From assembly GCF_040253635.1 (NCBI RefSeq), contig NZ_JBEJGX010000001.1:248001-312000 (forward strand): DNA of 64,000 nt. Direction: 5' to 3'. The position numbers and the translations under genes are program-made. The stretch comes from Streptomyces sp. Edi2 (GTDB lineage: Bacteria; Actinomycetota; Actinomycetes; Streptomycetales; Streptomycetaceae). Below are positions 1-64,000 of the stretch, piece after piece (the stretch's first letter is position 1; each line of letters starts with the position of its first letter). The notes beneath the pieces were generated by a model. The model did no database searches. It was not told the DNA's origin and saw only the letters and a list, made by a program, of their open reading frames with translations.

Positions 1-445
1 CGAACCCCCCGATCTGCACGCCCATCGGCAGCTTCATCGTCACGAAGACGTTCTTCCCGCCGTGCAGCGAACCAGCCGTCTCGAAGTGCGCGCCGGACTC
101 GTCCACGAGAAGGTTGAGCATTTCGCAGTGCTCCTCGTTCTGCACCGGCTCATAGACGCTGCCTACGCTGCCGAGGTACTCGGTCCCGCCGGTCTTGGGA
201 TTGGTGCGCACAGTGGCGAACTGGCCCGGCATCTCGACCCGAGTGGTGCCGTCTGCGGTGATCTCGGTGGCGCTCACGTCGCCGAGCTTGCGGACGTTCC
301 AACCGGCCAGGTAGCTCAGGGACAGAGCCTCCTCGGCGGTCAGTGCGTCGCGGGTGACGGTACCCAGGCGGTGCCAGGCGTCGATTCCGTTGGCGGATAC
401 GAAGGAAGTGGTGCCATCTGCGTGAACCTCAAGAGCGTGCGGCAA
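1..445 (-). CDS. DUF932 / TIGR03299-type plasmid protein (3' part outside window)
   Basis: About 148 codons are visible; the gene runs off the left edge. It starts at TTG 445, six bases after GAGGAG. The N-terminus (PHALEVHADGTTSF, then WHRLGT) is the signature of the DUF932 'phage/plasmid-like protein' family (TIGR03299), which usually opens MAHELD..DGT..F..P.WHGLG. These roughly 300-400 aa proteins are common on actinobacterial plasmids and phages. Their biochemical role is unknown, although relatives are found near recombination and replication genes. A class-1a promoter/operator (491-541) lies about 50 bp upstream, so the transcript has a short leader. The family call is secure for the part seen. 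Function is not. Confidence 0.85.
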   Translation of the reverse strand, partial: MPHALEVHADGTTSFVSANGIDAWHRLGTVTRDALTAEEALSLSYLAGWNVRKLGDVSATEITADGTTRVEMPGQFATVRTNPKTGGTEYLGSVGSVYEPVQNEEHCEMLNLLVDESGAHFETAGSLHGGKNVFVTMKLPMGVQIGGF

Positions 446-490
446 GAGCGACTCCTCAGTGTGCTTTGTGGGGCGCTCCTCGCGCCCTCT

Positions 491-541
491 GACACTTAAG
501 ATATTACTCTGGAGCGTGCGTGAAGTCAAATGTTAAGCGTC
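491..541 (-). promoter_or_regulatory. class-1a promoter with flanking inverted arms
   Basis: On the minus strand -35 TTGACT is at 524-529 and -10 TAATAT at 501-506, with a 17-bp spacer. Arms GACGCTTAAC (541-532) and CTTAAGTGTC (500-491) form an inverted repeat that brackets the promoter. It should drive the DUF932 gene. The same layout recurs at 4557, 5599 and 13276. Confidence 0.8.
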
Positions 542-760
542 AATACTGCGTCGGTGTGCCTCGCGCGCCCACTGCACGCCCGGGTGCTCGAGATGGGATG
601 CAGTTCTGCCCGGACTCCGGCCGGGCCGGAGCCGAGCCCTGCAGATGCCCAAGTCCTCGGGAATCCGCAGGAGCCCCCAGATACGCCTGGGTGCCCGGCG
701 ACGTGTCCGCGAGCCGGAGTGGCGATTCTCTGTTGGTTGGCCGCTGCCCCGACGAGGCGT

Positions 761-1489
761 TCAGGCAGCGCACTGCTCACGGAGCCGCAGCTCACGCAGC
801 GGCAACGGGCGGCTCGTTCCCCCACGGCGGTCACGCAGGATCGCGACATCGCCGAGGAGCTCGCGCAACTCCTCCTCCTTCGCTTCGGCGTGGGCGTAGC
901 GCTCGGGAAGGGTGGCCAGGAGGTGCTTCCACTGTCGATGGCCGGCGCGCACGCAGGAGCCGAAACAGTTGTTGTGGGAGAACCCCAGTTCGTACAGGCG
1001 TGGCGGCCGGAGGCCCAGGGCACGGACTTCCTCCAGGAGCTCGTCCTTGGTGGCGTCCGGACCGTCAGCGAGAGGGAACTCGGTGCGCCAGGGCAGCCAG
1101 TTGCGGACGATGGCGGCAATTCGACGCCGGTCACGGTCGTTGGGCTCGATCCCCACGTAGGCGATGGTGTCCCCGGGCGGGGCATGCTCGTCCATCCACT
1201 CTCGGCACGGCTTCTGCTTGAGCCAGTAAGTGCACGGAGCGAGCCGGTCATTGCCCAGGAAACGCTGGTCGGCGAATACTTCCCAGGGCGTGCGGCCGTC
1301 CCGGACAACCGTGAGCTCCAGCCCCAGTAAGTCGGCAACGTCCTTCGAGAACCGCCACAAGTCCGGGTCTTCGACCCGGGTGTCGGCGATCAGCAGGGTG
1401 ACCTGCTCCCCCGGGTACCGCTCGGCGACGCGTACGGCGGTCAGGGCGGATCCGGCCCCGCCGCTAAATTGGATTACGTGATGCGGCAA
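761..1489 (-). CDS. PAPS reductase-like / adenine nucleotide alpha-hydrolase fold protein
   Basis: 242 aa. A Rossmann-type PP-loop SGGAGS sits at residues 9-14, where classical members have SGGKDS. It is followed by IADTR (about 35-39) and by APC-TYWLK (Cys86), the position where PAPS reductase-like proteins bind the nucleotide or an iron-sulfur cluster. Cys175 and Cys179 follow in HNNCFGSC. The family transfers or activates sulfur or adenylates substrates; the substrate here cannot be read from sequence. The TTG start at 1489 is preceded by AAAGGG and lies 39 bp after the methyltransferase-like gene, so the two are probably cotranscribed. DndC is a larger member of the fold, and no dnd partners are present. 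A second, different member is at 6782-8032. Confidence 0.75.
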   Translation of the reverse strand: MPHHVIQFSGGAGSALTAVRVAERYPGEQVTLLIADTRVEDPDLWRFSKDVADLLGLELTVVRDGRTPWEVFADQRFLGNDRLAPCTYWLKQKPCREWMDEHAPPGDTIAYVGIEPNDRDRRRIAAIVRNWLPWRTEFPLADGPDATKDELLEEVRALGLRPPRLYELGFSHNNCFGSCVRAGHRQWKHLLATLPERYAHAEAKEEELRELLGDVAILRDRRGGTSRPLPLRELRLREQCAA

Positions 1490-1528
1490 AAGGGCCCTTT
1501 CAGATGAGGGGATGATGGCGCGGAGCTG

Positions 1529-2506
1529 TCAGGCGGCGCTCTGGTCGGAGTTCTCCGGCCGGGCGTGCGGCGGGGGAGAGCAGATGCCCAGGTCCTCGAG
1601 CATCCGAAGAGTCCGCAGCTGTGCCACGGTGCTGGCGGCTTTGTCTGCCAACCGGTCGCGGAGCTCCTCGAGCTCGGCGCGAGCTTTGAGGGCTTGCGTG
1701 TGCAGGTCGCCCTGACTGAGCACGTTGCCGCAAGCGACAGTGGCGTTCGGTCCCAGGTCCCAGATCAGGAAGTTCACGGCTGCGCCTGCAGCCGCGATGG
1801 GGTCGAGGTCCTGCAAATGCCAGGTCCACCGACGAGGGTCGACGCTGCAGGTACGCAGGTGCTGGGCCGCAGCGCGGAACATGCCGCCGGTGCCGCCGGC
1901 GCACTCGTACAGCGAGCTCACCGCGGGCGGGTGGGCACCCATCGAGAGCCGGCTCATGGCGTCGGCGACATCGGAGGTCGTGTGGAACTCGCCGAGCCAG
2001 GAACGGTCGCCGCGGTGACGCAGGGCGGTGATCGTCCAGGACATTAGGTCGGTGTCGGAGCGTAGAGCTGGGTCGCGGTCGCCGGTGTGGTGAAGGATCC
2101 CGTGTTTCAAGGCGGTCAGGGCAACGGCCTTGATCGCGTAGAGGGTGTCGGGGGAGTGCTCGTCCTCGGCCCAGCGCAGAATCGGGGCGGCGGTACTGAT
2201 CAGGTCGGGACGCTGCACCCAGTGCACGGAGGCGACTTCGCCGACCGTGTCTGGCCACTTCTCCGCGGGCTGGTTGGCGATGAAGTCCGCCAGCTGTTGG
2301 GCGTGCCAGGCGCCTTCAGTCTTGGTCGGCCACAGCGCGAGGGTCGCGACGATGCCAGCAGGTATGTCCAGGCGTTTGGCCCCGTGGGTGCGGTGCCAGG
2401 TGTCGGCGATCGCCTCGCCGAAGGCGGCGTCGGGGGAGCGGCGGGTGGGGAACCGAGGTGTGTGCCGGGCGGGGCCGGCCGGGCTCGACTCGGGGTGGTG
2501 GTTCAG
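1529..2506 (-). CDS. N6-adenine methyltransferase-like protein lacking the catalytic NPPY/F motif
   Basis: 325 aa from an unusual CTG start at 2506, six bases after AAGGAGG; a TTG at 2542 is the alternative but has no ribosome site. GEFHTTSDVADAM followed by ECAGGTGGMF (about 201-210) matches the HsdM-type SAM-binding motif I, and QDLDP..AAGAAVNFL matches the following strand. The NPPY/NPPF motif IV expected after the GNVL strand is absent, and the protein ends in a coiled-coil-like tail (KARAELEELRDRLADKAA). So it probably binds SAM or DNA but may not methylate. It lies between an orphan gene and the PAPS-reductase-like gene in one leftward unit. Family assignment is likely; enzymatic activity is doubtful. 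Confidence 0.65.
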   Translation of the reverse strand: MNHHPESSPAGPARHTPRFPTRRSPDAAFGEAIADTWHRTHGAKRLDIPAGIVATLALWPTKTEGAWHAQQLADFIANQPAEKWPDTVGEVASVHWVQRPDLISTAAPILRWAEDEHSPDTLYAIKAVALTALKHGILHHTGDRDPALRSDTDLMSWTITALRHRGDRSWLGEFHTTSDVADAMSRLSMGAHPPAVSSLYECAGGTGGMFRAAAQHLRTCSVDPRRWTWHLQDLDPIAAAGAAVNFLIWDLGPNATVACGNVLSQGDLHTQALKARAELEELRDRLADKAASTVAQLRTLRMLEDLGICSPPPHARPENSDQSAA

Positions 2507-2609
2507 GCAGTGCCTCCTTGGTGGCGGGATGGGTCGGCGCAAGGGAGGACAGCCACCGCGGCGCGCATGGCTGCGGCAGCCTCCCGGGCCGTGCGTCCGG
2601 GCTGTGCGC

Positions 2610-3593
2610 TCATTCGTCGATCAGGCGCCGGTGCAGGTCACGGTCCGCGAGGTCATGAGCAGAGCTCGACCGGTCGGCGGGCACGCCTTCGGGCAAGGCG
2701 AATTCGCGGTTAAGCGCGTGGTGTCCCCGGGCCGGCGCTGTGGAGGCGGTCAGACCGGGAGGGAGGAGCCTGCCGGTCCGGCTTGCCTCTGGAGCGCCGG
2801 CATCCGCGGTCAGCGCCAAGAGAGACAGCACCTCACCGGGGACGAAGCGGACCGTGGACAGCTCACGCCGAGCGGGGGCGACGGAGCGCGGCATGATCCG
2901 GCCCTCCACGGGCGGATTGGGGTTCAACAACGCGAGGATCTGGAGCAGCACATCCGCAGGCACGTCGGAGAGCTTGAGCTCCTCGGCCCGTGACCCGTCG
3001 CTACTCAGCCGTACTCTGCCGGACGCACGGGCCCGCGGGGAGTCGGGAGTGAGGGGGGTGTGCGCCCACCACGAGGAATAAGTGCGGGCGGCCGATTCAG
3101 ACTCGTGGGACGCAGCGTGCAACGCCGGCAGCGTGTGCTCCATGCGTCGGTTCAGCACACGGCGCGCATGCTCGTCCTCCCGGGCCTTGCGCTGCTGAGC
3201 CAGAGCAACCTCGAGAGTCTTGAGGTAGTCCGGCAGCAGGTACTGCGCGATGCGGCGCGCCATGTGGTCGGCCGACGTGTTGATGCCGACGTTGACGGGG
3301 CTCGCGGTGGGGCCGCAGTACCCGCGCGGGTAGACGCCGCTGACGGTCAGCATCCGCCCCGCGTTTCCCTTGCGGTGGCTGCGTTCGTGGCGGAGGCCCA
3401 GTTGCAGACCTCGAGAGTGGAAGAGGTCGAGACTCAAGTAGCAGGCCGGGTTTGCCTGGTGGGTCCATCCGCCGCCTTCAACCCCAGCCTCGTTGAGCGC
3501 GTCGGCCAGGTGATGGCCGATCCTGTCGGCCTGCCGGCGGCGCTCCTCGTCCTCCAGTTCCCTGCGTCGTCTGATCTCGATGAATGCATCCAA
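2610..3593 (-). CDS. hypothetical protein, charged N-terminus
   Basis: 327 aa, not recognised. It starts at TTG 3593 after AAAGGACC. The N-terminus is strongly charged (IRRRRELEDEERRRQADRI) and likely helical. A more globular middle follows, with ACYLSLDLFHSRGLQLGLRH and a VYPRGYCGP segment. Residues 120-160 are again charged (QQRKAREDEHARRVLNRRM), and the C-terminal third is proline- and alanine-rich. There is no signal peptide or membrane segment. It sits 100 bp upstream of the methyltransferase-like gene in the same orientation, so cotranscription from the 4557 promoter is plausible. Confidence 0.6.
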   Translation of the reverse strand: MDAFIEIRRRRELEDEERRRQADRIGHHLADALNEAGVEGGGWTHQANPACYLSLDLFHSRGLQLGLRHERSHRKGNAGRMLTVSGVYPRGYCGPTASPVNVGINTSADHMARRIAQYLLPDYLKTLEVALAQQRKAREDEHARRVLNRRMEHTLPALHAASHESESAARTYSSWWAHTPLTPDSPRARASGRVRLSSDGSRAEELKLSDVPADVLLQILALLNPNPPVEGRIMPRSVAPARRELSTVRFVPGEVLSLLALTADAGAPEASRTGRLLPPGLTASTAPARGHHALNREFALPEGVPADRSSSAHDLADRDLHRRLIDE

Positions 3594-3655
3594 GGGCAGA
3601 GGTCCTTTCGTACCCGGTGCTGGGATGACGAAGTCTGGTGCGGGCCGGCTGGCCG

Positions 3656-3925
3656 TCAGACCTGGAAGGGGAAGACGTAGGTGAAGCAGTCAGAGCCGTT
3701 GCCTTCATGCAGGAAGGTGATCCGGTTGCCCTCGATGCGGCACATGCTCGCCTTGGGCCAGGCCGTGTACGTCTCCTCGTGCTCTGCGCCCGGCCGCCTC
3801 GCCCGGATACGCGTGGAACTGATGCCAGTCACGGTGCGCGGCCCGGACCGGTCGGGGAAGCGGTAGTTTTCGACCTCGAAGGTCGTGCACTGCGTGGCGC
3901 GGCGCTTGAATTCGGCAAGGCTCAA
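3656..3925 (-). CDS. hypothetical protein, 89 aa
   Basis: Not recognised. TTG start at 3925, nine bases after GGAGGAG. Mixed charge, soluble, with a beta-rich appearance (TTFEVENYRF, RITFLHEG, FTYVFPFQV) and two isolated cysteines. It lies between the 4007-4450 gene and the 2610-3593 gene, all leftward with short gaps, so it is likely part of the operon from the class-1a promoter at 4557-4610. Confidence 0.55.
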   Translation of the reverse strand: MSLAEFKRRATQCTTFEVENYRFPDRSGPRTVTGISSTRIRARRPGAEHEETYTAWPKASMCRIEGNRITFLHEGNGSDCFTYVFPFQV

Positions 3926-4006
3926 TGGAGCGCTCTCCTCCGGGGTGGGTTACGCGGGCAGTGCGCCGCGAGCAGGTTGCAGTCGTGCCAGGTGGCGGCC
4001 GGGCGG

Positions 4007-4450
4007 TCAGATGGCCGCGGCCGGGGCGCGGTGACGGCCAAGGCGCTCCAGGAGCGGAAACTCGCCGGGATGCCGCAGGAAGAGCGGAGGGAGGACGAAC
4101 GGGCCCTCCCACTCCCGTTCCCGGCGGTTCAGGTACCACTGGGCCTCCTCGAACGCCTGGGTGTAGGCACTTCGCCGGACCTGGCGGCGACGCCACATCC
4201 GGCCAAGGCCAGTCCATGCGTCCGCGACGTACCGGTCAGCTATGCGCTGGTAGAGGAACCGGGCGCCGGCCAGGTGCGGGCGGGCTGCGCGGGCAGCGTT
4301 CTTCTTGAGTTGGCCGCGCTCGCTGACCGCGTCTACTGCGCGGTCGATGGCCCGTGACACTGCTGCCCACGCGGCGGTTTCGTCGCGCTGGCGCCGAAGT
4401 GAAGACCAAGCCGTCGCAGTCGGAGCGGAGTTGGAAAGGGAAGGGGGCAT
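4007..4450 (-). CDS. hypothetical basic protein, 147 aa
   Basis: Not recognised. ATG start at 4450, eight bases after GAGG. The frame is open further upstream, but the promoter -10 at 4570-4575 puts the transcript start near 4563, which supports this internal start. It is rich in Arg and Ala with a central basic helix (SERGQLKKNAARAARPHL). The C-terminal half is aromatic and charged (YLNRREREWEGPFVLPPLFLRHP). First gene of a leftward unit that may extend through 3656-3925, 2610-3593 and the methyltransferase-like and PAPS-reductase-like genes. Confidence 0.55.
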   Translation of the reverse strand: MPPSLSNSAPTATAWSSLRRQRDETAAWAAVSRAIDRAVDAVSERGQLKKNAARAARPHLAGARFLYQRIADRYVADAWTGLGRMWRRRQVRRSAYTQAFEEAQWYLNRREREWEGPFVLPPLFLRHPGEFPLLERLGRHRAPAAAI

Positions 4451-4556
4451 GGCGGTGTCCTCGGTGGGAGGCAGCAGGGAGGGGCGGCGGAGCGCAGACG
4501 CCCGCGTTCGGTGCGGTCCGGCACTCGCACTGGAAGTCAGAGACGCGGGGCAATCC

Positions 4557-4610
4557 CGCGACAATTAAGAATATACACACATGTGCGCGACATGTCAAAC
4601 TATAAGCGTC
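4557..4610 (-). promoter_or_regulatory. class-1a promoter with flanking arms
   Basis: Minus strand: -35 TTGACA at 4593-4598 and -10 TATATT at 4570-4575, spacer 17 bp. The upstream arm GACGCTTATAG is at 4610-4600. A downstream arm CTTAATTGTC ends at 4559. ATGTGCGCGACAT lies in the spacer. Confidence 0.8.
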
Positions 4611-4691
4611 GAAAGTGGGGGTGAGTCCTAGGCCGCCCCTCACCCGCGACTCAGAGCCCTTGTGATCCCAGGACGGTCGGATCGAACGGGG

Positions 4692-4718
4692 CAGCCTGGC
4701 CCCGCCGGGGCCAGGCTG
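4692..4718 (-). terminator. hairpin terminator of the 4725-5561 gene
   Basis: Perfect 12-bp stem, CAGCCTGGCCCC against GGGGCCAGGCTG, with a GCC loop. It begins six bases after the stop codon of the leftward gene. No U tract, as usual in Streptomyces. Confidence 0.7.
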
Positions 4719-4724
4719 GATGGG

Positions 4725-5561
4725 CTAGCCCTTCGGTACAGGCTTGTGCTTGCGGATCTTCCAGGTGGAGGTGAGCGCCATCTCCTTCTTGCCGCAGCCA
4801 GGGCAGTCCACGAAAGCTCGGGAGCGGCGCTTCTGCCGGTCATCCAGCAGATTCCAGCCATCCAGGCCCGAGGCGCCGCAGACTGCCTCCGGTGCGACAG
4901 GGGCGGGCTGCGTCCATTCGACGGGGGCCTCAGGGAAGCACATCGAGCACATGACGGCCTCGCTGCTCCCGCTCGCCTGCTCGGCGAATGTGCGGTATCC
5001 ATCGCGCCACTCCATGCCGGACAGCTTCGGCAGCCATGCGACCGGGGTGTCCCAGCGCAAGGACTTGCAGGAGCGGGAGGCGTGGATGTGGCCGCCGTTG
5101 GACAGGCACAGGAACATCCGAGACCAGCCTCCGCGTCGGTCCCATTCGGCGGCCAGGGTCGCGCCTGCCCCTTGGAGGAGAGTTCGCGTCTCGTCCCGCA
5201 GGGACTCGATGGCGTCGAGTGCGCCGACGAGTCCCGCGGCGTATGCGCCACTGGCGGCCACGCCGGCCATGAGCTTGGTGCGCATGTCAGGCTCGGTGCC
5301 GTCGGTGAGGTGCTGGCGGGCGCGCTGCTCGGCCTCGTCGTGGGTGATCGGCCACACCTGGCGATACCCGCGGCCGTAGGGCTCGGAGACCTTCGACAGG
5401 CACAGGGAGCCGTAGAGGCGGTCCCGCGCACGGTCAAGGGCGGTGTCGATGCGGTCGACCTCGGCGGCGACTGCGGCGTTCAGGGCGTCGATCTGCGGCT
5501 CGGTCATCACGGCCAGCGTCTGGGCGGTGGCGGCCTGGGCATCGGCGAGGGTGGCGGTCAT
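4725..5561 (-). CDS. hypothetical protein with C-terminal CPGCGKK zinc motif
   Basis: 278 aa, not recognised. ATG start at 5561 after GAAGGA; the promoter -10 at 5609-5614 excludes the longer frame. The N-terminal third is Ala-rich and helical, followed by a segment with a CLS..GGHIHASRSC pattern and CSMCFPEAP. The C-terminus has CPGCGKKEMAL, consistent with a small zinc-binding unit made of Cys-x2-Cys pairs. It is a monocistronic unit: a class-1a promoter 40-90 bp upstream and a strong hairpin right after the stop. Confidence 0.6.
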   Translation of the reverse strand: MTATLADAQAATAQTLAVMTEPQIDALNAAVAAEVDRIDTALDRARDRLYGSLCLSKVSEPYGRGYRQVWPITHDEAEQRARQHLTDGTEPDMRTKLMAGVAASGAYAAGLVGALDAIESLRDETRTLLQGAGATLAAEWDRRGGWSRMFLCLSNGGHIHASRSCKSLRWDTPVAWLPKLSGMEWRDGYRTFAEQASGSSEAVMCSMCFPEAPVEWTQPAPVAPEAVCGASGLDGWNLLDDRQKRRSRAFVDCPGCGKKEMALTSTWKIRKHKPVPKG

Positions 5562-5598
5562 CGAAGTCCTTCGACAGGAGGTGGGGCAGTGCCCGTCT

Positions 5599-5650
5599 GA
5601 CAATTTAGATATTACTCATATATGCGCGCAGAGGCAAATCTAAGTTGTCG
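5599..5650 (-). promoter_or_regulatory. class-1a promoter with flanking arms
   Basis: Minus strand: -35 TTGCCT at 5632-5637 and -10 TAATAT at 5609-5614, spacer 17 bp. Arms GACAACTTAG (5649-5640) and CTAAATTGTC (5608-5599) pair at 9 of 10 positions. TATGCGCGC lies in the spacer. Confidence 0.8.
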
Positions 5651-5825
5651 ATACTCGTCTTTAATGGGTCGGCACAGGGCCCAACCATCGGTGCACATGG
5701 CCGCCAAGCGGTGAGACTGCGGTGGCAGTGGGCATCAGGCAGTTCGTTCGGGTCTGCGGCGGTTGCTCTGCGCCGGGGAGTTAACCGGCAGGAGGCGGTT
5801 TGCGACCCGTCGGTCGGCGAGGCGG

Positions 5826-6578
5826 CTACTGCAGGGCGCGATTGAAGTAGGCGTCGACGTCGGGCCCGGTGCAGCCGGGCGTGCACGGCGACGGCGACAG
5901 ACCGGCGAGGAGTTCGCGGACTGCGTTGGTACCTTCGGCCGCGATCTGGATGGTGTCCCGGTGCGAGGGGTAGCTGAGGGCCGCGCGCAGCACCTTTCCT
6001 GACCGGGCCCCGACGATGACGTGCCCTTTGACGCCGTGCGGTCCGGGCGCGGCCAGGTGGAGCAGATGCTTGACCTTGCCGGTCTTCCAGGTCAGATGCA
6101 GATCCTTGGCGTGGGCCAGGAGGACGATGCCACGCGTGTACGCGGTGAGGCCGTACGGGACGACGGGCACCGGCCTGTGGCCGGTGCGTATCTTGACGAC
6201 GCTGCGGGTCAGCGTGATGGTCAGTGTGTTGTGGCCGGCCCGCTGCGCGCGGAGCAGGTCGGAGTGCAGGCACGCGCGGGTGGCCGGGTCGTGCAGCGGG
6301 ATCGCGTCGATCACGCGGGAGTCGCCGCCGAAGAGGTCGCTGGCGTCGCCGCCGTCGGGGCCGTAGCCCTCGGCGTACGCGTCGCGCGGGGCCTTCTTGT
6401 GGGTGGAGTTGCCGGTCAGGTAAGTGCCGCTGCCGTCCCTGACCCACCACAGGGAGGCGTAGACGGGCTCTGCGCTCTTGGACTGGTCGTAGGTAGGGCG
6501 CAGTGTCTTGCGCGGGGAGAACATCGCGTGCGTGGCGACGTCGATGACCTCGTTCAGGGCAAACTTCAGTGTGATCAC
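5826..6578 (-). CDS. DUF3085-like protein
   Basis: 250 aa from GTG 6578, six bases after AAGGAA. The layout LKFALNEV..VATHA near the start, then ASLWWVRDGSGTYL (about 60) and DAYAEGYGPDGGD (about 83), resembles the DUF3085 family found on actinobacterial plasmids and phages. Members have a predicted ligand-binding fold and no known function. The C-terminal 150 residues (ITLTRSVVKIRTG, GPHGVKGHVIVGAR) are beta-rich and unassigned. A 22-bp hairpin 94 bp upstream probably ends transcription from the previous gene, so this gene may have its own weak promoter. The family call is from memory of the pattern and is moderate. Confidence 0.5.
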   Translation of the reverse strand: MITLKFALNEVIDVATHAMFSPRKTLRPTYDQSKSAEPVYASLWWVRDGSGTYLTGNSTHKKAPRDAYAEGYGPDGGDASDLFGGDSRVIDAIPLHDPATRACLHSDLLRAQRAGHNTLTITLTRSVVKIRTGHRPVPVVPYGLTAYTRGIVLLAHAKDLHLTWKTGKVKHLLHLAAPGPHGVKGHVIVGARSGKVLRAALSYPSHRDTIQIAAEGTNAVRELLAGLSPSPCTPGCTGPDVDAYFNRALQ

Positions 6579-6671
6579 GGTCGGTTCCTTCGTGTTCGGT
6601 CTGGCTCGGTCGCGCTCCGGGCCCACGGGCCTCCGGGCCGGACGGTCGGGGCAGGAATCGCGAGATGGTCA

Positions 6672-6719
6672 GCCGTCGGCGTTGTGGAGGCCGCGCACGG
6701 CCTCCACAACGCCGACGGC
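6672..6719 (-). terminator. very long perfect hairpin downstream of the 6782-8032 gene
   Basis: Two 22-bp perfectly complementary arms (6672-6693 and 6698-6719) with a CGCA loop. It lies 63-110 bp after the stop codon of the leftward PAPS-reductase-like gene. It probably acts as a terminator or RNA-stability element; the stem is unusually long for either. Confidence 0.65.
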
Positions 6720-6781
6720 GAGGACGTCCAGGCCGTCGGCAGTTCCTTCGAGCGCCGCGGAGCGTCCAGCCGTAGGCCGTC

Positions 6782-8032
6782 TCATGTCCCCGGCAGGCTG
6801 AGCGGCTGCAGGCCGGTGTGCCAGGCCCACTTCGCCTCGAAGACGTCCTTCTGCTTGTCGACGACGTACGCCGGCGCGGTCACCAGGAACTCCTCCGTCA
6901 CCGGTAGGGTCTTTCCGCGTTCGCGCTTCCACGCGCGCACCGATCCGAACTGCTCCTCGACCTCCAGGCGCGCACCGATCCGCGCACCCACCCGTTCCAC
7001 GGTTCGGGCAAGGTCGGCAGGCCGGTCGGTGCGCAGCCGGCGTACCGACCGCAGCCACTCACCTGGCTTGGCGGGGTCCTTGGTGCTCGGCGGCAGAAGG
7101 CGGCGCAGGTGGTAGACGGCCCAAGGGCACGAGGCCAGTTCCTGGGCGAAGGCGTCCAGCACCGGGCGGTCGCTTTCGCGTGCGGCATCGAACTGCTCAA
7201 GCAGAGAACGGCGCCCGAAGAGCTGGGCGTTGGGGTTCAGGCGCATCGCTGTGTACTCCAGGCGCAGCACCCGTCCGGCGATCTCGGGGAAGGCTCGCAT
7301 CCGGTCCAGGTGCGCGGCCATCGCGCCCATCGAGACCGGGTAGCAGCAGAACGTGCAGTAGCTCTTCTTCCAGCGCACTCCGAGGCGTTCGAGGAGGAAG
7401 TCCTCGCACCGCTGCCGCCCCCAGCCCAAGTCAATGAGCGGGTACACGCCCGTACGCAGCGGGTTCTTGTTGGCCAGGCGGTCGCGTTCGCGGCGGCCGG
7501 TCTCGTCAGCGTTGAAGCCGATCATCTGGCGGAACGGGCGGCCGCCAGTGGCCAGCTTCAGCCACCGGTCACCGACGTCGCCCTTCGCGCGGATACTGCA
7601 TTTGCGAATGCCTCCCTGCTGAGGCACGGTGCCGTTGGACTCCATCTCGTCCCACAGAGACCACCGGCCGCGGCGGATGAGACGCTCAGGGCTACGGGAG
7701 TCGTCCAGGACATCGATCCCGGCCTGTGCCGCCTGGCCACCGCGGGCCAGCTGCACCAGCCGGACGCCCCGGGCCTTCAGAAGGGGAAGGATGAAGTGCT
7801 CGGCGTCGGCGTCCGAGTCCGGCCACTCGTCGCCGGTCGCCATCGTGATGACGCACGCCCGTTCGAGATCGACGCTGTGGCGGGCGGGGTCGTCGAGCAT
7901 GGCCACCAGGTAGGCGGTGGAGTCGACGCCGCGGCCCCAGTTGATCACGTACTCCACCGGTGCCTGAGTGCTGGCCGGGGTGTCGAACAGGGCTGGGGTC
8001 GGAGTGAGTAGTGCGGTAATTGGCAGCTCCAT
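6782..8032 (-). CDS. PAPS reductase-like protein with altered PP-loop and Cys cluster
   Basis: 416 aa, ATG 8032, with no clear ribosome site. NWGRGVDSTAYL at 31-42 is a variant of the SGGKDST PP-loop of adenine nucleotide alpha-hydrolases. GIRKCSIRAK (Cys145), GFNADETGRRERDR (172-185) and YPLIDLGW (197-204) are typical of phage and plasmid phosphoadenosine phosphosulfate reductase-like proteins. The cluster CTFCC (226-230) with Cys145 could hold a metal or a 4Fe-4S cluster. It is much longer than assimilatory PAPS reductases (about 240 aa) and differs from the 761-1489 protein. Likely role: sulfur transfer or nucleotide-dependent modification of an unknown substrate. Confidence 0.75.
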   Translation of the reverse strand: MELPITALLTPTPALFDTPASTQAPVEYVINWGRGVDSTAYLVAMLDDPARHSVDLERACVITMATGDEWPDSDADAEHFILPLLKARGVRLVQLARGGQAAQAGIDVLDDSRSPERLIRRGRWSLWDEMESNGTVPQQGGIRKCSIRAKGDVGDRWLKLATGGRPFRQMIGFNADETGRRERDRLANKNPLRTGVYPLIDLGWGRQRCEDFLLERLGVRWKKSYCTFCCYPVSMGAMAAHLDRMRAFPEIAGRVLRLEYTAMRLNPNAQLFGRRSLLEQFDAARESDRPVLDAFAQELASCPWAVYHLRRLLPPSTKDPAKPGEWLRSVRRLRTDRPADLARTVERVGARIGARLEVEEQFGSVRAWKRERGKTLPVTEEFLVTAPAYVVDKQKDVFEAKWAWHTGLQPLSLPGT

Positions 8033-8119
8033 ACGGAAGATGGGGAACCGGGCGATGGCCCGCCCGGACGGGGCAGGGCCGTCTCACGGTCCCGCGTTCG
8101 GTGTGAGGGCCAGCGCTGG

Positions 8120-8899
8120 TCAGCTGGCGGTGAAGGTGGCGCACTCCATGAAGCGGTGCTCCGCGTGGGGCCAGTTGCACAGCCGGCAGTAGATGTGTGC
8201 TTCAGCCTGCTGGTCCCGGCAGCCGGTGTCCCCGCACGTGGCGCATTCAGTCGAAGGCGGCTCCTGCGCGCCCGGCCCGCTCGGGCCCGAGCAGCGCTCC
8301 TCGGCCGCCGAGGCGACTGGCCGCTCCGGAGCCATGACGAGCTCGAGCAGCTCGCAGGCACCTGCCAGCAAATGGTGAGCGCGTCGGATGCGCTCGTCCC
8401 TCAGCCGAATGCGTTCCAAGGCGTCCTGCTCGGGGGCGTCGATCGGGATGGTGTGGGCGTGCAGGTCGCAAAACTTCGTCAGCTGCTCGATGGTGAAGGA
8501 GCCGCCGTTGTTGCAGCCCGCGAAGATGCGGCCGGTCATCGTCTGGAGGTTCACCGATACCTCGACGTCGGAAGATGCCAGGTACGGCAGGACGTCGTGG
8601 TGAACGTGCTCGGCGAGACCGTCAGCACTGATGGCCCACACGGTCAGCGGGGCCGGCGGCTGGCTGCCGTCGCAACCACCGTGACGGCCGACGCGCTCGT
8701 AGGTGACACGGAACTGGGTCTGGGTGGTACCCGGTTTGGCGGCCATCTCGTCGAAAGACGGAGTGATAACGGCCTGCTCGGGGGAGCGCAACTCATGGCG
8801 ACCGGCCTGCCAGTCCGGAGCCGTGGCCATGTTGATGCGCCGCTCGGCCTCGGCGTATGCATCGATGATGCTGGCGAGTTCGGCACGAGTCAGGCTCAT
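8120..8899 (-). CDS. hypothetical protein, 259 aa
   Basis: Not recognised. The ATG at 8899 overlaps the stop of the 77-aa gene upstream (ATGA), so translation is coupled. The N-terminus is helical (LTRAELASIIDAYAEAERRI), the middle is beta-rich (TQFRVTYERVGRHGGC, VEVSVNLQTMTGRIFAGC), then a charged helix follows. The C-terminus has several Cys pairs (CATCGDTGC..., CRLCNWPHAEH), a probable zinc-binding tail. Part of the leftward block 10045 to 8120. Confidence 0.6.
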   Translation of the reverse strand: MSLTRAELASIIDAYAEAERRINMATAPDWQAGRHELRSPEQAVITPSFDEMAAKPGTTQTQFRVTYERVGRHGGCDGSQPPAPLTVWAISADGLAEHVHHDVLPYLASSDVEVSVNLQTMTGRIFAGCNNGGSFTIEQLTKFCDLHAHTIPIDAPEQDALERIRLRDERIRRAHHLLAGACELLELVMAPERPVASAAEERCSGPSGPGAQEPPSTECATCGDTGCRDQQAEAHIYCRLCNWPHAEHRFMECATFTAS

Positions 8900-9129
8900 T
8901 GGGCATCGTCCTTGCGTGTGTAGAAGCGGCGGCCAGGCGTCTCGTGGCGGTCGAGGAGCCCGGTTTCGTGGTGGTGGGCGAGCACGCGGCGGGCGGCACT
9001 GTCGTACGGCCCGGGTAGCCCGGCGGCGCGGAGGACGCGCATGGTGCGCTTCTTCGTCCACGGGCCGTCCTGCCGACGGATTGCTGCCGCGACGATCTGG
9101 CGGCGCTCGTTCTCTATCGGGTCAGTCAC
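8896..9129 (-). CDS. small winged-helix-like protein
   Basis: 77 aa from GTG 9129. DGPWTKKRTMRVLRAAGLPG followed by AARRVLAHHHETGLLDRHE and a basic end (RRFYTRKDD) reads as a winged helix with a wing hairpin, of the kind used by small DNA-binding or priming proteins. Its stop overlaps the start of the next gene, and its GTG overlaps the stop of the frame upstream, a tight coupled cluster. Function is inferred from pattern only. Confidence 0.55.
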   Translation of the reverse strand: MTDPIENERRQIVAAAIRRQDGPWTKKRTMRVLRAAGLPGPYDSAARRVLAHHHETGLLDRHETPGRRFYTRKDDAQ

Positions 9130-9315
9130 TGGTCGCTCCCGTCGCTCAGGCCGAGGGTGGCGAGGAGCGTGCGGAGGCCGTCGGCGTCGGTGGCGCGGCT
9201 GGCCACGTACCGGCGCGCGGCCTCGTTCTCCTCGGGGGTGTTGGCACGGAGCGGGATGGTGTGGCCGCGCGGCTCAGGCTCCGGCCGGCCGATCCCGCGG
9301 GTTGCGGCGGATCAC
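9126..9315 (-). pseudogene. small coding frame with a frameshift
   Basis: A GTG at 9315-9313 overlaps the stop of the 80-aa gene (GTGA) and encodes IRRNPRDRPAG before a stop. The neighbouring frame then reads PEPRGHTIPLRANTPEENEA and ends in a TGA that overlaps the GTG of the next gene. Third positions are G/C throughout. The simplest reading is one coupled gene broken by a one-base change in the GGCCGGCCGG run. Alternatives: a sequencing error, or translation from a non-standard start. Confidence 0.4.
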
Positions 9316-9554
9316 CGGCCCTCACCGTCCTCGACCCACGAGCGGGTGGACGCCAGCCCCTCGATGAATCCGGCGAGGACCGCGGCGGACGTCTCTGAGC
9401 GTGTGGTCAGCAGCAGCCAGTCGGCCTCGATGTCGCCTCCCTGCTGAGCCCTGCTGCGGCCGCTGGCGTACGCCAGGAGGTACGCGGTCGGGTCGGCGCC
9501 CGCCTCGGCTCGTGCGGCAGCCGCGTCGAACGCGGTGTCAGGGCGCAGCCTCAT
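9312..9554 (-). CDS. hypothetical small protein, 80 aa
   Basis: Not recognised. The ATG at 9554 overlaps the stop of the 164-aa gene upstream (ATGA). Ala-rich helical composition (FDAAAARAEAGADPTAYLLA), no cysteines. Middle member of a translationally coupled chain of four or five genes (10045 to 8120), which suggests a shared complex or pathway. Confidence 0.55.
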   Translation of the reverse strand: MRLRPDTAFDAAAARAEAGADPTAYLLAYASGRSRAQQGGDIEADWLLLTTRSETSAAVLAGFIEGLASTRSWVEDGEGR

Positions 9555-10045
9555 GCGACACCTCGCAGCGTCTCAGAAGGGTGCGAGCCGTCGGCGGTCG
9601 GGGAGTGCTGCGGGCAGCACTGTGGCGAGCGGCCGGACAGGCAGATCTCCTCGGTCAGCCGCATCTGTTCGGAGGCTTTCTCGTCCCACTCCACGCGGCG
9701 TTCTTCGCGCAGCCGGTCCAGGTTGCGGGTGACCGGAATGAACGGCGACCCGGGGTGTCCCGGCCAGCGATTTCCACTCACCGGGTCGAAGTTCATGTTT
9801 CGGTACTTGATCCAGAACTCGTGGTGGAGCCGGCACATTTCCCGCGGCGGACGGACGGAATACCGCTGGTCGGGCGGGAAAAGATTGTTGGTCCCCATGT
9901 GGCGCATGCGGCGCCATCGGACTCCTTCCCAGCGGTGCCACTGCGCCTTGATGTCGTCCGGCACCGCGACATCCAGGAAGGTGTCGGGAGGTCCCGGGCT
10001 CATGAAGGGGTCGGGAGCGGATTGGGTTTTGGTATGTGTGGTCAT
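9551..10045 (-). CDS. hypothetical protein, 164 aa
   Basis: Not recognised. ATG 10045 after AGAGAGG. Tryptophan- and arginine-rich middle (WHRWEGVRWRRMRHMG), then DQRYSVRPPREMCRLHHEFWIKY and a charged helix (REERRVEWDEKASEQM). The C-terminus has a CC pair. First gene of the coupled block; no class-1 promoter is visible in the 160 bp upstream. Confidence 0.55.
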   Translation of the reverse strand: MTTHTKTQSAPDPFMSPGPPDTFLDVAVPDDIKAQWHRWEGVRWRRMRHMGTNNLFPPDQRYSVRPPREMCRLHHEFWIKYRNMNFDPVSGNRWPGHPGSPFIPVTRNLDRLREERRVEWDEKASEQMRLTEEICLSGRSPQCCPQHSPTADGSHPSETLRGVA

Positions 10046-10204
10046 GGGCCTCTCTGGGCGGTTGAGAGTTGGGCGGATCCTGCCGCTTGGGGCATGGGCG
10101 GGTGTGACGCCCCCGGACGCGCTGGCGGCAGGCAGGGTGGGTGTGGGCGGGGGCGTCGGGCACCGGTCCTGCAGAGTGCGAGGTGTTCGCTGGAGGGCGG
10201 GGGA

Positions 10205-10455
10205 TCACCCTGCGTCCTCGTTGCGGTGAATTTGTCGCTGTCTTCGTCCGCTGCACCGACGGTGTTCAAGCCGAGCCAGGTGCTGCTCACACCGCTGTTC
10301 TTCTATGCGGCGAGTGGGCACGTTGGCGTCGGCGAGGTCGGCTGGCAGCCCGTCGGAGTAGCGGGCGGGCGGCTGTGGATCGGATGGTTTCGAGGTCGTA
10401 CGCGAGGGGCCGGCCCCGGGCCACCAGCAGGCAGGTGGTAGCCGTCAGCCCTCAT
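10205..10455 (-). pseudogene. frameshifted small gene after the 86-aa gene
   Basis: An ATG at 10455 overlaps the end of the 10445-10705 gene. Coding-type codons then jump between frames: MRADGYHL, then LVARGRPLAYDLETIRSTA, then RYSDGLPADLADANVPTRRI, ending at a TGA at 10205. The second jump lies in CCGCCCGCCCGC, where one extra C would explain it. Likely a small gene with one or two indels, or sequence errors. Confidence 0.35.
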
Positions 10456-10705
10456 TGGCGGCAATAGCCGAGCCCCGTTGTAGAGCACCGGCGTGTTCCG
10501 GGGCACTCTCACTGCGCCGCGGAGCTGCCAGCGCGGTGAGACCGATCTCGCCGTACGCCTCCGGATGGTGGGCTGCATGCCGGAATCGCTGGCGCACCAG
10601 CTCCGGCATGGGGAGGTGTATTGATGTCACGTGGTGAGCCCCCAGGCTGGAGGCGTCCAGGAGCGCATCGAAGCCATCGTCATCGGTGATCGTGAAGTTG
10701 TCCAT
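10445..10705 (-). CDS. hypothetical protein, 86 aa
   Basis: Not recognised. ATG 10705, five bases after TGGAGC. Acidic start (DNFTITDDDGFDALLDAS), a hydrophobic turn (HHVTSIHLPMPELVRQRF), then Ala-rich. It lies 53 bp after the ADP-ribosylglycohydrolase gene in the same direction and may be cotranscribed with it. Followed by a broken coupled frame. Confidence 0.5.
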   Translation of the reverse strand: MDNFTITDDDGFDALLDASSLGAHHVTSIHLPMPELVRQRFRHAAHHPEAYGEIGLTALAAPRRSESAPEHAGALQRGSAIAANEG

Positions 10706-10758
10706 GGCGCTCCATTACTTCGCACACTCATCGTGCGGCTCGGCCTCTCAGGGGGCGG

Positions 10759-11793
10759 TCAGCGGTCCCAGGCGGCACCAAGGGCGAGCAGGGTGCGGCG
10801 GTATTCGATGCGTTCGCTCCAGGCCACCGGCCATGCGCCAACGCCGTGGTGAGCGCCAGCGAAGGCGCCGGTGAGGCATGCGATGGAGTCGGAGTCGCCG
10901 GACGAACAGGCGGCCCTGCGCAGCGCGGTGAGTGGCTCGTCGGGGAAGAGGAGGAAACACAGCAGGCCGGTGGCCAGGGCCTCCTCGGCGATCCAGCCCC
11001 CTCCCGTGGCAAGGCAGGGATCGGCTTCAGGCGATGGGGCGGCAAGTGCCGCATCTAGGCGGTCGAGGGCAGCCAGGACCTCGTCCCAGCCGCGGGCGAT
11101 GAAGGCACCGGGTGTGCGCCCGGGGCCGCGTTTCCACAGAGCGCCGAGCCACCGCTCGTGGTACCGCATGCGGTTGGCGTGCGCGTACTGCCGCAGCAGA
11201 TGTGGCAGCACGGTTGGATTGGCACCGTTCGCCAGCAGGCGGACAACGTGCGCGGTCAGGTCGGACGCGGCCAGCGCAGTGGGGTGGCCATGGGTCAGCG
11301 CGGCCTGGAGCTGAGCGGCGCCGGCCTGTTCCTCCTCGTCCAGGAAGGGGACGAGACCGACAGGGGCGACGCGCATGTTGGCGCCGCAGCCCTTGGAGTC
11401 GGCCTGGGTCGCGGCGAGCCATGGTGTCCCCGACTTCAGCAGGGAGCAGGCCCGCAGACAGGTGCTGCCGGGCGCGCGGTTGTTGTCCGGGGCGTCGTAC
11501 CACCGCACGAACTCCTCGATGATGGCGCGCTGCAGCCGTATCGGGCTGATGTGGCCGTCGGAGCCGGCAGTGTGCAGGGCGCGGCCGACGGCGATGGTCA
11601 TCTGGGTGTCGTCGGTGACTATCGCCGGTGTGGGAAGCTCCATCTGCCGCCAGGGGCCGGCGGCCTCCTGGATTGAGGGGATGTCGGCGAACTCGGTGGG
11701 GTGGCCCATCGCGTCACCGAGCGCGAGCCCTATCAAAGCCCCGGTCGCTGCGTTCTTGGGGTGGATCTGCGCTGATGTCTTGGTTGTGGGCAT
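10759..11793 (-). CDS. ADP-ribosylglycohydrolase (DraG-type)
   Basis: 344 aa from ATG 11793, four bases after GGAGGAG. It carries the family's metal-binding signatures: GLALGDAMG (22-30), DDTQM (61-65) and SGDSDSIACLTGAFAG (298-313), whose acidic residues bind the two Mg/Mn ions. KGCGANMRVAPVGL (134-147) is the conserved middle. Length fits the 300-360 aa family. It removes ADP-ribose from proteins or nucleic acids in the cytoplasm. On a mobile element it may regulate a modified partner or reverse ADP-ribosylating defences; no ADP-ribosyltransferase is in the window. It follows the RNA ligase gene by 98 bp, so both may share the class-1a promoter at 13276. Confidence 0.9.
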   Translation of the reverse strand: MPTTKTSAQIHPKNAATGALIGLALGDAMGHPTEFADIPSIQEAAGPWRQMELPTPAIVTDDTQMTIAVGRALHTAGSDGHISPIRLQRAIIEEFVRWYDAPDNNRAPGSTCLRACSLLKSGTPWLAATQADSKGCGANMRVAPVGLVPFLDEEEQAGAAQLQAALTHGHPTALAASDLTAHVVRLLANGANPTVLPHLLRQYAHANRMRYHERWLGALWKRGPGRTPGAFIARGWDEVLAALDRLDAALAAPSPEADPCLATGGGWIAEEALATGLLCFLLFPDEPLTALRRAACSSGDSDSIACLTGAFAGAHHGVGAWPVAWSERIEYRRTLLALGAAWDR

Positions 11794-11891
11794 GCACTCC
11801 TCCGTTCTATTGCCGGTGGTCTCCTGGTCTCCTGATCGGGCCCTGGCCCGCTCGCAGGGGGCGGGCGGGCCGAGGCGGGCTGGGACTAGGG

Positions 11892-13088
11892 TCAGTTCCC
11901 GCTCTGAGCGACCGGGCCGGGAGCCTGGGAGGGCCGGATGGCGCGCCAGATGTGCAGTGAGGGGTCGCGGTTGTCCAGGCGGAGGAACAGCCCCGACCGG
12001 ACGGCCGTGTCGCAGCCCGCTACCGCGTGGGCGAAGGCACGACGGTCGCCAGCCAGGTGGGCATGCTCGTCAAAGGCCGTGTTGATCGCCTGAGAGAGCA
12101 GGGAGTACCGGCGCTCCAGGGTGTCGACCACCTTGCGCACCCATGCGTACGACTCGTCCGGCAGAGTGGACAGCAGCACTTCCAGCGGCTCAATGTCCCC
12201 GCTCGCCAGCCGGGTCACCTCCGAGACAGGGCACCCCAGAACCTTGGCTACGTCCTTCGCGGGGTGCGTGTTGAGCCTCTTCAGGCCGCAGTACCGCCAG
12301 ATGTCCACCTCGTTGGCGTCGGTGGCGATCTTGTGCAGGTGTACGTAGTCGGCGAGCTTGGCCTTGGCCCGGACTCCCGAGTCGAACCGCAGGACGTACC
12401 CCTCAGCTGTGAGACCGGACGATCCGTCGGGGTGGACATTTGCCTCGGCGCGGGCCATGAGCTCGCTCAGGTCCATCGATGGCCAGGTGCGCACGACGGA
12501 TCCGATGCCGTCCCAGTGAGCAGCGGCCTCCTCCAGGTCAAGCTCGACGCCGTCTGCTCCGTATGCGCCGAGGAGGACGAGGTCCTCGCGGTCTCCGTAG
12601 TCCACGACGATCCGGTTGCCGGAGTAGATGATCTCCGCCAGGTACGTGGTGCCGGGCTGCAGACGGGAGGTGTCCGAGGCATCGAGCCACCCCCGGGCCC
12701 GGTTGGCCTGCGTCGAGTGGAAGGAACCCTTGGTCGCGGCGTGCCAGCGGCCGTTGAAGTGGAAGATGATGCACAGGCTTCCGTCGACCTTGTCGTAGAT
12801 GCGGAACGGCTCCTTGGGCAGCGGCTGTGCGTAGGCCCGGCCGTTCTCGTGCTCGGCGACGTTGAAGAACTTCTCGAACGGCATGGCGACAACTGTGCTC
12901 GTCCGCTCGTCCACAACGAGGCCGCGGCACCGTGTGGTCACGGCGTTCCACGCACCTGCGTACTGGCACGACTGGGTGTAGTTGAAGATCGACAGCGGAA
13001 GGTGCCGGTGCTGCTTGCGCACCACATGGCCGTCTGTGATCGCCTTGGCCAGGTCGTCCGGTGAGAAGAGAGTGGCGAGAGGGATCAC
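11892..13088 (-). CDS. T4 RNA ligase 1-like ATP-dependent RNA ligase
   Basis: 398 aa from GTG 13088, six bases after GGAGG. The nucleotidyltransferase motifs are in order: RGLVVD and FEKFFN (55-76), YDKVDGSL with the AMP-accepting Lys100, then EGYVLRFDSG (motif IV) and KAKLADYV (motif V). KFFN before KxDGS is typical of the Rnl1 group, which reseals broken tRNA anticodon loops. The C-terminal 130 residues are unassigned. In phages such enzymes counter anticodon nucleases; here an RNA-repair or anti-defence role is inferred. No kinase/phosphatase partner is seen. It is driven by the palindromic class-1a promoter with a long leader of about 190 bases. Confidence 0.88.
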   Translation of the reverse strand: MIPLATLFSPDDLAKAITDGHVVRKQHRHLPLSIFNYTQSCQYAGAWNAVTTRCRGLVVDERTSTVVAMPFEKFFNVAEHENGRAYAQPLPKEPFRIYDKVDGSLCIIFHFNGRWHAATKGSFHSTQANRARGWLDASDTSRLQPGTTYLAEIIYSGNRIVVDYGDREDLVLLGAYGADGVELDLEEAAAHWDGIGSVVRTWPSMDLSELMARAEANVHPDGSSGLTAEGYVLRFDSGVRAKAKLADYVHLHKIATDANEVDIWRYCGLKRLNTHPAKDVAKVLGCPVSEVTRLASGDIEPLEVLLSTLPDESYAWVRKVVDTLERRYSLLSQAINTAFDEHAHLAGDRRAFAHAVAGCDTAVRSGLFLRLDNRDPSLHIWRAIRPSQAPGPVAQSGN

Positions 13089-13275
13089 GGTGGCCTCCAG
13101 GCGTGCAGGGACTGACCCGCGGTGAAGCCGCGGCGAAGAAGAAGGTGGTGCCGCCGCCCCGCGCACGCCGGGTTGGGGGACTGCGTGCGTCAGGGCGGCG
13201 GGTCATCGACCGGGACAACCGGTCGGGTTTGCCGTGCCCATGGGATAGGGCCGGCGAAGGAAGGGATCCCCTTCC

Positions 13276-13326
13276 GACGCTTAAGATATTACAGCAGGAG
13301 TGCGCGCCACGCAAATCTTAAGCGTC
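13276..13326 (-). promoter_or_regulatory. class-1a promoter with perfect 10-bp flanking arms
   Basis: Minus strand: -35 TTGCGT at 13309-13314 and -10 TAATAT at 13286-13291, spacer 17 bp. GACGCTTAAG at 13326-13317 and CTTAAGCGTC at 13285-13276 are perfect inverted arms. The TAA stop of the upstream permease gene is part of the upstream arm. Confidence 0.85.
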
Positions 13327-14559
13327 AACGGAACGGTGAGGCAGGGGGGCGAGGGCATTGCGAGGCCCGGCCAGGCTCAGACATGCCAGCGCCGCACCAA
13401 TGACAGCCACTACGGCCGGCGCCAACGGCCCACGGTCACCGATGAGTCCGGCCAGACCAGTTCCCGCAGCCTGGCCCAGGCCCAGACAAGCGATGAGCCA
13501 AGCGGATGCCTCACCAAGCGTCCCATCCGGCGCGAGATGCTCAAGGCTCGCGAAGCACACAACCAACAGCGGTGCCAGAAACAACCCCGGAAGGAATGCC
13601 GCAGCTACCGCAGGGACGGGCCCGGTAACCGCAAGGAAGGGAAGCAACCCCACAAACAGACCGACCGCAGCCCCCAGGAGCTGCTCGAAAAGGGAAGCCG
13701 ACCAGATGCGGCGCCCGTACACGAGCCCACCACTGAGACTGCCGACGGCAAGAGCGGCCGGTATGAGGGTGGTCAGAGCTGGCGCCTGGTGGAGCTCGGC
13801 CAGCGACAGGGCAACGACGTTGAGTGCCCCGAGAGCCACCCCGGCTCCCAGCAACGCCACTGCGAGGACGCGGGGCCCAGGGGCACGCAGCGGCCCGAGC
13901 CAGTCGGCACGCACCGTCGGCACCGGCCGCAGCCGACGCGAGGGCGGCGCCGCGGCGAAAAGCAAGGTGCCGAAGAGACCGAACAAGGCGGTAGCTGCCA
14001 GCACCACCGATGGCCCGACGGTTGAGCACAGGACAAGCACGAGCAACGGGCCCGCGATGAACACGACTTCCTGAGCACAGGCATCCAATGCGAATGCAGC
14101 CCGTTGCTGAGCGGGGCTGCGTGCGACAACGGGCCACAGCACCCGCATCCCAGCTTCGAGTGGTGGCGTCGCCAACCCTGCCGCTGCGGTACACGCGGCC
14201 CCCACGACAGGCTGACCGGCAGGATCCTGCAGCGCGAGCGCAGCGAAGGCACCGGTTGAGACGAGTGCAGTCACGGTGAACGTCGGTATGTGCCCGCGGC
14301 GGTCCAGGAGGCGGCCCCATAGCGGTTGACCGACGGCGGCGCTCACACCGTAGACGGCGGCAAGAGCACTGGCCAGACGCGTCGATCCGCCGCTGGTGCG
14401 GACCACCAGGAGGATGGCCAGCGGTGCCATGGCGACCGGAAGGTGCCCTACGATCGCGCCGGCCAGCAGACGTTTGACGTGGGGGAGTTGCAGGACACTG
14501 CGGTAGGTGACGGGTCTGCGGACGTCGGCGCGCGGCGCGGGTGCGGTGCGGGTGGTCAT
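13318..14559 (-). CDS. MFS-type transporter
   Basis: 413 aa from ATG 14559 after AGGAAC. About twelve hydrophobic segments; after the first, the GQPLWGRLLDRRG loop (about 80) is the MFS motif between helices 2 and 3. Integral inner-membrane permease, substrate unknown. Length is normal for drug- or small-molecule-type MFS members. It lies 76 bp downstream of the peptidoglycan hydrolase gene and ends inside the operator for the RNA ligase gene (stop codon TAA within GACGCTTAA). It is odd cargo at the end of a conjugation operon, possibly a passenger. Confidence 0.8.
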   Translation of the reverse strand: MTTRTAPAPRADVRRPVTYRSVLQLPHVKRLLAGAIVGHLPVAMAPLAILLVVRTSGGSTRLASALAAVYGVSAAVGQPLWGRLLDRRGHIPTFTVTALVSTGAFAALALQDPAGQPVVGAACTAAAGLATPPLEAGMRVLWPVVARSPAQQRAAFALDACAQEVVFIAGPLLVLVLCSTVGPSVVLAATALFGLFGTLLFAAAPPSRRLRPVPTVRADWLGPLRAPGPRVLAVALLGAGVALGALNVVALSLAELHQAPALTTLIPAALAVGSLSGGLVYGRRIWSASLFEQLLGAAVGLFVGLLPFLAVTGPVPAVAAAFLPGLFLAPLLVVCFASLEHLAPDGTLGEASAWLIACLGLGQAAGTGLAGLIGDRGPLAPAVVAVIGAALACLSLAGPRNALAPLPHRSVDA

Positions 14560-14635
14560 GACGGGCCGGTTCCTGTGGGTGTGGAGTGAAGACGAATGGG
14601 GTGGGGTAGTAGCGGAGATGGCTGCGCCAGGGTGT

Positions 14636-15838
14636 TCAGCTGGCCTTGGGGAAGACCGGCGGTGTCCAGCCCATATAGGTGGCGTTCCACTTCGTTTCGA
14701 ACTGGTCGGCGTCGACGATGTCGATGTAGCCCGGCCGCAAAATGTCGTTCGAGGCAACCTTGTTGTGGCCGAGATAGACCGCGATATGCCCCGCTGGGTG
14801 GTGTGTGTCCCAATACATCAGGGCGCCCGGCGGGGGCTTGCGGTCTTTGTCGTGACGCATCGACTTGGGGACAGTGGTGTAGTGGTCCCTCGCGTAGTTG
14901 ACGCCGCTGGCGTGCCAGCCGTAGACGATCGCGGTGTAGGCCAAACAGCGCTGCTCCCAGTTCTTCGTGGAGTTGCGGCCGGCGTGCGCTTTGGCCCAGG
15001 CGATGGCCGCGGCGACCGACCTGGGATTGTGCAGGGTCCAGGTCTGTTTCCCGTCGCTGAACGTGCCGCCCGCTCCGCCGCTGCCGCCCTTCGAAGGCGG
15101 CGCGACACCGCAGGCGTTCTTCTTGCTGTGGCTGGTGTCCCCGCCCCCACCTCCTTCGTTCGCGGCAGGGGCCTTCTTGTCTGAGCCGGAGGATTTGCCG
15201 GCGCGGTTGAGGTTGACGCCGGCTTCCTTGGCGAGCTTGCGCATCGGGGTCTCGTGACCGGCATACAGTTCCGGGTGGGCGGACCCCTGGACCTTCTGGG
15301 CAGCCGTCGCGAGCGGCAGCTTCTGCCAGTTGGCAATGTCCATGAGCCCGGAATTGCTGCCGCGGCCCGCAAAGAACGACTGCGCCGCGTACGCCGGGTC
15401 CATGATCTGGGCCTTCGTGCCCCAGCCCATACCGGGCCTCTGCTGGAACAGGCCCACGGAGTCGCGGTCACCGTGATCGAGGTTTTGCAGGGTGGATTCC
15501 TGCATCGCGGTCATCAGAGCGATCAAGGTGGCCCGGCCGGGCAACTTGAGCTTGACGGCGACGGAGTCGATGGTCTTGGCGTAGCTGATCTGCTTTTTGT
15601 GCAGCGATCCGCTGGCATGGTCACCGCCGGCTGGGGAGACGGCGGAGGAGTCATCCGTTCCTGCGCCGGCGTCGGTGCAGCTCGCTGCCGACGCGCCTCC
15701 TGCAGGAACGAGCAGGCCGAGGAGCATCAGGCCGATGACGAACACGGCGAGGGCGATGGCGGAGAACTTGAGCTGGAGGCCCTTCTTGACGAGGCCGGTG
15801 GCTTTGAGGGCTGTGTGGGCGACGTCCTTCCCGTCCAC
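14636..15838 (-). CDS. TcpG-like peptidoglycan hydrolase of the conjugation system (lytic + NlpC/P60-type)
   Basis: 400 aa from GTG 15838, six bases after GAGGAG. A transmembrane anchor is at 25-45. A transglycosylase-like region contains ALMTAMQESTLQNLDHGDRD and SVGLFQQRPGMGWGT (107-141). After a Gly/Ser linker comes a cysteine-peptidase-like domain with WEQRCLAY (Cys298) and HIAVYLG (His351). This two-domain plan is that of the wall hydrolases (TcpG, VirB1/CwlT-like) that open peptidoglycan for the type IV channel. The gene starts two bases after the stop of the 15841-16662 gene, so they are coupled. Confidence 0.82.
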   Translation of the reverse strand: MDGKDVAHTALKATGLVKKGLQLKFSAIALAVFVIGLMLLGLLVPAGGASAASCTDAGAGTDDSSAVSPAGGDHASGSLHKKQISYAKTIDSVAVKLKLPGRATLIALMTAMQESTLQNLDHGDRDSVGLFQQRPGMGWGTKAQIMDPAYAAQSFFAGRGSNSGLMDIANWQKLPLATAAQKVQGSAHPELYAGHETPMRKLAKEAGVNLNRAGKSSGSDKKAPAANEGGGGGDTSHSKKNACGVAPPSKGGSGGAGGTFSDGKQTWTLHNPRSVAAAIAWAKAHAGRNSTKNWEQRCLAYTAIVYGWHASGVNYARDHYTTVPKSMRHDKDRKPPPGALMYWDTHHPAGHIAVYLGHNKVASNDILRPGYIDIVDADQFETKWNATYMGWTPPVFPKAS

Positions 15839-15840
15839 GC

Positions 15841-16662
15841 CTACTCCTCGATGCCCAGCACGCGGGTAACCATCCACGGTGCGCTCGGGTCGGCCCGCGA
15901 GACCTCGAGAGTGAGGTGGCGGGTGTAGGTGTAGGGGTCGGTGCCCTTGACCGCGATGGTGACGGTGGCCTGCCGGTAGACGCGTACGGAGGTGTCGGGG
16001 GCGGGCCGCTGCTTCTCGGTCGGCTGGGCTATCTCCACCTTGGTGGGCTTGGCTTCGAGTGCTTGGGCGGCGACCAGATGGTCGAAGTCCTTGTCACCGT
16101 GGCGCTTGAGGTTCTCGACGAGAGGAGTCGAGGCGTAGGGGGCGGCCCGCTTCACTGCTGCGGCGTGGGAGCCGTCCTGGTAGGGGAGCCGGGTGGTGTA
16201 GGCGTTGACGAACTCCCTGGCCACCTTGTCGGGGTCGGTGAGCTCCACCGTGGGGTGGGCCGCAGGCGTGGACGGCGTTGTGGAGGGCGTGCTGATGGGC
16301 GCAGCCGGGCCGGCCTTGGGCTTCGACGTCCGGGCGGGCCCGTCGTCGCCCGGCCACAACAGAGTGCCAACAGCGATCGCGGCGGCGACGACCAGCGCGA
16401 GCGCTGGAACGGCGAGCGTGGTGGGAGGCTTGCTGCGGGCGTGCCGGATCGCTTGCTCACGTTCCATGCGGCGGGCTGAGCGCCAGCGCTTGGCGGCCCG
16501 GCGGCGCTGGCGGCGGGGCAGGTCGGCGAACTCGTCGGGCAATTCGTCTTTGCGTAGCAGGTCGCGCCACTCCGCGGCCGTGCTTGGTGCGCCGGCCGGA
16601 CCGCGGGACGGGCGGTTGATGGGGGGGCCGGTCGGCTCTTCTTCGTGCTGGTCGTACGTCAC
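15841..16662 (-). CDS. single-pass membrane protein of the conjugation cluster
   Basis: 273 aa from GTG 16662 after GGAG. Basic cytoplasmic N-terminus (PRRQRRRAAKRWRSARRMER), one membrane helix (about 80-100, TLAVPALALVVAAAIAVGTL), a Pro/Thr/Ser linker, and an extracellular alpha/beta domain with DPDKVAREFVNAYTTR and a beta-rich end. The layout resembles VirB8/TcpC-type NTF2-like assembly proteins, but it is not the main TcpC homologue (24260-25294). Coupled to the wall-hydrolase gene. Role in channel assembly is inferred from context. Confidence 0.65.
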   Translation of the reverse strand: MTYDQHEEEPTGPPINRPSRGPAGAPSTAAEWRDLLRKDELPDEFADLPRRQRRRAAKRWRSARRMEREQAIRHARSKPPTTLAVPALALVVAAAIAVGTLLWPGDDGPARTSKPKAGPAAPISTPSTTPSTPAAHPTVELTDPDKVAREFVNAYTTRLPYQDGSHAAAVKRAAPYASTPLVENLKRHGDKDFDHLVAAQALEAKPTKVEIAQPTEKQRPAPDTSVRVYRQATVTIAVKGTDPYTYTRHLTLEVSRADPSAPWMVTRVLGIEE

Positions 16663-16703
16663 AGCAGGCTCCGTAAGAGGAAGGCGGGCAAGGCGAGATG
16701 GCC

Positions 16704-16740
16704 CTGGGGCGTTCCGGCCACAGGGGCCGGATCGCCCCGG
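16704..16740 (-). terminator. hairpin after the VirB6-like gene
   Basis: GGGGCG-TT-CCGGCC pairs with GGCCGG-AT-CGCCCC around a six-base loop. It starts 46 bp after the stop of the leftward 16786-18858 gene. A partial terminator or processing site inside the conjugation operon. Confidence 0.5.
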
Positions 16741-16785
16741 GATCTCGCAGGAAGGAGAGGGAGGGGGAGTGCCGCGGGCTCTGGG

Positions 16786-18858
16786 TCAGTTGCGGGAGGT
16801 TCCCGGCGGCAGCGACCGTGGTGTGCCGGCCGGGTTCACCGAGGTCCGGCCGGCGGCCGACCCGGCTGCTCGGCCTGCTGCATGTGCGGGTGCGGACGTG
16901 GTCGGCGGGGGCGGGAACTGCCGGAACCTGGCACCCACGGGGTTGGCCGGACCGGCTCCGTCCTTGACGACCGTGCCCTGGATGACCCGGTCCCCGACGG
17001 CCTTGGTCTCCTCGGGTACACCGGTACGGGGCGGCGCACCGGGCCGCACTGTGTAGCCGCCGCTGCCCGGCGTGCCGCTTCCGGGACGGCCCGGGCCACC
17101 GGGCCCGCGACCACCGTCGGGACTGCCAGGGCCGATCGCGGCCGGGCCGGCTTCGCCGGCCTTGCGCTGTGCCAGGTCGGCCTTGGCACGACGGGCCGCC
17201 GCTGGGTCGTTGCCGTCGTGGCCTTGCCTGTCGAGCCTTTCGATCGTGCCGGGCTGGGCCGCGTAGTCGCCGCCAGCGCCGGGCTGGGCCGCGTAGTCGC
17301 CGCCGGCGCCGGGCCGGCTGGGCGGGGGCGGGAAGGTGCGGGTCTGGTGGGTGCGGCTATTCGTTGTCGAACGACTGCTTGTGGAGCCGGAGCCGGAGCC
17401 GCTGTCCGGGGCGGGATGGCGGTCCATGTCACCGAAGCCTGCACGCTTGGGCTTCAGCAGCTTGCCCATTCTGTGCATCTGGCGCATACGGCCAAGGGTG
17501 CTGAGGATGCCGCGGCCGGCCATCTGCGCTCCACCAGCACTGACAATGCCGTCGAGGCGCCCCTTGACGCGGAACGCCATCACCGCGGTGGTGATGTTCA
17601 GCGCGGACGCCATCAGCCATCCGTAGGAAGGCAGCAGCTCGAGCATGGCGACGGAGACCACCATCACCGTGCCGAGCAACATCGTGGAAGTGAACGAGAC
17701 GACGACCAGGCCGAGCAGCATCTCGAACCACTGGACGCCCCAACTTCTCGGCTTACCGGGTATGCACCACAACGTGGCGAAGGCGACCCCGCACACGAGC
17801 AGCATCAACGCGCCGATCAAAGAAGCAAGTGTCGCGAACGCCAGGGTGATCACCAGGGCGCAGAAGATGACTGCGGAGACATTGCCGAGGAGCAGCACAC
17901 CGATCCGGCCGCCGGGCGAGTGCCCCTGGATCCACTGCTCCGCCTCGTCTCCCACCTCGTCTTCGATGTTGTCGATGATGTAGTCCTCACGGGCGTCCAT
18001 GTCCGTCCCGTGCTTGAGGATCTCGTTGCCCCATTTCTTGCACGCGTTGATCGAGCCAAGGTCCGCAATGCACCAGGGAGTTGCCACGTAGGTGCGCCAA
18101 ACGGCATCGGACGCGCGCCGGATGGTGTCGTCCTTCGACTTGCCGGACCATGCGGGCTCAGGGGTTTTGAAGGGCATGGTCGCCTTCCCCTGACTGGACA
18201 GGCCGGAGCCGATCGTGGTCATCGCCACGTCTGAGCCGAGCTGACGCCCATGGTCCACGCCCTTGACCCAGGTCTGAGGGGCCACCAGGAAGGTGGTGGC
18301 GATCACCGCGGAGGCGAAGACCCAGGCGAGCTGGCCGAGCATGCTCTGGTCCGAGCGCTTGGCCCAGGCGATGAACATGCCAACAGCCACTGCCGTCGGC
18401 ATGAAGACCTTCAACATCGGCCCTGCCGCCGCACCGATGGCATGGGAGATGGTTTGTTCCACCTCGGGCAGGCTGACGACGTTGAAGCACCAGGAGGTGA
18501 CCACGACAGCGGCCTGGCCGATCATCGTCAGGACAATCATGAGGATGGTGCCGACGCCGTGCAGCCAGCCATCGATGAGGTCGCCGCCGACGGCGCTGTC
18601 GGACAGCTGCTTGTCGAGCTGGTAGACGTCGGCGTCGTACATCTCATAGAGGGTGCCCTGGCCGTGCGGATGATCCGGCGAGGGCATCAAGTCGCCGATA
18701 CCGGCCGGCTTGTACTTGTCATCGGCGGCCGCGAACGGCGCGAAGACGGCGCAGGTCGCCAGGAGCGCAGCGGTCGGGGTGAGCAGAGCCCGAGCCCGCG
18801 GCATGCGCACCCACAGGTACAACAGGACGGTACGGAATCGTTTCAGCAGAGTCTTCAT
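16786..18858 (-). CDS. VirB6/TrbL/TcpH-like polytopic channel protein
   Basis: 690 aa from ATG 18858, five bases after GGAGGAG. A hydrophobic leader (about 25-45) precedes an extracytoplasmic stretch with YEMYDADVYQLDKQL, followed by five or six membrane helices up to about residue 420. The last 230 residues are hydrophilic, Gly/Pro-rich and probably disordered. This is the plan of the VirB6/TrbL (TcpH) inner-membrane channel subunit. The tail carries a duplicated PGAGGDYAAQ segment. The start overlaps the stop of a 42-codon frame. A TGTGGACAG motif lies 220 bp upstream. Confidence 0.8.
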   Translation of the reverse strand: MKTLLKRFRTVLLYLWVRMPRARALLTPTAALLATCAVFAPFAAADDKYKPAGIGDLMPSPDHPHGQGTLYEMYDADVYQLDKQLSDSAVGGDLIDGWLHGVGTILMIVLTMIGQAAVVVTSWCFNVVSLPEVEQTISHAIGAAAGPMLKVFMPTAVAVGMFIAWAKRSDQSMLGQLAWVFASAVIATTFLVAPQTWVKGVDHGRQLGSDVAMTTIGSGLSSQGKATMPFKTPEPAWSGKSKDDTIRRASDAVWRTYVATPWCIADLGSINACKKWGNEILKHGTDMDAREDYIIDNIEDEVGDEAEQWIQGHSPGGRIGVLLLGNVSAVIFCALVITLAFATLASLIGALMLLVCGVAFATLWCIPGKPRSWGVQWFEMLLGLVVVSFTSTMLLGTVMVVSVAMLELLPSYGWLMASALNITTAVMAFRVKGRLDGIVSAGGAQMAGRGILSTLGRMRQMHRMGKLLKPKRAGFGDMDRHPAPDSGSGSGSTSSRSTTNSRTHQTRTFPPPPSRPGAGGDYAAQPGAGGDYAAQPGTIERLDRQGHDGNDPAAARRAKADLAQRKAGEAGPAAIGPGSPDGGRGPGGPGRPGSGTPGSGGYTVRPGAPPRTGVPEETKAVGDRVIQGTVVKDGAGPANPVGARFRQFPPPPTTSAPAHAAGRAAGSAAGRTSVNPAGTPRSLPPGTSRN
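17251..17310. repeat. two tandem 30-bp repeats in the VirB6-like tail
   Basis: 17251-17280 and 17281-17310 differ at one base and encode PGAGGDYAAQ twice. A coding repeat in a disordered region; likely a length-variable site. Confidence 0.8.
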
Positions 18859-18986
18859 CACCTCTCCTCCCGCCCACGAGTCACCAGGCCACTGGATGGA
18901 GCGGCGTGGCAGGAACCGAAGCCGGCTGCCGCTGAACGGGGCATCGCCGCGGCGGCCGCGGCTCGGTCCCGGCGATGAATCGTCAT
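18858..18986 (-). CDS. possible 42-aa coupled leader peptide
   Basis: ATG 18986 is nine bases after a strong AAGGAGG. The frame is Ala/Arg-rich (MTIHRRDRAAAAAAMPRSA) and its TGA overlaps the ATG of the VirB6-like gene. It may only serve to couple translation. Codon use is GC-rich but uninformative at this length. Confidence 0.35.
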   Translation of the reverse strand: MTIHRRDRAAAAAAMPRSAAAGFGSCHAAPSSGLVTRGREER

Positions 18987-19045
18987 GCGAGGCTGCCTCC
19001 TTGGCACGGCGCGGTCGGCAACAGCCGGGCCACAGCGGATCGGTG

Positions 19046-21667
19046 TCATGCGGATTCCGATGCTGCAGGCCCCGGGCTGTGGACAGAGTCGGCCGGTTCC
19101 GCCTCCTCGTCCTGGCCAGGCGGGGCGTCGTCCTTGCGCAGGTCAGGGCCGGTGGTGTCCCCGGCTTCGTGGTCTTCGGCCTGGTCCTTGGGGTTGGTGG
19201 ACAGCGCGCGCAGGAGCTCGGCGCTGGGCGCGTCGACCTGCATGGTGGCGACCCGGTCCCGGCGGTCACGCACGATGCAGTGGCCGTGCCGGATCTCGCC
19301 GTGCGCGGTCTTGCCGACACCGTGGATCAGGGCTCGGGTCGATTCACCGACGGGCAGCCGCAGGAGCTCCGCCATGGCGTCCTGCTGGGAGGCGGTGCTC
19401 TGCTCGAACGCGAAGACCGTCGTGATCGCCTCCAGCACACCGTCCATGCCCAGCAGACTCTTGGGGTCCTGGGTGTCGATGGCGAGGCTGGTATCGAGGG
19501 CGCGGCCGGTACGTGCGATGTAGTCGACGAACCTGCGGCCATCGTCCGTGCCGGTCAGGACGTGCACCTCGGGAATCGAGATGACCTTGGGCAGATCGCG
19601 CAGGTCCGGCCGAGCCGACGTGTTCAATGCGTACGCGATCAATCCCCGCATGAGGGCCAGCGAGACGCGTTCGTTCATCGTCATGTCGCGTGGTGCGGTG
19701 CCCATCTGCGGCATCGTCAGCCCGGGAACCTGCACCAGCCACAGACCCGGCTCGGGACGTAGAGGGGAGGCGCCCGGACGCGGGGCACCGAGCAGCGGAG
19801 CCCCCAGCGGCGTACGCGAGAGCTCTTCCAGCGCCTCGCCAGCCTCGGCAGCCAGCTCATCGGCGCTGTTCTTGAGGAGTTCGACGACGCGCCAGGTCGC
19901 CGCGTCGGAGTGGGCGGCTATCTCGTTGCAGGCACGCAGCAGCCGCGTCTCCACGCCGGCATTGCGCAACCGCTCGGGCAGGATGATCAGAAGCTGGGAG
20001 ACCACCTGGAGCGCGGCGTCACCTTGCGGCAGAAGCCGGAACAGGTCTGCGACGGCCGGGGTTTCGCTGCCGCAGGTGACGTGGTGCGAGGCGAGACCGA
20101 GATACTCGCCCGCCTTGACCAACCCTCCTTCATCGCCCTTGAAACCGAGCATCAACGCAAAGCTGCCCTTCAAGGCCGCGATGAGGGTGGCCAGCATCAT
20201 CGACGTGGTCTTGCCTCGGCCACTGCGCCCCACGAACGCCGTCGTGGTCGCGTCGCCCCTCGCACTGCCGGCGGTGATGTCGATCCTGCACACCCCGGGC
20301 GTGGTTCCGGTGAGCAGGCCCATGATCGGCCCCTCGTCGTCACCGGCCTCGCTCCCACCCCAGAACATGCTCGCGGCGAGTGCGTCGGTGGTGCGGATGT
20401 GCCGCAGGTCATCGACGCGCAGCATGTCCCCGATCTGGGACTCCAGCCACAGTTCGCGCTGCTCCTCGGAGGCGACAGTCACATCGATCGACAGGCCGGC
20501 GTAGTGGCCGATGACCGCGTCGGTGCGGGCGCGCAAGTCCTCCAGTGACTCGGTGGACACGACGATCAGACGCGGGTGGTCCTCGAGCAGGGTGCGGCCG
20601 TCGCGGGACATGCCCTTGCGCAGTCCCTCCATGACCAGCTCGGTCTCCTCCGTCTCCGCGAAGGTCTCCCCGGCGCTCCCCTCGGCAGCCGAGCGCCGCT
20701 GCTCCTTGGCGCTCTGGCGGACCTTGTCAACGGCCTTGATCGCCTGGCCCTTGCGCCACACCGTGAACCGCACGCTGGCCTCGGGACACACCAGGGCATC
20801 GAATCCGGTCTCGGGGTGGGTGTAGGTGATCTCGCTCAGGCACCGCAACCACTCCTGCTCGCCGGGCGTGACAATCTGCTCAGGAAACTCCGGCATCGCC
20901 AACACCGACACCCAGGCCGCGGTCTGCCCGCGGCCGTCGATGAGCCGCACATGGTCGGCGTGCGGGATGGCCTTGGACTGCGTCAGACGCACCAGGGAGG
21001 CGCCAGTGACGGTGGGCAGACGGGGCGGGGCGGGCTGAGGACGGTAGGACTCGCGGCTGATCGCCCAGGCCAAGAGTTCGACCGGCGCGATCCGCGCTCG
21101 CCACGGAGTGGCTTCCAGACGCCGCTCCATGCGGCGGGCGAGCGCGTCCAGCTGGGCGAGCTCCGCCTTCTCCAGCCCCGTACGGCCAATACCCAGCGCG
21201 TCACTGGTGGCGCTCTTGACGGTGGCGCTGGTGGCGGAGTCGCGCTCGGCGATGCGGATGCCGAGAAGGATGTGACGCTGCGGCAGGTCGAGGGCGTCCA
21301 GGCGTTCCGCCCACATCGACGCGACCGCCTCGACATCGCCGGCAGTGAAGATCCTCCGGGCCTCCTCGCGGTAGATCTCGCCGTCCAAACGCGCCCAGAT
21401 CACCTTGAGATGGCAGTCGTAGCCGGGCAGCACCTTGGCCAGAGCCAGGCCGGCAGCGTCCTGCTCGGCGTCCTGCACCGCTTCAGGCATCAAATCGGTA
21501 TTCGAGGCCGACAGGACATACCACGCCTCGGCGGCGGTGTCGGTGACCACGAGTCCGTCCGCCAGGGCGACGAGCTTCGGCTCCTTCATCATGCGCTCGG
21601 CGCCCAGCCCGAGCATCCGGCCGAAGCGGGAGACGGACTTCTTGGCCGCCTTACTGGTGGTGCTCAT
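19046..21667 (-). CDS. VirB4/TcpF-like conjugation ATPase
   Basis: 873 aa from ATG 21667, seven bases after AAGGAG. The N-terminal 450 residues form the VirB4-type alpha/beta region. Walker A GRSGRGKT is at 480-487 in AFVGRSGRGKTTSMMLATLI. A Walker-B-like strand KVISIPEVHVL and the ALDTSLAIDTQDPKSLLG segment follow near 735-780. These ATPases power channel assembly at the membrane. The length fits the family (600-900 aa). The ATG is two bases downstream of the stop of the next gene, so it is part of a coupled series (23920 to 19046). Confidence 0.88.
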   Translation of the reverse strand: MSTTSKAAKKSVSRFGRMLGLGAERMMKEPKLVALADGLVVTDTAAEAWYVLSASNTDLMPEAVQDAEQDAAGLALAKVLPGYDCHLKVIWARLDGEIYREEARRIFTAGDVEAVASMWAERLDALDLPQRHILLGIRIAERDSATSATVKSATSDALGIGRTGLEKAELAQLDALARRMERRLEATPWRARIAPVELLAWAISRESYRPQPAPPRLPTVTGASLVRLTQSKAIPHADHVRLIDGRGQTAAWVSVLAMPEFPEQIVTPGEQEWLRCLSEITYTHPETGFDALVCPEASVRFTVWRKGQAIKAVDKVRQSAKEQRRSAAEGSAGETFAETEETELVMEGLRKGMSRDGRTLLEDHPRLIVVSTESLEDLRARTDAVIGHYAGLSIDVTVASEEQRELWLESQIGDMLRVDDLRHIRTTDALAASMFWGGSEAGDDEGPIMGLLTGTTPGVCRIDITAGSARGDATTTAFVGRSGRGKTTSMMLATLIAALKGSFALMLGFKGDEGGLVKAGEYLGLASHHVTCGSETPAVADLFRLLPQGDAALQVVSQLLIILPERLRNAGVETRLLRACNEIAAHSDAATWRVVELLKNSADELAAEAGEALEELSRTPLGAPLLGAPRPGASPLRPEPGLWLVQVPGLTMPQMGTAPRDMTMNERVSLALMRGLIAYALNTSARPDLRDLPKVISIPEVHVLTGTDDGRRFVDYIARTGRALDTSLAIDTQDPKSLLGMDGVLEAITTVFAFEQSTASQQDAMAELLRLPVGESTRALIHGVGKTAHGEIRHGHCIVRDRRDRVATMQVDAPSAELLRALSTNPKDQAEDHEAGDTTGPDLRKDDAPPGQDEEAEPADSVHSPGPAASESA
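19078..19086. promoter_or_regulatory. TGTGGACAG motif, copy 1
   Basis: Sits in the 3' end of the VirB4-like gene, about 95 bp before the small frame that leads into the VirB6-like gene. Related copies precede three other conjugation genes (25408, 27569, 29087). Resembles a DnaA-box type 9-mer. Confidence 0.4.
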
Positions 21668-21669
21668 CG

Positions 21670-22524
21670 TCAATCTCCTTGCGTACGCGGCATCTGGAAA
21701 GTGGAGGCGGCCGGAGCGGCGGCCGGCGGCCGGCCCTTTGCACGCCGCAGCGGTCGGGTCAGGCCGTCGGCGGGGGCGGGGGCTTGGGTGGAGGCCAGCT
21801 GGGCGGCCTGGAGACCGGTCAGCTGCAGGAGCTGCACGGGGCTGTCACCGCTGCTGCTGATCAGGTGCATCTGTCCGGCGCGAAAGGGTTCGTCCTGCGG
21901 CGGCGCAGCACCCGGTGTCCCCACCAGGTGCCATGTGCGCGGGGTGGGAGCGGCCAGCAGGCGGGTGGTGAACAGGCTGCGGGCCACATGCGCGAGCGGA
22001 ATGGGTACGGCCCGGCAGGCCAGTACGACGCGGATCCCGTACAACCGGCCGGCGCCCAGTACTGCCGTGAGGGCGTCCAGTCCGGTGCCGCCAGGAAAGG
22101 GGTAGTGCCGAAACCGCAGCAGGGCGTTGATCGTCAGGTCGCTCTCGACCACCACGACGCGCGGCGCGCCCGAGCGCTGCCCGCGTACCTGGGCGGCCAG
22201 GTGGTACAGGTGACGGTGCACGGCGGTGGCATCCCCGTAGAGATGGATGCGCCGTTGGTCGCGTGCCCAGGTGTGCTGGCCGGCGACATCCAGGACATCG
22301 ACGTGCATCCCGCGTCGGGCATACTGCGCGGCCAGCGTGCGCAGCGCCATCGTGGCGCCCAGACCCGGCCAGGCGACCAGCAGGGTGTGGCCGGCTGCGG
22401 GGCCCAGGTAGACCGGGGCGGCTCCGTCTGTGAGGCCGAGCAAGGGGCCCGGCCCCTGATCGATGGCATCGGCGGTCAGATCGTCAAGCCTTACCCGCGG
22501 TCCCGTCGGGTGCGGCCCGCTCAC
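21670..22524 (-). CDS. degenerate P-loop protein of the conjugation cluster (paralogue A)
   Basis: 284 aa from GTG 22524, which overlaps the stop of the next gene (GTGA). The expected Walker A is replaced by AWPGLGATMALR (about 49-60). RVVVVESDL fits a Walker B strand. HTWARD (about 83) and a QMHLIS..DSPVQLLQLT block are shared with the adjacent paralogue 22521-23345. This looks like an FtsK/HerA-type NTPase fold with a lost or altered phosphate loop, perhaps a structural partner of the VirB4-like ATPase. Not a recognised named family. Confidence 0.6.
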   Translation of the reverse strand: MSGPHPTGPRVRLDDLTADAIDQGPGPLLGLTDGAAPVYLGPAAGHTLLVAWPGLGATMALRTLAAQYARRGMHVDVLDVAGQHTWARDQRRIHLYGDATAVHRHLYHLAAQVRGQRSGAPRVVVVESDLTINALLRFRHYPFPGGTGLDALTAVLGAGRLYGIRVVLACRAVPIPLAHVARSLFTTRLLAAPTPRTWHLVGTPGAAPPQDEPFRAGQMHLISSSGDSPVQLLQLTGLQAAQLASTQAPAPADGLTRPLRRAKGRPPAAAPAASTFQMPRTQGD

Positions 22525-23345
22525 GCGGACCCCCGCATGCCGGCGACGTCGGCGGCGGCGGACCGGGCGAATGCCCGGGCCTCGGCGCTGGTGAGGTACA
22601 GGGCCTGGAACGGGGTGGCCTCGCTACCGTCGATCACGTGGAACCGGCCGGCGCCCGGCGAGGTCGCTGGCGCCTGAGCGCCGGGTGCCAGGCGCCGCCA
22701 CAGCGTTTGGCTGCCGTGACCGAGGATCCGAGTGGAGAAGGATCGGTAGCTCACGGGCCCCCGGACCGCCAGACCGCCGCCGGTGTCCCCGGCCAGGACC
22801 GTCCAGCCGCAGGCGCGGCCGGACGCCAGCAGCAGCGCGAGCGCTTCCACACCCGGGGCTTCCTCGAGCTGGGTCTCCGGCCGGGTGCGTAGCCAGTAGT
22901 GGCGCAGCGCGTCGATGACGCCGTCGAGTTCCTCGATGACCAGGACGTGGCGTTCGCCCCAACCATCGGCCGAGCCGCGGGGGCCGCCGCTGAGGTCTGC
23001 CGCAGACATCACGAGGTAGTCGTGGACGGCGGCCACATCGTTGAGGTGCCGTGCGAGGGGCAGGTCCCGCGCCCAGGTGTGTTCGGCGTGTGTGAGGTCG
23101 ATGATGTCGGTGCGGGCGCCGCGGGCGAGTGCCTGGGCGGAAAGGGCCCGCAGCACCGTGGTGGTGCCGCCCCCGGCGCCGGTGGCGACCAGAACGTGCC
23201 CGGTGTGTACGGGTAGAGTCACCGGCTGGTCGCCGCTGGCCAGTCCGATCAGCAGGTCGTGGCCGGCCAGCAGGGGCGGGGTGAAAGGGTCGTTGAAGCG
23301 GACCGAGCCGCGCAGGGTGTTCAGGGGCATGGTGGGACGGCTCAT
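22521..23345 (-). CDS. degenerate P-loop protein of the conjugation cluster (paralogue B)
   Basis: 274 aa from ATG 23345, overlapping the stop of the TcpE-like gene (ATGA). The nucleotide loop reads ATGAGGGTTTVL (about 53-64), with a GT in place of GK. HVLVIEELDGVIDALRHYW is a good Walker B strand with an acidic pair. HTWARD and a FHVIDGSEATPFQALYLT block align with paralogue A. Tandem duplication with divergence is evident from the shared motifs in the same order. Probably a subunit of the transfer ATPase complex. Confidence 0.6.
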   Translation of the reverse strand: MSRPTMPLNTLRGSVRFNDPFTPPLLAGHDLLIGLASGDQPVTLPVHTGHVLVATGAGGGTTTVLRALSAQALARGARTDIIDLTHAEHTWARDLPLARHLNDVAAVHDYLVMSAADLSGGPRGSADGWGERHVLVIEELDGVIDALRHYWLRTRPETQLEEAPGVEALALLLASGRACGWTVLAGDTGGGLAVRGPVSYRSFSTRILGHGSQTLWRRLAPGAQAPATSPGAGRFHVIDGSEATPFQALYLTSAEARAFARSAAADVAGMRGSA

Positions 23346-23920
23346 TTCTCAGCGCTCTTCGAACGGCGCTGCTTCTTGCGGTACTTGGCGCGTGCCTTGG
23401 CCACGGCGTCGGGTCCGTAGGCACGAAGGCGCGGGCGGATGCGGGCCGGCGGCCCGTAGGACTCGGCCCGGTCCGCGTCCTGGACGTCTTCATTGGCGAG
23501 CAGGGGCGCGAAGGCGGGCAGGTCGGCGAGCTGGGGTACCTGCTCGCCCAGCCGCCGGGCGCGCAGCTTCAGGCCGGGCTTGGGTGAGGGGATACGCCCG
23601 CGGCCGATGACGGGGCGTACACCGGTGTGCAGGTAGTTCAGGCGGATCGCCCAGAGAAGGAGATTGGTGCGCCGCCAGTAGGTGAGCGAACGCTTCGCCC
23701 CGAAGTAGGTGAGCCCCAGCGGGGGCAGCAGGAACAACGGGGTCAGGGACTGCGCCGGCAGGCCGAACAGCAGCAGCCAACCGCCCCAGTAGAAAGGGAA
23801 GATGACGGCGCCATAGCGCAGGGTGGTGCGCGGCAGCCCCTCGCCGAGATCAAGACCGAGCAGCTCGTGCTGGCGGGTCTCGATGTCCCAGTGCCGGGAG
23901 TAGGTGTGCGTGGTACGCAT
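23342..23920 (-). CDS. TcpE-like conjugation membrane protein
   Basis: 192 aa from ATG 23920. Soluble N-terminus (HWDIETRQHELLGLDLGEGL), two adjacent membrane helices (about 40-75), then a basic C-terminus ending KARAKYRKKQRRSKS. This matches TcpE/ConE-adjacent small membrane proteins encoded next to VirB4 in Gram-positive conjugation clusters. Coupled to the two P-loop paralogues downstream and 11 bp from the TcpD-like gene upstream. Confidence 0.65.
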   Translation of the reverse strand: MRTTHTYSRHWDIETRQHELLGLDLGEGLPRTTLRYGAVIFPFYWGGWLLLFGLPAQSLTPLFLLPPLGLTYFGAKRSLTYWRRTNLLLWAIRLNYLHTGVRPVIGRGRIPSPKPGLKLRARRLGEQVPQLADLPAFAPLLANEDVQDADRAESYGPPARIRPRLRAYGPDAVAKARAKYRKKQRRSKSAEK

Positions 23921-23931
23921 GCCGGCCCCGG

Positions 23932-24162
23932 TCAGCCGGTGAAGACGGAGGCGAGCTTCTCGCCCAGCATCTTCAGAATCGCGACGGTCTTGGTGGAGCT
24001 GAAGATGAAGAACGCGACGACGGCGCCGCCCACGATGTGGGTGATCAGCGCACCGTGCTCCTTCTTGGCCCAGTGGCCGAAGGCCCGCACGGCGAGGACA
24101 GCGATGAACAGGGATCCGACCGTGGTCAGGATCCACGAGACGAGGGGGTTGGTTTCGCCCAT
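23932..24162 (-). CDS. TcpD-like small membrane protein
   Basis: 76 aa from ATG 24162. Two membrane helices (WILTTVGSLFIAVLAVRAF and LITHIVGGAVVAFFIF) with a charged loop WAKKEHG, the usual make-up of TcpD/PrgI-type membrane subunits in actinobacterial transfer clusters. Placed between the TcpC-like and TcpE-like genes as in other Tcp systems. Confidence 0.65.
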   Translation of the reverse strand: MGETNPLVSWILTTVGSLFIAVLAVRAFGHWAKKEHGALITHIVGGAVVAFFIFSSTKTVAILKMLGEKLASVFTG

Positions 24163-24259
24163 GGTGCAGCGACTCCCTTGCAGTTGAAGGTGAGCGGGAA
24201 GGAGGGGAGGGCGCCGGGGACACCGCCGGCCGCGCTGTGCAGGGTGCAGCTGTCAGAGC

Positions 24260-25294
24260 TCAGGAATCGGCACTCACCTGCTGGACCTGCCACCGGGCTC
24301 CGCTACTGGCGGAGACCCGGATCAGAGTGATCCGGTAGGTCTGCTGAAGCTGGGCGCCGGCGAGTCTCCAGCGCACCGTGGCGGTGCCGACCCGCTTGTC
24401 GCCGGACCCGGCGTCGACCGCCCAGTTGTCCAGCGAATCCAGGGACATACCGCTGCCGAGCGGGGCGATATGCGATCCGGGTGCGGCGGTCTGACCCTCG
24501 TTGCCGGCCGCCCAGGAATCCAGGAAGTCCTTGACCGTCTGCCGAGTCCGCCCGGCCATCGCCGAATCGGCATCCGCTTCGGACCTGGGTGAGTAGGAAG
24601 CCGCAGTCGGCATGCCGATCAGAGCGGGCTGACCGGTGACCAGTACCCGGTCGCCGACCTGTGCGACGGGCACCTCCAGGCCCTGCCACCGAGAAACGGT
24701 GGCGTCCTTCTTCTTGACCTTGACCGTGGAGCTGACCCGCACATCGACCACGACCCGGGCGTGCTTCCCACCGGTCTGCGTGACCTTGCCGGGAATCGTC
24801 TGCGCTACCGCCTGCGCCCCCTGACCATCCCAGCCCATCTTCAAATCGGCGTCCTTGGGCAGGTCCATGGCCAGGTCCCTGGCCCGCAGCTGGGGAGCCT
24901 GCGAACTCCACGTCATGTACGAGCGAGCGAAGCGAGCGGCGACCTGCTGCGCCTCTTCGGTCGGCACGTCGTGCTTGCGTGCTTCGCTCTGCGGGTCGGC
25001 TTGCTGGGATACGGCAGGCGGCTTGGCGGGGAACACCCAGCTGCGCACTCCGGTGAACGCGGCCAGCCCGATCACCGCCCAGATCGCGACACGGCCGGCC
25101 CGGCGGGCGAAGGAGCGGCCCGAAGACTCGGTCTCCTCAGCCCATCCCCCGTGGCTCCAGCTCGGCTCCGCCGGTGCCGCTCCTGGCGTTGGCAGGGTCT
25201 CGAACGGTGCGTCCTCGCCGGGCGCGTCGGCTTTGTGCTCACCGCCCTTGGGTTCTTTGGCGGGAAGATTCAGCATCTTCCGCAAAGTGCTCAT
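24260..25294 (-). CDS. TcpC/VirB8-like conjugation protein
   Basis: 344 aa from ATG 25294 after GAGGAGC. Disordered acidic N-terminus, one membrane helix (69-86), then an extracytoplasmic region with two NTF2-like halves: AQQVAARFARSYMTW (about 110-125) and TRQTVKDFLDSWAAGNEG (about 245). This is the plan of TcpC from Clostridium plasmid pCW3, a bitopic protein of the transfer channel. A TGTGGATAA motif lies about 115 bp upstream and a strong terminator ends the preceding coupling-ATPase gene, so this may be the first gene of its own transcript. Confidence 0.82.
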   Translation of the reverse strand: MSTLRKMLNLPAKEPKGGEHKADAPGEDAPFETLPTPGAAPAEPSWSHGGWAEETESSGRSFARRAGRVAIWAVIGLAAFTGVRSWVFPAKPPAVSQQADPQSEARKHDVPTEEAQQVAARFARSYMTWSSQAPQLRARDLAMDLPKDADLKMGWDGQGAQAVAQTIPGKVTQTGGKHARVVVDVRVSSTVKVKKKDATVSRWQGLEVPVAQVGDRVLVTGQPALIGMPTAASYSPRSEADADSAMAGRTRQTVKDFLDSWAAGNEGQTAAPGSHIAPLGSGMSLDSLDNWAVDAGSGDKRVGTATVRWRLAGAQLQQTYRITLIRVSASSGARWQVQQVSADS

Positions 25295-25407
25295 GAATTG
25301 CTCCTCGGCCCATCGCGATATCCGGCTCCAGCCGGGCGGGTGCGAAAGGTGCTCACACTCGCGCTCTGCGGCGGGAATCTCACACGAGAAAGCTATGAGC
25401 GCGGGCC

Positions 25408-25416
25408 TGTGGATAA
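25408..25416. promoter_or_regulatory. TGTGGATAA motif, copy 2 (DnaA-box-like)
   Basis: Lies 114-122 bp upstream of the TcpC-like start in GCGGGCCTGTGGATAAAG. Matches a consensus DnaA box and the other three copies near conjugation genes. Confidence 0.45.
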
Positions 25417-25456
25417 AGTCCAGCGCCCCGGAGCCTGGATGCCGACGCACATGCCA

Positions 25457-25489
25457 ATGGCCGCGAAGGGAAGCTCCCTTCGCGGCCAT
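25457..25489 (-). terminator. hairpin terminator of the coupling ATPase gene
   Basis: Perfect 15-bp stem (25457-25471 with 25475-25489), AGC loop, beginning 17 bp after the stop codon. Confidence 0.75.
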
Positions 25490-25505
25490 GTCAGGACCGG
25501 AACTG

Positions 25506-27494
25506 CTATTGCCCTCGCGTTTCCTTCAGGGGCACATGCCCTTCAGGTGGACCTTCCTCGGAAGATTCCTGAGCGCTCCCCTCTTCGGGTTCTTCGCCCC
25601 ATCCGAGGTTGTAGTAGGCGGCGATGGCAGCCATCGTGAACCGCTCCTTCCCGTCGTCCTGCATCGCGCCGACGGGGAAGTCTGCGCGCCGCAGCTTGTG
25701 CGTTCGCATGGTGTTGGCGTTCACCTGCACCCCGCGGTCGGCGAACCGCCGGGAGATCTCCGCCAGCGTCAGCAACTCCGGACTGGTCTCAGGCACCGTG
25801 GACGCTTCCTCCCACTCCGCCGGTCCGCCCCCGACAGCCGGCGCGGCCTCATCGCCTGCCCCGGCGGCGTCGCTGGACGGCTCACTGCAACGGGCCTCCT
25901 CCGCGGCAGTGAAACGCTCATCGAAACGCTCCTGCGCGTTGCGGTCCTGACCTGCGGAATCCCCCTCCAGAGCGGGCCGCGCGTCCGCGGTCTCCTGGAC
26001 GTCCTGCGGAGCCTGCTTGGTAAACAGCGGGCGGGAGACCTGCAGCAGGGAGGGCAGCCGCTGCGGGCTGCGCACAGGAGGCGAACCGTACAGGTCCTCG
26101 GTGGAGTAACCGCGCTCGGCGCGCAGCTTGATGCAGTGGTCGCGAAAGGCGTCGGGCTCGGCGTACGGGACCTGGATCCACACGCGGCGGTTGCCCTCAA
26201 TGACGAGCATCCGGCCCGCCTTGTCGACGGACTCAGGAACCGGACTCGTGTTCACAATCATTTTCCACTGATTGGCATTGAAGTTACCCAGCATCAGCAG
26301 GCGGAACATATTCCGCAGGCCGCGGTTGCCGACTGCAGATTCCCGCAGGTCCTGGAAGACGCCAATGATCGTCACGTTCACATGGCGGCCCATGCGCATG
26401 ATGGAAGCGATGTCGCCCCAGATCGGGTCGCTGGCCGGATCACCCTTCTCCTTGTTTTCGTTCCACCATTCCTTTGACGCGTCACCGAACTCATTCCCCT
26501 CCTCCAGGATGAGGGTGAGCCGGTCAAAATCCTTGCTGGGATTCTGCTGCTTGACGTAGTTGCGCGCTTCGACTTCCCGGGCAGCCCACGAGATGGCTGC
26601 CCGCATGTCGCCGATATTGCCCGGGTCGTTGTAGAGGTGGATTCCCTCGACACCTTCGAAGCAGTTGATCGACGCCATCTTCACGTCGATACCGATCACG
26701 GTGGCCCGCTGGGCCACGAGCTGCGTGATGATCATCTGCAGGAAGCTCGACTTACCGCCACCGGAGCCCACCGACAGACCCCACATGGCGCTCTCGCCGG
26801 TCATCTCCTTCATCAGGCCCTCGGACCGCTCGTCCAGACCGAGGATCAACTGACCGGGCCGGCACTGGCCGATAGCCTGCTGCACCTCGGGCGCGAAGAA
26901 GTCCACCCGGTCCGGAATCTCGTAGGTGACCTTCTTCTTCTGCGGCTGGAAGAGCACGTAGAACGGGTGGCGCTTGAGGTTCCACTCCCCAGACCACTGA
27001 CCGCCGAGCCGGGCGTGGACCAACTCCCGCAGCATCTCCTTGTGGCCGTCCTGCCCGTGCCAGCCGTCCGGCAGGGCGATCTTCACGAACGACCGGTCGA
27101 GCGGGATCGTCACCGCGGCCAGCCGCTGGGCGTCGTCCCAGGCCGGCATGACTTCCTTCAACGCCAGGGACAGTGGGACGACCAGAGTCTGCATGTGCCG
27201 ACGACGTGCACGACCACGGACGTGCAGCACACCGATGACCAGGCCGAGGACCACGGCTGCGGCAGCCGACCACCAGATCACCCGCTCGTGCTCCCCCAGC
27301 CGCCACCAAGACCACGCGGCCCAGCCCGCCCAGCCCAGCAGGACGAGGCGCAGCACGACATGCTGCCAACGCGGCAACCCGCCCGGCGCGCGCGGCTGAT
27401 CGGTCAGTGGCGCGCCGCTCAGGAAACGTCCCACGAACGTCGCGGCGGTCTCGACTCCTTCCTCGATCTGCCGATCCAGCTCCGTACGTGCCAT
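25506..27494 (-). CDS. FtsK/TcpA-like type IV coupling ATPase
   Basis: 662 aa from ATG 27494 after GAGGAGCG. Two N-terminal membrane helices (about 46-64 and 74-92), then a HerA/FtsK motor with Walker A GSGGGKSS (243-250) and Walker B LTLILEE (326-332), and IIGVFQDLRES as the sensor strand. The C-terminus (about 560-640) carries a predicted winged helix (LTLAEISRRFADRGVQV), perhaps a DNA-reading module. It brings DNA to the channel, like TcpA or VirD4. The length is normal. It has its own upstream spacer, a TGTGGACAA motif 75 bp upstream, and a terminator after it. Confidence 0.88.
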   Translation of the reverse strand: MARTELDRQIEEGVETAATFVGRFLSGAPLTDQPRAPGGLPRWQHVVLRLVLLGWAGWAAWSWWRLGEHERVIWWSAAAAVVLGLVIGVLHVRGRARRRHMQTLVVPLSLALKEVMPAWDDAQRLAAVTIPLDRSFVKIALPDGWHGQDGHKEMLRELVHARLGGQWSGEWNLKRHPFYVLFQPQKKKVTYEIPDRVDFFAPEVQQAIGQCRPGQLILGLDERSEGLMKEMTGESAMWGLSVGSGGGKSSFLQMIITQLVAQRATVIGIDVKMASINCFEGVEGIHLYNDPGNIGDMRAAISWAAREVEARNYVKQQNPSKDFDRLTLILEEGNEFGDASKEWWNENKEKGDPASDPIWGDIASIMRMGRHVNVTIIGVFQDLRESAVGNRGLRNMFRLLMLGNFNANQWKMIVNTSPVPESVDKAGRMLVIEGNRRVWIQVPYAEPDAFRDHCIKLRAERGYSTEDLYGSPPVRSPQRLPSLLQVSRPLFTKQAPQDVQETADARPALEGDSAGQDRNAQERFDERFTAAEEARCSEPSSDAAGAGDEAAPAVGGGPAEWEEASTVPETSPELLTLAEISRRFADRGVQVNANTMRTHKLRRADFPVGAMQDDGKERFTMAAIAAYYNLGWGEEPEEGSAQESSEEGPPEGHVPLKETRGQ

Positions 27495-27568
27495 GCGTCC
27501 GCTCCTCGGGTCCTGTCTCGTGCCACCCCGGCCAGCCGGGAGATCACCGGACGCTAAGACCGCGGTCC

Positions 27569-27577
27569 TGTGGACAA
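27569..27577. promoter_or_regulatory. TGTGGACAA motif, copy 3
   Basis: 75-83 bp upstream of the coupling ATPase start, in GCGGTCCTGTGGACAAGG. Complement TTGTCCACA is the Streptomyces DnaA box. Confidence 0.45.
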
Positions 27578-27772
27578 GGGACAGACGCGAGAAGCGCACG
27601 GACGGAAGCAATGGCTCGTCCGGCAAGAAGCAGCACGGGCGCGGCGTACAGCTGCGCACACCTCATCTGCGAACGCAGCAGCCCGCTGCCCGCGATAGCA
27701 GCCGTCTGCTGTGCGTGCTGCCCTTGCCAGCAGCTCATGGCGCCGCTGCTGCAGCTGAAGCAGCACGACGTG

Positions 27773-27808
27773 CGTTGTTGCCCTGACGGCTCCGGCAGGG
27801 CAACAACG
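27773..27808 (-). terminator. hairpin terminator of the DUF2637 gene
   Basis: Perfect 13-bp stem CGTTGTTGCCCTG / CAGGGCAACAACG with a ten-base loop, starting 18 bp after the stop. Confidence 0.75.
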
Positions 27809-27825
27809 GGCGCGGCGGCAGGCGG

Positions 27826-29034
27826 CTACTCGTGGCTATCAGCGACGGCAAGCTGAAGGCGCTTCTTCTCGGCTTGCTGCCTGACCTTGTAGACCTGGCC
27901 GCGGTTGACCGTACGGCCGAAGCGCGCGAGCCAGGTGACGATCGCGCTGTCGTCGGCACCGGCGTTCGCGCCAAGGGCGTAGCGGATCGCATCAGCGTTC
28001 GTCCGCGCCTTCGCCACTGCATCACGATGCGCCTGCGAGTCCGCAGCGAGCTCCTCAGCCACATGTGGGTCGTTCTTCTGCTGCGTCTTGCCGGGCGGAG
28101 TGGCGGCGCTGTCGTCAACAGCGGGGCGCGGGGCAGCACGCGGTGTCCCCTGGACGGTTGTCTCACGCGCGGAGTTCTCATCGTCCTTGTGCTGTTCCCG
28201 GTGCCGGCGCTGCTCGTCAGCCGCCGCTTCGGCAGCAGCACCACTGCGGGGGTTACCTCGAGTCAGGGCAGCGCGCGGCTCGGCTGCTGCGCCGGCCGGC
28301 TCCTCCGCGTGATCCTCGGAGCCAGACGGGAGAACCTCGGTAGGGCCCGGGGCGCCGGCCGCGGGGGAGCCCGGGCGCAGGGGCACGCCGAACCGCGCGA
28401 GGCGCAGCGGCAACATCTGGTCGATCGGGGCACGGCGCCGCCATTGCCGGCCGTACTGCGAGCGCAGCTTGGCCTGGTGGACGAGGCGGTCCTGTTCGTC
28501 ACGGATGACGGTCGAATAGCGCCGGAGCTCCCACAGCCGCATCTTGCGCCAGAGCAGAAACGTAGGCAGCGGTGAGAGAACCCACCGGACGGCGCGGACC
28601 CCGTCCATGTGCTGGTCTGCGGTGATCGCGCCGAGCCGGCCTACCGCATGCCGTGCGGCTTCGACCGAGACGACGAAGAGCAGCGGAATCGTGGAGTGCA
28701 TCGCAACACCGATCACGTCGGAGGCCGCCGCGGCGTTGAAGCCAATCGTCGCTACGGTCAGCAGCCACGCGGCCTGACGAAGCAGAGGCAGCGGGATACG
28801 CAGCCACGTGAGCAACAAATCCAGGGCGAGCAGCGAGGCGATGCCAGCATCGACACCGATCGGGAAGTACGCCGAGAAGGATCCAAAGCCCTTGCGTTCG
28901 GCGAGATCTCGAACCGCGGCGTAGGACCCGGAAAATCCGATGGCAGCGATGATGATCGCGCCGAGCACGACGACTGCGATCAAGGCACGCTGCGTTCGGG
29001 TCAGCCTGACGCTGCGGTTGTAGGTGGGCACCAC
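27826..29034 (-). CDS. DUF2637 membrane protein
   Basis: 402 aa from GTG 29034, eight bases after AGGAG. Four membrane helices in the first 135 residues, including GIASLLALDLLLTWL and WLLTVATIGFNAAAA, typical of DUF2637 proteins found with conjugation and spread genes in Streptomyces. A long Ala/Glu/Pro-rich linker follows. The last 60 residues (ADDSAIVTWLARFGRTVNRG, then QVYKVRQQAEKKR) look like a small helix-turn-helix. A 20-bp perfect palindrome lies 19 bp upstream of the start and should control expression. Confidence 0.8.
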   Translation of the reverse strand: MVPTYNRSVRLTRTQRALIAVVVLGAIIIAAIGFSGSYAAVRDLAERKGFGSFSAYFPIGVDAGIASLLALDLLLTWLRIPLPLLRQAAWLLTVATIGFNAAAASDVIGVAMHSTIPLLFVVSVEAARHAVGRLGAITADQHMDGVRAVRWVLSPLPTFLLWRKMRLWELRRYSTVIRDEQDRLVHQAKLRSQYGRQWRRRAPIDQMLPLRLARFGVPLRPGSPAAGAPGPTEVLPSGSEDHAEEPAGAAAEPRAALTRGNPRSGAAAEAAADEQRRHREQHKDDENSARETTVQGTPRAAPRPAVDDSAATPPGKTQQKNDPHVAEELAADSQAHRDAVAKARTNADAIRYALGANAGADDSAIVTWLARFGRTVNRGQVYKVRQQAEKKRLQLAVADSHE

Positions 29035-29052
29035 GCCGCTCACTCCTTTGAT

Positions 29053-29072
29053 CACTCCGTACGTACGGAGTG
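29053..29072. promoter_or_regulatory. perfect 20-bp palindrome, likely operator
   Basis: CACTCCGTAC followed directly by GTACGGAGTG. It lies 19 bp upstream of the DUF2637 start, where a repressor would block the promoter or ribosome site. The best dimer-binding site in the window. Confidence 0.65.
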
Positions 29073-29086
29073 TGCGGAGCGGCGCC

Positions 29087-29095
29087 TGTGGACAG
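29087..29095. promoter_or_regulatory. TGTGGACAG motif, copy 4
   Basis: Lies 53-61 bp upstream of the DUF2637 start in GCGCCTGTGGACAGAGG, next to the palindrome. Confidence 0.4.
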
Positions 29096-29133
29096 AGGCG
29101 GGGTCGGCCGTGGGCGACGTGGACAAGCTCCCC

Positions 29134-30063
29134 CTACGGAGCATCCTCAGATGCAGGCAGCAAGTCGCCGCGGCGGAGCCATGCGCGAACCTCTTCGACG
29201 TCGCGGGCGCCGCTGCCGTCCTTCGCGGGAAACGGGTCGCGGCACCAGTCCGGGTAGCGGCGTTCGAAACCGCGCAGACTGCCGATGCTGATGCCGAGCT
29301 CCCGTGCCAGCGCGGTGGGTGCCAGGCGCTGCGAGAGCACCGGGCCTGCCCCCGCGGACAGTGCGGCGGCGGCCTTTGCCCTATTGAGTCCGGGAACTTC
29401 GGATGCCCACTGGGCATGCACGCTATGGCCGGAGGCGACCGCCACACGAACGCGCTCCACAACGTCGCGCTGAGCCAGGCTCAGTCCGTGCTCGTCGTGG
29501 AGCTGGACAGGCTCGTCCTTCTCCTGCTCATACACGGCCAGAAGCCAGGAGCGAAGCTCCGGCCACCTAAGTTCACCGCTCGGCAGCGGGTCGTTACGGC
29601 GAAGGAGCCAGGAGCGAACCGCGGGCCACGAACGCACGGTGGTCCGCCCCTGGCGCGCGGCCGGCGGAAAGGGGTCAGTCGTCTTCTCCGGCGTGAAAGT
29701 GGCTGTGTAGTACTGCACAGCCTCTCGGGCGAGTCCGAGCGCGTCGGCCAAACCCTTCACCGTCACGAGGAGTTCAGGCGAGGCAGCACGTGCGCGCTGC
29801 GCAATGTCCTGAGGCCCTCGCCGTTTCTCGGTGAACAGGTGCGGATGATCCAGAAGCCAGGCGAGTACTCCGTCGCGGTCGCGACAGGGGTGGTTGCCGC
29901 GCCGGCCAACGACGGGCGGGAAGTCGTCGTAGGCGTCGATCCAGTCCTGCACGCCCTCTTCGGGGCGGCGGGCCGCGCTGGCGATCTCCTTCCGGGTAAT
30001 CGAGCTGGGCAGGTCTGCGAACGCCTGCTCCAGGTCGTGTGAGCTGGTCAAAGGAATCTCCAT
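29134..30063 (-). CDS. multi-winged-helix DNA-binding-like protein (paralogue of 46619-47488)
   Basis: 309 aa from ATG 30063. Three modules of one type: a short HTH, then an aromatic/FP spacer and a closing VRxWL. They are ITRKEIASAARRPEEGVQDW, then VKGLADALGLAREAVQYY with WPAVRSWLL, then PTALARELGISIGSLRGF with DVEEVRAWL. Each resembles an AlpA/MerR-type winged helix. The 289-aa protein at 46.6 kb has the same three modules and aligns from this ATG, which is why it was chosen over ATG 30096. Likely a sequence-specific DNA-binding protein, possibly a regulator of the element's promoters. It lies upstream of the conjugation genes. Confidence 0.65.
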   Translation of the reverse strand: MEIPLTSSHDLEQAFADLPSSITRKEIASAARRPEEGVQDWIDAYDDFPPVVGRRGNHPCRDRDGVLAWLLDHPHLFTEKRRGPQDIAQRARAASPELLVTVKGLADALGLAREAVQYYTATFTPEKTTDPFPPAARQGRTTVRSWPAVRSWLLRRNDPLPSGELRWPELRSWLLAVYEQEKDEPVQLHDEHGLSLAQRDVVERVRVAVASGHSVHAQWASEVPGLNRAKAAAALSAGAGPVLSQRLAPTALARELGISIGSLRGFERRYPDWCRDPFPAKDGSGARDVEEVRAWLRRGDLLPASEDAP

Positions 30064-30103
30064 GGGGGACAGGGGAGGGCGAGATGACGCTCCCATCACG
30101 TCT

Positions 30104-30132
30104 AATTTACTCACAAGTGGGCGCGGTGTCTA
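30104..30132 (-). promoter_or_regulatory. class-1b promoter, weak
   Basis: Minus strand: -35 TAGACA at 30127-30132 and -10 TAAATT at 30104-30109, spacer 17 bp, preceded by GAG as in other class-1 sites (GAGTAAATTA). No clear GACGCTTAA arm; GCGC is in the spacer. Drives the 29134-30063 gene. Confidence 0.65.
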
Positions 30133-30139
30133 CTTTCTC

Positions 30140-30445
30140 TTACTCAGAGGTTGAGGGCAGACGCTGCCACTGCGGTTCGCACATCTCCAGGTGGCACTCG
30201 ACGCTGGCACTGCCGCCTTTCGCGGCGTAGACCCTGCTCCAGATCGTGGAGCGACTGCGGGCCTTGCCCGAGGCGTTGTACGGGCCTTCGTACCAAGTGA
30301 GGGTCATGCCGTTGCGCAAGAGCGTGTCGTTGTTGGCGCGATAGCGCTTCATGTCATTGATGAGCTGGGTCTCGTCGGTGTATGTGGCGGTGATCGCGGC
30401 GCGGTACAGCGGGGTACTCGGGCCCATGCCGATGTTGCGAGCCAA
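30140..30445 (-). CDS. hypothetical protein, 101 aa
   Basis: Not recognised. TTG start at 30445, five bases after AAGGAGG. Contains TDETQLINDMKRYRANNDTL and an aromatic YEGPYNASGKARSRSTIWSR stretch, then two Cys in ECHLEMCEPQW. Its last codons abut the promoter of the next leftward gene. Likely in one unit with 30555-31007. Confidence 0.55.
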   Translation of the reverse strand: MARNIGMGPSTPLYRAAITATYTDETQLINDMKRYRANNDTLLRNGMTLTWYEGPYNASGKARSRSTIWSRVYAAKGGSASVECHLEMCEPQWQRLPSTSE

Positions 30446-30554
30446 AGTGGCCTCCTTCGTAGGGTTTTGAACGCGGCCGACGGCAGCGTATGGATGGAGG
30501 ACGGCACTGGTGTCCCTCAGCTCCCGGCTGCCTCGGTGAACGTCTGGCAGCCGG

Positions 30555-31007
30555 TTACAGGTAGCCCAGGCGAGCCCCTGTCCTGGCGCGCAGCTGTGTG
30601 GACACCTCGGCCGCGCGGTCTTCGCTGACGCCGAGCGTGGCAAGGACGTCCATGGCGCGATTCTCGTGTGCGGCAGCGCGGGCAAGGTCTTCGCGAGCTC
30701 GGTAGACGTCCTGCAGCGCCCGTGCGGCCCCGAGTTCCCGTGCGGCCGCGATCAGGGGCTGGAGCTGGTCGAGGTTCTGTTGCAGCATCAGCGCGACGTG
30801 TTCAGCCACGCGGTCGCGGACAGCCTGGACGGAAGCCAGGCACTGGGATTGCTTGCTTTTGATGTACTGCAGTTCCCAGCGTGTGCTGTCCTCGCTGCGG
30901 AAGTGGACAGAAAAGTTCAGGGAGATGCGGAATCGCGTGGCGACGTCGGCGGTGAGACTGACCGTCGAGGCAGGACCGTCGTAGCTGAACGTCGGGCGAA
31001 ACGTCAC
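30555..31007 (-). CDS. hypothetical coiled-coil-like protein, 150 aa
   Basis: Not recognised. GTG start at 31007, ribosome site weak. Beta-rich first 40 residues, then long amphipathic helices (ASVQAVRDRVAEHVALMLQQ, LQDVYRAREDLARAAAHENR) that suggest oligomerisation. Separated from the gene upstream by a terminator (31270-31292). The 260 bp before the start hold no recognisable class-1 promoter. Confidence 0.5.
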   Translation of the reverse strand: MTFRPTFSYDGPASTVSLTADVATRFRISLNFSVHFRSEDSTRWELQYIKSKQSQCLASVQAVRDRVAEHVALMLQQNLDQLQPLIAAARELGAARALQDVYRAREDLARAAAHENRAMDVLATLGVSEDRAAEVSTQLRARTGARLGYL

Positions 31008-31269
31008 GAGAGTTGGCCGGCGGTCGAGTTCGGAGCTGAACGTTAGCTTGGGAAGGCCCTGGCGGTGGTCGTGCGGCAGTGCTTCGATGTTGTGGCTGTC
31101 GGGTATGACGGGCCTCTTCTCGGTAGGGCGGAACCCGGGCCGACCTTCTGTTGGCCCCAGGAAGTGGAATGTCTCAGTTGCTGGGGAAGAGGAGCACAGG
31201 TGGTACGTCTTCGTCGGCGTGGCGCGGTCCGCGCCCCGGCGGTCTGGTGTCGGGGCACCCGGGCGGGTG

Positions 31270-31292
31270 GGGGCTGCGCCGGGCGCAGCCCC
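31270..31292 (-). terminator. hairpin terminator of the 31300-31716 gene
   Basis: Perfect 11-bp stem GGGGCTGCGCC / GGCGCAGCCCC around one G, eight bases after the stop; the tip must open to form a loop. Confidence 0.7.
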
Positions 31293-31299
31293 ACGGACG

Positions 31300-31716
31300 T
31301 CACCAGCGAGCGCGGCGGACGGCCCGGTAGATCTTGCGGTGGATGATGCGCAGTACGGCGAAGACGCCCACGGCCGCGAGCCCCGGCAGGGTGATCAGAG
31401 TGGCGACCAGGCTGCCGTTGATCAGGACGCCGAGGATAAGTCCCGCTACGGTCAGGAAGGCCAGTCCGTCCATGAGGAGGGCGAGAGCCGTCAGCTTCGA
31501 GGCGACGGAGCGTCCTCGGCTGCGACCATCGGGGTAGATGGCGAAGGCCAGCATCCAGAGGCCGAGGCCCATTACGCCCACAAACGCCACCACCAGAAGA
31601 GGCGTCACGTCGCTCAACATTGCGGGCAGAGTCAGGGCGAGAGTCGCAAAGCGCAGCAACGGCACGGCGCGGTGGGCGGCCGGACGGAAGAGGCGGGACT
31701 CGGTGTGAACGCTCAT
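31300..31716 (-). CDS. small polytopic membrane protein
   Basis: 138 aa from ATG 31716. Three membrane helices (LLVVAFVGVMGLGLWMLAF, LALLMDGLAFLTVAGLILG, LITLPGLAAVGVFAVLRII) with a basic end HRKIYRAVRRARW. No family recognised. Monocistronic: class-1b promoter 63 bp upstream, terminator directly after. Other small membrane proteins (36338, 37052, 44265, 46372) also sit in short class-1/2 units. Confidence 0.6.
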   Translation of the reverse strand: MSVHTESRLFRPAAHRAVPLLRFATLALTLPAMLSDVTPLLVVAFVGVMGLGLWMLAFAIYPDGRSRGRSVASKLTALALLMDGLAFLTVAGLILGVLINGSLVATLITLPGLAAVGVFAVLRIIHRKIYRAVRRARW

Positions 31717-31778
31717 GTGGGTGAACCCTCTCGAAGCCGGAAGTTCGGGGGGCCTCCGCGCCCTCCCTCATGAGCACT

Positions 31779-31817
31779 AATTTACTCTCATAAGTTCCGT
31801 ACGTCAAATCATAAGGG
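31779..31817 (-). promoter_or_regulatory. class-1b promoter
   Basis: Minus strand: -35 TTGACG at 31802-31807 and -10 TAAATT at 31779-31784 in GAGTAAATTA, spacer 17 bp. Upstream arm degenerate, GTCCCTTATG at 31817-31808. This copy lacks GCGC in the spacer. Confidence 0.75.
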
Positions 31818-31858
31818 ACGCAATCTCACTTGTGTGTGGCGGCCAGTGGTGCGCAGGA

Positions 31859-32347
31859 TCAAGCGGCCCTTGCTGAGCGCCTCAGGTGCGGATAGGTCTC
31901 TGCCAAGTCCCGCTCGTGCTCAGGGCAGTAGTCGTCTCCCACGGCCTTGGGGGCCGCGCAGTACTCCTCCCACGGCATGCCGTAGGCGGTCTGCCAGCCA
32001 CACTGCCAGTGCAGCACATCGGACTCCTCCGCAACGCGCGGCAGCAGGCTGGGTGCGCGGGCACCGAGCAGCACAGCGCGCCAGGACGCCGTCAGGGCTT
32101 CGGCCTCGCCGTCCTGAACGGGGTACAAGCCGTAGAAGATTGCGTCGTCGGTCCAGTCGCGCAACCCCAATTCAGCCTGGCCGAATTCCCAGTCGTCGTA
32201 CAACTGGCCCACAACACAGCTCAGGCCCGAGTCGATGTCGAGCACCGTGGTATCGATCCGGCCGCGCCAGCCGCACGGTCCGTAGTGGTCCAGGAACCTC
32301 ACACCGTTGTCAACACGCTCGTCGACGGACAGTAGCTCCATGCTCAT
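31859..32347 (-). CDS. hypothetical protein with Cys-rich C-terminus
   Basis: 162 aa, ATG 32347 five bases after GGAGG. Acidic (NGVRFLDHYGPCGWRGRIDT, DDWEFGQAELGLRDWTDDA). The C-terminal CGWQTAYGMPWEEYCAAPK and DDYCPEHERDLAE carry Cys spaced as in small zinc-binding proteins seen repeatedly on Streptomyces elements. Function unknown. Probably third gene of the unit from the 33118 promoter, after a partial terminator at 32452-32472. Confidence 0.55.
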   Translation of the reverse strand: MSMELLSVDERVDNGVRFLDHYGPCGWRGRIDTTVLDIDSGLSCVVGQLYDDWEFGQAELGLRDWTDDAIFYGLYPVQDGEAEALTASWRAVLLGARAPSLLPRVAEESDVLHWQCGWQTAYGMPWEEYCAAPKAVGDDYCPEHERDLAETYPHLRRSARAA

Positions 32348-32451
32348 GTAGCCCTCCAGGGGATCGCATGTGGTCGGGGCAAAGCGGACGGGGCCAGCCC
32401 GGGGCGGTGGTGTCCCGGCGCCGGCGGGCCGTTCTGGGCCCTGCCGGGGCC

Positions 32452-32472
32452 AGGTAGCGCCAGGCGCTACCT
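32452..32472 (-). terminator. hairpin overlapping the stop of 32471-32716
   Basis: Nine-bp stem AGGTAGCGC / GCGCTACCT, CAG loop. The TAG stop is inside the stem. Probable terminator or attenuator before the 162-aa gene. Confidence 0.55.
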
Positions 32473-32716
32473 ACGGGCGGGCCAGCAGGGCGGCGCGGAC
32501 GACACCGTCGATACCCTCGCCCATTTCGCGCTGCGCCGCGTGCCTGACCTCGGTCTCAGGAGAGGGCGAGCCGTCGGTGGGGAAGTCGGTATAGGTGAGG
32601 GGCTGCTGTACGTACGCGATCTCGCTGCGCACTGCCCGCAGCGCCGCGCGGAGCTGGTCCGGAGTGGCGGTCTCGATGAGAGTGTCGAACTGCTGCGGGT
32701 CGCTTTGGATGCTCAT
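32471..32716 (-). CDS. hypothetical protein, 81 aa
   Basis: Not recognised. ATG 32716 after GGAGG. Helical (QFDTLIETATPDQLRAALRA, VRSEIAYVQQ) with a charged end (EVRHAAQREMGEGIDGVVRA). Lies 64 bp after the 90-aa Cys-rich gene, probably in the same transcript. Confidence 0.55.
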   Translation of the reverse strand: MSIQSDPQQFDTLIETATPDQLRAALRAVRSEIAYVQQPLTYTDFPTDGSPSPETEVRHAAQREMGEGIDGVVRAALLARP

Positions 32717-32780
32717 GGGGCCTCCGTTGTGGGGATGTGAGGGTCGGGCGGGGCGGTTCTGATAGGGACCGCCAGGGGCG

Positions 32781-33053
32781 TCAGACGACGCGCATGCCGA
32801 CCAGGCGGGGGCTGGTGTCGCGGTAGCCGCACCACTCGTCGGCGCAGTCGCGGCACTGGACCGGGCAGCCGCACTCGTCACGGTCCAGGACATGCCACCC
32901 GGCGTCCTGGGCGTCGTGGTCGCCGTCTCCGTCGTCGAAGTACGGGGAGGGCTTGTCGCACTGGTCGCAGGTGATCCGCTCGTACTCCGTCACGTCCAGC
33001 GAATGGACGGGGGCCGGAAGCGGGGCGGTGGTCTCGGCGATCAGCACGGTCAA
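32781..33053 (-). CDS. small zinc-binding-like protein, 90 aa
   Basis: TTG start at 33053, seven bases after AGGGAG. The ATG at 33116 is excluded because it lies inside the spacing just after the -10. Four Cys pairs: CDQCDK (about 29), DECGCPVQCRDCADEWC (about 60-76). Likely one zinc ribbon or treble-clef unit. First gene after the class-1b promoter at 33118-33147. Function unknown. Confidence 0.6.
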   Translation of the reverse strand: MTVLIAETTAPLPAPVHSLDVTEYERITCDQCDKPSPYFDDGDGDHDAQDAGWHVLDRDECGCPVQCRDCADEWCGYRDTSPRLVGMRVV

Positions 33054-33117
33054 GGCGCGACTCCCTGGAGTTGGTGGCGGTGTGACCGGAGAGGCCAGCG
33101 CCGCCCCGATAGTCATT

Positions 33118-33158
33118 AGTTTACTCGCAAGTGCGCGCTCAAGTCAAATATTAAGCGT
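33118..33158 (-). promoter_or_regulatory. class-1b promoter
   Basis: Minus strand: arm GACGCTTAATA (33158-33148), -35 TTGACT 33142-33147, GCGCGCAC in the spacer, -10 TAAACT 33118-33123 after GAG. Spacer 18 bp. Confidence 0.85.
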
Positions 33159-33345
33159 CGAACATGCGGAAGCGGCTGCTGCTGGTGTGGCAAGGGTGAG
33201 GCATTCCGCGCCCCTTGGGCGTCAGTCGTCTGCATGCTCGGCGGTGGCCCTACGGCTCGGGGCGGGCGCTAGCGGAGGGGGTACCCCCATGCGACCGGCG
33301 CCCCGCTTGCGACAGCGCGGCGCCGGGTTCCTATCTGGACTCACC

Positions 33346-33720
33346 TCAGCTGGCGAGGTAGGCCAGGCAGTCGTGCGTCCCTTCCAGGCACTGGATGACA
33401 TCGGCCAGGGGCCAGATCGATGCGATGAAGTACAGGCCATCGAACTTGCTGTCCTGGGCGACGAGGGAAGTTCGCGAGAGGGCGCGGCGGACGATGCGCG
33501 TGTGCCCGTGCTCCCGCTGGCGCCAGGCGATCGCCAACCGGTCGAAGCGCCGGGACGCAGAGGCCCGTTCGGTCGCGTCACGCTCGACGAGCGCCTGGTG
33601 AGCCTTCGTTAGAAGCTCGACTGCCGCCGCCACTCGCTCGGGGTCGAGCGAACCGGGGCCGCTGACGTGGGCGTAGGCCGTGCGGAGGTCGGCGGCGATG
33701 TTCGCGGAGTCCGTGTTCAT
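33346..33720 (-). CDS. hypothetical helical protein, 124 aa
   Basis: Not recognised. ATG 33720 eight bases after GAGGGG. All-helical pattern (DPERVAAAVELLTKAHQALV, SRRFDRLAIAWRQREHGHTR), ending in a more hydrophobic FIASIWPLADVIQCLEGTHD. Monocistronic behind the class-1b promoter at 33778. A GGGGGTACCCCC palindrome lies 60 bp after the stop. Confidence 0.55.
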   Translation of the reverse strand: MNTDSANIAADLRTAYAHVSGPGSLDPERVAAAVELLTKAHQALVERDATERASASRRFDRLAIAWRQREHGHTRIVRRALSRTSLVAQDSKFDGLYFIASIWPLADVIQCLEGTHDCLAYLAS

Positions 33721-33777
33721 TGGCTAGCCCCTCGGTGTATCTGGATCGGCGGCCGTTCCGCTGTCCCGGTAGCCATT

Positions 33778-33818
33778 AATTTACTCGTATGTGCGCGATG
33801 ATGTCAAACATTAAGCGT
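33778..33818 (-). promoter_or_regulatory. class-1b promoter
   Basis: Minus strand: arm GACGCTTAATG (33818-33808), -35 TTGACA 33802-33807, CGCGCAC in the spacer, -10 TAAATT 33778-33783 in GAGTAAATTA. Spacer 18 bp. Confidence 0.85.
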
Positions 33819-33908
33819 CGCACTCATTTGGCTCTTCTCGGGTTGAGTCGCTTAAGTCGCTGCGCATTGCCCGTTGGGCCGCCTGTTGCATGACAGGGGG
33901 CTTGAATG

Positions 33909-33957
33909 CCGAAGGGGCGCTGAGACGGCCTCGGTGGCTGCCTCAACGCCCCTTCGG
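33909..33957 (-). terminator. hairpin terminator of the Rnl2-like ligase gene
   Basis: CCGAAGGGGCG pairs with CGCCCCTTCGG, with a further bulged stem inside. Begins six bases after the stop codon. Confidence 0.7.
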
Positions 33958-33963
33958 GGGAGT

Positions 33964-34731
33964 TCACCGCTTGGCGCGGCGCTTAATGGTGCGCTCGTAG
34001 TCCGCGAAGCGGGCCTTGGCGATCACGGAGCGGTCTGAGGTGCGCAGGACGATGCCCTCGGGGCGTCCTCCGGCACCATCATCGAGGGCGACGCGCGTGG
34101 TGGGCAGGTGGCCGCGCAGGAAGGCGAGCATCCCGTCGATGTCACGCGGGAGGGTATTTGCTTCCGCAGTCGCCAGGCGCGGCGTCATCTCGACGCCCTC
34201 CGTCTTGGCCAGCCGGGCGAGTTCGTCCTCGGCGAGGTACCGCTGGCCGCTGTTCTCCCGCCACGAGGATATGGAGGCGAGCGGCTGGTCCAGGACGTTC
34301 AGCGGGATCTCGGCGACGTCGAAGAGGCGGTGGCCGATCGTCAGGTCGCCGGTGTACTGGCGGCTCGCGCTTCCGACCTTGCCGCCGTACACCTCCAAGT
34401 AGTGCACGCGGATGCCGGCGCCGGGCGGGGTGATGCGGTCGGCCAAGGAGCGCAGGGAGTCGACGATGCCGAGCTTGGGGTTGAGGATCAGGTCGCCGCG
34501 TGCGTGGAGCAGTTCCTCGCGGCTTCCCAGAATGTAGCTGCCATCCGGGAAGCTGATGATGCGGGCGTTCGTGCCGTCGACCTTCTCGGTCAGATGGACG
34601 TCGCCGGTGAACGCGGTGACCTCGTCGAGCAAGTTGCCGTTCTTCGGGTCCAGTTCGTGGTACGTGAAGATCGGCGGGTACTTGGTCGCCGAATTGAGGG
34701 CGGCGAGGTCGAGAGTGCGGATGTCAATCAC
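33964..34731 (-). CDS. T4 Rnl2-like ATP-dependent RNA ligase
   Basis: 255 aa from GTG 34731, five bases after GGGAG. Nucleotidyltransferase motifs in order: EKVDGTNARI with the AMP-accepting Lys50, SREELL, HYLEVYGGK (motif III), LFDV, PEGIVLRTS (motif IV) and IAKARFADYE (motif V). It lacks a C-terminal Rnl2 domain, so it is a minimal catalytic core (Rnl2 itself is about 330 aa). It seals nicks in RNA duplexes or repairs tRNA. It is the second RNA ligase on this element, of a different subfamily. Own class-1b promoter and terminator. Confidence 0.88.
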   Translation of the reverse strand: MIDIRTLDLAALNSATKYPPIFTYHELDPKNGNLLDEVTAFTGDVHLTEKVDGTNARIISFPDGSYILGSREELLHARGDLILNPKLGIVDSLRSLADRITPPGAGIRVHYLEVYGGKVGSASRQYTGDLTIGHRLFDVAEIPLNVLDQPLASISSWRENSGQRYLAEDELARLAKTEGVEMTPRLATAEANTLPRDIDGMLAFLRGHLPTTRVALDDGAGGRPEGIVLRTSDRSVIAKARFADYERTIKRRAKR

Positions 34732-34813
34732 AAGCGCTCCCAGGGGTTGTTCGGTAATCCCCGGCTGCTGATTGCAGTGCCGGCGGCGGTGGGATTCCCC
34801 ACCAACAAGAAGG

Positions 34814-34853
34814 AATTTACTCTCAAGTGCGCCAATATGTCAAATCTGAAGCG
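34814..34853 (-). promoter_or_regulatory. class-1b promoter of the Rnl2-like gene
   Basis: Minus strand: arm GGCGCTTCAG (34853-34844), -35 TTGACA 34838-34843, GGCGCAC in the spacer, -10 TAAATT 34814-34819 in GAGTAAATTC. Spacer 18 bp. Confidence 0.8.
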
Positions 34854-35171
34854 CCTCCACCTTGGGGCGCCTCGTGACGTTCACCTGCTGACGGGGCGTG
34901 ACTGGGCGTCGTGCTGCGCCCCGGATTCGGCGCGACCGAGTCGGCCTCCGGCCCAGGCTGCGCCCGTCGATGCCGACTGCTGCCCAGGTGTGCGCTGCAA
35001 TGCCGTCGCCTGGTCGCGTTCGGAAGTCGCCCGGGGGTCTCCGGGAAGTCTGTTCGGGCGTCGCGGAGTCCAAGGTGTGGTCGCGTTGGCTGGATGCTCG
35101 ATGGCTGCCGTGTCGTGGCCGCTATTGGGTGCGCGAACGCGTGTGGGCTGGGGCTGGCGGTTGGGGACGGG
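34854..35171. other. intergenic region between divergent units
   Basis: About 320 bp with no supported gene on either strand. It separates the leftward ligase promoter from a rightward class-1a-like promoter. Confidence 0.5.
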
Positions 35172-35210
35172 GTGCACTTTCCCGGCCATTCATGTGATAT
35201 CTTAAGCGTC
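35172..35210 (+). promoter_or_regulatory. class-1a-like promoter, rightward, poor -35
   Basis: -10 TGATAT (35195-35200) runs straight into CTTAAGCGTC (35201-35210). This 16-mer differs by one base from the minus-strand 13276 site. The -35 position holds GTGCAC and no upstream arm is present. Probably drives the 35412 gene. Confidence 0.5.
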
Positions 35211-35411
35211 ACAGCTTCGTGCGAGTGGTGTCGCGGAACGTCGCGACGCACAGCGAGAAACCAGACGATCGCTGCGGCCGCCAATGCCGCTCGACGAAGC
35301 CCACCTCGATGCAGGTCCGCTGCCCAGAACCCACAGATGGGTCGACGGACATCGCCACGCTTGCCCGCTATCGCGCACCTTTCCACCATTGCTGAACACA
35401 TAGGAGCTGCC

Positions 35412-36014
35412 TTGACCGAAGCCGCCCGAGCCCACTGCGCCCACTGCCTCATGCCGATCAAGCCGACCCGCGCTGGTTTAGCCCCTGTCCACGATTTCCC
35501 GTACGCCGCATCCAACTACGGTCAGTGCAAGGGATCAGGGAAGGCGACCCTCGCAGGCCCCGGTATCCCGCCGGCTGCATGGGGTGCAGAGCCAGGCTGC
35601 ACGTATGTCGAACTCGGCGTTCTCCCCTCGCCGGTACCTCACGTCCATCGGGACGGCTGGACCATCACCATCACCGGCGTCCGCTTCACGCACGGATTCC
35701 ACTGTTCGAAGTGTCGGAAGGTTGTCTACCTCGCCACCGAAGGCGGCACCATCCAAATTGGATTCGATCCCCGAGGTCGTCCGTTCGAGAAGCTCCGCCC
35801 CGGAGGCCGCGCCACCTACAACGGCCCGTGCCCGAACGGTTGCGGCGAGCAGATGGTCATTGGTACCGGCTGGTCCGACGCTCACTCGGCGAGGCCCGTC
35901 GCAGACGGATGGACCGTGCAGTACCGAGAGTGGGAGCGGCTACGTCGTGACCTCGGCGTCACCACCCCACACATGACCCGTAGTGACCTCGCGCGCCTCA
36001 CGCGACGACGCTGA
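35412..36014 (+). CDS. hypothetical protein with zinc-ribbon-like Cys pairs
   Basis: 200 aa from TTG 35412, five to six bases after AGGAG; no ATG start fits. CAHC (10-13), FHCSKCRKVVYL (about 91-102) and CPNGCGEQ (about 138-145) suggest two zinc ribbons flanking a beta-rich core (DGWTITITGVRFTHG). The C-terminus is basic and helical. No family recognised. First gene of the rightward block 35.4-38.9 kb. Confidence 0.6.
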   Translation: MTEAARAHCAHCLMPIKPTRAGLAPVHDFPYAASNYGQCKGSGKATLAGPGIPPAAWGAEPGCTYVELGVLPSPVPHVHRDGWTITITGVRFTHGFHCSKCRKVVYLATEGGTIQIGFDPRGRPFEKLRPGGRATYNGPCPNGCGEQMVIGTGWSDAHSARPVADGWTVQYREWERLRRDLGVTTPHMTRSDLARLTRRR

Positions 36015-36275
36015 CGGCTGTGCGGCCCAAGGGTGCACATCACTAGACGTGTACTGCGCCACCAAGGGCCCCTGCTCGATCATCCGCGAACTCCGTGCTG
36101 GCGTCCGCCCGTCCGTCTACCGCGCCTGACCGCGATCCGACTCCGGGGCCGTCAGGCCCCGGGCGTTCAGCGGTACCGCCTGTCCGCTCTTCCAATCCGT
36201 ACACCGCGCCGCCCACTGCGGGTCGGCCAAGAATCCGGGGGCTGGCCCGGGTTCGTGAAGAAGAAGGAGATCGTC

Positions 36276-36338
36276 ATGGCTAACCGCCGTGCGAACAACA
36301 TGAACAACGGCCACCCCGACCACATGATCGTCAGGTGA
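36276..36338 (+). CDS. possible 20-aa coupled peptide
   Basis: ATG 36276 is seven bases after AAGGAG. It encodes MANRRANNMNNGHPDHMIVR and its TGA overlaps the ATG of the next gene (TGATG). Probably a translational coupling leader. Confidence 0.35.
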   Translation: MANRRANNMNNGHPDHMIVR

Positions 36339-36892
36339 TGGCGGTGACACAGGAGAGGAGCCGTCTGCTGGCCGCGGTGAAGCGGCCGATCGCACTGGCT
36401 GCCGCGGTCACCGTGTGGCACGCGGACGTGATGGTCGCGTGGGTGGCCGGGGTGCTGTTCAGCATCGTCGCGTACGGCGTGCTGATGGTGCCGCTGTGGA
36501 TGGCGGCCGCCATGGCGCTCGTGGTCGGCCTCGGGGTGTGGATCGCTGCAGGGCCGCTGTGCTGGGGGCCGACGTCGAACTGGTCGGTCCGGATCCGGCG
36601 GTGGGGCGCACCGGACACGGTGTACTCGCCGCCGCCCCCGATGGATCACCTGGCCACGCTCCTGGCGGCGAAGCCGGTGTATCCGGCGCCGGAACGGAAG
36701 TCACGGTCCACCGAGCCCCGTCCACTGGCGGCGTACGAGCTGGTGGGCCGGGAGCCCTGCTGGCGGTGCGGCGAACCCCCGGTGGAGGGCACGCACGCCT
36801 GGGACGACCGCGGCGACTTCCAGCTGCTGTCCAACCACACCTTCAAGTGCGGCAACGGACACGGCTGGACGAACAGCACCGACGGCGGCTGA
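36338..36892 (+). CDS. membrane protein with cytoplasmic zinc-like domain
   Basis: 184 aa from ATG 36338. Two adjacent membrane helices (about 28-75: VAWVAGVLFSIVAYGVLMVP, MALVVGLGVWIAAGPL), then a proline-rich linker and a C-terminal domain with CWRCGEPP (about 139-146) and HTFKCGNGHGW (about 167-177). The Cys/His spacing suggests one zinc site. Unknown function. Followed by a terminator-like hairpin. Confidence 0.6.
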   Translation: MAVTQERSRLLAAVKRPIALAAAVTVWHADVMVAWVAGVLFSIVAYGVLMVPLWMAAAMALVVGLGVWIAAGPLCWGPTSNWSVRIRRWGAPDTVYSPPPPMDHLATLLAAKPVYPAPERKSRSTEPRPLAAYELVGREPCWRCGEPPVEGTHAWDDRGDFQLLSNHTFKCGNGHGWTNSTDGG

Positions 36893-36903
36893 CGGCTCCC
36901 CGT

Positions 36904-36935
36904 GCTGCCCCAACCCCTCGCCGGGCTGGGGCAGC
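36904..36935 (+). terminator. hairpin terminator
   Basis: GCTGCCCCAACCC with GGGCTGGGGCAGC, one mismatch, loop CTCGCC, 12 bp after the 36892 stop. Confidence 0.6.
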
Positions 36936-37051
36936 GCGGAGGCCCGGCCAGCCTGGCCTGCACCGCCCGCCTCCGGACAAGGACCTTCCTCATCTAGGAG
37001 GCGTTGGTTCGTCGCGCCGTGCGGAACTACCGCAGGCTGAAGGGAGGGCGA

Positions 37052-37327
37052 ATGCTGGCTATCACTATCGCTGCTGGATTCGTTGCCGGGTATGTGGCGT
37101 GCTGGAATGGGCTGCCCGGCTACCTTCACAACCGATACGTCGCGCTTGTGATGGCGGCCGGTCGCATCGGGGACCGTGCCCGGTCAACGGGACAGTCCGG
37201 ATTTATGTGGTGGTGTCTCGCCGCGCCGCTGCTGTTTGTCGACATCGTCGTCCTTCATCCCCGCAAGGGAGGTATGCGTCTGTGGCGCGAGATTCTGATG
37301 GCTTTCCGCCAGCCCCCTGCTGAGTGA
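37052..37327 (+). CDS. small membrane protein, 91 aa
   Basis: ATG 37052 four bases after GGAGG. N-terminal membrane helix (LAITIAAGFVAGYVACWNGL) and a second (FMWWCLAAPLLFVDIVVL), basic loops between. Not recognised. Followed immediately by a decayed copy of the 44-aa peptide gene found at 44265. Confidence 0.5.
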   Translation: MLAITIAAGFVAGYVACWNGLPGYLHNRYVALVMAAGRIGDRARSTGQSGFMWWCLAAPLLFVDIVVLHPRKGGMRLWREILMAFRQPPAE

Positions 37328-37354
37328 TCACGGACCGTACCGAGGAACGAGACC

Positions 37355-37528
37355 GGTCTCTTCGGCATCTTCACCGCCCTCGCGCTCATCGCTTCGATCG
37401 CAGCTTGGTTCGCCGCTCCGCGCGAGGCGTACGCCTTCGCGTCGGCCAAGGACGGTACTCGGCCCGCTGGAAGATGCCAGGCGCCCAGCTCCCGGCCCGA
37501 CGAGCCCGGGGCGTGCGCCTGGAGGTGA
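37355..37528 (+). pseudogene. start-less copy of the 44-aa membrane peptide gene
   Basis: The frame reads GLFGIFTALALIASIAAWF, then EAYAFASAK and a TGA at 37526. It aligns with the intact peptide at 44265 (FGIIAVLALIASAAAWF, ELYTFAPASK). The upstream GAGGAA site is kept, but ATG-AAG is missing and no start codon exists in frame. Confidence 0.55.
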
Positions 37529-37618
37529 TCTGGGCCGGGCCCGGCCCCCGACCCGACTCCAGAGCCCGTTCCGGGACACGCACGCTCCACCCCCACCACC
37601 AGAAACGAATCGAGGACT

Positions 37619-37825
37619 ATGAACATCGCTGAAGTCAAAACTCACCGGGCTTACCGCCATGTCGACGGCCGGAGCCGATGGGTCAAGGTGACCCGCATCT
37701 GGACGGATGACGACGGAACGCGCGTGGCGTTCGACATTTTCGGCAGGGACAGGCGCGGGCGACCCGTGACGATGCGCAGCGCGCTGCGCATCGACAATTT
37801 CGCGAAGCTGTACGGCCCGACGTAG
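37619..37825 (+). CDS. hypothetical basic protein, 68 aa
   Basis: ATG 37619 after GAGGACT. Beta-rich and basic (KTHRAYRHVDGRSRWVKVTR, RVAFDIFGRDRRGRPV), the look of a small SH3-like or OB-like fold. Not recognised. Confidence 0.5.
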   Translation: MNIAEVKTHRAYRHVDGRSRWVKVTRIWTDDDGTRVAFDIFGRDRRGRPVTMRSALRIDNFAKLYGPT

Positions 37826-38341
37826 CACGCACCCTCGCGCCCTGCATAGTCGTCGTGCCAGACCAATCCACCTCGTTCGTACGCCCGTGCATACCGCCCT
37901 TGGGCGCGCCGCTGACTGGACGGGAGACCGGGCCTGCGGATGGGTCCACACCCTCCTTGGCCCTATCGACCCGGCGGGGCTGCCGGCACACCTGCCGCGG
38001 TGGGGCTCACTCCCCATAGCTGACCCACCGCCGCACCTGGCCGATCCCCGGTAGGTCTGCTGCGGTGTTTCTGAATGCACCGGCGGGGCTGGCCTGGGCC
38101 TGATCGCGGGGCCGACCACACAGGGGGCAGCGCGCCGCACTTAGTGTCCCCCTGCCACCGGGGCCCGGCTGTCGCCGCTCTTGCGGTGCGACGATCGCTC
38201 GTCGCGCAGGCAGGAGTCGATGTCGTAGGGAGCATGCCGCCGGTGAACTGTTCGTGGCTCTGCCCGGCGGACAAGTTCAGCATGTCGCTCGCCCACTTGA
38301 TGACTTCGTCAGGACGACCCGAGAGAGGCCAGGGGGAGCAG
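37826..38341. other. gene-poor stretch
   Basis: About 515 bp with mixed codon quality in all frames and no ribosome-site-backed start. Probably decayed sequence, since broken genes lie on both sides. Confidence 0.45.
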
Positions 38342-38655
38342 ATGACGGTAGACGTTCCGAAGGCGTGGGCGCCGGATGTCGTGACACCAGAGCACTTGCG
38401 GGCGCTCACCACGCTGGGCGAGAGTTCCGTTCTCGTCGCCGACCGTGCGGGCATGCCGACCGTGGTCACACCTGACGCCGCGTTTGACGCTTGCTTCGCG
38501 GGGAGAAGCGGCTGCTTGCCACCAGCGCCGACCTCCTCGACCTCGACGCCGGCCTGCGCGTCTCCTGGCGGGCCGGGCGCCTGACGGGGCCCGTGGTCGA
38601 CGTCTGCACCGCCGAGGCCGCCGCTTTCAACGCCGCTGAGCGGAGCCGCGCGTGA
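38342..38655 (+). pseudogene. two-frame small gene joined at a GGGG run
   Basis: ATG 38342 after AGGGGGAG opens MTVDVPKAWAPDVVTPEHLR and stays coding-like to codon 54 (GGG, 38501-38503). A shift of -1 on the GGGG at 38500-38503 continues as EKRLLATSADLLDLDAGLRV and ends at TGA 38655, overlapping the GTG of the next frame. The joined product is about 104 aa. Either a frameshift mutation, a sequencing error, or programmed -1 slippage. Confidence 0.5.
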
Positions 38656-38882
38656 GCACCCGCAGTTTTCGGCACGAGTCGTACGACCTTGACATCAGCC
38701 GCCGCCGGCAGGCGGGAAAGGCCAACGTCTCGGCTCGCCTGGGTAGCTCCCGTGTACCGGCTGACCGACCTCGCGATCAGGCGCTCCGCCGCAGTGTTGG
38801 AGCCAATCACGGCCAGGGGAGTGGACGTGGTCTCGGAGTTGCTCGGCTTGATTCCTCAGGCAGACCCGCGCGGTTGGGTGTC
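38652..38882 (+). pseudogene. frameshifted small gene, 3' end lost
   Basis: GTG 38652 overlaps the previous stop (GTGA) and reads STRSFRHESYDLDISRRRQA. Coding-type sequence then moves to another frame, VYRLTDLAIRRSAAVLEPIT. That frame runs into the 3' end of the leftward 38856-39959 gene without a proper end. Looks like a broken gene at a junction. Confidence 0.4.
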
Positions 38883-39959
38883 ACCAGCGAGAGGACCCCC
38901 GGGCACATCCAGCGACGGGACTGGTGCCGGGGTGACGGTGCCCGGATCTCCCTCGCGGATCTTCCCGCAGGACTTGAGCGTGCCCACGTCGCCCACGATG
39001 TGGGCCTCGATCTCCTCTCCCCCGTCGTCGGGCAGGATGGACACCGCCACGACCTTGGACCTGCTCAGGCGTTCGCCGACGACCACGCCGCGTCGCTCGT
39101 TGCCGCTGTCCGGGCAGGTCCAGGCGACCCATGAGGGGGTGCGGAACGGTGCGGGACGCGGCTGCGGGATGGCGTCCTTGGAGAGTTCGTGGCGGAGTTC
39201 CTCCAGCAGGCTTGGACCGGCCTTGATCTTGTTGAGGTAGACGACGTTGCCACGTTGGTTGACGGCCCGGCGGAACCGGTCTTCGGTGATCACGTGGCGG
39301 CGGGTGCGGGGCAGACCGCCGATCCACTCATCGCGCACCGCTTCGAAGTCGGATCCGGTAAGCAGCACGCGCGTGCAATAGCAGCCATGACGCAGGCGGA
39401 TGCGGTGGTCCTCGATGTGCCAGCGCATGGGGACTCCGGAGGTCTCCAGCCGCGCGTACGCCCACCTTTTCAGCCGGACGGTGGCCCGGTTCATGGCCTC
39501 CTGAAAGCGGTGGCTTTGGGTGTAGTTGAACGGGTCGCCGGGCTTGGGCACGGAGGTAATCCACTGGGCGGCGCGGATGGCGTGCCGGTCCCAGTCGCCT
39601 TCGAAGGCTTCGGTCCAGCTGGCGTTGTGGATGGTCTCCGGCCGTTCGGTGACGGTGCCGTCCTCGGTGATCCAGGCAGATAGGACCAGTACCTTCACGG
39701 GTGTGCGGGCGAGCTCGTAGAAGACGCCGCTGCGGTCGAACTGGGAGGTGATCTGGATGCGGTCCGAGTCGGCGGCGAGGCTGATGTAAGCCTGCCAGGC
39801 GGGATCGTCGTACTTGGCCCATGCCTCGGACGGGTCAACCTTGGTCCACACACGGCCGGCAGGGGCGGTGTCGCGGCGCCGGCAGACAGTGAACTTCTCC
39901 CGGAGTTCGGGGATGCGGGCGGAGTCGCGGTCGATGGGGTTCCAGTTCCAGGTGTTCAG
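38856..39959 (-). CDS. hypothetical protein, about 367 aa, CTG start or broken 5' end
   Basis: Not recognised. A GTG at 39851 has no ribosome site, while CTG 39959 lies eight bases after AAAGGA and adds coding-like NTWNWNPIDRDSARIPELRE. The same frame stays open to 40184 but has no ATG, GTG or TTG there. A GTG at 40185 in another frame overlaps the ancestral stop of the 41532-41990 gene, so the true N-terminus may be frameshifted. Features: a Trp-rich first half (SEAWAKYDDPAWQAYISLAA), CYC near 190, and RRAVNQRGNVVYLNKIK (about 230). Downstream member of the unit disrupted by the IS. Confidence 0.55.
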   Translation of the reverse strand: MNTWNWNPIDRDSARIPELREKFTVCRRRDTAPAGRVWTKVDPSEAWAKYDDPAWQAYISLAADSDRIQITSQFDRSGVFYELARTPVKVLVLSAWITEDGTVTERPETIHNASWTEAFEGDWDRHAIRAAQWITSVPKPGDPFNYTQSHRFQEAMNRATVRLKRWAYARLETSGVPMRWHIEDHRIRLRHGCYCTRVLLTGSDFEAVRDEWIGGLPRTRRHVITEDRFRRAVNQRGNVVYLNKIKAGPSLLEELRHELSKDAIPQPRPAPFRTPSWVAWTCPDSGNERRGVVVGERLSRSKVVAVSILPDDGGEEIEAHIVGDVGTLKSCGKIREGDPGTVTPAPVPSLDVPGGPLAGDTQPRGSA

Positions 39960-40213
39960 AGTGGCTTCCTTTAAGGCGGCGCGGTCGGCCGCGGTCGGTC
40001 GACGGGCACGGCGGGCAGAGGGGCAAGACCGCGTCGAAGCCTTGTCGGCGACGAGGCAGAAGGCGCGGGCAGTGTCGCGGGTGCACTTGACGGGCAGCGT
40101 GGCCAGTCGGCGAGAGAGGCGGCCAGATGCCGCAGGTGGTGGCCGGAGGGTTGCAGCCGCTATGTCGGTCGGCCCCGCCGTTCACCGGCCACTTGGTGCG
40201 CACTCAGAGGTCG

Positions 40214-40612
40214 TTAAGTCCGTTTCTGGTAGCGGCCTCGTCCGGGTTGGGTGAGGAAGCCTTGGCGGGTGAGGCGGGCGAGGCGGCTGCGGGTGATGTT
40301 GACGGATGCCTCGTCGGTGGGCATGTGGAGGAGTTCGTGCAGCTCGCGAGCTCGGAACTGCTGGCGGGGGTGCTGGTTGAAGGCGTTCACGATGGCCTGG
40401 TATGTGGCGTTCGGCTCGGGTGGATCGGGTTCGGCTCCCGCTGGTGTGACCTCCGTGATGATCTTTCGGGTGGTGGCCAGATCTGTGAGTCGCGCTTCGC
40501 TCTCGGCCAGGGCCGCGGTGAGGTGCTCGATCTGGCTGCGTAGTTCTGCGGCCCGGGCGGTGGCCTCTTCCTGCTGGGCCTGAAGGTCGGCCAGGAGTTC
40601 GGAGACGTTCAC
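40214..40612 (-). CDS. IS accessory protein: coiled coil plus winged helix
   Basis: 132 aa from GTG 40612, overlapping the transposase stop (GTGA). The first 50 residues form a coiled coil (LQAQQEEATARAAELRSQIE). The second half is a winged helix (QFRARELHELLHMPTDEASV, ITRSRLARLTRQGFL). Probably binds DNA and assists or regulates transposition; not part of the standard IS5 plan, so a passenger of this element. Confidence 0.6.
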   Translation of the reverse strand: MNVSELLADLQAQQEEATARAAELRSQIEHLTAALAESEARLTDLATTRKIITEVTPAGAEPDPPEPNATYQAIVNAFNQHPRQQFRARELHELLHMPTDEASVNITRSRLARLTRQGFLTQPGRGRYQKRT

Positions 40613-41472
40613 ACGGCCAGCCCGGGGGTGTCGCGCCAGGTGGGAGTGGGCGCAGTGAGGCGGCGGGCCATGTTCGCGGTGGAGGCCCAGTAGACGCGGG
40701 AGGCGGAGGCGTCGAGCCGGTGGTCGTACTCACGGGCCAGGCGCCGGTGCAGCATCAAGGTGCCGTTCGTCTGCTCGACCACCCAGCGCTTCGGCTGCGG
40801 GACGAATCCTTTGTCCTGGTCAGCGGGGTTGCGGCGGACGACCTCGACGTCGATGTCCAACAGGGCGCCGTGGATGATGACGTCGTCCTTGAAGCCCTGG
40901 TCCACCAGGGCCTTCTCCAGACGGTTTCCGCACCGCTCGGCCGCCTGGTCGAGCAGTGCGGTGCCGGCGGTGTTGTCGTGCGCGGAGGCGGCAAGGACAA
41001 CGACGCCGATGATCAGCCCCAGAACATCGACGGCCAGTCCCCGCTTGCGTCCCGACACCTTCTTGTTCGCATCCAGCCCCGTCGTGGTCCTCGGGACACC
41101 CGCTGCGGCACGGACGGACTGGGTGTCGATGACCACCAGGGACGGGTCCTCTAATCGGCGGGCCTTCTCCCGCACCTGGCAGCGAAGGAGTTCCTGGATC
41201 CGCTGGTCCAGCCCGTCCCCACGCCACAGGTCGAAGTAGTAGAACACCGCCGACCAGGCCGGGAAGTCATGTGGCAGGAGGCGCCACTGACAGCCCGTCC
41301 GGTTCTGATAGAAGATAGCGTTCACGACCTCCCTCAGGTCGCAGGACCCGGGATCTCCGGTCGCCGACCGCGCCACCCTGTCCTGCTTCCAGGCCGTGAT
41401 CATCGGCTCGATCAACGCCCACTGCTCGTCCGATAAGTCGCTGAGGTACGGCTCTCTCTTCACCCCCCGCAT
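40609..41472 (-). CDS. IS5-family DDE transposase
   Basis: 287 aa from ATG 41472. N-terminal LSDEQWALIEPMI and NRTGCQWRLLPHDFPAW are the DUF4096-type helix-turn-helix of IS5/IS1031 transposases. LVVIDTQSVRAA carries the first Asp (about 114), ALVDQGFKDDV the second, and RWVVEQTNGTLMLHRRLAREY the Glu helix. All catalytic positions are present and the frame is intact, so the element may be active. Confidence 0.9.
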   Translation of the reverse strand: MRGVKREPYLSDLSDEQWALIEPMITAWKQDRVARSATGDPGSCDLREVVNAIFYQNRTGCQWRLLPHDFPAWSAVFYYFDLWRGDGLDQRIQELLRCQVREKARRLEDPSLVVIDTQSVRAAAGVPRTTTGLDANKKVSGRKRGLAVDVLGLIIGVVVLAASAHDNTAGTALLDQAAERCGNRLEKALVDQGFKDDVIIHGALLDIDVEVVRRNPADQDKGFVPQPKRWVVEQTNGTLMLHRRLAREYDHRLDASASRVYWASTANMARRLTAPTPTWRDTPGLAV

Positions 41473-41531
41473 CTCAACATGGACATGCCCACCAGATGGC
41501 CCGTGCCGCGATCAGTACCACGATCGAGCGA

Positions 41532-41990
41532 TCACAAACCGAGGAATATCGGACTTAACGCCCTCTCAACGGCCGCGATGGGGTGGGTTGCGTAGGGCTC
41601 GCGCTGAATTTCCGCGCCTTCCTCATCGAGCATCCAGGTGATCCGGTGCGGGTTGTCCCACAGCGAGGAGACATCCAACAGACGCTCCTCGTTCGCGGTG
41701 ACGGTCCACACCTCTGCCTCAGTCCACTCCCCGCCGTCGTATGCCGGGCGTTCCTTCGGGCCGACGCCTGCGACCACAGCAGTCGCGGTGCCGTCGCCGT
41801 TGGAGCGCAACCAGGAGTAGGCGAGACAGTTCTCGAAGCCGGAGCCGGGGTGCCAGGTCGGAGCGTCCGCGAAGGCGTCGTCCGGGAAGAGCAGGAGCAC
41901 GCCCGCCATCCCCACCCCGTATGCGGTGGAGTCGGGGGTCAGGGTCTTGTTGACGGCGCGTTCGATGTGGCGGCGAAGGCTGCGCTGCAT
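41532..41990 (-). CDS. hypothetical protein truncated at its end by the IS
   Basis: 152 aa as read, ATG 41990 six bases after AAGGAG. Acidic alpha/beta protein (LLLFPDDAFADAPTWHPGSG, ANEERLLDVSSLWDNPHRIT). The last ten residues come from the IS inverted repeat (RALSPIFLGL). The ancestral end was CAPSGR, only a few residues different, so the protein may still work. Unknown family. Class-1b promoter 48 bp upstream. Confidence 0.6.
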   Translation of the reverse strand: MQRSLRRHIERAVNKTLTPDSTAYGVGMAGVLLLFPDDAFADAPTWHPGSGFENCLAYSWLRSNGDGTATAVVAGVGPKERPAYDGGEWTEAEVWTVTANEERLLDVSSLWDNPHRITWMLDEEGAEIQREPYATHPIAAVERALSPIFLGL

Positions 41991-42037
41991 GTTGGCTCCT
42001 TGGGTTCGCGGCCGGGGCTCCCCTCGACTCTGAAATT

Positions 42038-42078
42038 AATTTACTCCCTTCTGCGCCATTGAGTCAAATCTAATGCGT
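42038..42078 (-). promoter_or_regulatory. class-1b promoter
   Basis: Minus strand: arm GACGCATTAGA (42078-42068), -35 TTGACT 42062-42067, GGCGCAG in the spacer, -10 TAAATT 42038-42043 in GAGTAAATTA. Spacer 18 bp. Confidence 0.85.
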
Positions 42079-42084
42079 CGCCCG

Positions 42085-42478
42085 CTTCAGAAGTTGCGGC
42101 CGGTGAGGCTTCGGGCGTGGCGGAGCGGCCGCGGTCCCGCGTGTGATGATCAGGCGCCCGCAATGGCTGTCGGGTCCCGGGGCTCCCGATGTGCGGCGTA
42201 ACTCGTGAGCGCCCGGCGGGGTCGGCGTCTGCTCCAGGTTTCATGGCCCGCCGACCGTCGCTTGCGGTGCGTCGAGGCCGGCCCTACTGCCGAGAGTTCG
42301 CTGCCGAGCCGCGCCACTCGGCCGGCTCCAAGTCGAGTCAAGGATGGCCGGTTCTACGCACGCCACGGCCCGCAGTCTCGGGCCTGCGGAGCCGCCGCTG
42401 CCAGCTCATCGGCCAGAACGTGCCGAACGGGCTGATGCCATCAGCCTTCCTGGCCGGTCCGCTGCGTCTGTCTCACGC
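42085..42478. other. gene-poor stretch before module X1
   Basis: About 390 bp with no supported gene. Confidence 0.45.
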
Positions 42479-42898
42479 TGCCACACCGACCCCGTGGCTA
42501 CCTTCTGACCGCAGAACTGGCTACCCGCTCTCTGCTGCTGTTTTCCCGGGACAGTTGGGGGGCTGCTGCTTGAACCCTGTGGTCCGCTGCTGTTCGGGAG
42601 TGCTACGTGTGCTGCTCAGTGTGGACGCTGCCCTTCGAGCGCAGTGCTGCCTGCTGCCGAACCGTCCTGCTGCGTTACCGTGCTGCTCCTCATCGCTCTT
42701 GGTGTCCCCACAAGCCCGCTGACGCCGGCCACCGTGAAGTTCAGGTCACACCTCGCGAGGCCGTGGGGCAGAAGGTTGGATACCCGTGAGCGGGAGGCAC
42801 TGCGTTTGTGGGTGGCCGGGGTACCTCGACGGCGTTCGATGCCTCGCAGCCTCCCCCAATGAGTGCTCCCGCCGCCCCTGACCGGAGCTGAGATTGAG

Positions 42899-42965
42899 GT
42901 GCAACGCAGGGTGCCGGCTCCACAACGTAGAAGCGCAACACTGAGCTGTGTTGCGGTCTGACCTG
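42899..42965. repeat. hairpin element copy X1a
   Basis: GTGCAACGCAG, then stem CGCAACAC (42934-42941) / GTGTTGCG (42948-42955) with loop TGAGCT, then CTGACCTG (42958-42965). Confidence 0.7.
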
Positions 42966-43968
42966 TACGAACCCCCGTCGAGGACGTTCCACCGACGCGT
43001 GTTGCAGGTGCGTGGCCCAGCTCTGGCAAGCCGAGGGTGGCGGCGCCTGTACCGCCGACTGCATTCGTCCCGGGTGCCGACGGGAGCTGCGCAGAGCGCC
43101 CGCATGGGCCGACGTCCCGTACCTGGTTCCGCACGGTGGGCGCCGGCGCTGCGGCCGACTGCATCAGGCCACGGTGCGCGGCTCACTCCAGCCAGGCTCC
43201 TGCATGCGCTGCTGCCCTTGGCGCGGTGCGGACGTCTGGCCAGGGGATCGGCTTAACTGCTGCCGTCGGCCATCTGGAACGGCACTGCCTTCGGCGCTAC
43301 CGCTACGGTGTGGCCGGGCCGTGCGGGCGCGCTGCTGCTGTTCACGTGCCTGCGACGTTCTGCTACAACGCCCGTGCGCCGTCTGCTGCTCTGGGCTTGT
43401 GCTGCCGTATGCCGGTTGATCTCGAGCGGTGCTGACCGTAGGAGGTGACCGAAGCTGCCGATCGTGGGATGGCGGTCGGGTTCCCCTACGGACGTTGGCG
43501 CGCTGCTCGGCCCGGATCGCAAGGCGCTCAGGTGGGAGGAGATTTCAGACGGTGGTCGGAGCACTGGAGGAAATGCGTCGGCACCTGCCGCCGACTTGGT
43601 GCAGCCCGTCGACCGCGGTGCAGCGGTGGCGCGGGTTGTTCAGTCGGAGTGTGCTGAGCGTGAGTTATCCGCCTTCTCCGAAGACTAGATCGCGGCGCTG
43701 TGCGGAGCCGTGTAGGGAGGCTGCGGGTTCACCTGGCCCAGAGGCCGTCCAACGGTGGCGGACGCCAACACCAAGAGGAGCGGCGGCGCCCCTGCTTGCG
43801 CTGGCTGGGTGCGCGTGCCAGGGGACGCTGCCACTTCGATCACGCGAACCGACTGGGCCCGACTTTGTGGCAATCACTCGAGATTCACTGCCACAGGCAG
43901 CGGCTTCGCTCTGTCCATCGGACTGCACATTGCCCATGGCCCCACGGCCACAACACAGCCAGTCCGCG

Positions 43969-44015
43969 GGTGCAACTCAGGATGCAACAGGCCACTGCGT
44001 TGCGCTCCTGACCTG
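43969..44015. repeat. hairpin element copy X1b
   Basis: GTGCAACTCAGGATGCAAC, short stem GCAAC (43984-43988) / GTTGC (43999-44003), then CTGACCTG (44008-44015). Weaker stem than the other copies. Confidence 0.6.
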
Positions 44016-44178
44016 TGTAAATGGCGCCGATCAGAGCCCGTTAGAGGTATTGCACGTCGCGTTGCACCAAGCGCGCGGTGAAAACACTGTGCGCTCCCGT
44101 GCCCGGCACCGAAAGCTGGCCATGGCCTTTCGGAGGCGCGCGGCTGCGGTTGCACGGGCATCAGCCGACACAAATTAC

Positions 44179-44223
44179 GACGCCTAAGATTTGACGCGAG
44201 CGCGCGAACTAGAGTAAATTAAT
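44179..44223 (+). promoter_or_regulatory. class-1b promoter, rightward
   Basis: Arm GACGCCTAAG (44180-44189), -35 TTGACG 44192-44197, GCGCGC in the spacer, -10 TAAATT 44216-44221 in GAGTAAATTA. Spacer 18 bp. Drives the 44-aa peptide. Confidence 0.85.
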
Positions 44224-44264
44224 GCTTGTTGTCGACGCCTTGCCACCGAGTCCCAGGAGTCCTC

Positions 44265-44399
44265 ATGAAGACCTACATCTTCGGCATCATCGCCGTCCTC
44301 GCACTGATCGCCTCGGCCGCAGCATGGTTCGTGGGTCCGTGTGAGCTGTACACCTTCGCACCGGCCAGCAAGACTCCGGCCCGATGCATGATGAAGTAG
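44265..44399 (+). CDS. 44-aa membrane peptide
   Basis: ATG 44265 four bases after AGGAGTC. One membrane helix (YIFGIIAVLALIASAAAWFV) followed by GPCELYTFAPASKTPARC and a short end. Not a recognised toxin family, though the size and a single helix fit type-I-toxin-like or secretion-accessory peptides. A decayed paralogue lies at 37355. Own class-1b promoter 45 bp upstream and a terminator seven bases after the stop. Confidence 0.65.
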   Translation: MKTYIFGIIAVLALIASAAAWFVGPCELYTFAPASKTPARCMMK

Positions 44400-44405
44400 C
44401 CGTTG

Positions 44406-44433
44406 GCAGGGCCGGTACGCACTCCGGCCCTGC
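44406..44433 (+). terminator. hairpin terminator of the 44-aa peptide gene
   Basis: Perfect 10-bp stem GCAGGGCCGG / CCGGCCCTGC with an eight-base loop. Confidence 0.75.
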
Positions 44434-44784
44434 GGCCTCGCGCCACGCCGGTGCCGCACTTCTCCGACCTGTCTGTGGTGCTCGGGGCAATGTCCCGAGC
44501 ACGTCCCAGGTAGAGGTCTCGGAGCGCGTCCGCGCCCTGATCGAGGTTGAAGCGTAGGACTCTCCGTGCTGCTGTTGCGCCGATTTGGTGCGCAGAGGGG
44601 GTGGCTCGTTGGCGGGGCGTAATCACCGAACTCACATCGGCTCCCCGAGGTCTGACGCCTCGGGGAGCTGCCGGACGCTGGGCGGGCTGTCGCGCGTAGG
44701 CGGGCTGCCGCTCAGCGACGCTCGCCCTCGCCAAGGGATAACTGCATCACCTCTGACCCCGTCACGCCGGCACTGGAGGTTTTC
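44434..44784. other. gene-poor stretch with two hairpins
   Basis: Holds a 9-bp hairpin (44478-44502, GTGCTCGGG / CCCGAGCAC) and a strong 11-bp hairpin (44640-44668, CTCCCCGAGG / CCTCGGGGAG). The second nearly repeats at 45056-45091. No supported gene. Confidence 0.5.
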
Positions 44785-45000
44785 ATCGATTACAAGTACG
44801 TCCGCGTCAGCGTATTCGGCATCGGCCAGGCTGACCTGCGCACCGTAACCCTGCTCACCGAGGAGGACATCCAGAGTGCGTACGGAGAACAGCCTGTGTA
44901 CATCACCAAGGACGTCACGAGTGTGACCGTGACCTTCGACGACGCGGGGCCGGTCTTCACATACTTCGCACAGTGCCCGGCCGACTGGGGCGAAGCCTGA
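44785..45000 (+). CDS. small protein with a non-standard (ATC) start
   Basis: The frame DYKYVRVSVFGIGQADLRTV to CPADWGEA is clearly coding (71 codons, strong third-position bias, ending at TGA 45000 before a terminator-like hairpin). No ATG, GTG or TTG is in a usable position. GGAGG lies exactly five bases before ATC 44785. Either an ATC start, a mutated ATG, or a CTG at 44773. Beta-rich, function unknown. Confidence 0.5.
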   Translation: MDYKYVRVSVFGIGQADLRTVTLLTEEDIQSAYGEQPVYITKDVTSVTVTFDDAGPVFTYFAQCPADWGEA

Positions 45001-45055
45001 CCCTCCGGTCTCGTCTTCTGCACCCTCCAGGGTGCGATCGTCGAAGTTCCGTCCG

Positions 45056-45091
45056 CTCCCCGGGGTCTGATTGGCCTGATGCCTCGGGGAG
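45056..45091 (+). terminator. hairpin terminator, near copy of 44640-44668
   Basis: CTCCCCGGGG / CCTCGGGGAG, 56 bp after the stop at 45000. Shares GGTCTGA and the stem with the hairpin at 44640. Confidence 0.6.
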
Positions 45092-45249
45092 TAGGCGACG
45101 AGCGGGTTGGCCGCTGATCGGCTCTTACATCGCGGAGACGCCCAGGACGTCCGATGGGGTTCGCCCACAGCCGATGAACGGGCCGTACCTTCCGATGCGG
45201 TGCCGAACTCGCGATGTTGCGTAGAGGAGCACAGAGAAAGAGGACCGAA

Positions 45250-45762
45250 ATGGGAGCCGAGTACTTTTCCGTCTACCAGGACGGAACCGCGGTTGAGCAC
45301 GCGTTCCGAGACGCCGTCGAAGACGCCGAGTACGAGCACGGCCACGGCGGATACACCGGCACCATCGCCGAGAAGCGCTTCTACAAGGTCGTCGCGCAGA
45401 CTCCGATGTCACTGGATGAGGCCGAGGAGTACGCCTCGAAACTCGTTGTCGGCGAGGATGCACTCCTCGCCGACAAGTGCGGCCCTGCGGGCGCCATACC
45501 AGTACTGACCGATCGGCGCAGAGTCCGCATCGTCATCCCCGAGACCCGCCAGGGATTCAAGACCAAGGAGGAGGCCGCCATCGTGGCCCTCAAGCAGAGC
45601 GGGGACCTCAAGGAAGGCGAGAAGCCCGCGTACGGGATCCAGGGCATGTACCGAACCCACCCCCGCTCCGGCTATCTGGTCTCCGGAGAGCTGGACGTCC
45701 CCTTGGCAGGCGGACCGCTGGAGCACCGCGGCTGGCTGTTCTTCGGATTCGCCTCCTACTGA
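45250..45762 (+). CDS. hypothetical protein, 170 aa
   Basis: ATG 45250 after AGAGGACC. Compact alpha/beta protein (MGAEYFSVYQDGTAVEHAFR, YGIQGMYRTHPRSGYLVSGE, HRGWLFFGFASY). No Cys. It has the look of proteins seen on Streptomyces plasmids but no assigned role. No class-1/2 promoter is visible directly upstream. Confidence 0.6.
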   Translation: MGAEYFSVYQDGTAVEHAFRDAVEDAEYEHGHGGYTGTIAEKRFYKVVAQTPMSLDEAEEYASKLVVGEDALLADKCGPAGAIPVLTDRRRVRIVIPETRQGFKTKEEAAIVALKQSGDLKEGEKPAYGIQGMYRTHPRSGYLVSGELDVPLAGGPLEHRGWLFFGFASY

Positions 45763-45786
45763 CCTGGTCGGCACTGCCGCGGCCGG

Positions 45787-46017
45787 TTGCCACGGGCGCG
45801 CCCAGCTGCTGCCGACCCTTCCGACCTGACGAGGCCGGCCGTCGACGGGCCCGCTGTCCGGGGTACGGGCCTCGTCGGCCGCCCGCTCGCCGCTGTCCGT
45901 GTCGCACGCCTGGCAATGGCCGACGAGCACGGTTTCGTCCGCGACCAGGTGCTGGTCCTTTGGGTGCCCGCCGACGGGCGGCCGGGCCTGTCTCGTTGGC
46001 GCCTCCCGTTCGGCTGA
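45787..46017 (+). CDS. possible small protein after the 170-aa gene
   Basis: Same frame as the preceding gene after its stop. The second half is coding-like (GLVGRPLAAVRVARLAMADE, HGFVRDQVLVLWVPADG). Start unclear: TTG 45787 lacks a ribosome site. Could be a fragment. Confidence 0.35.
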   Translation: MPRARPAAADPSDLTRPAVDGPAVRGTGLVGRPLAAVRVARLAMADEHGFVRDQVLVLWVPADGRPGLSRWRLPFG

Positions 46018-46371
46018 GGCCACGGCCGTCGTTGTGTCCCCGGCAAGGGAAGCTTGCGGGGCTGGCCCGACCCGGCCGGCGGCCGGCGCGCTGGGCACGG
46101 TCTCGCCCGGCTCGCCGTCGGTGCGGCGGTGGTGTGTTGTGCGGGCTGCGGGGGAGGGGTTGGGGCCAGACGACAGGACCGAAGTCCTCCACCCGGAAGG
46201 GGTGGTGTGCAAGATCGTCTGGCCCCTCCACGAAGCCCCTCCGTAGGAGTGAGCCCTGCGGGTAACTATAGCGGTCTGGCGTGCCGCAGCCCGGGGTGCG
46301 GCATTGCCGGGGCTACCGGGGCGTGTGCTGCGCTGCTCCTGGGCTGTCGCTGTCAGCATCGGTGGCTGGGG
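46018..46371. other. gene-poor stretch
   Basis: About 350 bp, no supported gene, promoter or strong hairpin. Confidence 0.45.
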
Positions 46372-46539
46372 TCAGTTCGCGAGGGTGACCAGGATGGCTC
46401 CGGTGAGACCGATGCCGGCGGTGCCTAGTCCGTAGAGGGTGACGGGGCGATGTGCGGATTCGCCGTAGAGGCGGAGTATCAGGCCCAGGCCGGTGAGGAC
46501 GATGCCGACGGTGAGGAGTGTGCGGAAGGGCTCGGGCAT
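46372..46539 (-). CDS. small two-helix membrane protein, 55 aa
   Basis: ATG 46539 seven bases after AAGGAG. Helices LLTVGIVLTGLGLILRLYG and LYGLGTAGIGLTGAILVTL. Not recognised. Lies 79 bp after the multi-winged-helix gene, likely cotranscribed. Confidence 0.55.
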   Translation of the reverse strand: MPEPFRTLLTVGIVLTGLGLILRLYGESAHRPVTLYGLGTAGIGLTGAILVTLAN

Positions 46540-46618
46540 GGTGGACTCCTTGACGGACGGGGCGTAGTGGAGGCTGCCGGTTGGCCGGTGCAGTGCTGCG
46601 GTTGCGGGTGTAGTTGTT

Positions 46619-47488
46619 CTATGTGGGGTTTTTGCCGTGGCGGGTGAGCCAGGCGCGGACTTCCTCGAGGTCGCGTGCGCCGTCGTCGTCTGCGGCCGGG
46701 AAGGGGTCGTCGCTGTCGAGGGTGTGGTTGCTCGCGTAGTTGTAGAGCGAGCCCCGGCCGATGCCCACGGCACGGGCGAGGGGAGCCATGAGCATGCGGC
46801 CGGGTGCCGGCTGGCGTCGTTTGCGGGCGGGGGCGGGCACGAGGGCGGGGACGTTGGCCTTCAGGAGGGCTTCGGCCGTCTGTGTGCCGATACCGAGCCG
46901 GGTGGCGAGTTGCTCGACGAGGCCGGCCCCTTCGGCTGCCTGGGGGTCGGTCAGGAGGGCCTCGGCGGTCTTTGTGCGGATCTTGAGCTGGGCGGCGAGC
47001 CACTCGGCCAGGGGGGTCTGCTCGGCGGTCTGGGGGTCCTGGTCCAGGATCCAGGCGCGTACCTCCGGCCAGCTGCGCCTCCGCTTGCCGTCGGCGGCCG
47101 GGAAGGGGCGGTCGGTGGTGCCGGGGCGGTAGTTGGCGGCGTAGTAGTTGACCGCCTGCCGGACGACGCCGAGGACTTCGGCCATCTCGCTGACGCTCAG
47201 GCGCAGAGCGAGCGGCGGCAGTGCGCGGGCGCGTTCGGCGAGGTTACGCGGGCCCGGGGGGTTCTCCCTCTGCGCGAACGGCTGCTTCTCAATCCAGGCG
47301 AGCACCGCCTTCTTCTTCCGTAGGCGTGTGCCGTCAGGGCCGCGGGTGCCAGACGGGAAGGTCGGGTCCTGGGCCCAGTTGCGCAGGACCGAGGCGCGTT
47401 GGCGGCCGGTGGCCTCGGCGATCTGATCGGTATCGATGTCCTCGGGCAGGGCGGCGAAGGCTGCGCGGATGTCGGTGAGGGGCTTCAC
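46619..47488 (-). CDS. multi-winged-helix DNA-binding-like protein (paralogue of 29134-30063)
   Basis: 289 aa from GTG 47488 after GGAG. Three modules, each an HTH followed by a PFPA/W spacer and a VRxWL/VLAWI close: IDTDQIAEATGRQRASVLRN (19-38), then LSVSEMAEVLGVVRQAVNYY with WPEVRAWIL, then MAPLARAVGIGRGSLYNYAS with DLEEVRAWL. Between modules 2 and 3 sit two near-identical helical repeats (LAAQLKIRTKTAEALL, LATRLGIGTQTAEALL). Strong candidate sequence-specific regulator. The 29.1-kb paralogue lies in class-1 territory and this one in class-2 territory. Confidence 0.65.
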   Translation of the reverse strand: MKPLTDIRAAFAALPEDIDTDQIAEATGRQRASVLRNWAQDPTFPSGTRGPDGTRLRKKKAVLAWIEKQPFAQRENPPGPRNLAERARALPPLALRLSVSEMAEVLGVVRQAVNYYAANYRPGTTDRPFPAADGKRRRSWPEVRAWILDQDPQTAEQTPLAEWLAAQLKIRTKTAEALLTDPQAAEGAGLVEQLATRLGIGTQTAEALLKANVPALVPAPARKRRQPAPGRMLMAPLARAVGIGRGSLYNYASNHTLDSDDPFPAADDDGARDLEEVRAWLTRHGKNPT

Positions 47489-47564
47489 GGGTGGGTCTCC
47501 TGGTCGGGGGTGAGGAGGCGGTGGGCGATCCCTCGCCCGTGGCCACGCTCTGACGTCGGGCGGG

Positions 47565-47726
47565 TTAAGTGTGCGCGGTGCGGGTGCGGCGGTTGGTCAT
47601 GCGCTGCTTGATCTGTTCCTGGGTGGGCGGAGTCCAGCGGTGCCAGCCGGCCGCGGTGGACCACCTCTGCAGGTGTTCGTGCTGGTCGATGCCGCAGTGC
47701 CGGCATGCGCTCGGGGTGGCGGGCAT
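47565..47726 (-). CDS. 53-aa zinc-finger-like protein (paralogue of 48638-48805)
   Basis: ATG 47726 eight bases after AAGGAA. ACRHCGIDQHEH and STAAGWHRWTPPTQEQIKQR are shared almost unchanged with the 55-aa protein 0.9 kb upstream. One CxxC plus His could form a small zinc site. Class-2 promoter 60 bp upstream. Confidence 0.6.
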   Translation of the reverse strand: MPATPSACRHCGIDQHEHLQRWSTAAGWHRWTPPTQEQIKQRMTNRRTRTAHT

Positions 47727-47785
47727 GGGCGAGGTTCCTTCGGTCAGGGCCGTCAGGTCCGGGGAGGGACCTTCCGCGTATGGGT

Positions 47786-47816
47786 AATTTATTCAAAAAT
47801 GCCGAAGGCGTGTCAA
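47786..47816 (-). promoter_or_regulatory. class-2 promoter
   Basis: Minus strand: -35 TTGACA 47811-47816, -10 TAAATT 47786-47791 in AATAAATTACC, spacer 19 bp. No leader hairpin. Confidence 0.7.
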
Positions 47817-47936
47817 TGCTGCCCGGTGCGGCGGGCTTCTGTGGGCCCGGCCGTCGGGCCTTGCGGCCCGCCAGGGGATGGCATCCAGCCTCGGGCGGCG
47901 GCGGGACCGGCCGGTGGGGCCCGGGGCCGCCGCCGC

Positions 47937-48128
47937 TCAGGAGCCGCGAGCGGCTTGCCACGCGCAGGGGAGGCAATACCAGACCACGAGCCAGTCCTCG
48001 CCGAGCGCTGCGCCGGTGGGGTGGATGTCCCGCTCAGTTGCCGTGCCTTCGCAGCAGGTGTGGCCGATCTCGCACTCGGGGGCGGTCGAGAGCATGGCTT
48101 CGAGGGTGGCGGTGTCGGTGCGGTCCAT
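47937..48128 (-). CDS. small Cys-rich protein, 63 aa
   Basis: ATG 48128 after GGAGAAGCCC. ECEIGHTCCEGT (about 18-29) and VVWYCLPCAW (about 48-57) give Cys pairs for one zinc site. Expressed from the class-2 promoter and leader at 48151-48227. Confidence 0.55.
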   Translation of the reverse strand: MDRTDTATLEAMLSTAPECEIGHTCCEGTATERDIHPTGAALGEDWLVVWYCLPCAWQAARGS

Positions 48129-48150
48129 GGGCTTCTCCCCGGGTTGGGCG

Positions 48151-48227
48151 CTTCGTGGTGGCGGTGCGGGACTTGCCTCCCCTCAGCCATTAATGAGTAA
48201 TTTAGCCATGTACTGCGAAGGTGTCAA
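48151..48227 (-). promoter_or_regulatory. class-2 promoter with conserved leader
   Basis: Minus strand: -35 TTGACA 48222-48227, -10 TAAATT 48199-48204 (GGCTAAATTACT), spacer 17 bp. The transcript begins with GGGAGGCAAGTCCC hairpin and CACCGCCACCACGAAG (48181-48151). Confidence 0.8.
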
Positions 48228-48637
48228 GCCTGGGGGTGTGCGTGTTCCGTCAGGTCATGGATCGATCGGGGAGCATGCGCCGATGCCCGTGGATCCGCCG
48301 GGGACGTCGTCGGGTGCCGTGTCAGCCACAGCCCTGAGGCAGGCCCGGGGCGCGGAGCGGGGACAAAGGACGGTGCCCCGTGTCACGGCCGGACGGAAGG
48401 GAAGGGCGGTAGCGACGGGGCGTCAGGGTCCGGCGGCCATGCCACGCGATGCGACGGTGCGCAGTGCGGCGGCTGTGGCGTGCGGCGGGGTCAGGTACTG
48501 CGTGACCGCCTCGGTCCGAGCGGTGAAGGTGGCCGGTCAGTGGGATCCGTCCTCCTTGCCTGCGACCGCCTGAGGGTATGGCGGTGCAGCGCGAGGAGCA
48601 GTTGCGCCGTGCGCTTTGCGTTCTGGCGCTGGGCGGG
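48228..48637. other. gene-poor stretch
   Basis: About 410 bp, no supported gene on either strand. Confidence 0.45.
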
Positions 48638-48805
48638 TCAGCTGTGCGCGGTGCGGGTGCGGCGGCGCTCGATCATGCGCTGTTTGATCTGTTCCTGGGT
48701 GGGCGGGGTCCATCGGTGCCAGCCGGCGGCAGTGGTCCACTGCCGCGCGTGTTCGAGGTGGCCGATGCCGCAGTGCCGGCAGGCGCTCGGGGTGATGCAG
48801 GGCAT
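48638..48805 (-). CDS. 55-aa zinc-finger-like protein (paralogue of 47565-47726)
   Basis: ATG 48805 after AAGGAA. SACRHCGIGHLEH and TTAAGWHRWTPPTQEQIKQR match the downstream paralogue; about 40 of 53 positions agree by eye. No class-2 promoter directly upstream, so it is probably read from further upstream with 48948-49331. Confidence 0.6.
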   Translation of the reverse strand: MPCITPSACRHCGIGHLEHARQWTTAAGWHRWTPPTQEQIKQRMIERRRTRTAHS

Positions 48806-48947
48806 GGGGCGAGGTTCCTTCGGGTCTGGGGTGTCAGGTGGCCAGGGCGGGGCCGAGCGGGTGGCGCGCCGTGGCCCGGTGTCGCTGAGGTGGTGGCGGA
48901 TAGCGGCGCCCGGTGCCAGGTGAGCGGGCTTTGCGCCCAGCGGTGTA

Positions 48948-49331
48948 CTACGACGTGAAGCCGTGCAGGCCCGGGCACTTCGCGGTGCATGCGGGGCAGG
49001 TGACGCCGCAGTCGTTGAGCAGCTCCTCGTGGTCGCGCCAGCCTGCGGCGCGAGCCGCCCGGGTTCCCTCGATCCGGCCGCCGGGGAACGTGGCCTGGCT
49101 CCCACAGTCCGCGCAGATGGCCTTGTGCTGGTCCAGCTCACCGGCGCGGGCGGCGAGCTGCTTCAGGACCATCTCGGCGTGCTCCACGTGCAAGGCCGCG
49201 TGCTCGTACCGCAGCGCGCGCAGAGGCTGGTCGTCGTAGGCGAGCGCGAGGGCGTCGGCGAACAGCGCCCGGCCTGCCGGGTCGCCGTCGAGCAGGAGTC
49301 GCACGAGCTGTTCGAGAGTCTGGACGGTCAT
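48948..49331 (-). CDS. hypothetical protein with C-terminal zinc-like cluster
   Basis: 127 aa, ATG 49331 five bases after AGGAAGG. Helical first half (LEQLVRLLLDGDPAGRALFA, YEHAALHVEHAEMVLKQLAA), then CADCGSQ (about 73) and CGVTCPACTAKCPG (about 109-122). Five to six Cys suggest a zinc ribbon. Unknown function. Confidence 0.6.
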   Translation of the reverse strand: MTVQTLEQLVRLLLDGDPAGRALFADALALAYDDQPLRALRYEHAALHVEHAEMVLKQLAARAGELDQHKAICADCGSQATFPGGRIEGTRAARAAGWRDHEELLNDCGVTCPACTAKCPGLHGFTS

Positions 49332-49498
49332 GACGTGCCTTCCTGGTCGTCGGGGCCTTTGGCCGGGGGTGCGGGCGTTCGTGCAGCGGGCGGACGTGGT
49401 AGAGCGGGATGGGGCCGGCTCCGCGCCGGAGCCCCCGTTCCAGGGCCCGGAGACGGTTGCGGCGCCGGGCGCCCTTCGACATGGCGGTTGCCCTGGTG

Positions 49499-49771
49499 TC
49501 AGCTCACTGACGGCTGGAGCGCGTCGAGCATGCGGCCGTCCACGTCGTTGCCGACATCTTCCCGCGCAGCGTACTCGGCGTCGACGACCTCCTCGTGGGA
49601 GAACGAGAAGCTTCCGCCACCGTGGTATGCCGTGACATCGGGGCCGGTCTGCGCCACGGCGCTCACGTCCAAGAGGTCCAGCAGCGCGGCCCTGGCCTGA
49701 TCCAGGGTCAGGGAGTCGCTCTTGATGAGCTGGCGGAGTGTGTCCTGTCGTTCCTGGGCGCGCTGGTCCAT
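49499..49771 (-). CDS. hypothetical acidic protein, 90 aa
   Basis: ATG 49771 after GGAGAAGCCC, a start region shared with 48128 and 51725. Helical start (QERQDTLRQLIKSDSLTLDQ), acidic end (SHEEVVDAEYAAREDVGNDV). Not recognised. Behind the class-2 promoter and leader at 49794-49870. Confidence 0.55.
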   Translation of the reverse strand: MDQRAQERQDTLRQLIKSDSLTLDQARAALLDLLDVSAVAQTGPDVTAYHGGGSFSFSHEEVVDAEYAAREDVGNDVDGRMLDALQPSVS

Positions 49772-49793
49772 GGGCTTCTCCTCGGGTTGGGCG

Positions 49794-49870
49794 CTTCGTG
49801 GTGGCGGTGCGGGGCTTGCTTCCCCGGTACCGCCAATAGGTAATTTAGCCAAATATTGAGTTAATGTCAA
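49794..49870 (-). promoter_or_regulatory. class-2 promoter with conserved leader
   Basis: Minus strand: -35 TTGACA 49865-49870, -10 TAAATT 49842-49847 (GGCTAAATTACC), spacer 17 bp. Leader hairpin CGGGGAAGCAAGCCCCG at 49826-49810, then CACCGCCACCACGAAG. Confidence 0.85.
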
Positions 49871-50002
49871 CTCTGATTCGGGTCACGGACCGTGGCTGGG
49901 CCTTGGTGTGTAGGTCGGGGGCAGGATGCGCCGTGGGGTAGGTGGCGCGGATCCCGAGAGAGCTGGCGCCCGGGATGGCGGTAAGCGGGGAGTGCAGCGT
50001 GA

Positions 50003-50357
50003 GGTCAGAAGCTGTGTCATATCCCTGGAGCGCACGGGATGATGGTGAGGTGAATCCCCTCTTCGTGCTGGCCGTTGGACTCTCAGCCGGATACGCGCTG
50101 CGGTGCTGGCGTCCTGTTCAGCGGGCTTCACGCTGGGCGGAGCGTCAGGAACACGGGTCTGCTGCATGGTGGCTGGCTCAGCCCGTTGGCTGGGGCGATC
50201 ATCGTTGTGTGGTGCACACATCCGAGACGGAGTTTCACCAACGCCCGTTCGTGGCGTGCATCTGACCAGCATCAACCTGCTCCGCAGTTCGATCGGAACT
50301 GGGTGTCCAAGCGGCAGTTCGACAGCCCGTCGTGAGGTTGTGACACAGCTTCTCACC
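50003..50357. repeat. 355-bp segment bounded by 17-bp inverted repeats
   Basis: GGTCAGAAGCTGTGTCA (50003-50019) and, reversed, GGTGAGAAGCTGTGTCA (50357-50341), one mismatch. It holds one possible small gene. It looks like a MITE or the remnant of an IS, but no target duplication is obvious. Confidence 0.55.
50050..50265 (+). CDS. possible small membrane protein, 71 aa
   Basis: GTG 50050 after GGTGAG. N-terminal helix (NPLFVLAVGLSAGYALRCW) then a basic, Trp/His-rich end. Similar in plan to the 91-aa protein at 37052 (LAITIAAGFVAGY). It lies inside the inverted-repeat segment, so it may be a passenger or chance. Confidence 0.4.
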   Translation: MNPLFVLAVGLSAGYALRCWRPVQRASRWAERQEHGSAAWWLAQPVGWGDHRCVVHTSETEFHQRPFVACI

Positions 50358-50595
50358 GGTCGGTGTTGCGGCGGGCTATGGCCGAACAACTTCCAATCGC
50401 CGGCGCGAGGCGTCTCGCAGGCCCAGGCGCGGTGTCCGAAGATGCTCCGATGCCCGGCCGGGATACCGAGGTATGCGGTCGCGCCGGGGCCGAGTCACCG
50501 CGGAGGCGTCCCGCCCTCGGGTCGGGTCAGGACTCCGCGACCGCCGGCGTGCCGTGCGGCAGCCCGGCCGTGGGGCGGCCGGGCTGTCTGCGGCG
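50358..50595. other. intergenic
   Basis: No supported gene; together with the repeat segment it separates two leftward units. Confidence 0.4.
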
Positions 50596-50925
50596 TTACT
50601 GGTTGCGGTGGACGGATCCCGGATTACGGGGGGTGGTAGGGGCGGCGAGGATCCCTTCGGCCAGGCGCAGGGCCTCGTAGTCGGTGGCGGCTTCGGGGTT
50701 GAAGGCGGTGTCCCCTGTGTGAGCGAGGTAGGCCCTGGCGTTGAGTACCTCGATTAGGGCAAGGGCGACATCTTTGGTGAGCAGGGCGGCGAGCGCGGCA
50801 GGGTCCTTTGCACGGACCGCGTCGTGAACCTTGTCCGCGCCGGCGTTGAGCAGGGCGGCGAGCGCGGTTCGGCCCTTGGCGCGTACGGCGTCGAGAGCTT
50901 CGTTCGCGGCGGCGGGGTCGGGCAT
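50596..50925 (-). CDS. hypothetical protein with internal repeat, 109 aa
   Basis: ATG 50925 after GGAG. Residues 8-30 and 33-50 repeat the pattern ALDAVRAKGRTALAALLNA / VHDAVRAKDPAALAALLTK, all-helical. Then LIEVLNARAYLAHTGDTAFN. Not recognised. No class-2 promoter nearby. Confidence 0.55.
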   Translation of the reverse strand: MPDPAAANEALDAVRAKGRTALAALLNAGADKVHDAVRAKDPAALAALLTKDVALALIEVLNARAYLAHTGDTAFNPEAATDYEALRLAEGILAAPTTPRNPGSVHRNQ

Positions 50926-51326
50926 GTTGGTCTCCACGGGCGTCGTTATGGCTGTAGCAGTTGTTCCGGTGGTCGAGCCGGTGGCTTCGTCCGGTGACTG
51001 GTCTGCGGGGGCGCTTCTTGGCCAGCATCGTTGGTCTCAGTGCTGGGTGGAGGATGAATCCGGAATCCGCGTGGGTGCGCGCCGTCGGGTACGGGAGCCG
51101 GCGTCGGAGTCGCCGACGGTAGGCACCCGGGACCGCTGGGCCTAGGTGGGCCGAGAGGGCCGCGGCCGATGCCCCGGCGTGCGTGCGAGGTAGCCACGCA
51201 GCCGCCTGCTGCGTGGCGGTCCTCGTCGGCTTCGCCGTGGATGCACACCGTTGCCTGAAAGGGCAGACCAGCGCCCGGTGTTCGGATAATTCGGAGGCGC
51301 CGGCGATCACTCGGGGGTGCGGCCAG
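50926..51326. other. gene-poor stretch
   Basis: About 400 bp without a supported gene or promoter of the common type. Confidence 0.45.
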
Positions 51327-51725
51327 TCAGCGGTCATACGCGTCGGTGGTCAGGTCTACGTGCCCCTCGCGTGCCTCGTACGCGGCCCGCAGCGCGGCCG
51401 CGGTCTTCTCCGGCGGGATCGCGACGATTCCGTAGAGCAGCTGCATCGCGTCGGTGACGTCCTCCACGGTGACTTCTCCACGCGCGGTCAGGCGCTCCTG
51501 GGGCATCAGCCTGCGCCAGGTGACGTCGTAGAGGGCGCGGCGTGCGAGGGAGATGGCTGCGTCGGCGGCGGTGCGGAGCTGCTGGTCGAACCGGGCCGTG
51601 AGCTCCGCATCCCGACGGTGTCGGCTTACGCGGGCCGCGAGCGGCGCGGCGAGGGCGCGGACCGCGCGCCCCAGGAAGACGCGCGTACGGGCGTTGGCGA
51701 GGTGGGGCTGCTGGGTCGCGGTCAT
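51327..51725 (-). CDS. hypothetical helical protein, 132 aa
   Basis: ATG 51725 after GAGGAGAAGCCC. Long basic helices (RTRVFLGRAVRALAAPLAAR, DQQLRTAADAAISLARRALY), then EVTVEDVTDAMQLLYGIVAI. No Cys. Not recognised. Behind the class-2 promoter and leader at 51750-51823. Confidence 0.55.
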   Translation of the reverse strand: MTATQQPHLANARTRVFLGRAVRALAAPLAARVSRHRRDAELTARFDQQLRTAADAAISLARRALYDVTWRRLMPQERLTARGEVTVEDVTDAMQLLYGIVAIPPEKTAAALRAAYEAREGHVDLTTDAYDR

Positions 51726-51749
51726 GGGCTTCTCCTCGTCGGGGTGCGG

Positions 51750-51823
51750 CTTCGCAGTGGCGCGGGGCTTGCCTCCCCTCAACCACTGGTGGGTAATTTA
51801 GTCATGGAATAGCGGCATGTCAA
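51750..51823 (-). promoter_or_regulatory. class-2 promoter with conserved leader
   Basis: Minus strand: -35 TTGACA 51818-51823, -10 TAAATT 51795-51800 (GACTAAATTACC), spacer 17 bp. Leader GGGGAGGCAAGCCCCGC (51777-51761), then GCCACTGCGAAG. Confidence 0.85.
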
Positions 51824-52017
51824 ATCGCGGGGAATTCGCGCGCGTTCCGTCCGGACGTGGTCGGCTCGGTGCGGTCTGCGGCGACGTCCTGCTCGACCTC
51901 ACGGCGCCATTCCCTGTTCTCGCGGGCGCGTTCGGTGCCGTGGTGGAGTTCCTTGGGGTTGTGTCCGTGACAGCAGTAGTCGCGGCGCTTGCCCTCGCGG
52001 GTCATCATCCGTGCCAT
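51820..52017 (-). CDS. small basic protein, 65 aa
   Basis: ATG 52017 five bases after GGGAGAG. Very charged (MARMMTREGKRRDYCCHGHN, RARENREWRREVEQDV), one CC-HGH cluster. Its end overlaps the promoter of the next leftward gene. Similar in style to the 69-aa basic protein at 55658. Not recognised. Confidence 0.5.
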   Translation of the reverse strand: MARMMTREGKRRDYCCHGHNPKELHHGTERARENREWRREVEQDVAADRTEPTTSGRNAREFPAI

Positions 52018-52130
52018 TGCACTCTCCCTGCAGGGGTCGGTGGGCGCCGCCGGGCTGGGCCGGATCCGGGTGGCCCGGCGGCGGGTGGGGTTGTGGTTCG
52101 GGGCGGGGTGCGGGCCCCGCCCCGGTCGGG

Positions 52131-52724
52131 TCAGGCGTGGGTGGTGCGGCCCAGGTGGATGGCGGCCGCGTTCGGCGTGCCGCTGTAGGTGCGGCCGCCG
52201 GTGGTGACCGTGATCGCGCGGGGCCGGACCCGGTCGGGGGTGTCGTAGCGGGCGAGCAGCGGGGCGGTGATGGTGTGTACGGCCGTCTTGGAGGGGCCGC
52301 CGCCCCAGGTCACGGTGATGTCTCCCCGCTTGCGGTCCTGGCCGCAGCGTACGGAGAACTTCACGCCGGGGAAGGCGGCACGCAGCTGGCGGCGCAGGTA
52401 GGCGGCGGTGGCCTTGGTGGAAACCCGCATGTCGGCCTGGTTGAGCTCCTCCTCGCCGATGACCGGCGTGACGGAGGTGTGGCGCACGTGGTAGGGGCCG
52501 GTGGTCCGACCTTCGAGGGTGCGCAGCTCGTAGCGGGGGGCGGGGATTCCGCGCCGGACATCGCGGGTGCACCAGCGGCAGCTGCAGGGGTGGACGGTCC
52601 ATTCGCCGTGCGCGGCGTCGACGCTGCCGTGGTAGGTGACGCGGGCCCCGGGGGTCAGGCGCAGTGCGCGGTACTCGGGGGTGTGCAGGTCGCTGGTGCT
52701 GAAGACGGTGTCCGTGCTGCTCAT
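52131..52724 (-). CDS. LPD29-domain-like protein
   Basis: 197 aa, ATG 52724 after GGGAGG. N-terminal part with VHPCSCRWCTRDVRRG (Cys cluster, about 44-60). Then a segment with STKATAAYLRRQLRAAFPGV followed by KFSVRCGQDRKRGDITVTW, the signature of the large polyvalent-protein-associated domain 29 seen in mobile-element proteins. Such domains occur in proteins thought to act in recipient cells during transfer or infection. Standalone here. Class-2 promoter and leader just upstream. Confidence 0.6.
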   Translation of the reverse strand: MSSTDTVFSTSDLHTPEYRALRLTPGARVTYHGSVDAAHGEWTVHPCSCRWCTRDVRRGIPAPRYELRTLEGRTTGPYHVRHTSVTPVIGEEELNQADMRVSTKATAAYLRRQLRAAFPGVKFSVRCGQDRKRGDITVTWGGGPSKTAVHTITAPLLARYDTPDRVRPRAITVTTGGRTYSGTPNAAAIHLGRTTHA

Positions 52725-52744
52725 GGCGGGCCCTCCCTGGTGAC

Positions 52745-52823
52745 GTTCGTGGCGGCGGCCAGCGGGGCTTGCCTCCCCGCACCGCTTGATAGGTAAGTTA
52801 GTCAACTGATGCGCAAGTGTCAA
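52745..52823 (-). promoter_or_regulatory. class-2 promoter with conserved leader
   Basis: Minus strand: -35 TTGACA 52818-52823, -10 TAACTT 52795-52800 (GACTAACTTACC), spacer 17 bp. Leader GCGGGGAGGCAAGCCCCGC hairpin at 52780-52762. Confidence 0.85.
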
Positions 52824-52905
52824 ATCCGCTGGACCTCAACTCCTGTCCGGATCCGGCATGTTGACGGTCAACACCCCGGGCCCGGTGCACAGTCGGTCCG
52901 CAGGC

Positions 52906-53109
52906 ATGGCCACCGGTACGGTGAAGTGGTTCAACTCCGAGAAGGGCTACGGGTTCATCTCCCAGGACGACGGAGGCCCCGACGTCTTCGCCCACTACTC
53001 GAACATCTCCGGCAGCGGCTACCGGGAGCTCATCGAGGGTGAGCCGGTGACGTTCACCGTCGGCCAGAGCGCAAAGGGCCCGCAGGCGGAGAACATCGCC
53101 CGGGGCTGA
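52906..53109 (+). CDS. cold-shock domain protein (CspA-like)
   Basis: 67 aa from ATG 52906. [20 protein letters not shown] (RNP1) and [10 protein letters not shown] (RNP2-type) are the full cold-shock signature; the length is standard. It is a single-stranded nucleic acid-binding RNA chaperone. It runs opposite to its neighbours and is not behind a class-2 promoter; a strong terminator follows. Likely an added copy of a host-type gene, perhaps useful on single-stranded DNA or RNA during transfer. Confidence 0.95.
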
Positions 53110-53121
53110 CCCAAGAGGCGT

Positions 53122-53157
53122 AGGGCGGGGCCGTCACGTCGGTGACGGCCCCGCCCT
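53122..53157 (+). terminator. hairpin terminator of the csp gene
   Basis: Perfect 16-bp stem (53122-53137 with 53142-53157), four-base loop, followed by GTTGTTG. 13 bp after the stop. Confidence 0.85.
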
Positions 53158-53253
53158 GTTGTTGCCGCATCGGAACGGCCGAACGCAGCTCCCGCACCTC
53201 GGCCGCCCCACGCCCCACGCCCCCGTGGGGCGGTCCTCGCCCTGCCGCCGGGG

Positions 53254-53814
53254 TCAGTTGCTGGGGTGTAGCACGACGGCCGGCACGGCGCCCTCGGGTG
53301 CGCGGTCTTCCTCGTCGTCCGGCTCGGCGTCGTACATCCGGCCGTAGTTGCCGCCGCCGGAGGTGTCCGGCGCGTACAGGCCCGTGCTGACGTACAGCGC
53401 CGCCGGCGACCAGCGGGACTCGTCAGGGTGGTCGGCCGGGGAGATCACCACAAGTGCGTCATCCGGCATCTCGCAGAGGGCTGCCAGCTGGCGGCGCAGG
53501 TCGCCGAGGCGGAAGCCGATGAGCTCCCTCGGGCGGGGCTCGACCCAGTTGGGCGCGACGCGGGCCTGGTGCACGGTGTAGCCGCGGTCCGCATACGCGG
53601 CGGCCTCGGCGTCGGTGATGGGTTCCAGTATCCGGGAGGCCGAGGGGCGGCCATGCTCGCGCTGCCAGGCTCCTGCCCGCCAGTGGCCGGCGGCTATGCC
53701 GAGAGCGGGCTGGTGCAGGTGGATGACACCGTCGAGTCGCAGGCAATCCAGGCTGGCGAGGCCGTCGACTTCGAGGGCGCGGCAGTCGACTTCGACGTAG
53801 TTGTCGGTATGCAT
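53254..53814 (-). CDS. hypothetical protein, 186 aa
   Basis: ATG 53814 after GGAG. Starts MHTDNYVEVDCRALEVDGLA; a middle Tyr/Val-rich stretch, AAAYADRGYTVHQARVAPNW, then PRELIGFRLGDLRRQLAALC and an acidic tail (DAEPDDEEDRAPEG). Not recognised. Probably read with 53999-54445; a degenerate leader copy lies at 53930-53962. Confidence 0.55.
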   Translation of the reverse strand: MHTDNYVEVDCRALEVDGLASLDCLRLDGVIHLHQPALGIAAGHWRAGAWQREHGRPSASRILEPITDAEAAAYADRGYTVHQARVAPNWVEPRPRELIGFRLGDLRRQLAALCEMPDDALVVISPADHPDESRWSPAALYVSTGLYAPDTSGGGNYGRMYDAEPDDEEDRAPEGAVPAVVLHPSN

Positions 53815-53998
53815 CAGGGGGATCTCCGTTCGTCCGGGTGTCCGGGGCCAGGCCGGGCGGAACTCCGCACATACAGGGCCGGGAGGGTGCCAGCTGGGCA
53901 CAAGCGGGCGGGGCTCCCGGTTCGGACGGCTTCGTAATGGCCAGTGCGGGGCTTGTGGGGGCGTGTGGGGCCCGGCCTCGAAGGCCGGGCGGGCTGGG

Positions 53999-54445
53999 TC
54001 AAGAAAGGCGGGTGCGGCGGTATTCCTGCATGCGGCCTGCCCACCAGGACCGAGGGGTGGCGCCGCGGGCGATGTCGTTCTTGACGGAGGCCGGAATGTT
54101 GCAGCGCCCGGGGCGTGCCGTACGCCAGGCGACGATGTCGGCCTCCAGCAGGGCTGCGTCATCGGGGTGCTTGGCGGTGAACTCAGCCCACACGGCTGCC
54201 TGGCGGGCTTCGATGGCGGCAACTCGAAGGAGGCGGGCGGCTTCGGCGGCGGTGAGGGTCCAGCCAGTGACCTTTTTGCAGCAGCCGCGGCCGACGGTCA
54301 TCGTCTGGCCGGTGACTCGGTTCTCGACGTCGTAGAGGTTCTTGAGGGAGCGGGGGCAGTGGTCGCACTTTTGACCGGCCTGGCTGCTGCGGATGCCGAT
54401 GAGGTTCCAGTCGGTGGTGCCGATCTTGGCTGCGATGGTGGTCAT
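53999..54445 (-). CDS. hypothetical protein with N-terminal zinc-like motif, 148 aa
   Basis: ATG 54445 after AAGGAGAAGC. KCDHCPRSLKNLYDVENRVT (about 26-45) followed by VGRGCCKKVTGWTL (about 52-65) forms a Cys4-type unit seen in several Streptomyces element proteins. C-terminal half helical and basic (TARPGRCNIPASVKNDIARG). Function unknown. Class-2 promoter upstream. Confidence 0.6.
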   Translation of the reverse strand: MTTIAAKIGTTDWNLIGIRSSQAGQKCDHCPRSLKNLYDVENRVTGQTMTVGRGCCKKVTGWTLTAAEAARLLRVAAIEARQAAVWAEFTAKHPDDAALLEADIVAWRTARPGRCNIPASVKNDIARGATPRSWWAGRMQEYRRTRLS

Positions 54446-54466
54446 GCGCTTCTCCTTCGGCGAGGG

Positions 54467-54539
54467 CTTCGTGGTGGCCGGTTTGGGGCTTGCCTCCTCC
54501 AGTAATGAGTAATTTAGTCATGTTGAGCATTGGCGTCAA
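54467..54539 (-). promoter_or_regulatory. class-2 promoter with conserved leader
   Basis: Minus strand: -35 TTGACG 54534-54539, -10 TAAATT 54511-54516 (GACTAAATTACT), spacer 17 bp. Leader GGAGGAGGCAAGCCCC, then CCGGCCACCACGAAG. Confidence 0.8.
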
Positions 54540-54985
54540 GTACCTTATGTGCTGCGGCGTCCGTTGCGTGTGCGATCTGGCCGGCGCTGCGCCATCGCCC
54601 GCACCCCGCCAGCCCGATGCGCCCGGCCTCGTCGAGTACGCGCACCGCACCACCGCCGTGGTGTCCCCATGCTGACCTGAGGACCGCTTCGGCGCGCCTG
54701 TCGGGCCGGCGTAGCGATCCGTGCAGCGCTGCTTCTTCCGGCACCCCAGGCCGCCGACTGCAGCACCCTGAGCGGATCACCGGCAGGGCGTCGCGGGGGC
54801 GCTTGCCGACCGCCTACGGGCGGCTGCTGTGCTCGCGCTGCCAGCCCTGCGCGCCGGTGCCCGGAATCACGCGCCTGCTCGCATGCCGGGGCGAGTGCAG
54901 CTGGGTGGCGTGCCGCATGCATGTACCGGCCGGGGGAGCTCCGACCGGGTACAAGCGGGCGCGGACGGCAGCGGACGGCGCTGGC
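54540..54985. other. gene-poor stretch with a possible zinc-ribbon fragment
   Basis: On the plus strand from TTG 54803 the frame LPTAYGRLLCSRCQPCAPVP and ACRGECSWVACRMHVPAGG is coding-like. It has no ribosome site and only ends properly (TAG 54986) after a frameshift. Probably a broken small gene; the first 250 bp are empty. Confidence 0.35.
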
Positions 54986-55591
54986 TTAGATCAGGCCGAG
55001 GGTCGGCACCAGGATGCTAGGCGCCAGGTCGATGACACCGTCGGCGTACCGCTCGCGCATCATCGGGTCGGCCTGCACGTGGCGGGCGTCGACCCGTACC
55101 CGCATCCGGGTGCGCAGCGGCAGCTGCGGCTCAAGGTCGGGATCGAGCACCGTGGCACGCCAGTTTTGAGAGGCGACGACGCGGTCACCGGGCTGTACCT
55201 GCTCGATCAACGCCCTGCGCAGGCGCGGCCCGGCCGCCAGGTAGGGCGACAGGCTCTCGCGCAGCGCGCCGAACCTCTCGTTTTCCGCCTCGCTCGGCGA
55301 GCCTCGCACGAGGGTCACCTCAAGGCGGGTGAATTCGCTGAGCCTGTCGCTGAAGTCGGGGACCGCCGCGGGTGATGTGCCGGTGGCCAGCAGGTCCACG
55401 GGCTCGTTCCAGATCGGGCGGTTGTAGATGTCCGCGTCGTCGGCGGTGAGAACGGCGACGTGTACGCCTTCGACGTCGTAGACCTGGCGCACCGTGCCCG
55501 TCCGGCCACGGGGTCCGGTTGCGGTCTTTCCGAGCCATGGCGAGGTGCGGACCATTTCGACGTGCGGGATGAGTTCAGAATCGGTGTTCAC
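54986..55591 (-). CDS. hypothetical protein, 201 aa
   Basis: GTG 55591 eight bases after AGGAG. The first half has GKTATGPRGRTGTVRQVYDV and VHVAVLTADDADIYNRPIW (SH3-like beta strands). Middle helices follow (GALRESLSPYLAAGPRLRRA). The end is beta-rich (RMRVRVDARHVQADPMM). Not recognised. Last gene of a leftward unit with 55658-55867 and 55967-56458. Confidence 0.55.
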   Translation of the reverse strand: MNTDSELIPHVEMVRTSPWLGKTATGPRGRTGTVRQVYDVEGVHVAVLTADDADIYNRPIWNEPVDLLATGTSPAAVPDFSDRLSEFTRLEVTLVRGSPSEAENERFGALRESLSPYLAAGPRLRRALIEQVQPGDRVVASQNWRATVLDPDLEPQLPLRTRMRVRVDARHVQADPMMRERYADGVIDLAPSILVPTLGLI

Positions 55592-55657
55592 TGGCGTGAC
55601 TCCTGGGGTTCGTGGTAACTGCCGGTCCCGGTGGCATGACGTCGTATGCCGGGCGCG

Positions 55658-55867
55658 TCAGTGGGCGTCGCGGTCGACGCGGCGGCGCTGCGAACGCGGG
55701 GCTTCGCCGCCAGTGCGCAGCGCGTGGCGTACAGCGGCCCGGTCGCGCTTGTGTGCGGCCTTCTGGTGTCCGGTGCGGCCGCCCTCGCCTGCGAAGCGGC
55801 CGCGGTGGCCGGCGCGCCGGTCGGTGGCCTGGACGCGGTCGGGACGGTGGTGCCAGGTACGCGCCAT
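55658..55867 (-). CDS. small Arg/His-rich protein, 69 aa
   Basis: ATG 55867 after GGGAG. Arg, His and Gly make up most of the protein (MARTWHHRPDRVQATDRRAG, HKRDRAAVRHALRTGGEAPR); third positions are nearly all G/C, so it is likely real. Possibly nucleic acid-binding. A degenerate class-2 leader copy (55883-55920) precedes it. Confidence 0.5.
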   Translation of the reverse strand: MARTWHHRPDRVQATDRRAGHRGRFAGEGGRTGHQKAAHKRDRAAVRHALRTGGEAPRSQRRRVDRDAH

Positions 55868-55966
55868 GGTTCGACTCCCGGTGCTTCGTGGTGGTCAGTG
55901 CGGGGCTTGTGGGGGCTCGTGGGTGAACCCCCGTGGCCGGGCCGCTGTGCAGCCCGGCCACGGTTG

Positions 55967-56458
55967 TCAGCTGCGCTCGGCGCGGCTGCGGACGGCCAGC
56001 AGCCGCAGCTGTACCCAGTCGCAGCCCACCGAGACGCGCATCGAGTTGTCCGGCTGCAGCTGGAAGTCGCCGAGCGGGGTGTGCGGGCCCGCGGCGGCGC
56101 GGAACGCCTCGAACGCACGGAAGGGGTCGCAGAACACGCCCTTCAGGCAGCCGCCCATGTACTCCTCACCCTCCTCCAGTACCCACACGGCGGACACCGG
56201 GCCGGTGACGCGATAGGGCTTGAGGGACAGCGAGTCGCCCCCCGCCTTCAGTCGTACCGAGCCCTCCGGCTCTTGGCGCACACCCTCGACGTGCTCGTAC
56301 AGCCCCCGCACCTCGGTGATGAACTCACGGAGCCCGAGGGCGAACTCGTCGAAGGCGCCGAGGATGCGACCACCCTCCATGTACTCGGCGCGCTCCAGGA
56401 GCCATACAACCGGCCCCTTGGTGACGGCGGAGGGCTGCTGGGTCTGCGTCGCGATCAT
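55967..56458 (-). CDS. hypothetical acidic protein, 163 aa
   Basis: ATG 56458 five to six bases after AAGGAGA. Two similar halves by eye (VVWLLERAEYMEGGRILGAF, VWVLEEGEEYMGGCLKGVF), suggesting an internal duplication. Not recognised. Class-2 promoter and leader directly upstream. Confidence 0.6.
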   Translation of the reverse strand: MIATQTQQPSAVTKGPVVWLLERAEYMEGGRILGAFDEFALGLREFITEVRGLYEHVEGVRQEPEGSVRLKAGGDSLSLKPYRVTGPVSAVWVLEEGEEYMGGCLKGVFCDPFRAFEAFRAAAGPHTPLGDFQLQPDNSMRVSVGCDWVQLRLLAVRSRAERS

Positions 56459-56478
56459 GCTTCTCCTTCGGTAGGGGA

Positions 56479-56554
56479 TTCGTGGGGCCGGCCCGAGGCT
56501 TGCCTCCCCGCACCGTCTAGTAGGTAATTTAGTCAATATTGGATCATGCGTCAA
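56479..56554 (-). promoter_or_regulatory. class-2 promoter with conserved leader
   Basis: Minus strand: -35 TTGACG 56549-56554, -10 TAAATT 56526-56531 (GACTAAATTACC), spacer 17 bp. Leader GCGGGGAGGCAAGCCTCG then GGCCCCACGAA. Confidence 0.85.
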
Positions 56555-56720
56555 GTTGGTGCCGCCATCCACTCGACCCCCACGCATTCCGCATGCGCAC
56601 TGACTGCCGCGCACTGCCGCACGGCCGAAATCGACGCGGATGCCTACCCGTCCCGCCGCCCGCGGATTAATCAGGGTGAGCCGATGAGGTCGAGGGGGGG
56701 TTCGCCCGGAACGCGGCGAC

Positions 56721-56802
56721 TTGACGTCATGGCGATAGTTGGCTAGATTACCTATCAGGCGTTGCGAGAAGGTAAGCCCCGCACCGGCCACCCGCAAAGC
56801 GC
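56721..56802 (+). promoter_or_regulatory. class-2 promoter with leader, rightward
   Basis: -35 TTGACG 56721-56726, -10 TAGATT 56744-56749 (GGCTAGATTACC), spacer 17 bp. Leader contains GAAGGTAAGCCCCGCACCGG and CACCCGCAAAG, a divergent copy of the class-2 leader. Confidence 0.75.
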
Positions 56803-56928
56803 ACACCTACGCGACGAGAAGAACTGAACACCGCGCCTGTGAAAGGGCCCAAGAACACGGGTCCCTTCACAAGTCCGTGCCGATGCCGAGGGGTGCTTCG
56901 ACAGCACCCGCAGACCCGGAGGAACTTG

Positions 56929-57123
56929 ATGAGCAAGGAGCTCGCCGCCGCCATCGAGCGGGACGACCTGCTGGAGGGTGCGGGGATGCATCCGGACGAC
57001 CGCAAGACGTGCTGGACCCACCAGACCTGGGCGGCCGATTGCGAGGACCGGCACATGCGGCCCACAGCAGGCCGGCTCCTCGCGGAGGCCCTGGAGCTTG
57101 AGCGCATCCGCGCCGCACGCTGA
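56929..57123 (+). CDS. hypothetical protein, 64 aa
   Basis: ATG 56929 after GGAGGAACTTG. Acidic helix (KELAAAIERDDLLEGAG) followed by DDRKTCWTHQTWAADCEDRH, whose Cys/His spacing could bind one metal, and a helical end (RLLAEALELERIRAAR). Not recognised. Rightward, 180 bp from its class-2 promoter with a structured leader. Confidence 0.55.
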   Translation: MSKELAAAIERDDLLEGAGMHPDDRKTCWTHQTWAADCEDRHMRPTAGRLLAEALELERIRAAR

Positions 57124-57386
57124 GCAGCGCATCCACCTCCTGGCGGAGCAGCGTCAGCCGGTCCGCCGCTGCTCCGCGTTGCCCGCGGAAGCCCTGTTGA
57201 TACGGCACTCGTGAACGCTGCTGGGCTGGGGCCGGCTGTCCTGCCCATGCCCGAGCACTGAGCCCGGGTCGCGACCGACACGGCACGCGCGCTCCTCGAA
57301 GCTGGCGACACAGCCAGCGCCTTCACCCATTCACTCAGCCCTGTCTCCTCGAGCTCGCCGCGGCTGTAGCGGTCCTGTAGGCGTCG

Positions 57387-57569
57387 TCACTTTCCGGTGG
57401 CGCGCTGGCAGGCGGGGCAGGTGACGGGGTTGTCGTCGGCCAGGAACTCGCCGTCCTCGGCGATCCTGTTGCATGCCGTGACGCGGTCGGCGAATCCAGA
57501 CGCGTACCCGGCGGCGTGGGTGTGTCGGCCACGCGGGAGGCGTACTCGCTCGGGCCACTTCGTGCTCAT
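57387..57569 (-). CDS. small zinc-binding-like protein, 60 aa
   Basis: ATG 57569 after GAGGACACC. Basic (STKWPERVRLPRGRHTHAAG) with ACNRIAEDGEF and VTCPACQRATGK at the end, a CPACQ knuckle. Similar short CxxC proteins are common on Streptomyces phages and plasmids. Second gene of the unit from 58222. Confidence 0.55.
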   Translation of the reverse strand: MSTKWPERVRLPRGRHTHAAGYASGFADRVTACNRIAEDGEFLADDNPVTCPACQRATGK

Positions 57570-57696
57570 AGTCGGTGTCCTCTCTGCGGGGTGCCGCAGT
57601 TGCGGGACCAGTCATTGCGGTTCATGACGCGGCCCACCTGCGGGGGAGGGGGCCGGGGTGCGGTGCGCAGGGCCCTGTTGCCGGTTTGTGGTGCTA

Positions 57697-58158
57697 TCAG
57701 GAGCACATGGCGTAGGCGTCGTCATAGGCATCGGGCTGGTGGGGGTGCTCGCCACCATGGCCGAGTACGTAGGCGCGCAGTATCTCGGCGGGGACATGGG
57801 GGTACCAGCGGACGTCGTCGTCTTCGTAGTGCGCCTCGCGCAGTTCCCAGCGGATGTCGGCGGTGGCGCTGGGCTCGGGTGCGGGCCAGTCGGCGGGAGC
57901 GTGGCGGGGGCCGTCGAGGAAGTCGGGGCCGAAGTCGATGCCGACGCACAGGGTGGTGTAGGGGCCGGGGTAGTCGGCGGGTACGTCGAAGAAGCTGTCG
58001 CGGTTCCAGCGGTAGAGGCGCTCCGGTGCCGGGGTGGGGGTGCAGGTGGTCTCGGGTCCGGCGGCCACGATGATCCACTGGTCGTCGGCGAGGAGGATGC
58101 GGTGGGGGACGCCGCGGGTGCCGTGTGTGATGGCGGCGTCAGTGAGCGTGGTGATCAC
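57697..58158 (-). CDS. hypothetical acidic protein, 153 aa
   Basis: GTG 58158 five bases after GGAGG. Acidic, Asp/Tyr/Pro-rich (DVPADYPGPYTTLCVGIDFG, REAHYEDDDVRWYPHVPAEI). Not recognised. Class-2 promoter 64 bp upstream; its leader keeps CACCACC but not the hairpin loop. Confidence 0.55.
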   Translation of the reverse strand: MITTLTDAAITHGTRGVPHRILLADDQWIIVAAGPETTCTPTPAPERLYRWNRDSFFDVPADYPGPYTTLCVGIDFGPDFLDGPRHAPADWPAPEPSATADIRWELREAHYEDDDVRWYPHVPAEILRAYVLGHGGEHPHQPDAYDDAYAMCS

Positions 58159-58221
58159 AAGTCCTCCGGTTTGCGCGGTCGCTCGCGTGGTGGGTGGTGG
58201 GCCCCTCGACCATTAGCAGGT

Positions 58222-58250
58222 AATTTAGCCAGATCGTGAGAGCATGTCAA
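58222..58250 (-). promoter_or_regulatory. class-2 promoter
   Basis: Minus strand: -35 TTGACA 58245-58250, -10 TAAATT 58222-58227 (GGCTAAATTACC), spacer 17 bp. Confidence 0.85.
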
Positions 58251-58746
58251 GTCATGACGGCCGGGCGCTGGACGGCTGCCGCGATCTAGATGGAGGATGC
58301 GCGACGTAGTACGGCCGCTTCTGGCTCATCCCGATTGGTGTCGGGCACCGGCGCGCTTGCGGTCACAGAGTTCTCCTGCGCTGCCACGCCAACCCCGCCG
58401 GCTACCTTCCGCTCGCAGCAAGGGCTACCAGCCCCTGCTGCCCTCCCGGCGGGGACGGGGGATGCAACCTGCTGCTTCGAACCCTGCGATCCGCTGCTAT
58501 TCGTGAGTGCTACACGTGCTGCTGAGTGCGACTGTTACCTTCGGCAGCGCCGTGCCGCCGGCTGTCGCACCGTGCCGCCGCGCTGACGTGCTGCTCCCCA
58601 TCACGCATGGTGTCCCCACTCGGTAGCCTGCTGACGGTGATGGCCTCCGAAACGCACCGTCACGCCCCCAGCGTTGTGTCTCTCGGGGCGGTCGGGGCAC
58701 TCGACGGCGGGCAGGACCCGCCGGCTTCCTGCGGCCGCTCGCTCCG

Positions 58747-58814
58747 GTGCAACGCGGGGCGTTGGCTTTGCAACGCAGATGCGCAACACCGAGAGGCGTT
58801 GCGGGGCTGACCTG
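58747..58814. repeat. hairpin element copy X2a
   Basis: GTGCAACGCGG and TGCAACGCAG, stem CGCAACACC (58782-58790) / GGCGTTGCG (58795-58803) with one mismatch, then CTGACCTG (58807-58814) and CGCAAA. Confidence 0.7.
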
Positions 58815-59590
58815 CGCAAACACTAGCCGAGGACTGTCTGCCGGAGCGTGTTGCAGTACGCGACCGACGAAACGTGAGCTCTGTCTGCCGGACGGCATTC
58901 GCCCCAAGGAGATGTAGCCACGTACGTGGACCGATATCCCGCTCTGCACCTGGTTCCCGCACGGCACGAGTCGACGTGGCGGCCAACTACACGTGCGTAA
59001 GCCGCCGCGGCTCACTTCGGTTCGCTTGCGCCACGAGCCGAGGTGTGCGGCGGCCTCTGGCAGTGGATCGACAAACTGCTGCCTTCGGGCATGGTGCAAA
59101 GTCGCTGCCCTGTGGTGCTGCTGCTTCGGTGTGGCCAGACCATGCGGGCGCGCTGCTGCTCACGCCGCTGCACCGTAGGAGCGCCCACGCTGCCTGAAGG
59201 CGCGAGATTCGTGCTGCTACCGCATCCCAGCACCGTCCATTGCCCTTGGCTGTGCCGTCGTACCCCAACTGGTCTCTTCACGCCGACAGAGCCAGACGTG
59301 GGCCCGCCGGTCGCGATCCCCTCCCTTTCGAGCTCCTGCCGGCCTTCGACAGGTCCAGTACGGACAATCCGCTTGTGGCAGGGCACGGTGTGCGTCCGTG
59401 ATCACTAGGTGCCCAAGCAAAACGACTCCAGGCGCCGATCAGATCGGTTGAGAAGCGCGAGCAGCGGTCAGCCTCATCCACCGACTTCGCCTGCGGCTGC
59501 GGGGGCTCCAGTCAGAGTGTGGTGATCTCGGGAGTTATTCGCCGTTCGCAGCGGGACCACGGCGCTGCGCTGTCCTTTGGCAACGAACCT

Positions 59591-59843
59591 GGACCGATTG
59601 CCACCGAAGATGGACCAACGCCGTTTCTTGACGGCGAAGATGGACCGCCGCAGGTCAGGAGCGCAGAGCCCACCCGCAGTAGGGTCGGCCCAAGTACGGC
59701 GTCCTCTGCGAGCAAGCCAGCCCGGATATGCCCGCCGTTCGTCTGCCAGTCCACTCCACAGCTGACTCCATCGCGCTGACTTGCGGCGGTCCATCTTCGA
59801 TGACACAAACAGCCGTCAGTCCAACTTCGATGGCAACCGGTCC
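59591..59843. repeat. nested inverted repeat with CGAAGATGGACC motifs
   Basis: 59591-59612 pairs with 59843-59822 (19 of 22 positions), and 59632-59658 pairs with 59802-59776 (24 of 27). Each arm contains CGAAG-ATGG or CGAAGATGGACC, so the motif occurs twice in each orientation around a 117-bp core. Confidence 0.65.
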
Positions 59844-59897
59844 GCCTTCGCTGTCACAGGTCATGCGCGGAGCCGCTGCAACGCGGCCAGCCTGTGA

Positions 59898-59954
59898 GTG
59901 CAACGCAGGATGCAACGCAGAGGTGCAACACGACTGTGTTGCACCTCTGACCTG
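59898..59954. repeat. hairpin element copy X2b
   Basis: Two TGCAACGCAG direct repeats, then a perfect 14-bp stem (59918-59931 with 59936-59949) around GACT, overlapping CTGACCTG (59947-59954), then CGCAAA. The best-formed copy. Confidence 0.8.
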
Positions 59955-60092
59955 CGCAAAGATTGCTGATCGGGAACCGTCAGGAGTGTGGCACGTCGAA
60001 GGAGGTCTGGCAGCGCGGCAGCGGCACGAGGTGGGAGGTGCCTGGAGTCCAGGGGCCTCGGCCTGCCGAGGGGTAGGTGTCGGGGGCGCCAG

Positions 60093-60518
60093 TCACTGCG
60101 TGCCCTGGAACGTCCACCAGCCGTCGTATCCCGGCGGAAGGCACGGGTAGTTGTCGAGCATCGGCCGCAGGATCGCGAGGTGCTTTTCCATCTTTTGGGG
60201 CTCCTGGGCTCCCCAGTAGCGCTTGCCGTCCCAGCGGCCGTGGCACTCGCCGCCGTGGCGGCCGTCCAGGTCGGTGGTCAGGATGTCGTGCGGGTCGTCG
60301 AGGTTGACAGGCTTCCGCAGGTAGTGGCGAATCAGCATGAGAGAGCCGATGCACGCCTTGGTTACGCCCTTTTCCCGGCGGTACCAAACGGCGTTGGCCT
60401 GCCCGCTGAGGTTGTAGTAGGGGTGGATGCCGCCGTGTTCGCGCAGCTCAGCGGTCACGGTGGACAGGTCGATCGCGAACGGCCTGCGCGAGATCAGAAA
60501 GCGGGATTCCTGGATCAT
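60093..60518 (-). CDS. hypothetical protein, 141 aa
   Basis: ATG 60518 after AAGGAGCC. Alpha/beta with an aromatic C-terminus: STVTAELREHGGIHPYYNLS, LIRHYLRKPVNLDDPHDILT, PPGYDGWWTFQGTQ. Not recognised. 66 bp after the 237-aa gene, same unit. Confidence 0.55.
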   Translation of the reverse strand: MIQESRFLISRRPFAIDLSTVTAELREHGGIHPYYNLSGQANAVWYRREKGVTKACIGSLMLIRHYLRKPVNLDDPHDILTTDLDGRHGGECHGRWDGKRYWGAQEPQKMEKHLAILRPMLDNYPCLPPGYDGWWTFQGTQ

Positions 60519-60584
60519 GCGGCTCCTTCGGGTTCGGGGGTGGCGGGGAAGCGGCGGGGGTCGGCCCAAGGGCCAGCGCCGTTG

Positions 60585-61298
60585 TCAGGCCGTGGGGGAT
60601 GGGGAGATGCGTTGGACGTGAGCGAAGGTCACGGTCTCGGCGGCATCGAGGTCGAAGCCGCGTTCCCCGGAGTGATGGACAAACTGGTATGTGCCCGGCG
60701 GCACGTCCACGACGGTGTCGCTCCAGCCGAGGTTGGCGGGGTCGCCTCCCCGGGACTTCCAAGCCTGGAAGTCGGCGATGGAGTAGGCCCACAGGTCGGT
60801 GCAGATACCTGCCAGGCGGGTGCTCTCGGGGAGCGACGGGTTGTCTTCATCGTCGGCGCGTGGGCTGGCGATGATGTAGCTGTCCGGACCCGTGCGGTAC
60901 AGGCCGAGGCCGCAGTTGCTGGCTGGGCCGAATGCGCAACCGATGGCTGCCATGGCCTTGACTGCCTGAGCCTTGCCGAGCGCGGACTCGTAGCTGGCCA
61001 TGGTGTCGTCGTCCCAGTTGTAGACGGGGCGCAGGTCGTCGGTGACAAGGAGCTTTCCGGACGGTACGTCGATGGTGATCTCGGTGGTGATGCCGTCCGG
61101 GTGGGGGCAGGGGTCTTTCACCTCGGCGACATCTCCAGCGACCCTGGTGCTCGGGTGGATGCCACAACTGCGGCAAATGGGCGTGGAGCCAGCGATAAAC
61201 AGTTCTCCGTTGAGTCGGGCCGCCTCTACTTCAGCGTTGTCGGGGAGCCAGTGTCCGTTTTTGGCCTTCAAGGGCAAGTGCAGCATCTCGATGTCCAT
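60585..61298 (-). CDS. hypothetical protein, 237 aa
   Basis: ATG 61298 after AGGAAGCCC. MDIEMLHLPLKAKNGHWLPD, then PICRSCGIHPSTR and DPCPHPDG (Cys pairs about 44-70), then a beta-rich domain with GPDSYIIASPRADDEDN and PPGTYQFVHHSGERGFDLD. Not recognised. First gene behind the class-2 promoter at 61362. Confidence 0.6.
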   Translation of the reverse strand: MDIEMLHLPLKAKNGHWLPDNAEVEAARLNGELFIAGSTPICRSCGIHPSTRVAGDVAEVKDPCPHPDGITTEITIDVPSGKLLVTDDLRPVYNWDDDTMASYESALGKAQAVKAMAAIGCAFGPASNCGLGLYRTGPDSYIIASPRADDEDNPSLPESTRLAGICTDLWAYSIADFQAWKSRGGDPANLGWSDTVVDVPPGTYQFVHHSGERGFDLDAAETVTFAHVQRISPSPTA

Positions 61299-61361
61299 GA
61301 GGTCTGGGCTTCCTTTCGTGGTGGTTGGTCCGGCGGGTCCGTCCCGCAATCTCTGGTGGGT

Positions 61362-61390
61362 AATTTAGTCAACCAGTCCTGAACTGTCAA
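61362..61390 (-). promoter_or_regulatory. class-2 promoter
   Basis: Minus strand: -35 TTGACA 61385-61390, -10 TAAATT 61362-61367 (GACTAAATTACC), spacer 17 bp. The leader keeps CACCACGAAAG but has a different hairpin (GCGGGACGGACCCGC). Confidence 0.85.
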
Positions 61391-62103
61391 ATTGGCTTCG
61401 TGCAAGGAAGTTGACGCCAGGCGCGGGGCGTTGTTCGGCTGCCTGCGGCCCCGGGCTCCAAGGTGCCGTGTCGTCCTGCGTCGCGGCTGCCTCTGCTGGG
61501 CGGGGAAGCCCACGGAGCCGTGCCTGCCGGGTGCCCCGGTCGCGGCGGGTCTGAAGTCCGCGGCCGTGGCCCTGCTGTACTTGGTGGACGTCCTTCCCGC
61601 TCCCGGCCCGCCCGCTGCGCCTGCCGACGAGCCCGTTACCGACGAGCCCGATACCGGCTCGGACGGTGCCGTGCCTGCCGCAGTCCCCGGCGGCGCGGGC
61701 AGTCGCTTGGTGTCCCTGACCATCGTCTCGCCCCGCGGCGGCGTGTACCACCGTTGGTGGGCAGGCGCCGGCCGAGCTGTTCAGCGGTGTTCGCTGGTGT
61801 TCGTCTGTGTTCAGCGCGGTGCTGTGGCTGGCCCGCCGGGGAACGCCGTGTCGGCTCCTGGTTCCTGCCTTGCTGGTCGCCGTGTTGGGTGTGCTGCTCT
61901 TCGCTGCGTGCCGGCTCCGCCGCTTTTGCCCGCGGTCGTCTGCCGGAGTGCCGGTCGGGTGGTTTTGTGTCGAGCGTGTTCGTCGGGTGCTGCCCGGCAG
62001 ATTCGCTGCGCCCCGATCCGATTGCCTTGTTCTGGGCTGGTGTTGCCTGTCCGGCCCGTGCTCTGCCTTCCTCGCCCTGTTGTGTCGGGCGCCGTCAGTG
62101 CAG
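61391..62103. other. gene-poor stretch between divergent class-2 promoters
   Basis: About 710 bp. Long open frames exist in several frames without ribosome sites or consistent codon bias; none is supported. Contains GTGTTC-rich short repeats near 61785-61815. Confidence 0.5.
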
Positions 62104-62133
62104 TTGACACCGCTCCAGTCTATCGGCTAAATT
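62104..62133 (+). promoter_or_regulatory. class-2 promoter, rightward
   Basis: -35 TTGACA 62104-62109, -10 TAAATT 62128-62133 (GGCTAAATTACC), spacer 18 bp. Confidence 0.85.
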
Positions 62134-62202
62134 ACCTACCTGTGGTGCGGGGGTGAAGATCTCCGGGCCGGCCCTTTTTTGACTTTCTGCGAGGTGTGCG
62201 TC

Positions 62203-62529
62203 ATGGAGAAGCTGCCGTTTGGGATCACGATTCACCGGGTCTTCGAGGATGGGGTGGTGGAGGATCTGGCCTGTCCGAAGGGGCATGAGATGAGGCTGGC
62301 GGTGGGTTTCGTCGAGCGGGTGATCGCGAAGGGGCATTGGGTCGTGATTGTTCCGGAGGGGTGGTCCGGCGTCGTTGCGGAGGTTTCCTTTCCGATCGGC
62401 TCGGGGTTGTTGTCGGAGATCGTGTTCAAGGCACTGAGCGCGGGGCAGGGCGCGGTGGTTTTGCCCGAGGATGTTGAGCGGGGGAAGGTCCTGCCGGTCC
62501 TGCGGTCCCTTTCCGGCGATCGGTCATAA
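62203..62529 (+). CDS. hypothetical protein, 108 aa
   Basis: ATG 62203 after GAGG. Compact alpha/beta protein (PFGITIHRVFEDGVVEDLAC, VGFVERVIAKGHWVVIVPEG, LSEIVFKALSAGQGAVVLPE). Codons are less extreme in GC3 than most neighbours, with many GGG/GAT codons. Not recognised. Own class-2 promoter 70 bp upstream. Confidence 0.6.
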   Translation: MEKLPFGITIHRVFEDGVVEDLACPKGHEMRLAVGFVERVIAKGHWVVIVPEGWSGVVAEVSFPIGSGLLSEIVFKALSAGQGAVVLPEDVERGKVLPVLRSLSGDRS

Positions 62530-62596
62530 CGAACGGGCGAGCGGGCTGCGGACGTGCTCGTTCGTGGCCCCGCTGTCGCCTCGGCGGGCCGCGCGA

Positions 62597-63142
62597 TTGG
62601 ACCCGGCTGCCTGGACGCGGGACGTGCCCGCGGTCCTGGCCGCGCTGGAGGGATCGGAGCTCGGCGCGTTCTACCTCGCCGCGGCCGCCACCGCCGCGCG
62701 CCACCCCGGACGGCACCGCGGCCTCCCTTCTGGCGTATCTGCGCGGTCTCGCCGCTCCGCCCCGGCGCCTTCCGTCGGCCGGTGAGGCAGGAGGCGGAGA
62801 AGGAGGCGGCGATTGCTCAGGAGGGAGCTGGCCGTCTGCCTGGCCACGAGGTGGCGGGCCTGTTTGCGGGGGGTGGTGCGCACCGTCCACCCGCCCGGCG
62901 CCGGCGGCCGGCCGTTCGGCTGGGTCCGTGCCGTTCGGCTCGGTCTGGCGGGTCTGGTGCGCCGCGACCTCGAGGCGGCGGCCGCGGCGGCCCGGCATGT
63001 GGTCTTCGGCATTGACTTGGATGAGGTCTGCGTCGGCGACGCGGCGGCTTTCTGCGGCCGGCGTCTGGCCCGGGGTGTCCTCGGCTTGGCCGCGGCGGAT
63101 GCCGCGACCGGCGTGCGCCTGGCTGAACGCGCCCGCGCGTGA
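62597..63142 (+). pseudogene. multiply frameshifted gene
   Basis: Coding-type sequence passes through three frames: DVPAVLAALEGSELGAFYLA, then GTAASLLAYLRGLAAPPRRL, then VVRTVHPPGAGGRPFGWVRA to FGIDLDEVCVGDAAAFCGRR and TGA 63142. The last frame alone has 109 codons after a TTG at 62813. No family recognised. Decay or sequence error. Confidence 0.4.
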
Positions 63143-63176
63143 GTTCGGGGCGAGCGGCCCCACGGAGCGCCATGCT

Positions 63177-63218
63177 GACGCTTTACATTTGACACAGAGG
63201 CGCTTTTGCGAGTAAATT
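63177..63218 (+). promoter_or_regulatory. class-1b promoter, rightward
   Basis: Arm GACGCTTTACA (63177-63187), -35 TTGACA 63189-63194, GGCGCTT in the spacer, -10 TAAATT 63213-63218 in GAGTAAATTA. Spacer 18 bp. Confidence 0.85.
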
Positions 63219-63280
63219 ATTTCTCATCGGCCGAGGGGCCCTGGATAGGCAACGGCCACCCTTCATCGCAGGAGGCACAG

Positions 63281-63469
63281 ATGACCCGCTACGTACTTCG
63301 CTCCGGCGAAGCCACCCACGGCCGAGTGATCCACAAGAGCCACGCGTGGCACCGGCAGGACGTCGTCTGCGGTGGCGCCGTCCTCCTCAACATCCGGCTC
63401 ACCAAAGAGGAGGTGACCCGCCGCCTCGAAAGGGGTTCGATCCTGTGCCCTCGCTGCTTCCCCGCGTGA
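63281..63469 (+). CDS. small protein with CPRC motif, 62 aa
   Basis: ATG 63281 after AGGAGG. RYVLRSGEATHGRVIHKSHA, DVVCGGAVLLNIRLTKEEVT and a C-terminal ILCPRCFPA: one Cys plus a CxxC and His residues may bind zinc. Not recognised. Own class-1b promoter 63 bp upstream. Confidence 0.6.
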   Translation: MTRYVLRSGEATHGRVIHKSHAWHRQDVVCGGAVLLNIRLTKEEVTRRLERGSILCPRCFPA

Positions 63470-63795
63470 CAGCCACCCGGCCAGCGCAGCGACCGGGAGC
63501 AAGACGCAGCGACCCGCCCGGCCATCTATCGACGTCGCCCCGCTTGGGCGGCAGCCCATCCGTGCCTGTCCGCCGTCCGGTCGCGCTGCACCACCGACAG
63601 CGGCACCTCGGTGGTCTACGACAGTGACCTTGGCCGCAGCTGATCTACGGGTGCACCCGGCCCCGAGCACGCGCCCCAGGGAGCGCCACCGTGCCTGTGC
63701 GGCCTACGGCAGGTAGCGGCCGCACCGGGGCCGCGCCCCGGCAACCAAGACGCGACTTCGTGCTCATCAGACTTCCGACGAAGGGATCCGGCCCC
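63470..63795. other. intergenic
   Basis: About 325 bp, no supported gene. Confidence 0.4.
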
Positions 63796-64000
63796 GTGCC
63801 CACCCCCTATGACCCGTCCTCCATGGACGTCTACACCGCGCTCGACGAGGGCGCCGAGCCGATGGGGGTCACCGCGATCGCCCGTTCCATCTGCGGACGC
63901 CTCGGCATCAACTGCTCCCCGCGAGCAGGTGAGTCGTCCCAGGCTGCACTGCGCCGGGCTATCAGGGTCCATGAGATCCGTTCCCTGCTGGCGCGCGGGA
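63796..64000 (+). CDS. partial protein, helix-turn-helix-like start
   Basis: GTG 63796 after AAGGGA; runs off the right edge after 68 codons. PYDPSSMDVYTALDEGAEPM, then VTAIARSICGRLGINCSPRA and AALRRAIRVHEIRSLLARG suggest a helical, possibly DNA-binding N-terminus. Not recognised. Confidence 0.5.
   Translation, partial: MPTPYDPSSMDVYTALDEGAEPMGVTAIARSICGRLGINCSPRAGESSQAALRRAIRVHEIRSLLARG

Follow-up and report, generated by a model that had tools for sequence, protein, structure and literature searches.

To our knowledge, little is known of how internal replication, telomere completion and segregation are coordinated in linear Streptomyces plasmids. Phage P4 possesses iterons both at its origin (ori1) and at a distant cis-acting site (crr), the two sharing one initiator. 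Among Streptomyces plasmids, pFRL1 is reportedly the subject of a two-origin study. Iteron-type theta replication loci are typified by pWTY27, with pFP1 and pFP11 named alongside it in the available part of the pWTY27 report; there RepA binds a long inverted repeat (PMC3583192). The sps sites of pIJ101, in the part of their description available to us, are palindromes of 12 bp located within spdA or close to it and bound by SpdA2 (PMC4170104).

Here we describe two related modules, X1 and X2, from a 64,000-nucleotide stretch of DNA (the window) belonging to the linear Streptomyces plasmid C1 (328,740 bp). Each module carries an iteron-core element for which no description was found in the literature searched. 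As in the ori1/crr pair of P4, iterons occur at paired distant sites; the distances differ from those of P4, however, and two P4-type primase queries found no relative in C1. The regions upstream of the telomere operon tap-tpg carry the same TGCAAC word and core in G346, pFRL1 and G335 (degenerate upstream in the last), and that of G346 has BLAST matches in 47 plasmids, nine of which cover 80% or more of the query. Unlike these regions, X1 and X2 have no tap gene next to them, and the tap-like gene of C1 itself (99-101 kb) has no element match. With pWTY27-type loci, as far as the available text describes them, the modules share short stretches without genes in which 7-8-bp repeats occur in direct and inverted copies (PMC3583192). 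They differ in having no adjacent rep gene, in being two modules with two elements each, and in their constant core, this comparison being one of layout and not of the pWTY27 sequence itself. The sps sites are also plasmid-stability DNA sites, and their half-site GTCAC resembles TGTCACG, the iteron word of the sister plasmid C2; unlike the X1 and X2 elements, sps as described there has neither core nor iteron array, and the C1 word is different (PMC4170104).

Two diverged copies of a gene-free module

X1 (42476-44070) and X2 (58379-59998, including an insert), both given on the plus strand, occupy the gene gaps 41990-44226 and 58158-60093, the two largest in C1 among genes predicted with a simple GC-frame gene finder, and sit at 290-308 kb of the plasmid. 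Sequence comparison identifies them as diverged copies of one gene-free DNA module. Self-BLAST of the window gives colinear blocks spanning approximately 1.5 kb: 42476-42724 matches 58379-58636 (73.8% over 263 columns, E 5e-36), 42898-43007 matches 58746-58856 (74.8%), 43235-43339 matches 59056-59160 (78.5%) and 43951-44059 matches 59879-59998 (67.5%). The colinear chain scores 441 bits; the maximum was 149.5 in 100 dinucleotide shuffles and 152.2 when X1 was compared with 100 random segments of the window. This bears out the kinship and common block order proposed in the initial annotation. The 64-bp block for which about ten differences had been counted corresponds to our best 64-column stretch (42563-42625 and 58469-58532), with 53 matches and 11 differences. 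Overall, blocks of 74-83% identity are interspersed with stretches of 36-60%.

Two of the blocks are rich in TGCTGC, and in each module they precede and separate the paired elements. The first (42476-42724 in X1, 58379-58636 in X2) shows the best X1/X2 conservation; the second lies in X1 between elements E1a and E1b (43235-43339), and its X2 counterpart (59056-59160) is recognized by homology and by the positions of the hexamer. TGCTGC occurs 12 times in X1 and nine times in X2, where approximately 1.1 per module is expected, and its reverse word is found zero times and once, respectively. A TGCTGC-rich gap at 290 kb of C2 was rejected as a further module; it is GC-rich repetitive DNA with no element match.

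The X2 insert (59571-59864, no strand assigned) is about 300 bp long, transposon-like with inverted ends (self-inverted match 59560-59875), unrelated to the module and missing from X1. It dominates database searches with X2: of the 59 other genomes with matches, 43 cover the insert and 16 have only other short pieces, and all 16 matching plasmid records match on it. X1 gave no match to the plasmid records at 1e-5, and in 391 other genomes only pieces of up to 72 bp, present in 22. Beside X2 lies a gene of unknown function (57697-58158, minus strand) with 37% identity to C2 12840-13253, and this C2 orthologue adjoins a single element at C2 12714.

The modules are noncoding. Of the 35 gaps in the X1/X2 alignment, 23 have lengths not divisible by three, and in the 14 ungapped blocks of at least 40 columns the mismatches keep to no steady codon phase; in one block that aligns poorly (43683-43778, 43% identity) they are skewed 25/20/10 by phase. 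None of ten ORFs in or overlapping the modules matches Pfam at E 0.1, and two of these had no relative in a large protein set at E 0.001, one of the searches having scored only the 7,998 candidates with most words in common. These results agree with the earlier view that no reading frame is conserved. Selection on the noncoding sequence, also proposed earlier, is supported by the conserved blocks lying amid stretches of 36-60% identity. On limited tests DNA is favoured over RNA as the selected level, since Rfam gave no match at the gathering score within the window and folding was no better than in shuffled sequences (z +1.0 and -0.9; leading ~1 kb of each module, plus strand, 20 shuffles each).

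The iteron-core element and its distribution

Each module contains two same-orientation copies, about 1.1 kb apart, of an element of approximately 110 bp, consisting of direct iterons (TGCAACRC), an inverted copy and the core CTGACCTGYRCAAA. In three of the four, a further inverted iteron follows beyond the core. All are on the plus strand. E1a (42897-43007) has iterons at 42900 and 42935, inverted copies at 42948 and 42999 and its core at 42958-42971; its profile score is 107 bits, E1a itself being part of the profile. E1b (43970-44070) has iterons at 43971 and 43983, inverted copies at 43997 and 44059 and its core at 44008-44021, so that E1a and E1b possess two exact direct iterons each. In E2a (58748-58856) there are three direct iterons (58748, 58769, 58783), with inverted copies at 58796 and 58848 and the core at 58807-58820. 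E2b (59877-59980) has four (59877, 59899, 59911, 59924), one inverted copy (59936) and the core at 59947-59960, with no exact inverted iteron 3′ of the core. The repetition of a short word in several direct copies and in inverted ones, here partly degenerate, is a trait of iteron origins, and the elements look like protein-binding sites, for which they are candidates from their sequence. Two other origin traits are absent: no initiator gene adjoins X1 or X2 (the rep-like genes of C1 are at 122-124 and 212-215 kb), and neither module includes an A+T-rich stretch, the 60-bp windows of lowest GC in each gap falling outside them.

A pattern of one GTTGC plus the core matches six of 392 genomes of the genus, including that of C1. 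Four of the five others have two or three further exact TGCAAC copies upstream, which the pattern does not require; in the fifth, G335, the upstream copies are degenerate only. In a collection of genome contigs, five of 13 matches, all from Streptomycetaceae, have at least three extra GCAAC/GTTGC words, compared with 100 of 20,000 background positions from C1 and C2. A gapped pattern (three N) matches 11 of 199 genomes, and the flanks outside G000 fail the iteron test. The strict core is absent from eight of 16 plasmid records scanned, two of which (S. halstedii and NBC_01547) have variant cores, and by eye six of 16 core sites are without iteron architecture. A strict 6-mer repeat test discriminates core sites only moderately: at least five copies occur at five of the 16, versus 228 of 3,000 positions drawn at random and 192 of 1,983 in intergenic DNA, and the C1 elements score 3, 3, 4 and 5.

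The element recurs near the ends of linear Streptomyces replicons. It precedes tap-tpg in G346 and G335 and the tap-like gene in pFRL1, and other copies lie 3 to 40 kb from the ends of several plasmids and of one chromosome, G232 carrying them at its chromosome ends. The core is conserved while the iteron word is exchangeable. In C2, from the same cell as C1, single elements combine this core with the word TGTCACG, and one of them lies in the place orthologous to X2. S. halstedii has two same-orientation TGTCACG elements about 0.7 kb apart in a 1.2-kb stretch without annotated genes, which is an X-like pair. A plasmid is not strictly limited to one word, since pFRL1 and NBC_01547 carry both.

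All 20 elements counted outside tap face the nearer end, these being related to each other and selected. Left out of the count were iteron clusters with no clear core (C2 146.3 and 239.7 kb, pFRL1 4.2 kb, NBC_01547 3.9 kb and NBC_01304 229.6 kb). Also excluded were a C2 site at 14,609, whose word is different, the BLAST match at 41.9 kb of S. halstedii and the draft contigs G305 and G078. The three cores of a cluster at 75.6 kb in NBC_00111 face away from the nearer end.

Some cores are associated with replication loci. In NBC_00158 and S. anulatus they lie among repeats that precede a primase-polymerase gene by 0.5-0.7 kb. In NBC_00111 the 75.6-kb cores belong to a repeat cluster that lies ahead of a DnaB-like gene and falls within a gene annotated without a known function. 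Primase-polymerase origins do not carry the core as a rule: of four other upstream regions, three picked by repeat similarity and one in NBC_00111, none has the full core, and only the two loci found through the core have it. The initial annotation held that known conjugation and replication parts explain nothing of the modules. This holds only in part: the main element recurs upstream of tap-tpg, and its core occurs in some replication-locus repeats.

Possible functions of the modules

We give roughly even chances to X1 and X2 being origin-class iteron modules for replicon maintenance, that is, for replication, copy control or segregation. A plasmid protein would bind the cis-acting module through its iterons, and the module could serve as an accessory origin, in copy or incompatibility control, or as a segregation site. 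In the mechanism we prefer, the plasmid's own initiator or maintenance protein would load on the iterons, and the core would serve a shared host factor or a strand-opening or priming step. Such an accessory site would work alongside the central rep locus and not in its stead. Other linear Streptomyces plasmids have similar elements close to their ends, which suggests that these may help to maintain the plasmid. The maintenance reading is congruent with the conserved blocks amid poorly alignable sequence, the iterons beyond those of the search pattern, the element upstream of tap-tpg, the counterparts in C2 and S. halstedii, the cores in replication-locus repeats and the outward orientation of the 20 elements counted. 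Against it stand the unrelated genes flanking different elements, the distance from the C1 rep-like genes, the plasmid records without the strict core, the core sites without iteron architecture, the four primase-polymerase upstream regions without the full core, the low-GC windows outside the modules, the NBC_00111 cores facing away from the end and the moderate discrimination of the 6-mer test.

Two other explanations are possible. The modules might be operator or promoter cassettes in which a plasmid regulator on the iterons controls the gene beside each element. We regard this as rather unlikely: in tap loci the element does sit in the tap promoter region, and by coordinates several single elements lie approximately 60-160 bp upstream of an inward-running gene, but the first iteron is 0.9 kb (X1) and 0.6 kb (X2) from the neighbouring gene, and paired elements over 1.5 kb exceed the needs of one operator. 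In S. halstedii, moreover, a gene (42215-42661) separates the match to the C2 element (41939-42141, with no exact core) from the usual neighbour (42768-43181). A promoter for one particular neighbour gene was rejected, the neighbours being mostly unrelated. The layout of an oriT comprises iterons, a hairpin and an adjoining constant core, and the resemblance raises the less probable idea that hairpin and core serve conjugation, either as the region that is nicked or as a clt-like loading site. C1 has genes for an AAA_10 ATPase (VirB4-like by our reading) and a TcpC-like protein, and NBC_01547 has one for a MobF relaxase; this MobF finds no relative in C1, however, a Pfam scan of 50 of the 280 predicted C1 proteins showed no relaxase family, and several copies per plasmid, along with those at the G232 chromosome ends, would be unusual for an oriT.

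A segregation site (centromere) belonging to a partition system would be a special case of the maintenance reading, included in its chances, and by itself improbable to about the same degree as a transfer site or slightly more so. It would fit the different iteron words of two coexisting sister plasmids. Three ParA queries at E 1e-4 found relatives in C2 and none in C1, so C1 may use another partition system. On the other hand, the Streptomyces plasmid parS sites described in the available parts of two reports are 13-19-bp inverted repeats around or in par genes (PMC13245405, PMC12260392). The X1 and X2 elements are iteron arrays and not such repeats, those of NBC_01547 and NBC_00111 are not beside parAB, and two plasmids have both words. 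Structured noncoding RNA genes would account for conserved, gene-free modules with hairpins; the Rfam and folding results do not support them, and we consider them very unlikely. Decayed gene or transposon copies, put forward earlier as what might overturn the proposal, are less likely still and also not supported: the transposon-like insert of X2 is missing from X1, the tested ORFs have no conserved frame and no Pfam or protein relative, and terminal inverted repeats bound only that insert and not the modules.

Returning to replicon maintenance, we tentatively surmise, as a bolder and rather improbable extension, that the elements are a portable family of control sites near the ends of linear Streptomyces replicons, facing the nearer telomere, in which a host factor would read the constant core and plasmid-specific proteins the exchangeable iterons. 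X1 and X2 might then be doubled orphan origin-like or end-maintenance stations acting with the telomere proteins. With its constant core, its changeable iteron words, its orientation towards the end and its presence in tap-tpg upstream regions, the element is short and testable, and two sister plasmids with different words in one cell provide a natural test of compatibility.

Replicon C1 and its gene-free modules

The window is G000:C1:248001-312000, where G000 is the genome of strain Edi2 and C1 its contig of 328,740 bp. The two ends of C1 carry inverted copies of one 11,111-bp repeat (99.3% identity); the right copy runs to the contig end and the left copy begins at base 3,171. C1 also encodes a protein resembling Tap (31% identity), and its match to Tpg is weak, under the curated cut-off. 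On these grounds we have taken C1 for a linear plasmid whose right end is short by a few kb. Many orthologues are common to C1 and the second contig, C2 (297,118 bp), and two sister linear plasmids coexist in one genome. A ParA relative is present in C2; three queries retrieved none from C1. Two RNA-ligase genes lie on one plasmid arm (window 11892-13166 and 33964-34731), and C1 likewise encodes an NAD-dependent DNA ligase.

The two largest predicted gene gaps on C1 are those containing modules X1 (window 42476-44070) and X2 (58379-59998); further gaps of 1.7-1.9 kb occur outside the window at C1 71198-73079 and 204139-205808. The initial annotation had claimed same-order homology of X1 and X2 over about 1.5 kb with no conserved frame, and both points are confirmed. 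The modules are colinear over this length, with similarity far above that of shuffles and of random segments; no reading frame is kept between them, and no protein relatives of the tested ORFs were found. Identity per ungapped block of at least 40 columns ranges from 36% to 83%, a pattern that would not be expected of neutral duplication. X2 is distinguished from X1 by a MITE-like insert, about 300 bp long and bounded by inverted ends (window 59571-59864). When X2 was searched against 294 genomes of the genus, 59 besides this one matched, 43 on the insert and 16 on other short pieces only; the inverted ends match the 43 genomes and 16 plasmid records.

Immediately right of X1, a small open frame overlaps one copy (44278-44393) of a repeat whose other copy lies at 37359-37476 (76% DNA identity). 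Between the modules are seven copies of a promoter-like cassette, consisting of TTGAC, about 18 bp, TGRCTARATTAC and then RGRGARGYAAGCCYC. Six are on the minus strand (window 48060-48260, 49700-49900, 51660-51860, 52690-52890, 54390-54590 and 56410-56600) and one on the plus strand (56700-56870). Six of the seven directly precede an ATG, and the set looks like one regulon.

Iteron-core elements and their words

Each module carries two elements in the same direction (E1a and E1b in X1, E2a and E2b in X2), with direct TGCAACRC iterons at 12-22 bp spacing followed by an inverted copy and the core CTGACCTGYRCAAA, which within X1 has the variants TACGAA and TGTAAA. A further inverted iteron lies 40-50 bp beyond the core in three of the four, E2b having no exact copy, and exact direct iterons number just two apiece in E1a and E1b. 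Core-to-core distance is 1,050 bp in X1 and, with the insert included, 1,140 bp in X2; TGCTGC-rich blocks are found in each module ahead of the first element and between both. The pattern CTGACCTGYRYRAA has 11 sites in this genome, four in X1/X2 and seven chromosomal, and no flanking iterons were seen by eye at the six chromosomal sites whose flanks were inspected.

The iteron sequence, or word, is exchangeable. In C2, two elements use TGTCACG: one at 12,714 (core CTGACCTGCAAAAAC), upstream of the orthologue of X2's neighbour gene, and the other at 5,407 (core TTGACCTGCGGAAA). Plasmid NBC_00239 has counterparts of both, and further elements occur in NBC_01304 and S. halstedii. The latter has two TGTCACG elements in a single 1.2-kb stretch without annotated genes (gene tables in PLSDB are known to have omissions), an X-like arrangement carrying the other word. 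At 75.6 kb in NBC_00111, an annotated gene of unknown function contains a cluster built on a third word, TTCCGGCAWTGCC, and this cluster immediately precedes a DnaB-like gene. Both main words occur near the left ends of pFRL1 and NBC_01547; therefore a plasmid is not always restricted to a single word.

Distribution and orientation

The pattern GTTGC-N4-CTGACCTGYRYRAA was found in six of 392 genomes of the genus, including this one. Extra upstream TGCAAC words number three in G232, G305 and G346 and two in G078, and are degenerate only in G335. The element lies upstream of tap-tpg (NCBIfam telomere_Tap, telomere_Tpg) in G346 and G335, and about 1.3 kb from a Tap-matching gene in G078. In G232 it occurs 2.6 kb from each end of a 7.4-Mb contig, flanked by a helicase-associated-domain gene and a YaaC-like gene. 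BLAST with the G346 tap-upstream region matched 47 plasmids, all Streptomyces, nine of them spanning at least 80% of the query; among the 30 matches listed, the element itself was read in two, pFRL1 and G335 (NBC_01335). The G232 element matched four plasmids, and in the three examined (NBC_00111, NBC_01547 and NBC_00158) it is near the right end. A tighter pattern gave 13 matching stretches in genome_contigs. Five have at least three extra iteron words and are all Streptomycetaceae (S. exfoliatus, S. omiyaensis, S. sp. A1136, S. gardneri and Streptacidiphilus anmyonensis), three being G346, G078 and G305, already in the genus count; the other eight, including one Streptomyces and one Actinomadura, lack this number of words.

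The core as TGACCTGC-N1..3-AAAC was scanned in 16 plasmid records carrying elements or relatives of window genes, giving 16 sites in eight records and none in the other eight; the reversed-control pattern gave no site. By eye, ten sites have the iteron architecture and six do not; a strict repeat count gave a weaker result. Two of the ten (NBC_00158 and S. anulatus) lie in repeat-rich DNA 0.5-0.7 kb upstream of primase-polymerase genes, and the full core is absent from four other such upstream regions, so the core is common to some replication loci, not all.

Orientation was counted for elements outside tap, in records with known ends, wherever the core could be recognised and the word was either of the main two; clusters without a clear core were excluded. 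All 20, representing about eight lineages, face the nearer end (C1, four; NBC_01304, three; C2, NBC_00239, S. halstedii, NBC_01547 and G232, two each; NBC_00111, NBC_00158 and pFRL1, one each). The three cores of the third-word cluster in NBC_00111 face away from it. Tap-type elements point outward, in the same direction as tap, in all 30 of the matches listed out of 47 records, 15 of these 30 being S. clavuligerus.

Possible role of the elements

The architecture of the element, its conservation and its distribution are established. Iteron sites on plasmids are a known kind of feature; in the literature covered, which included few subscription journals, we came across neither a constant core combined with exchangeable words at linear-replicon ends nor paired gene-free modules.

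If the elements were operators, their position at tap loci would be suitable, but the unrelated genes that neighbour them elsewhere are a poor fit. For a function in transfer, no relaxase was seen among the 50 of 280 predicted C1 proteins scanned. RepA of pWTY27 is described as binding its own iterons (PMC3583192), and by analogy proteins may bind the iterons of the modules. On the favoured reading, X1 and X2 would serve maintenance of the replicon, perhaps as an accessory origin, in copy or incompatibility control, or in segregation.
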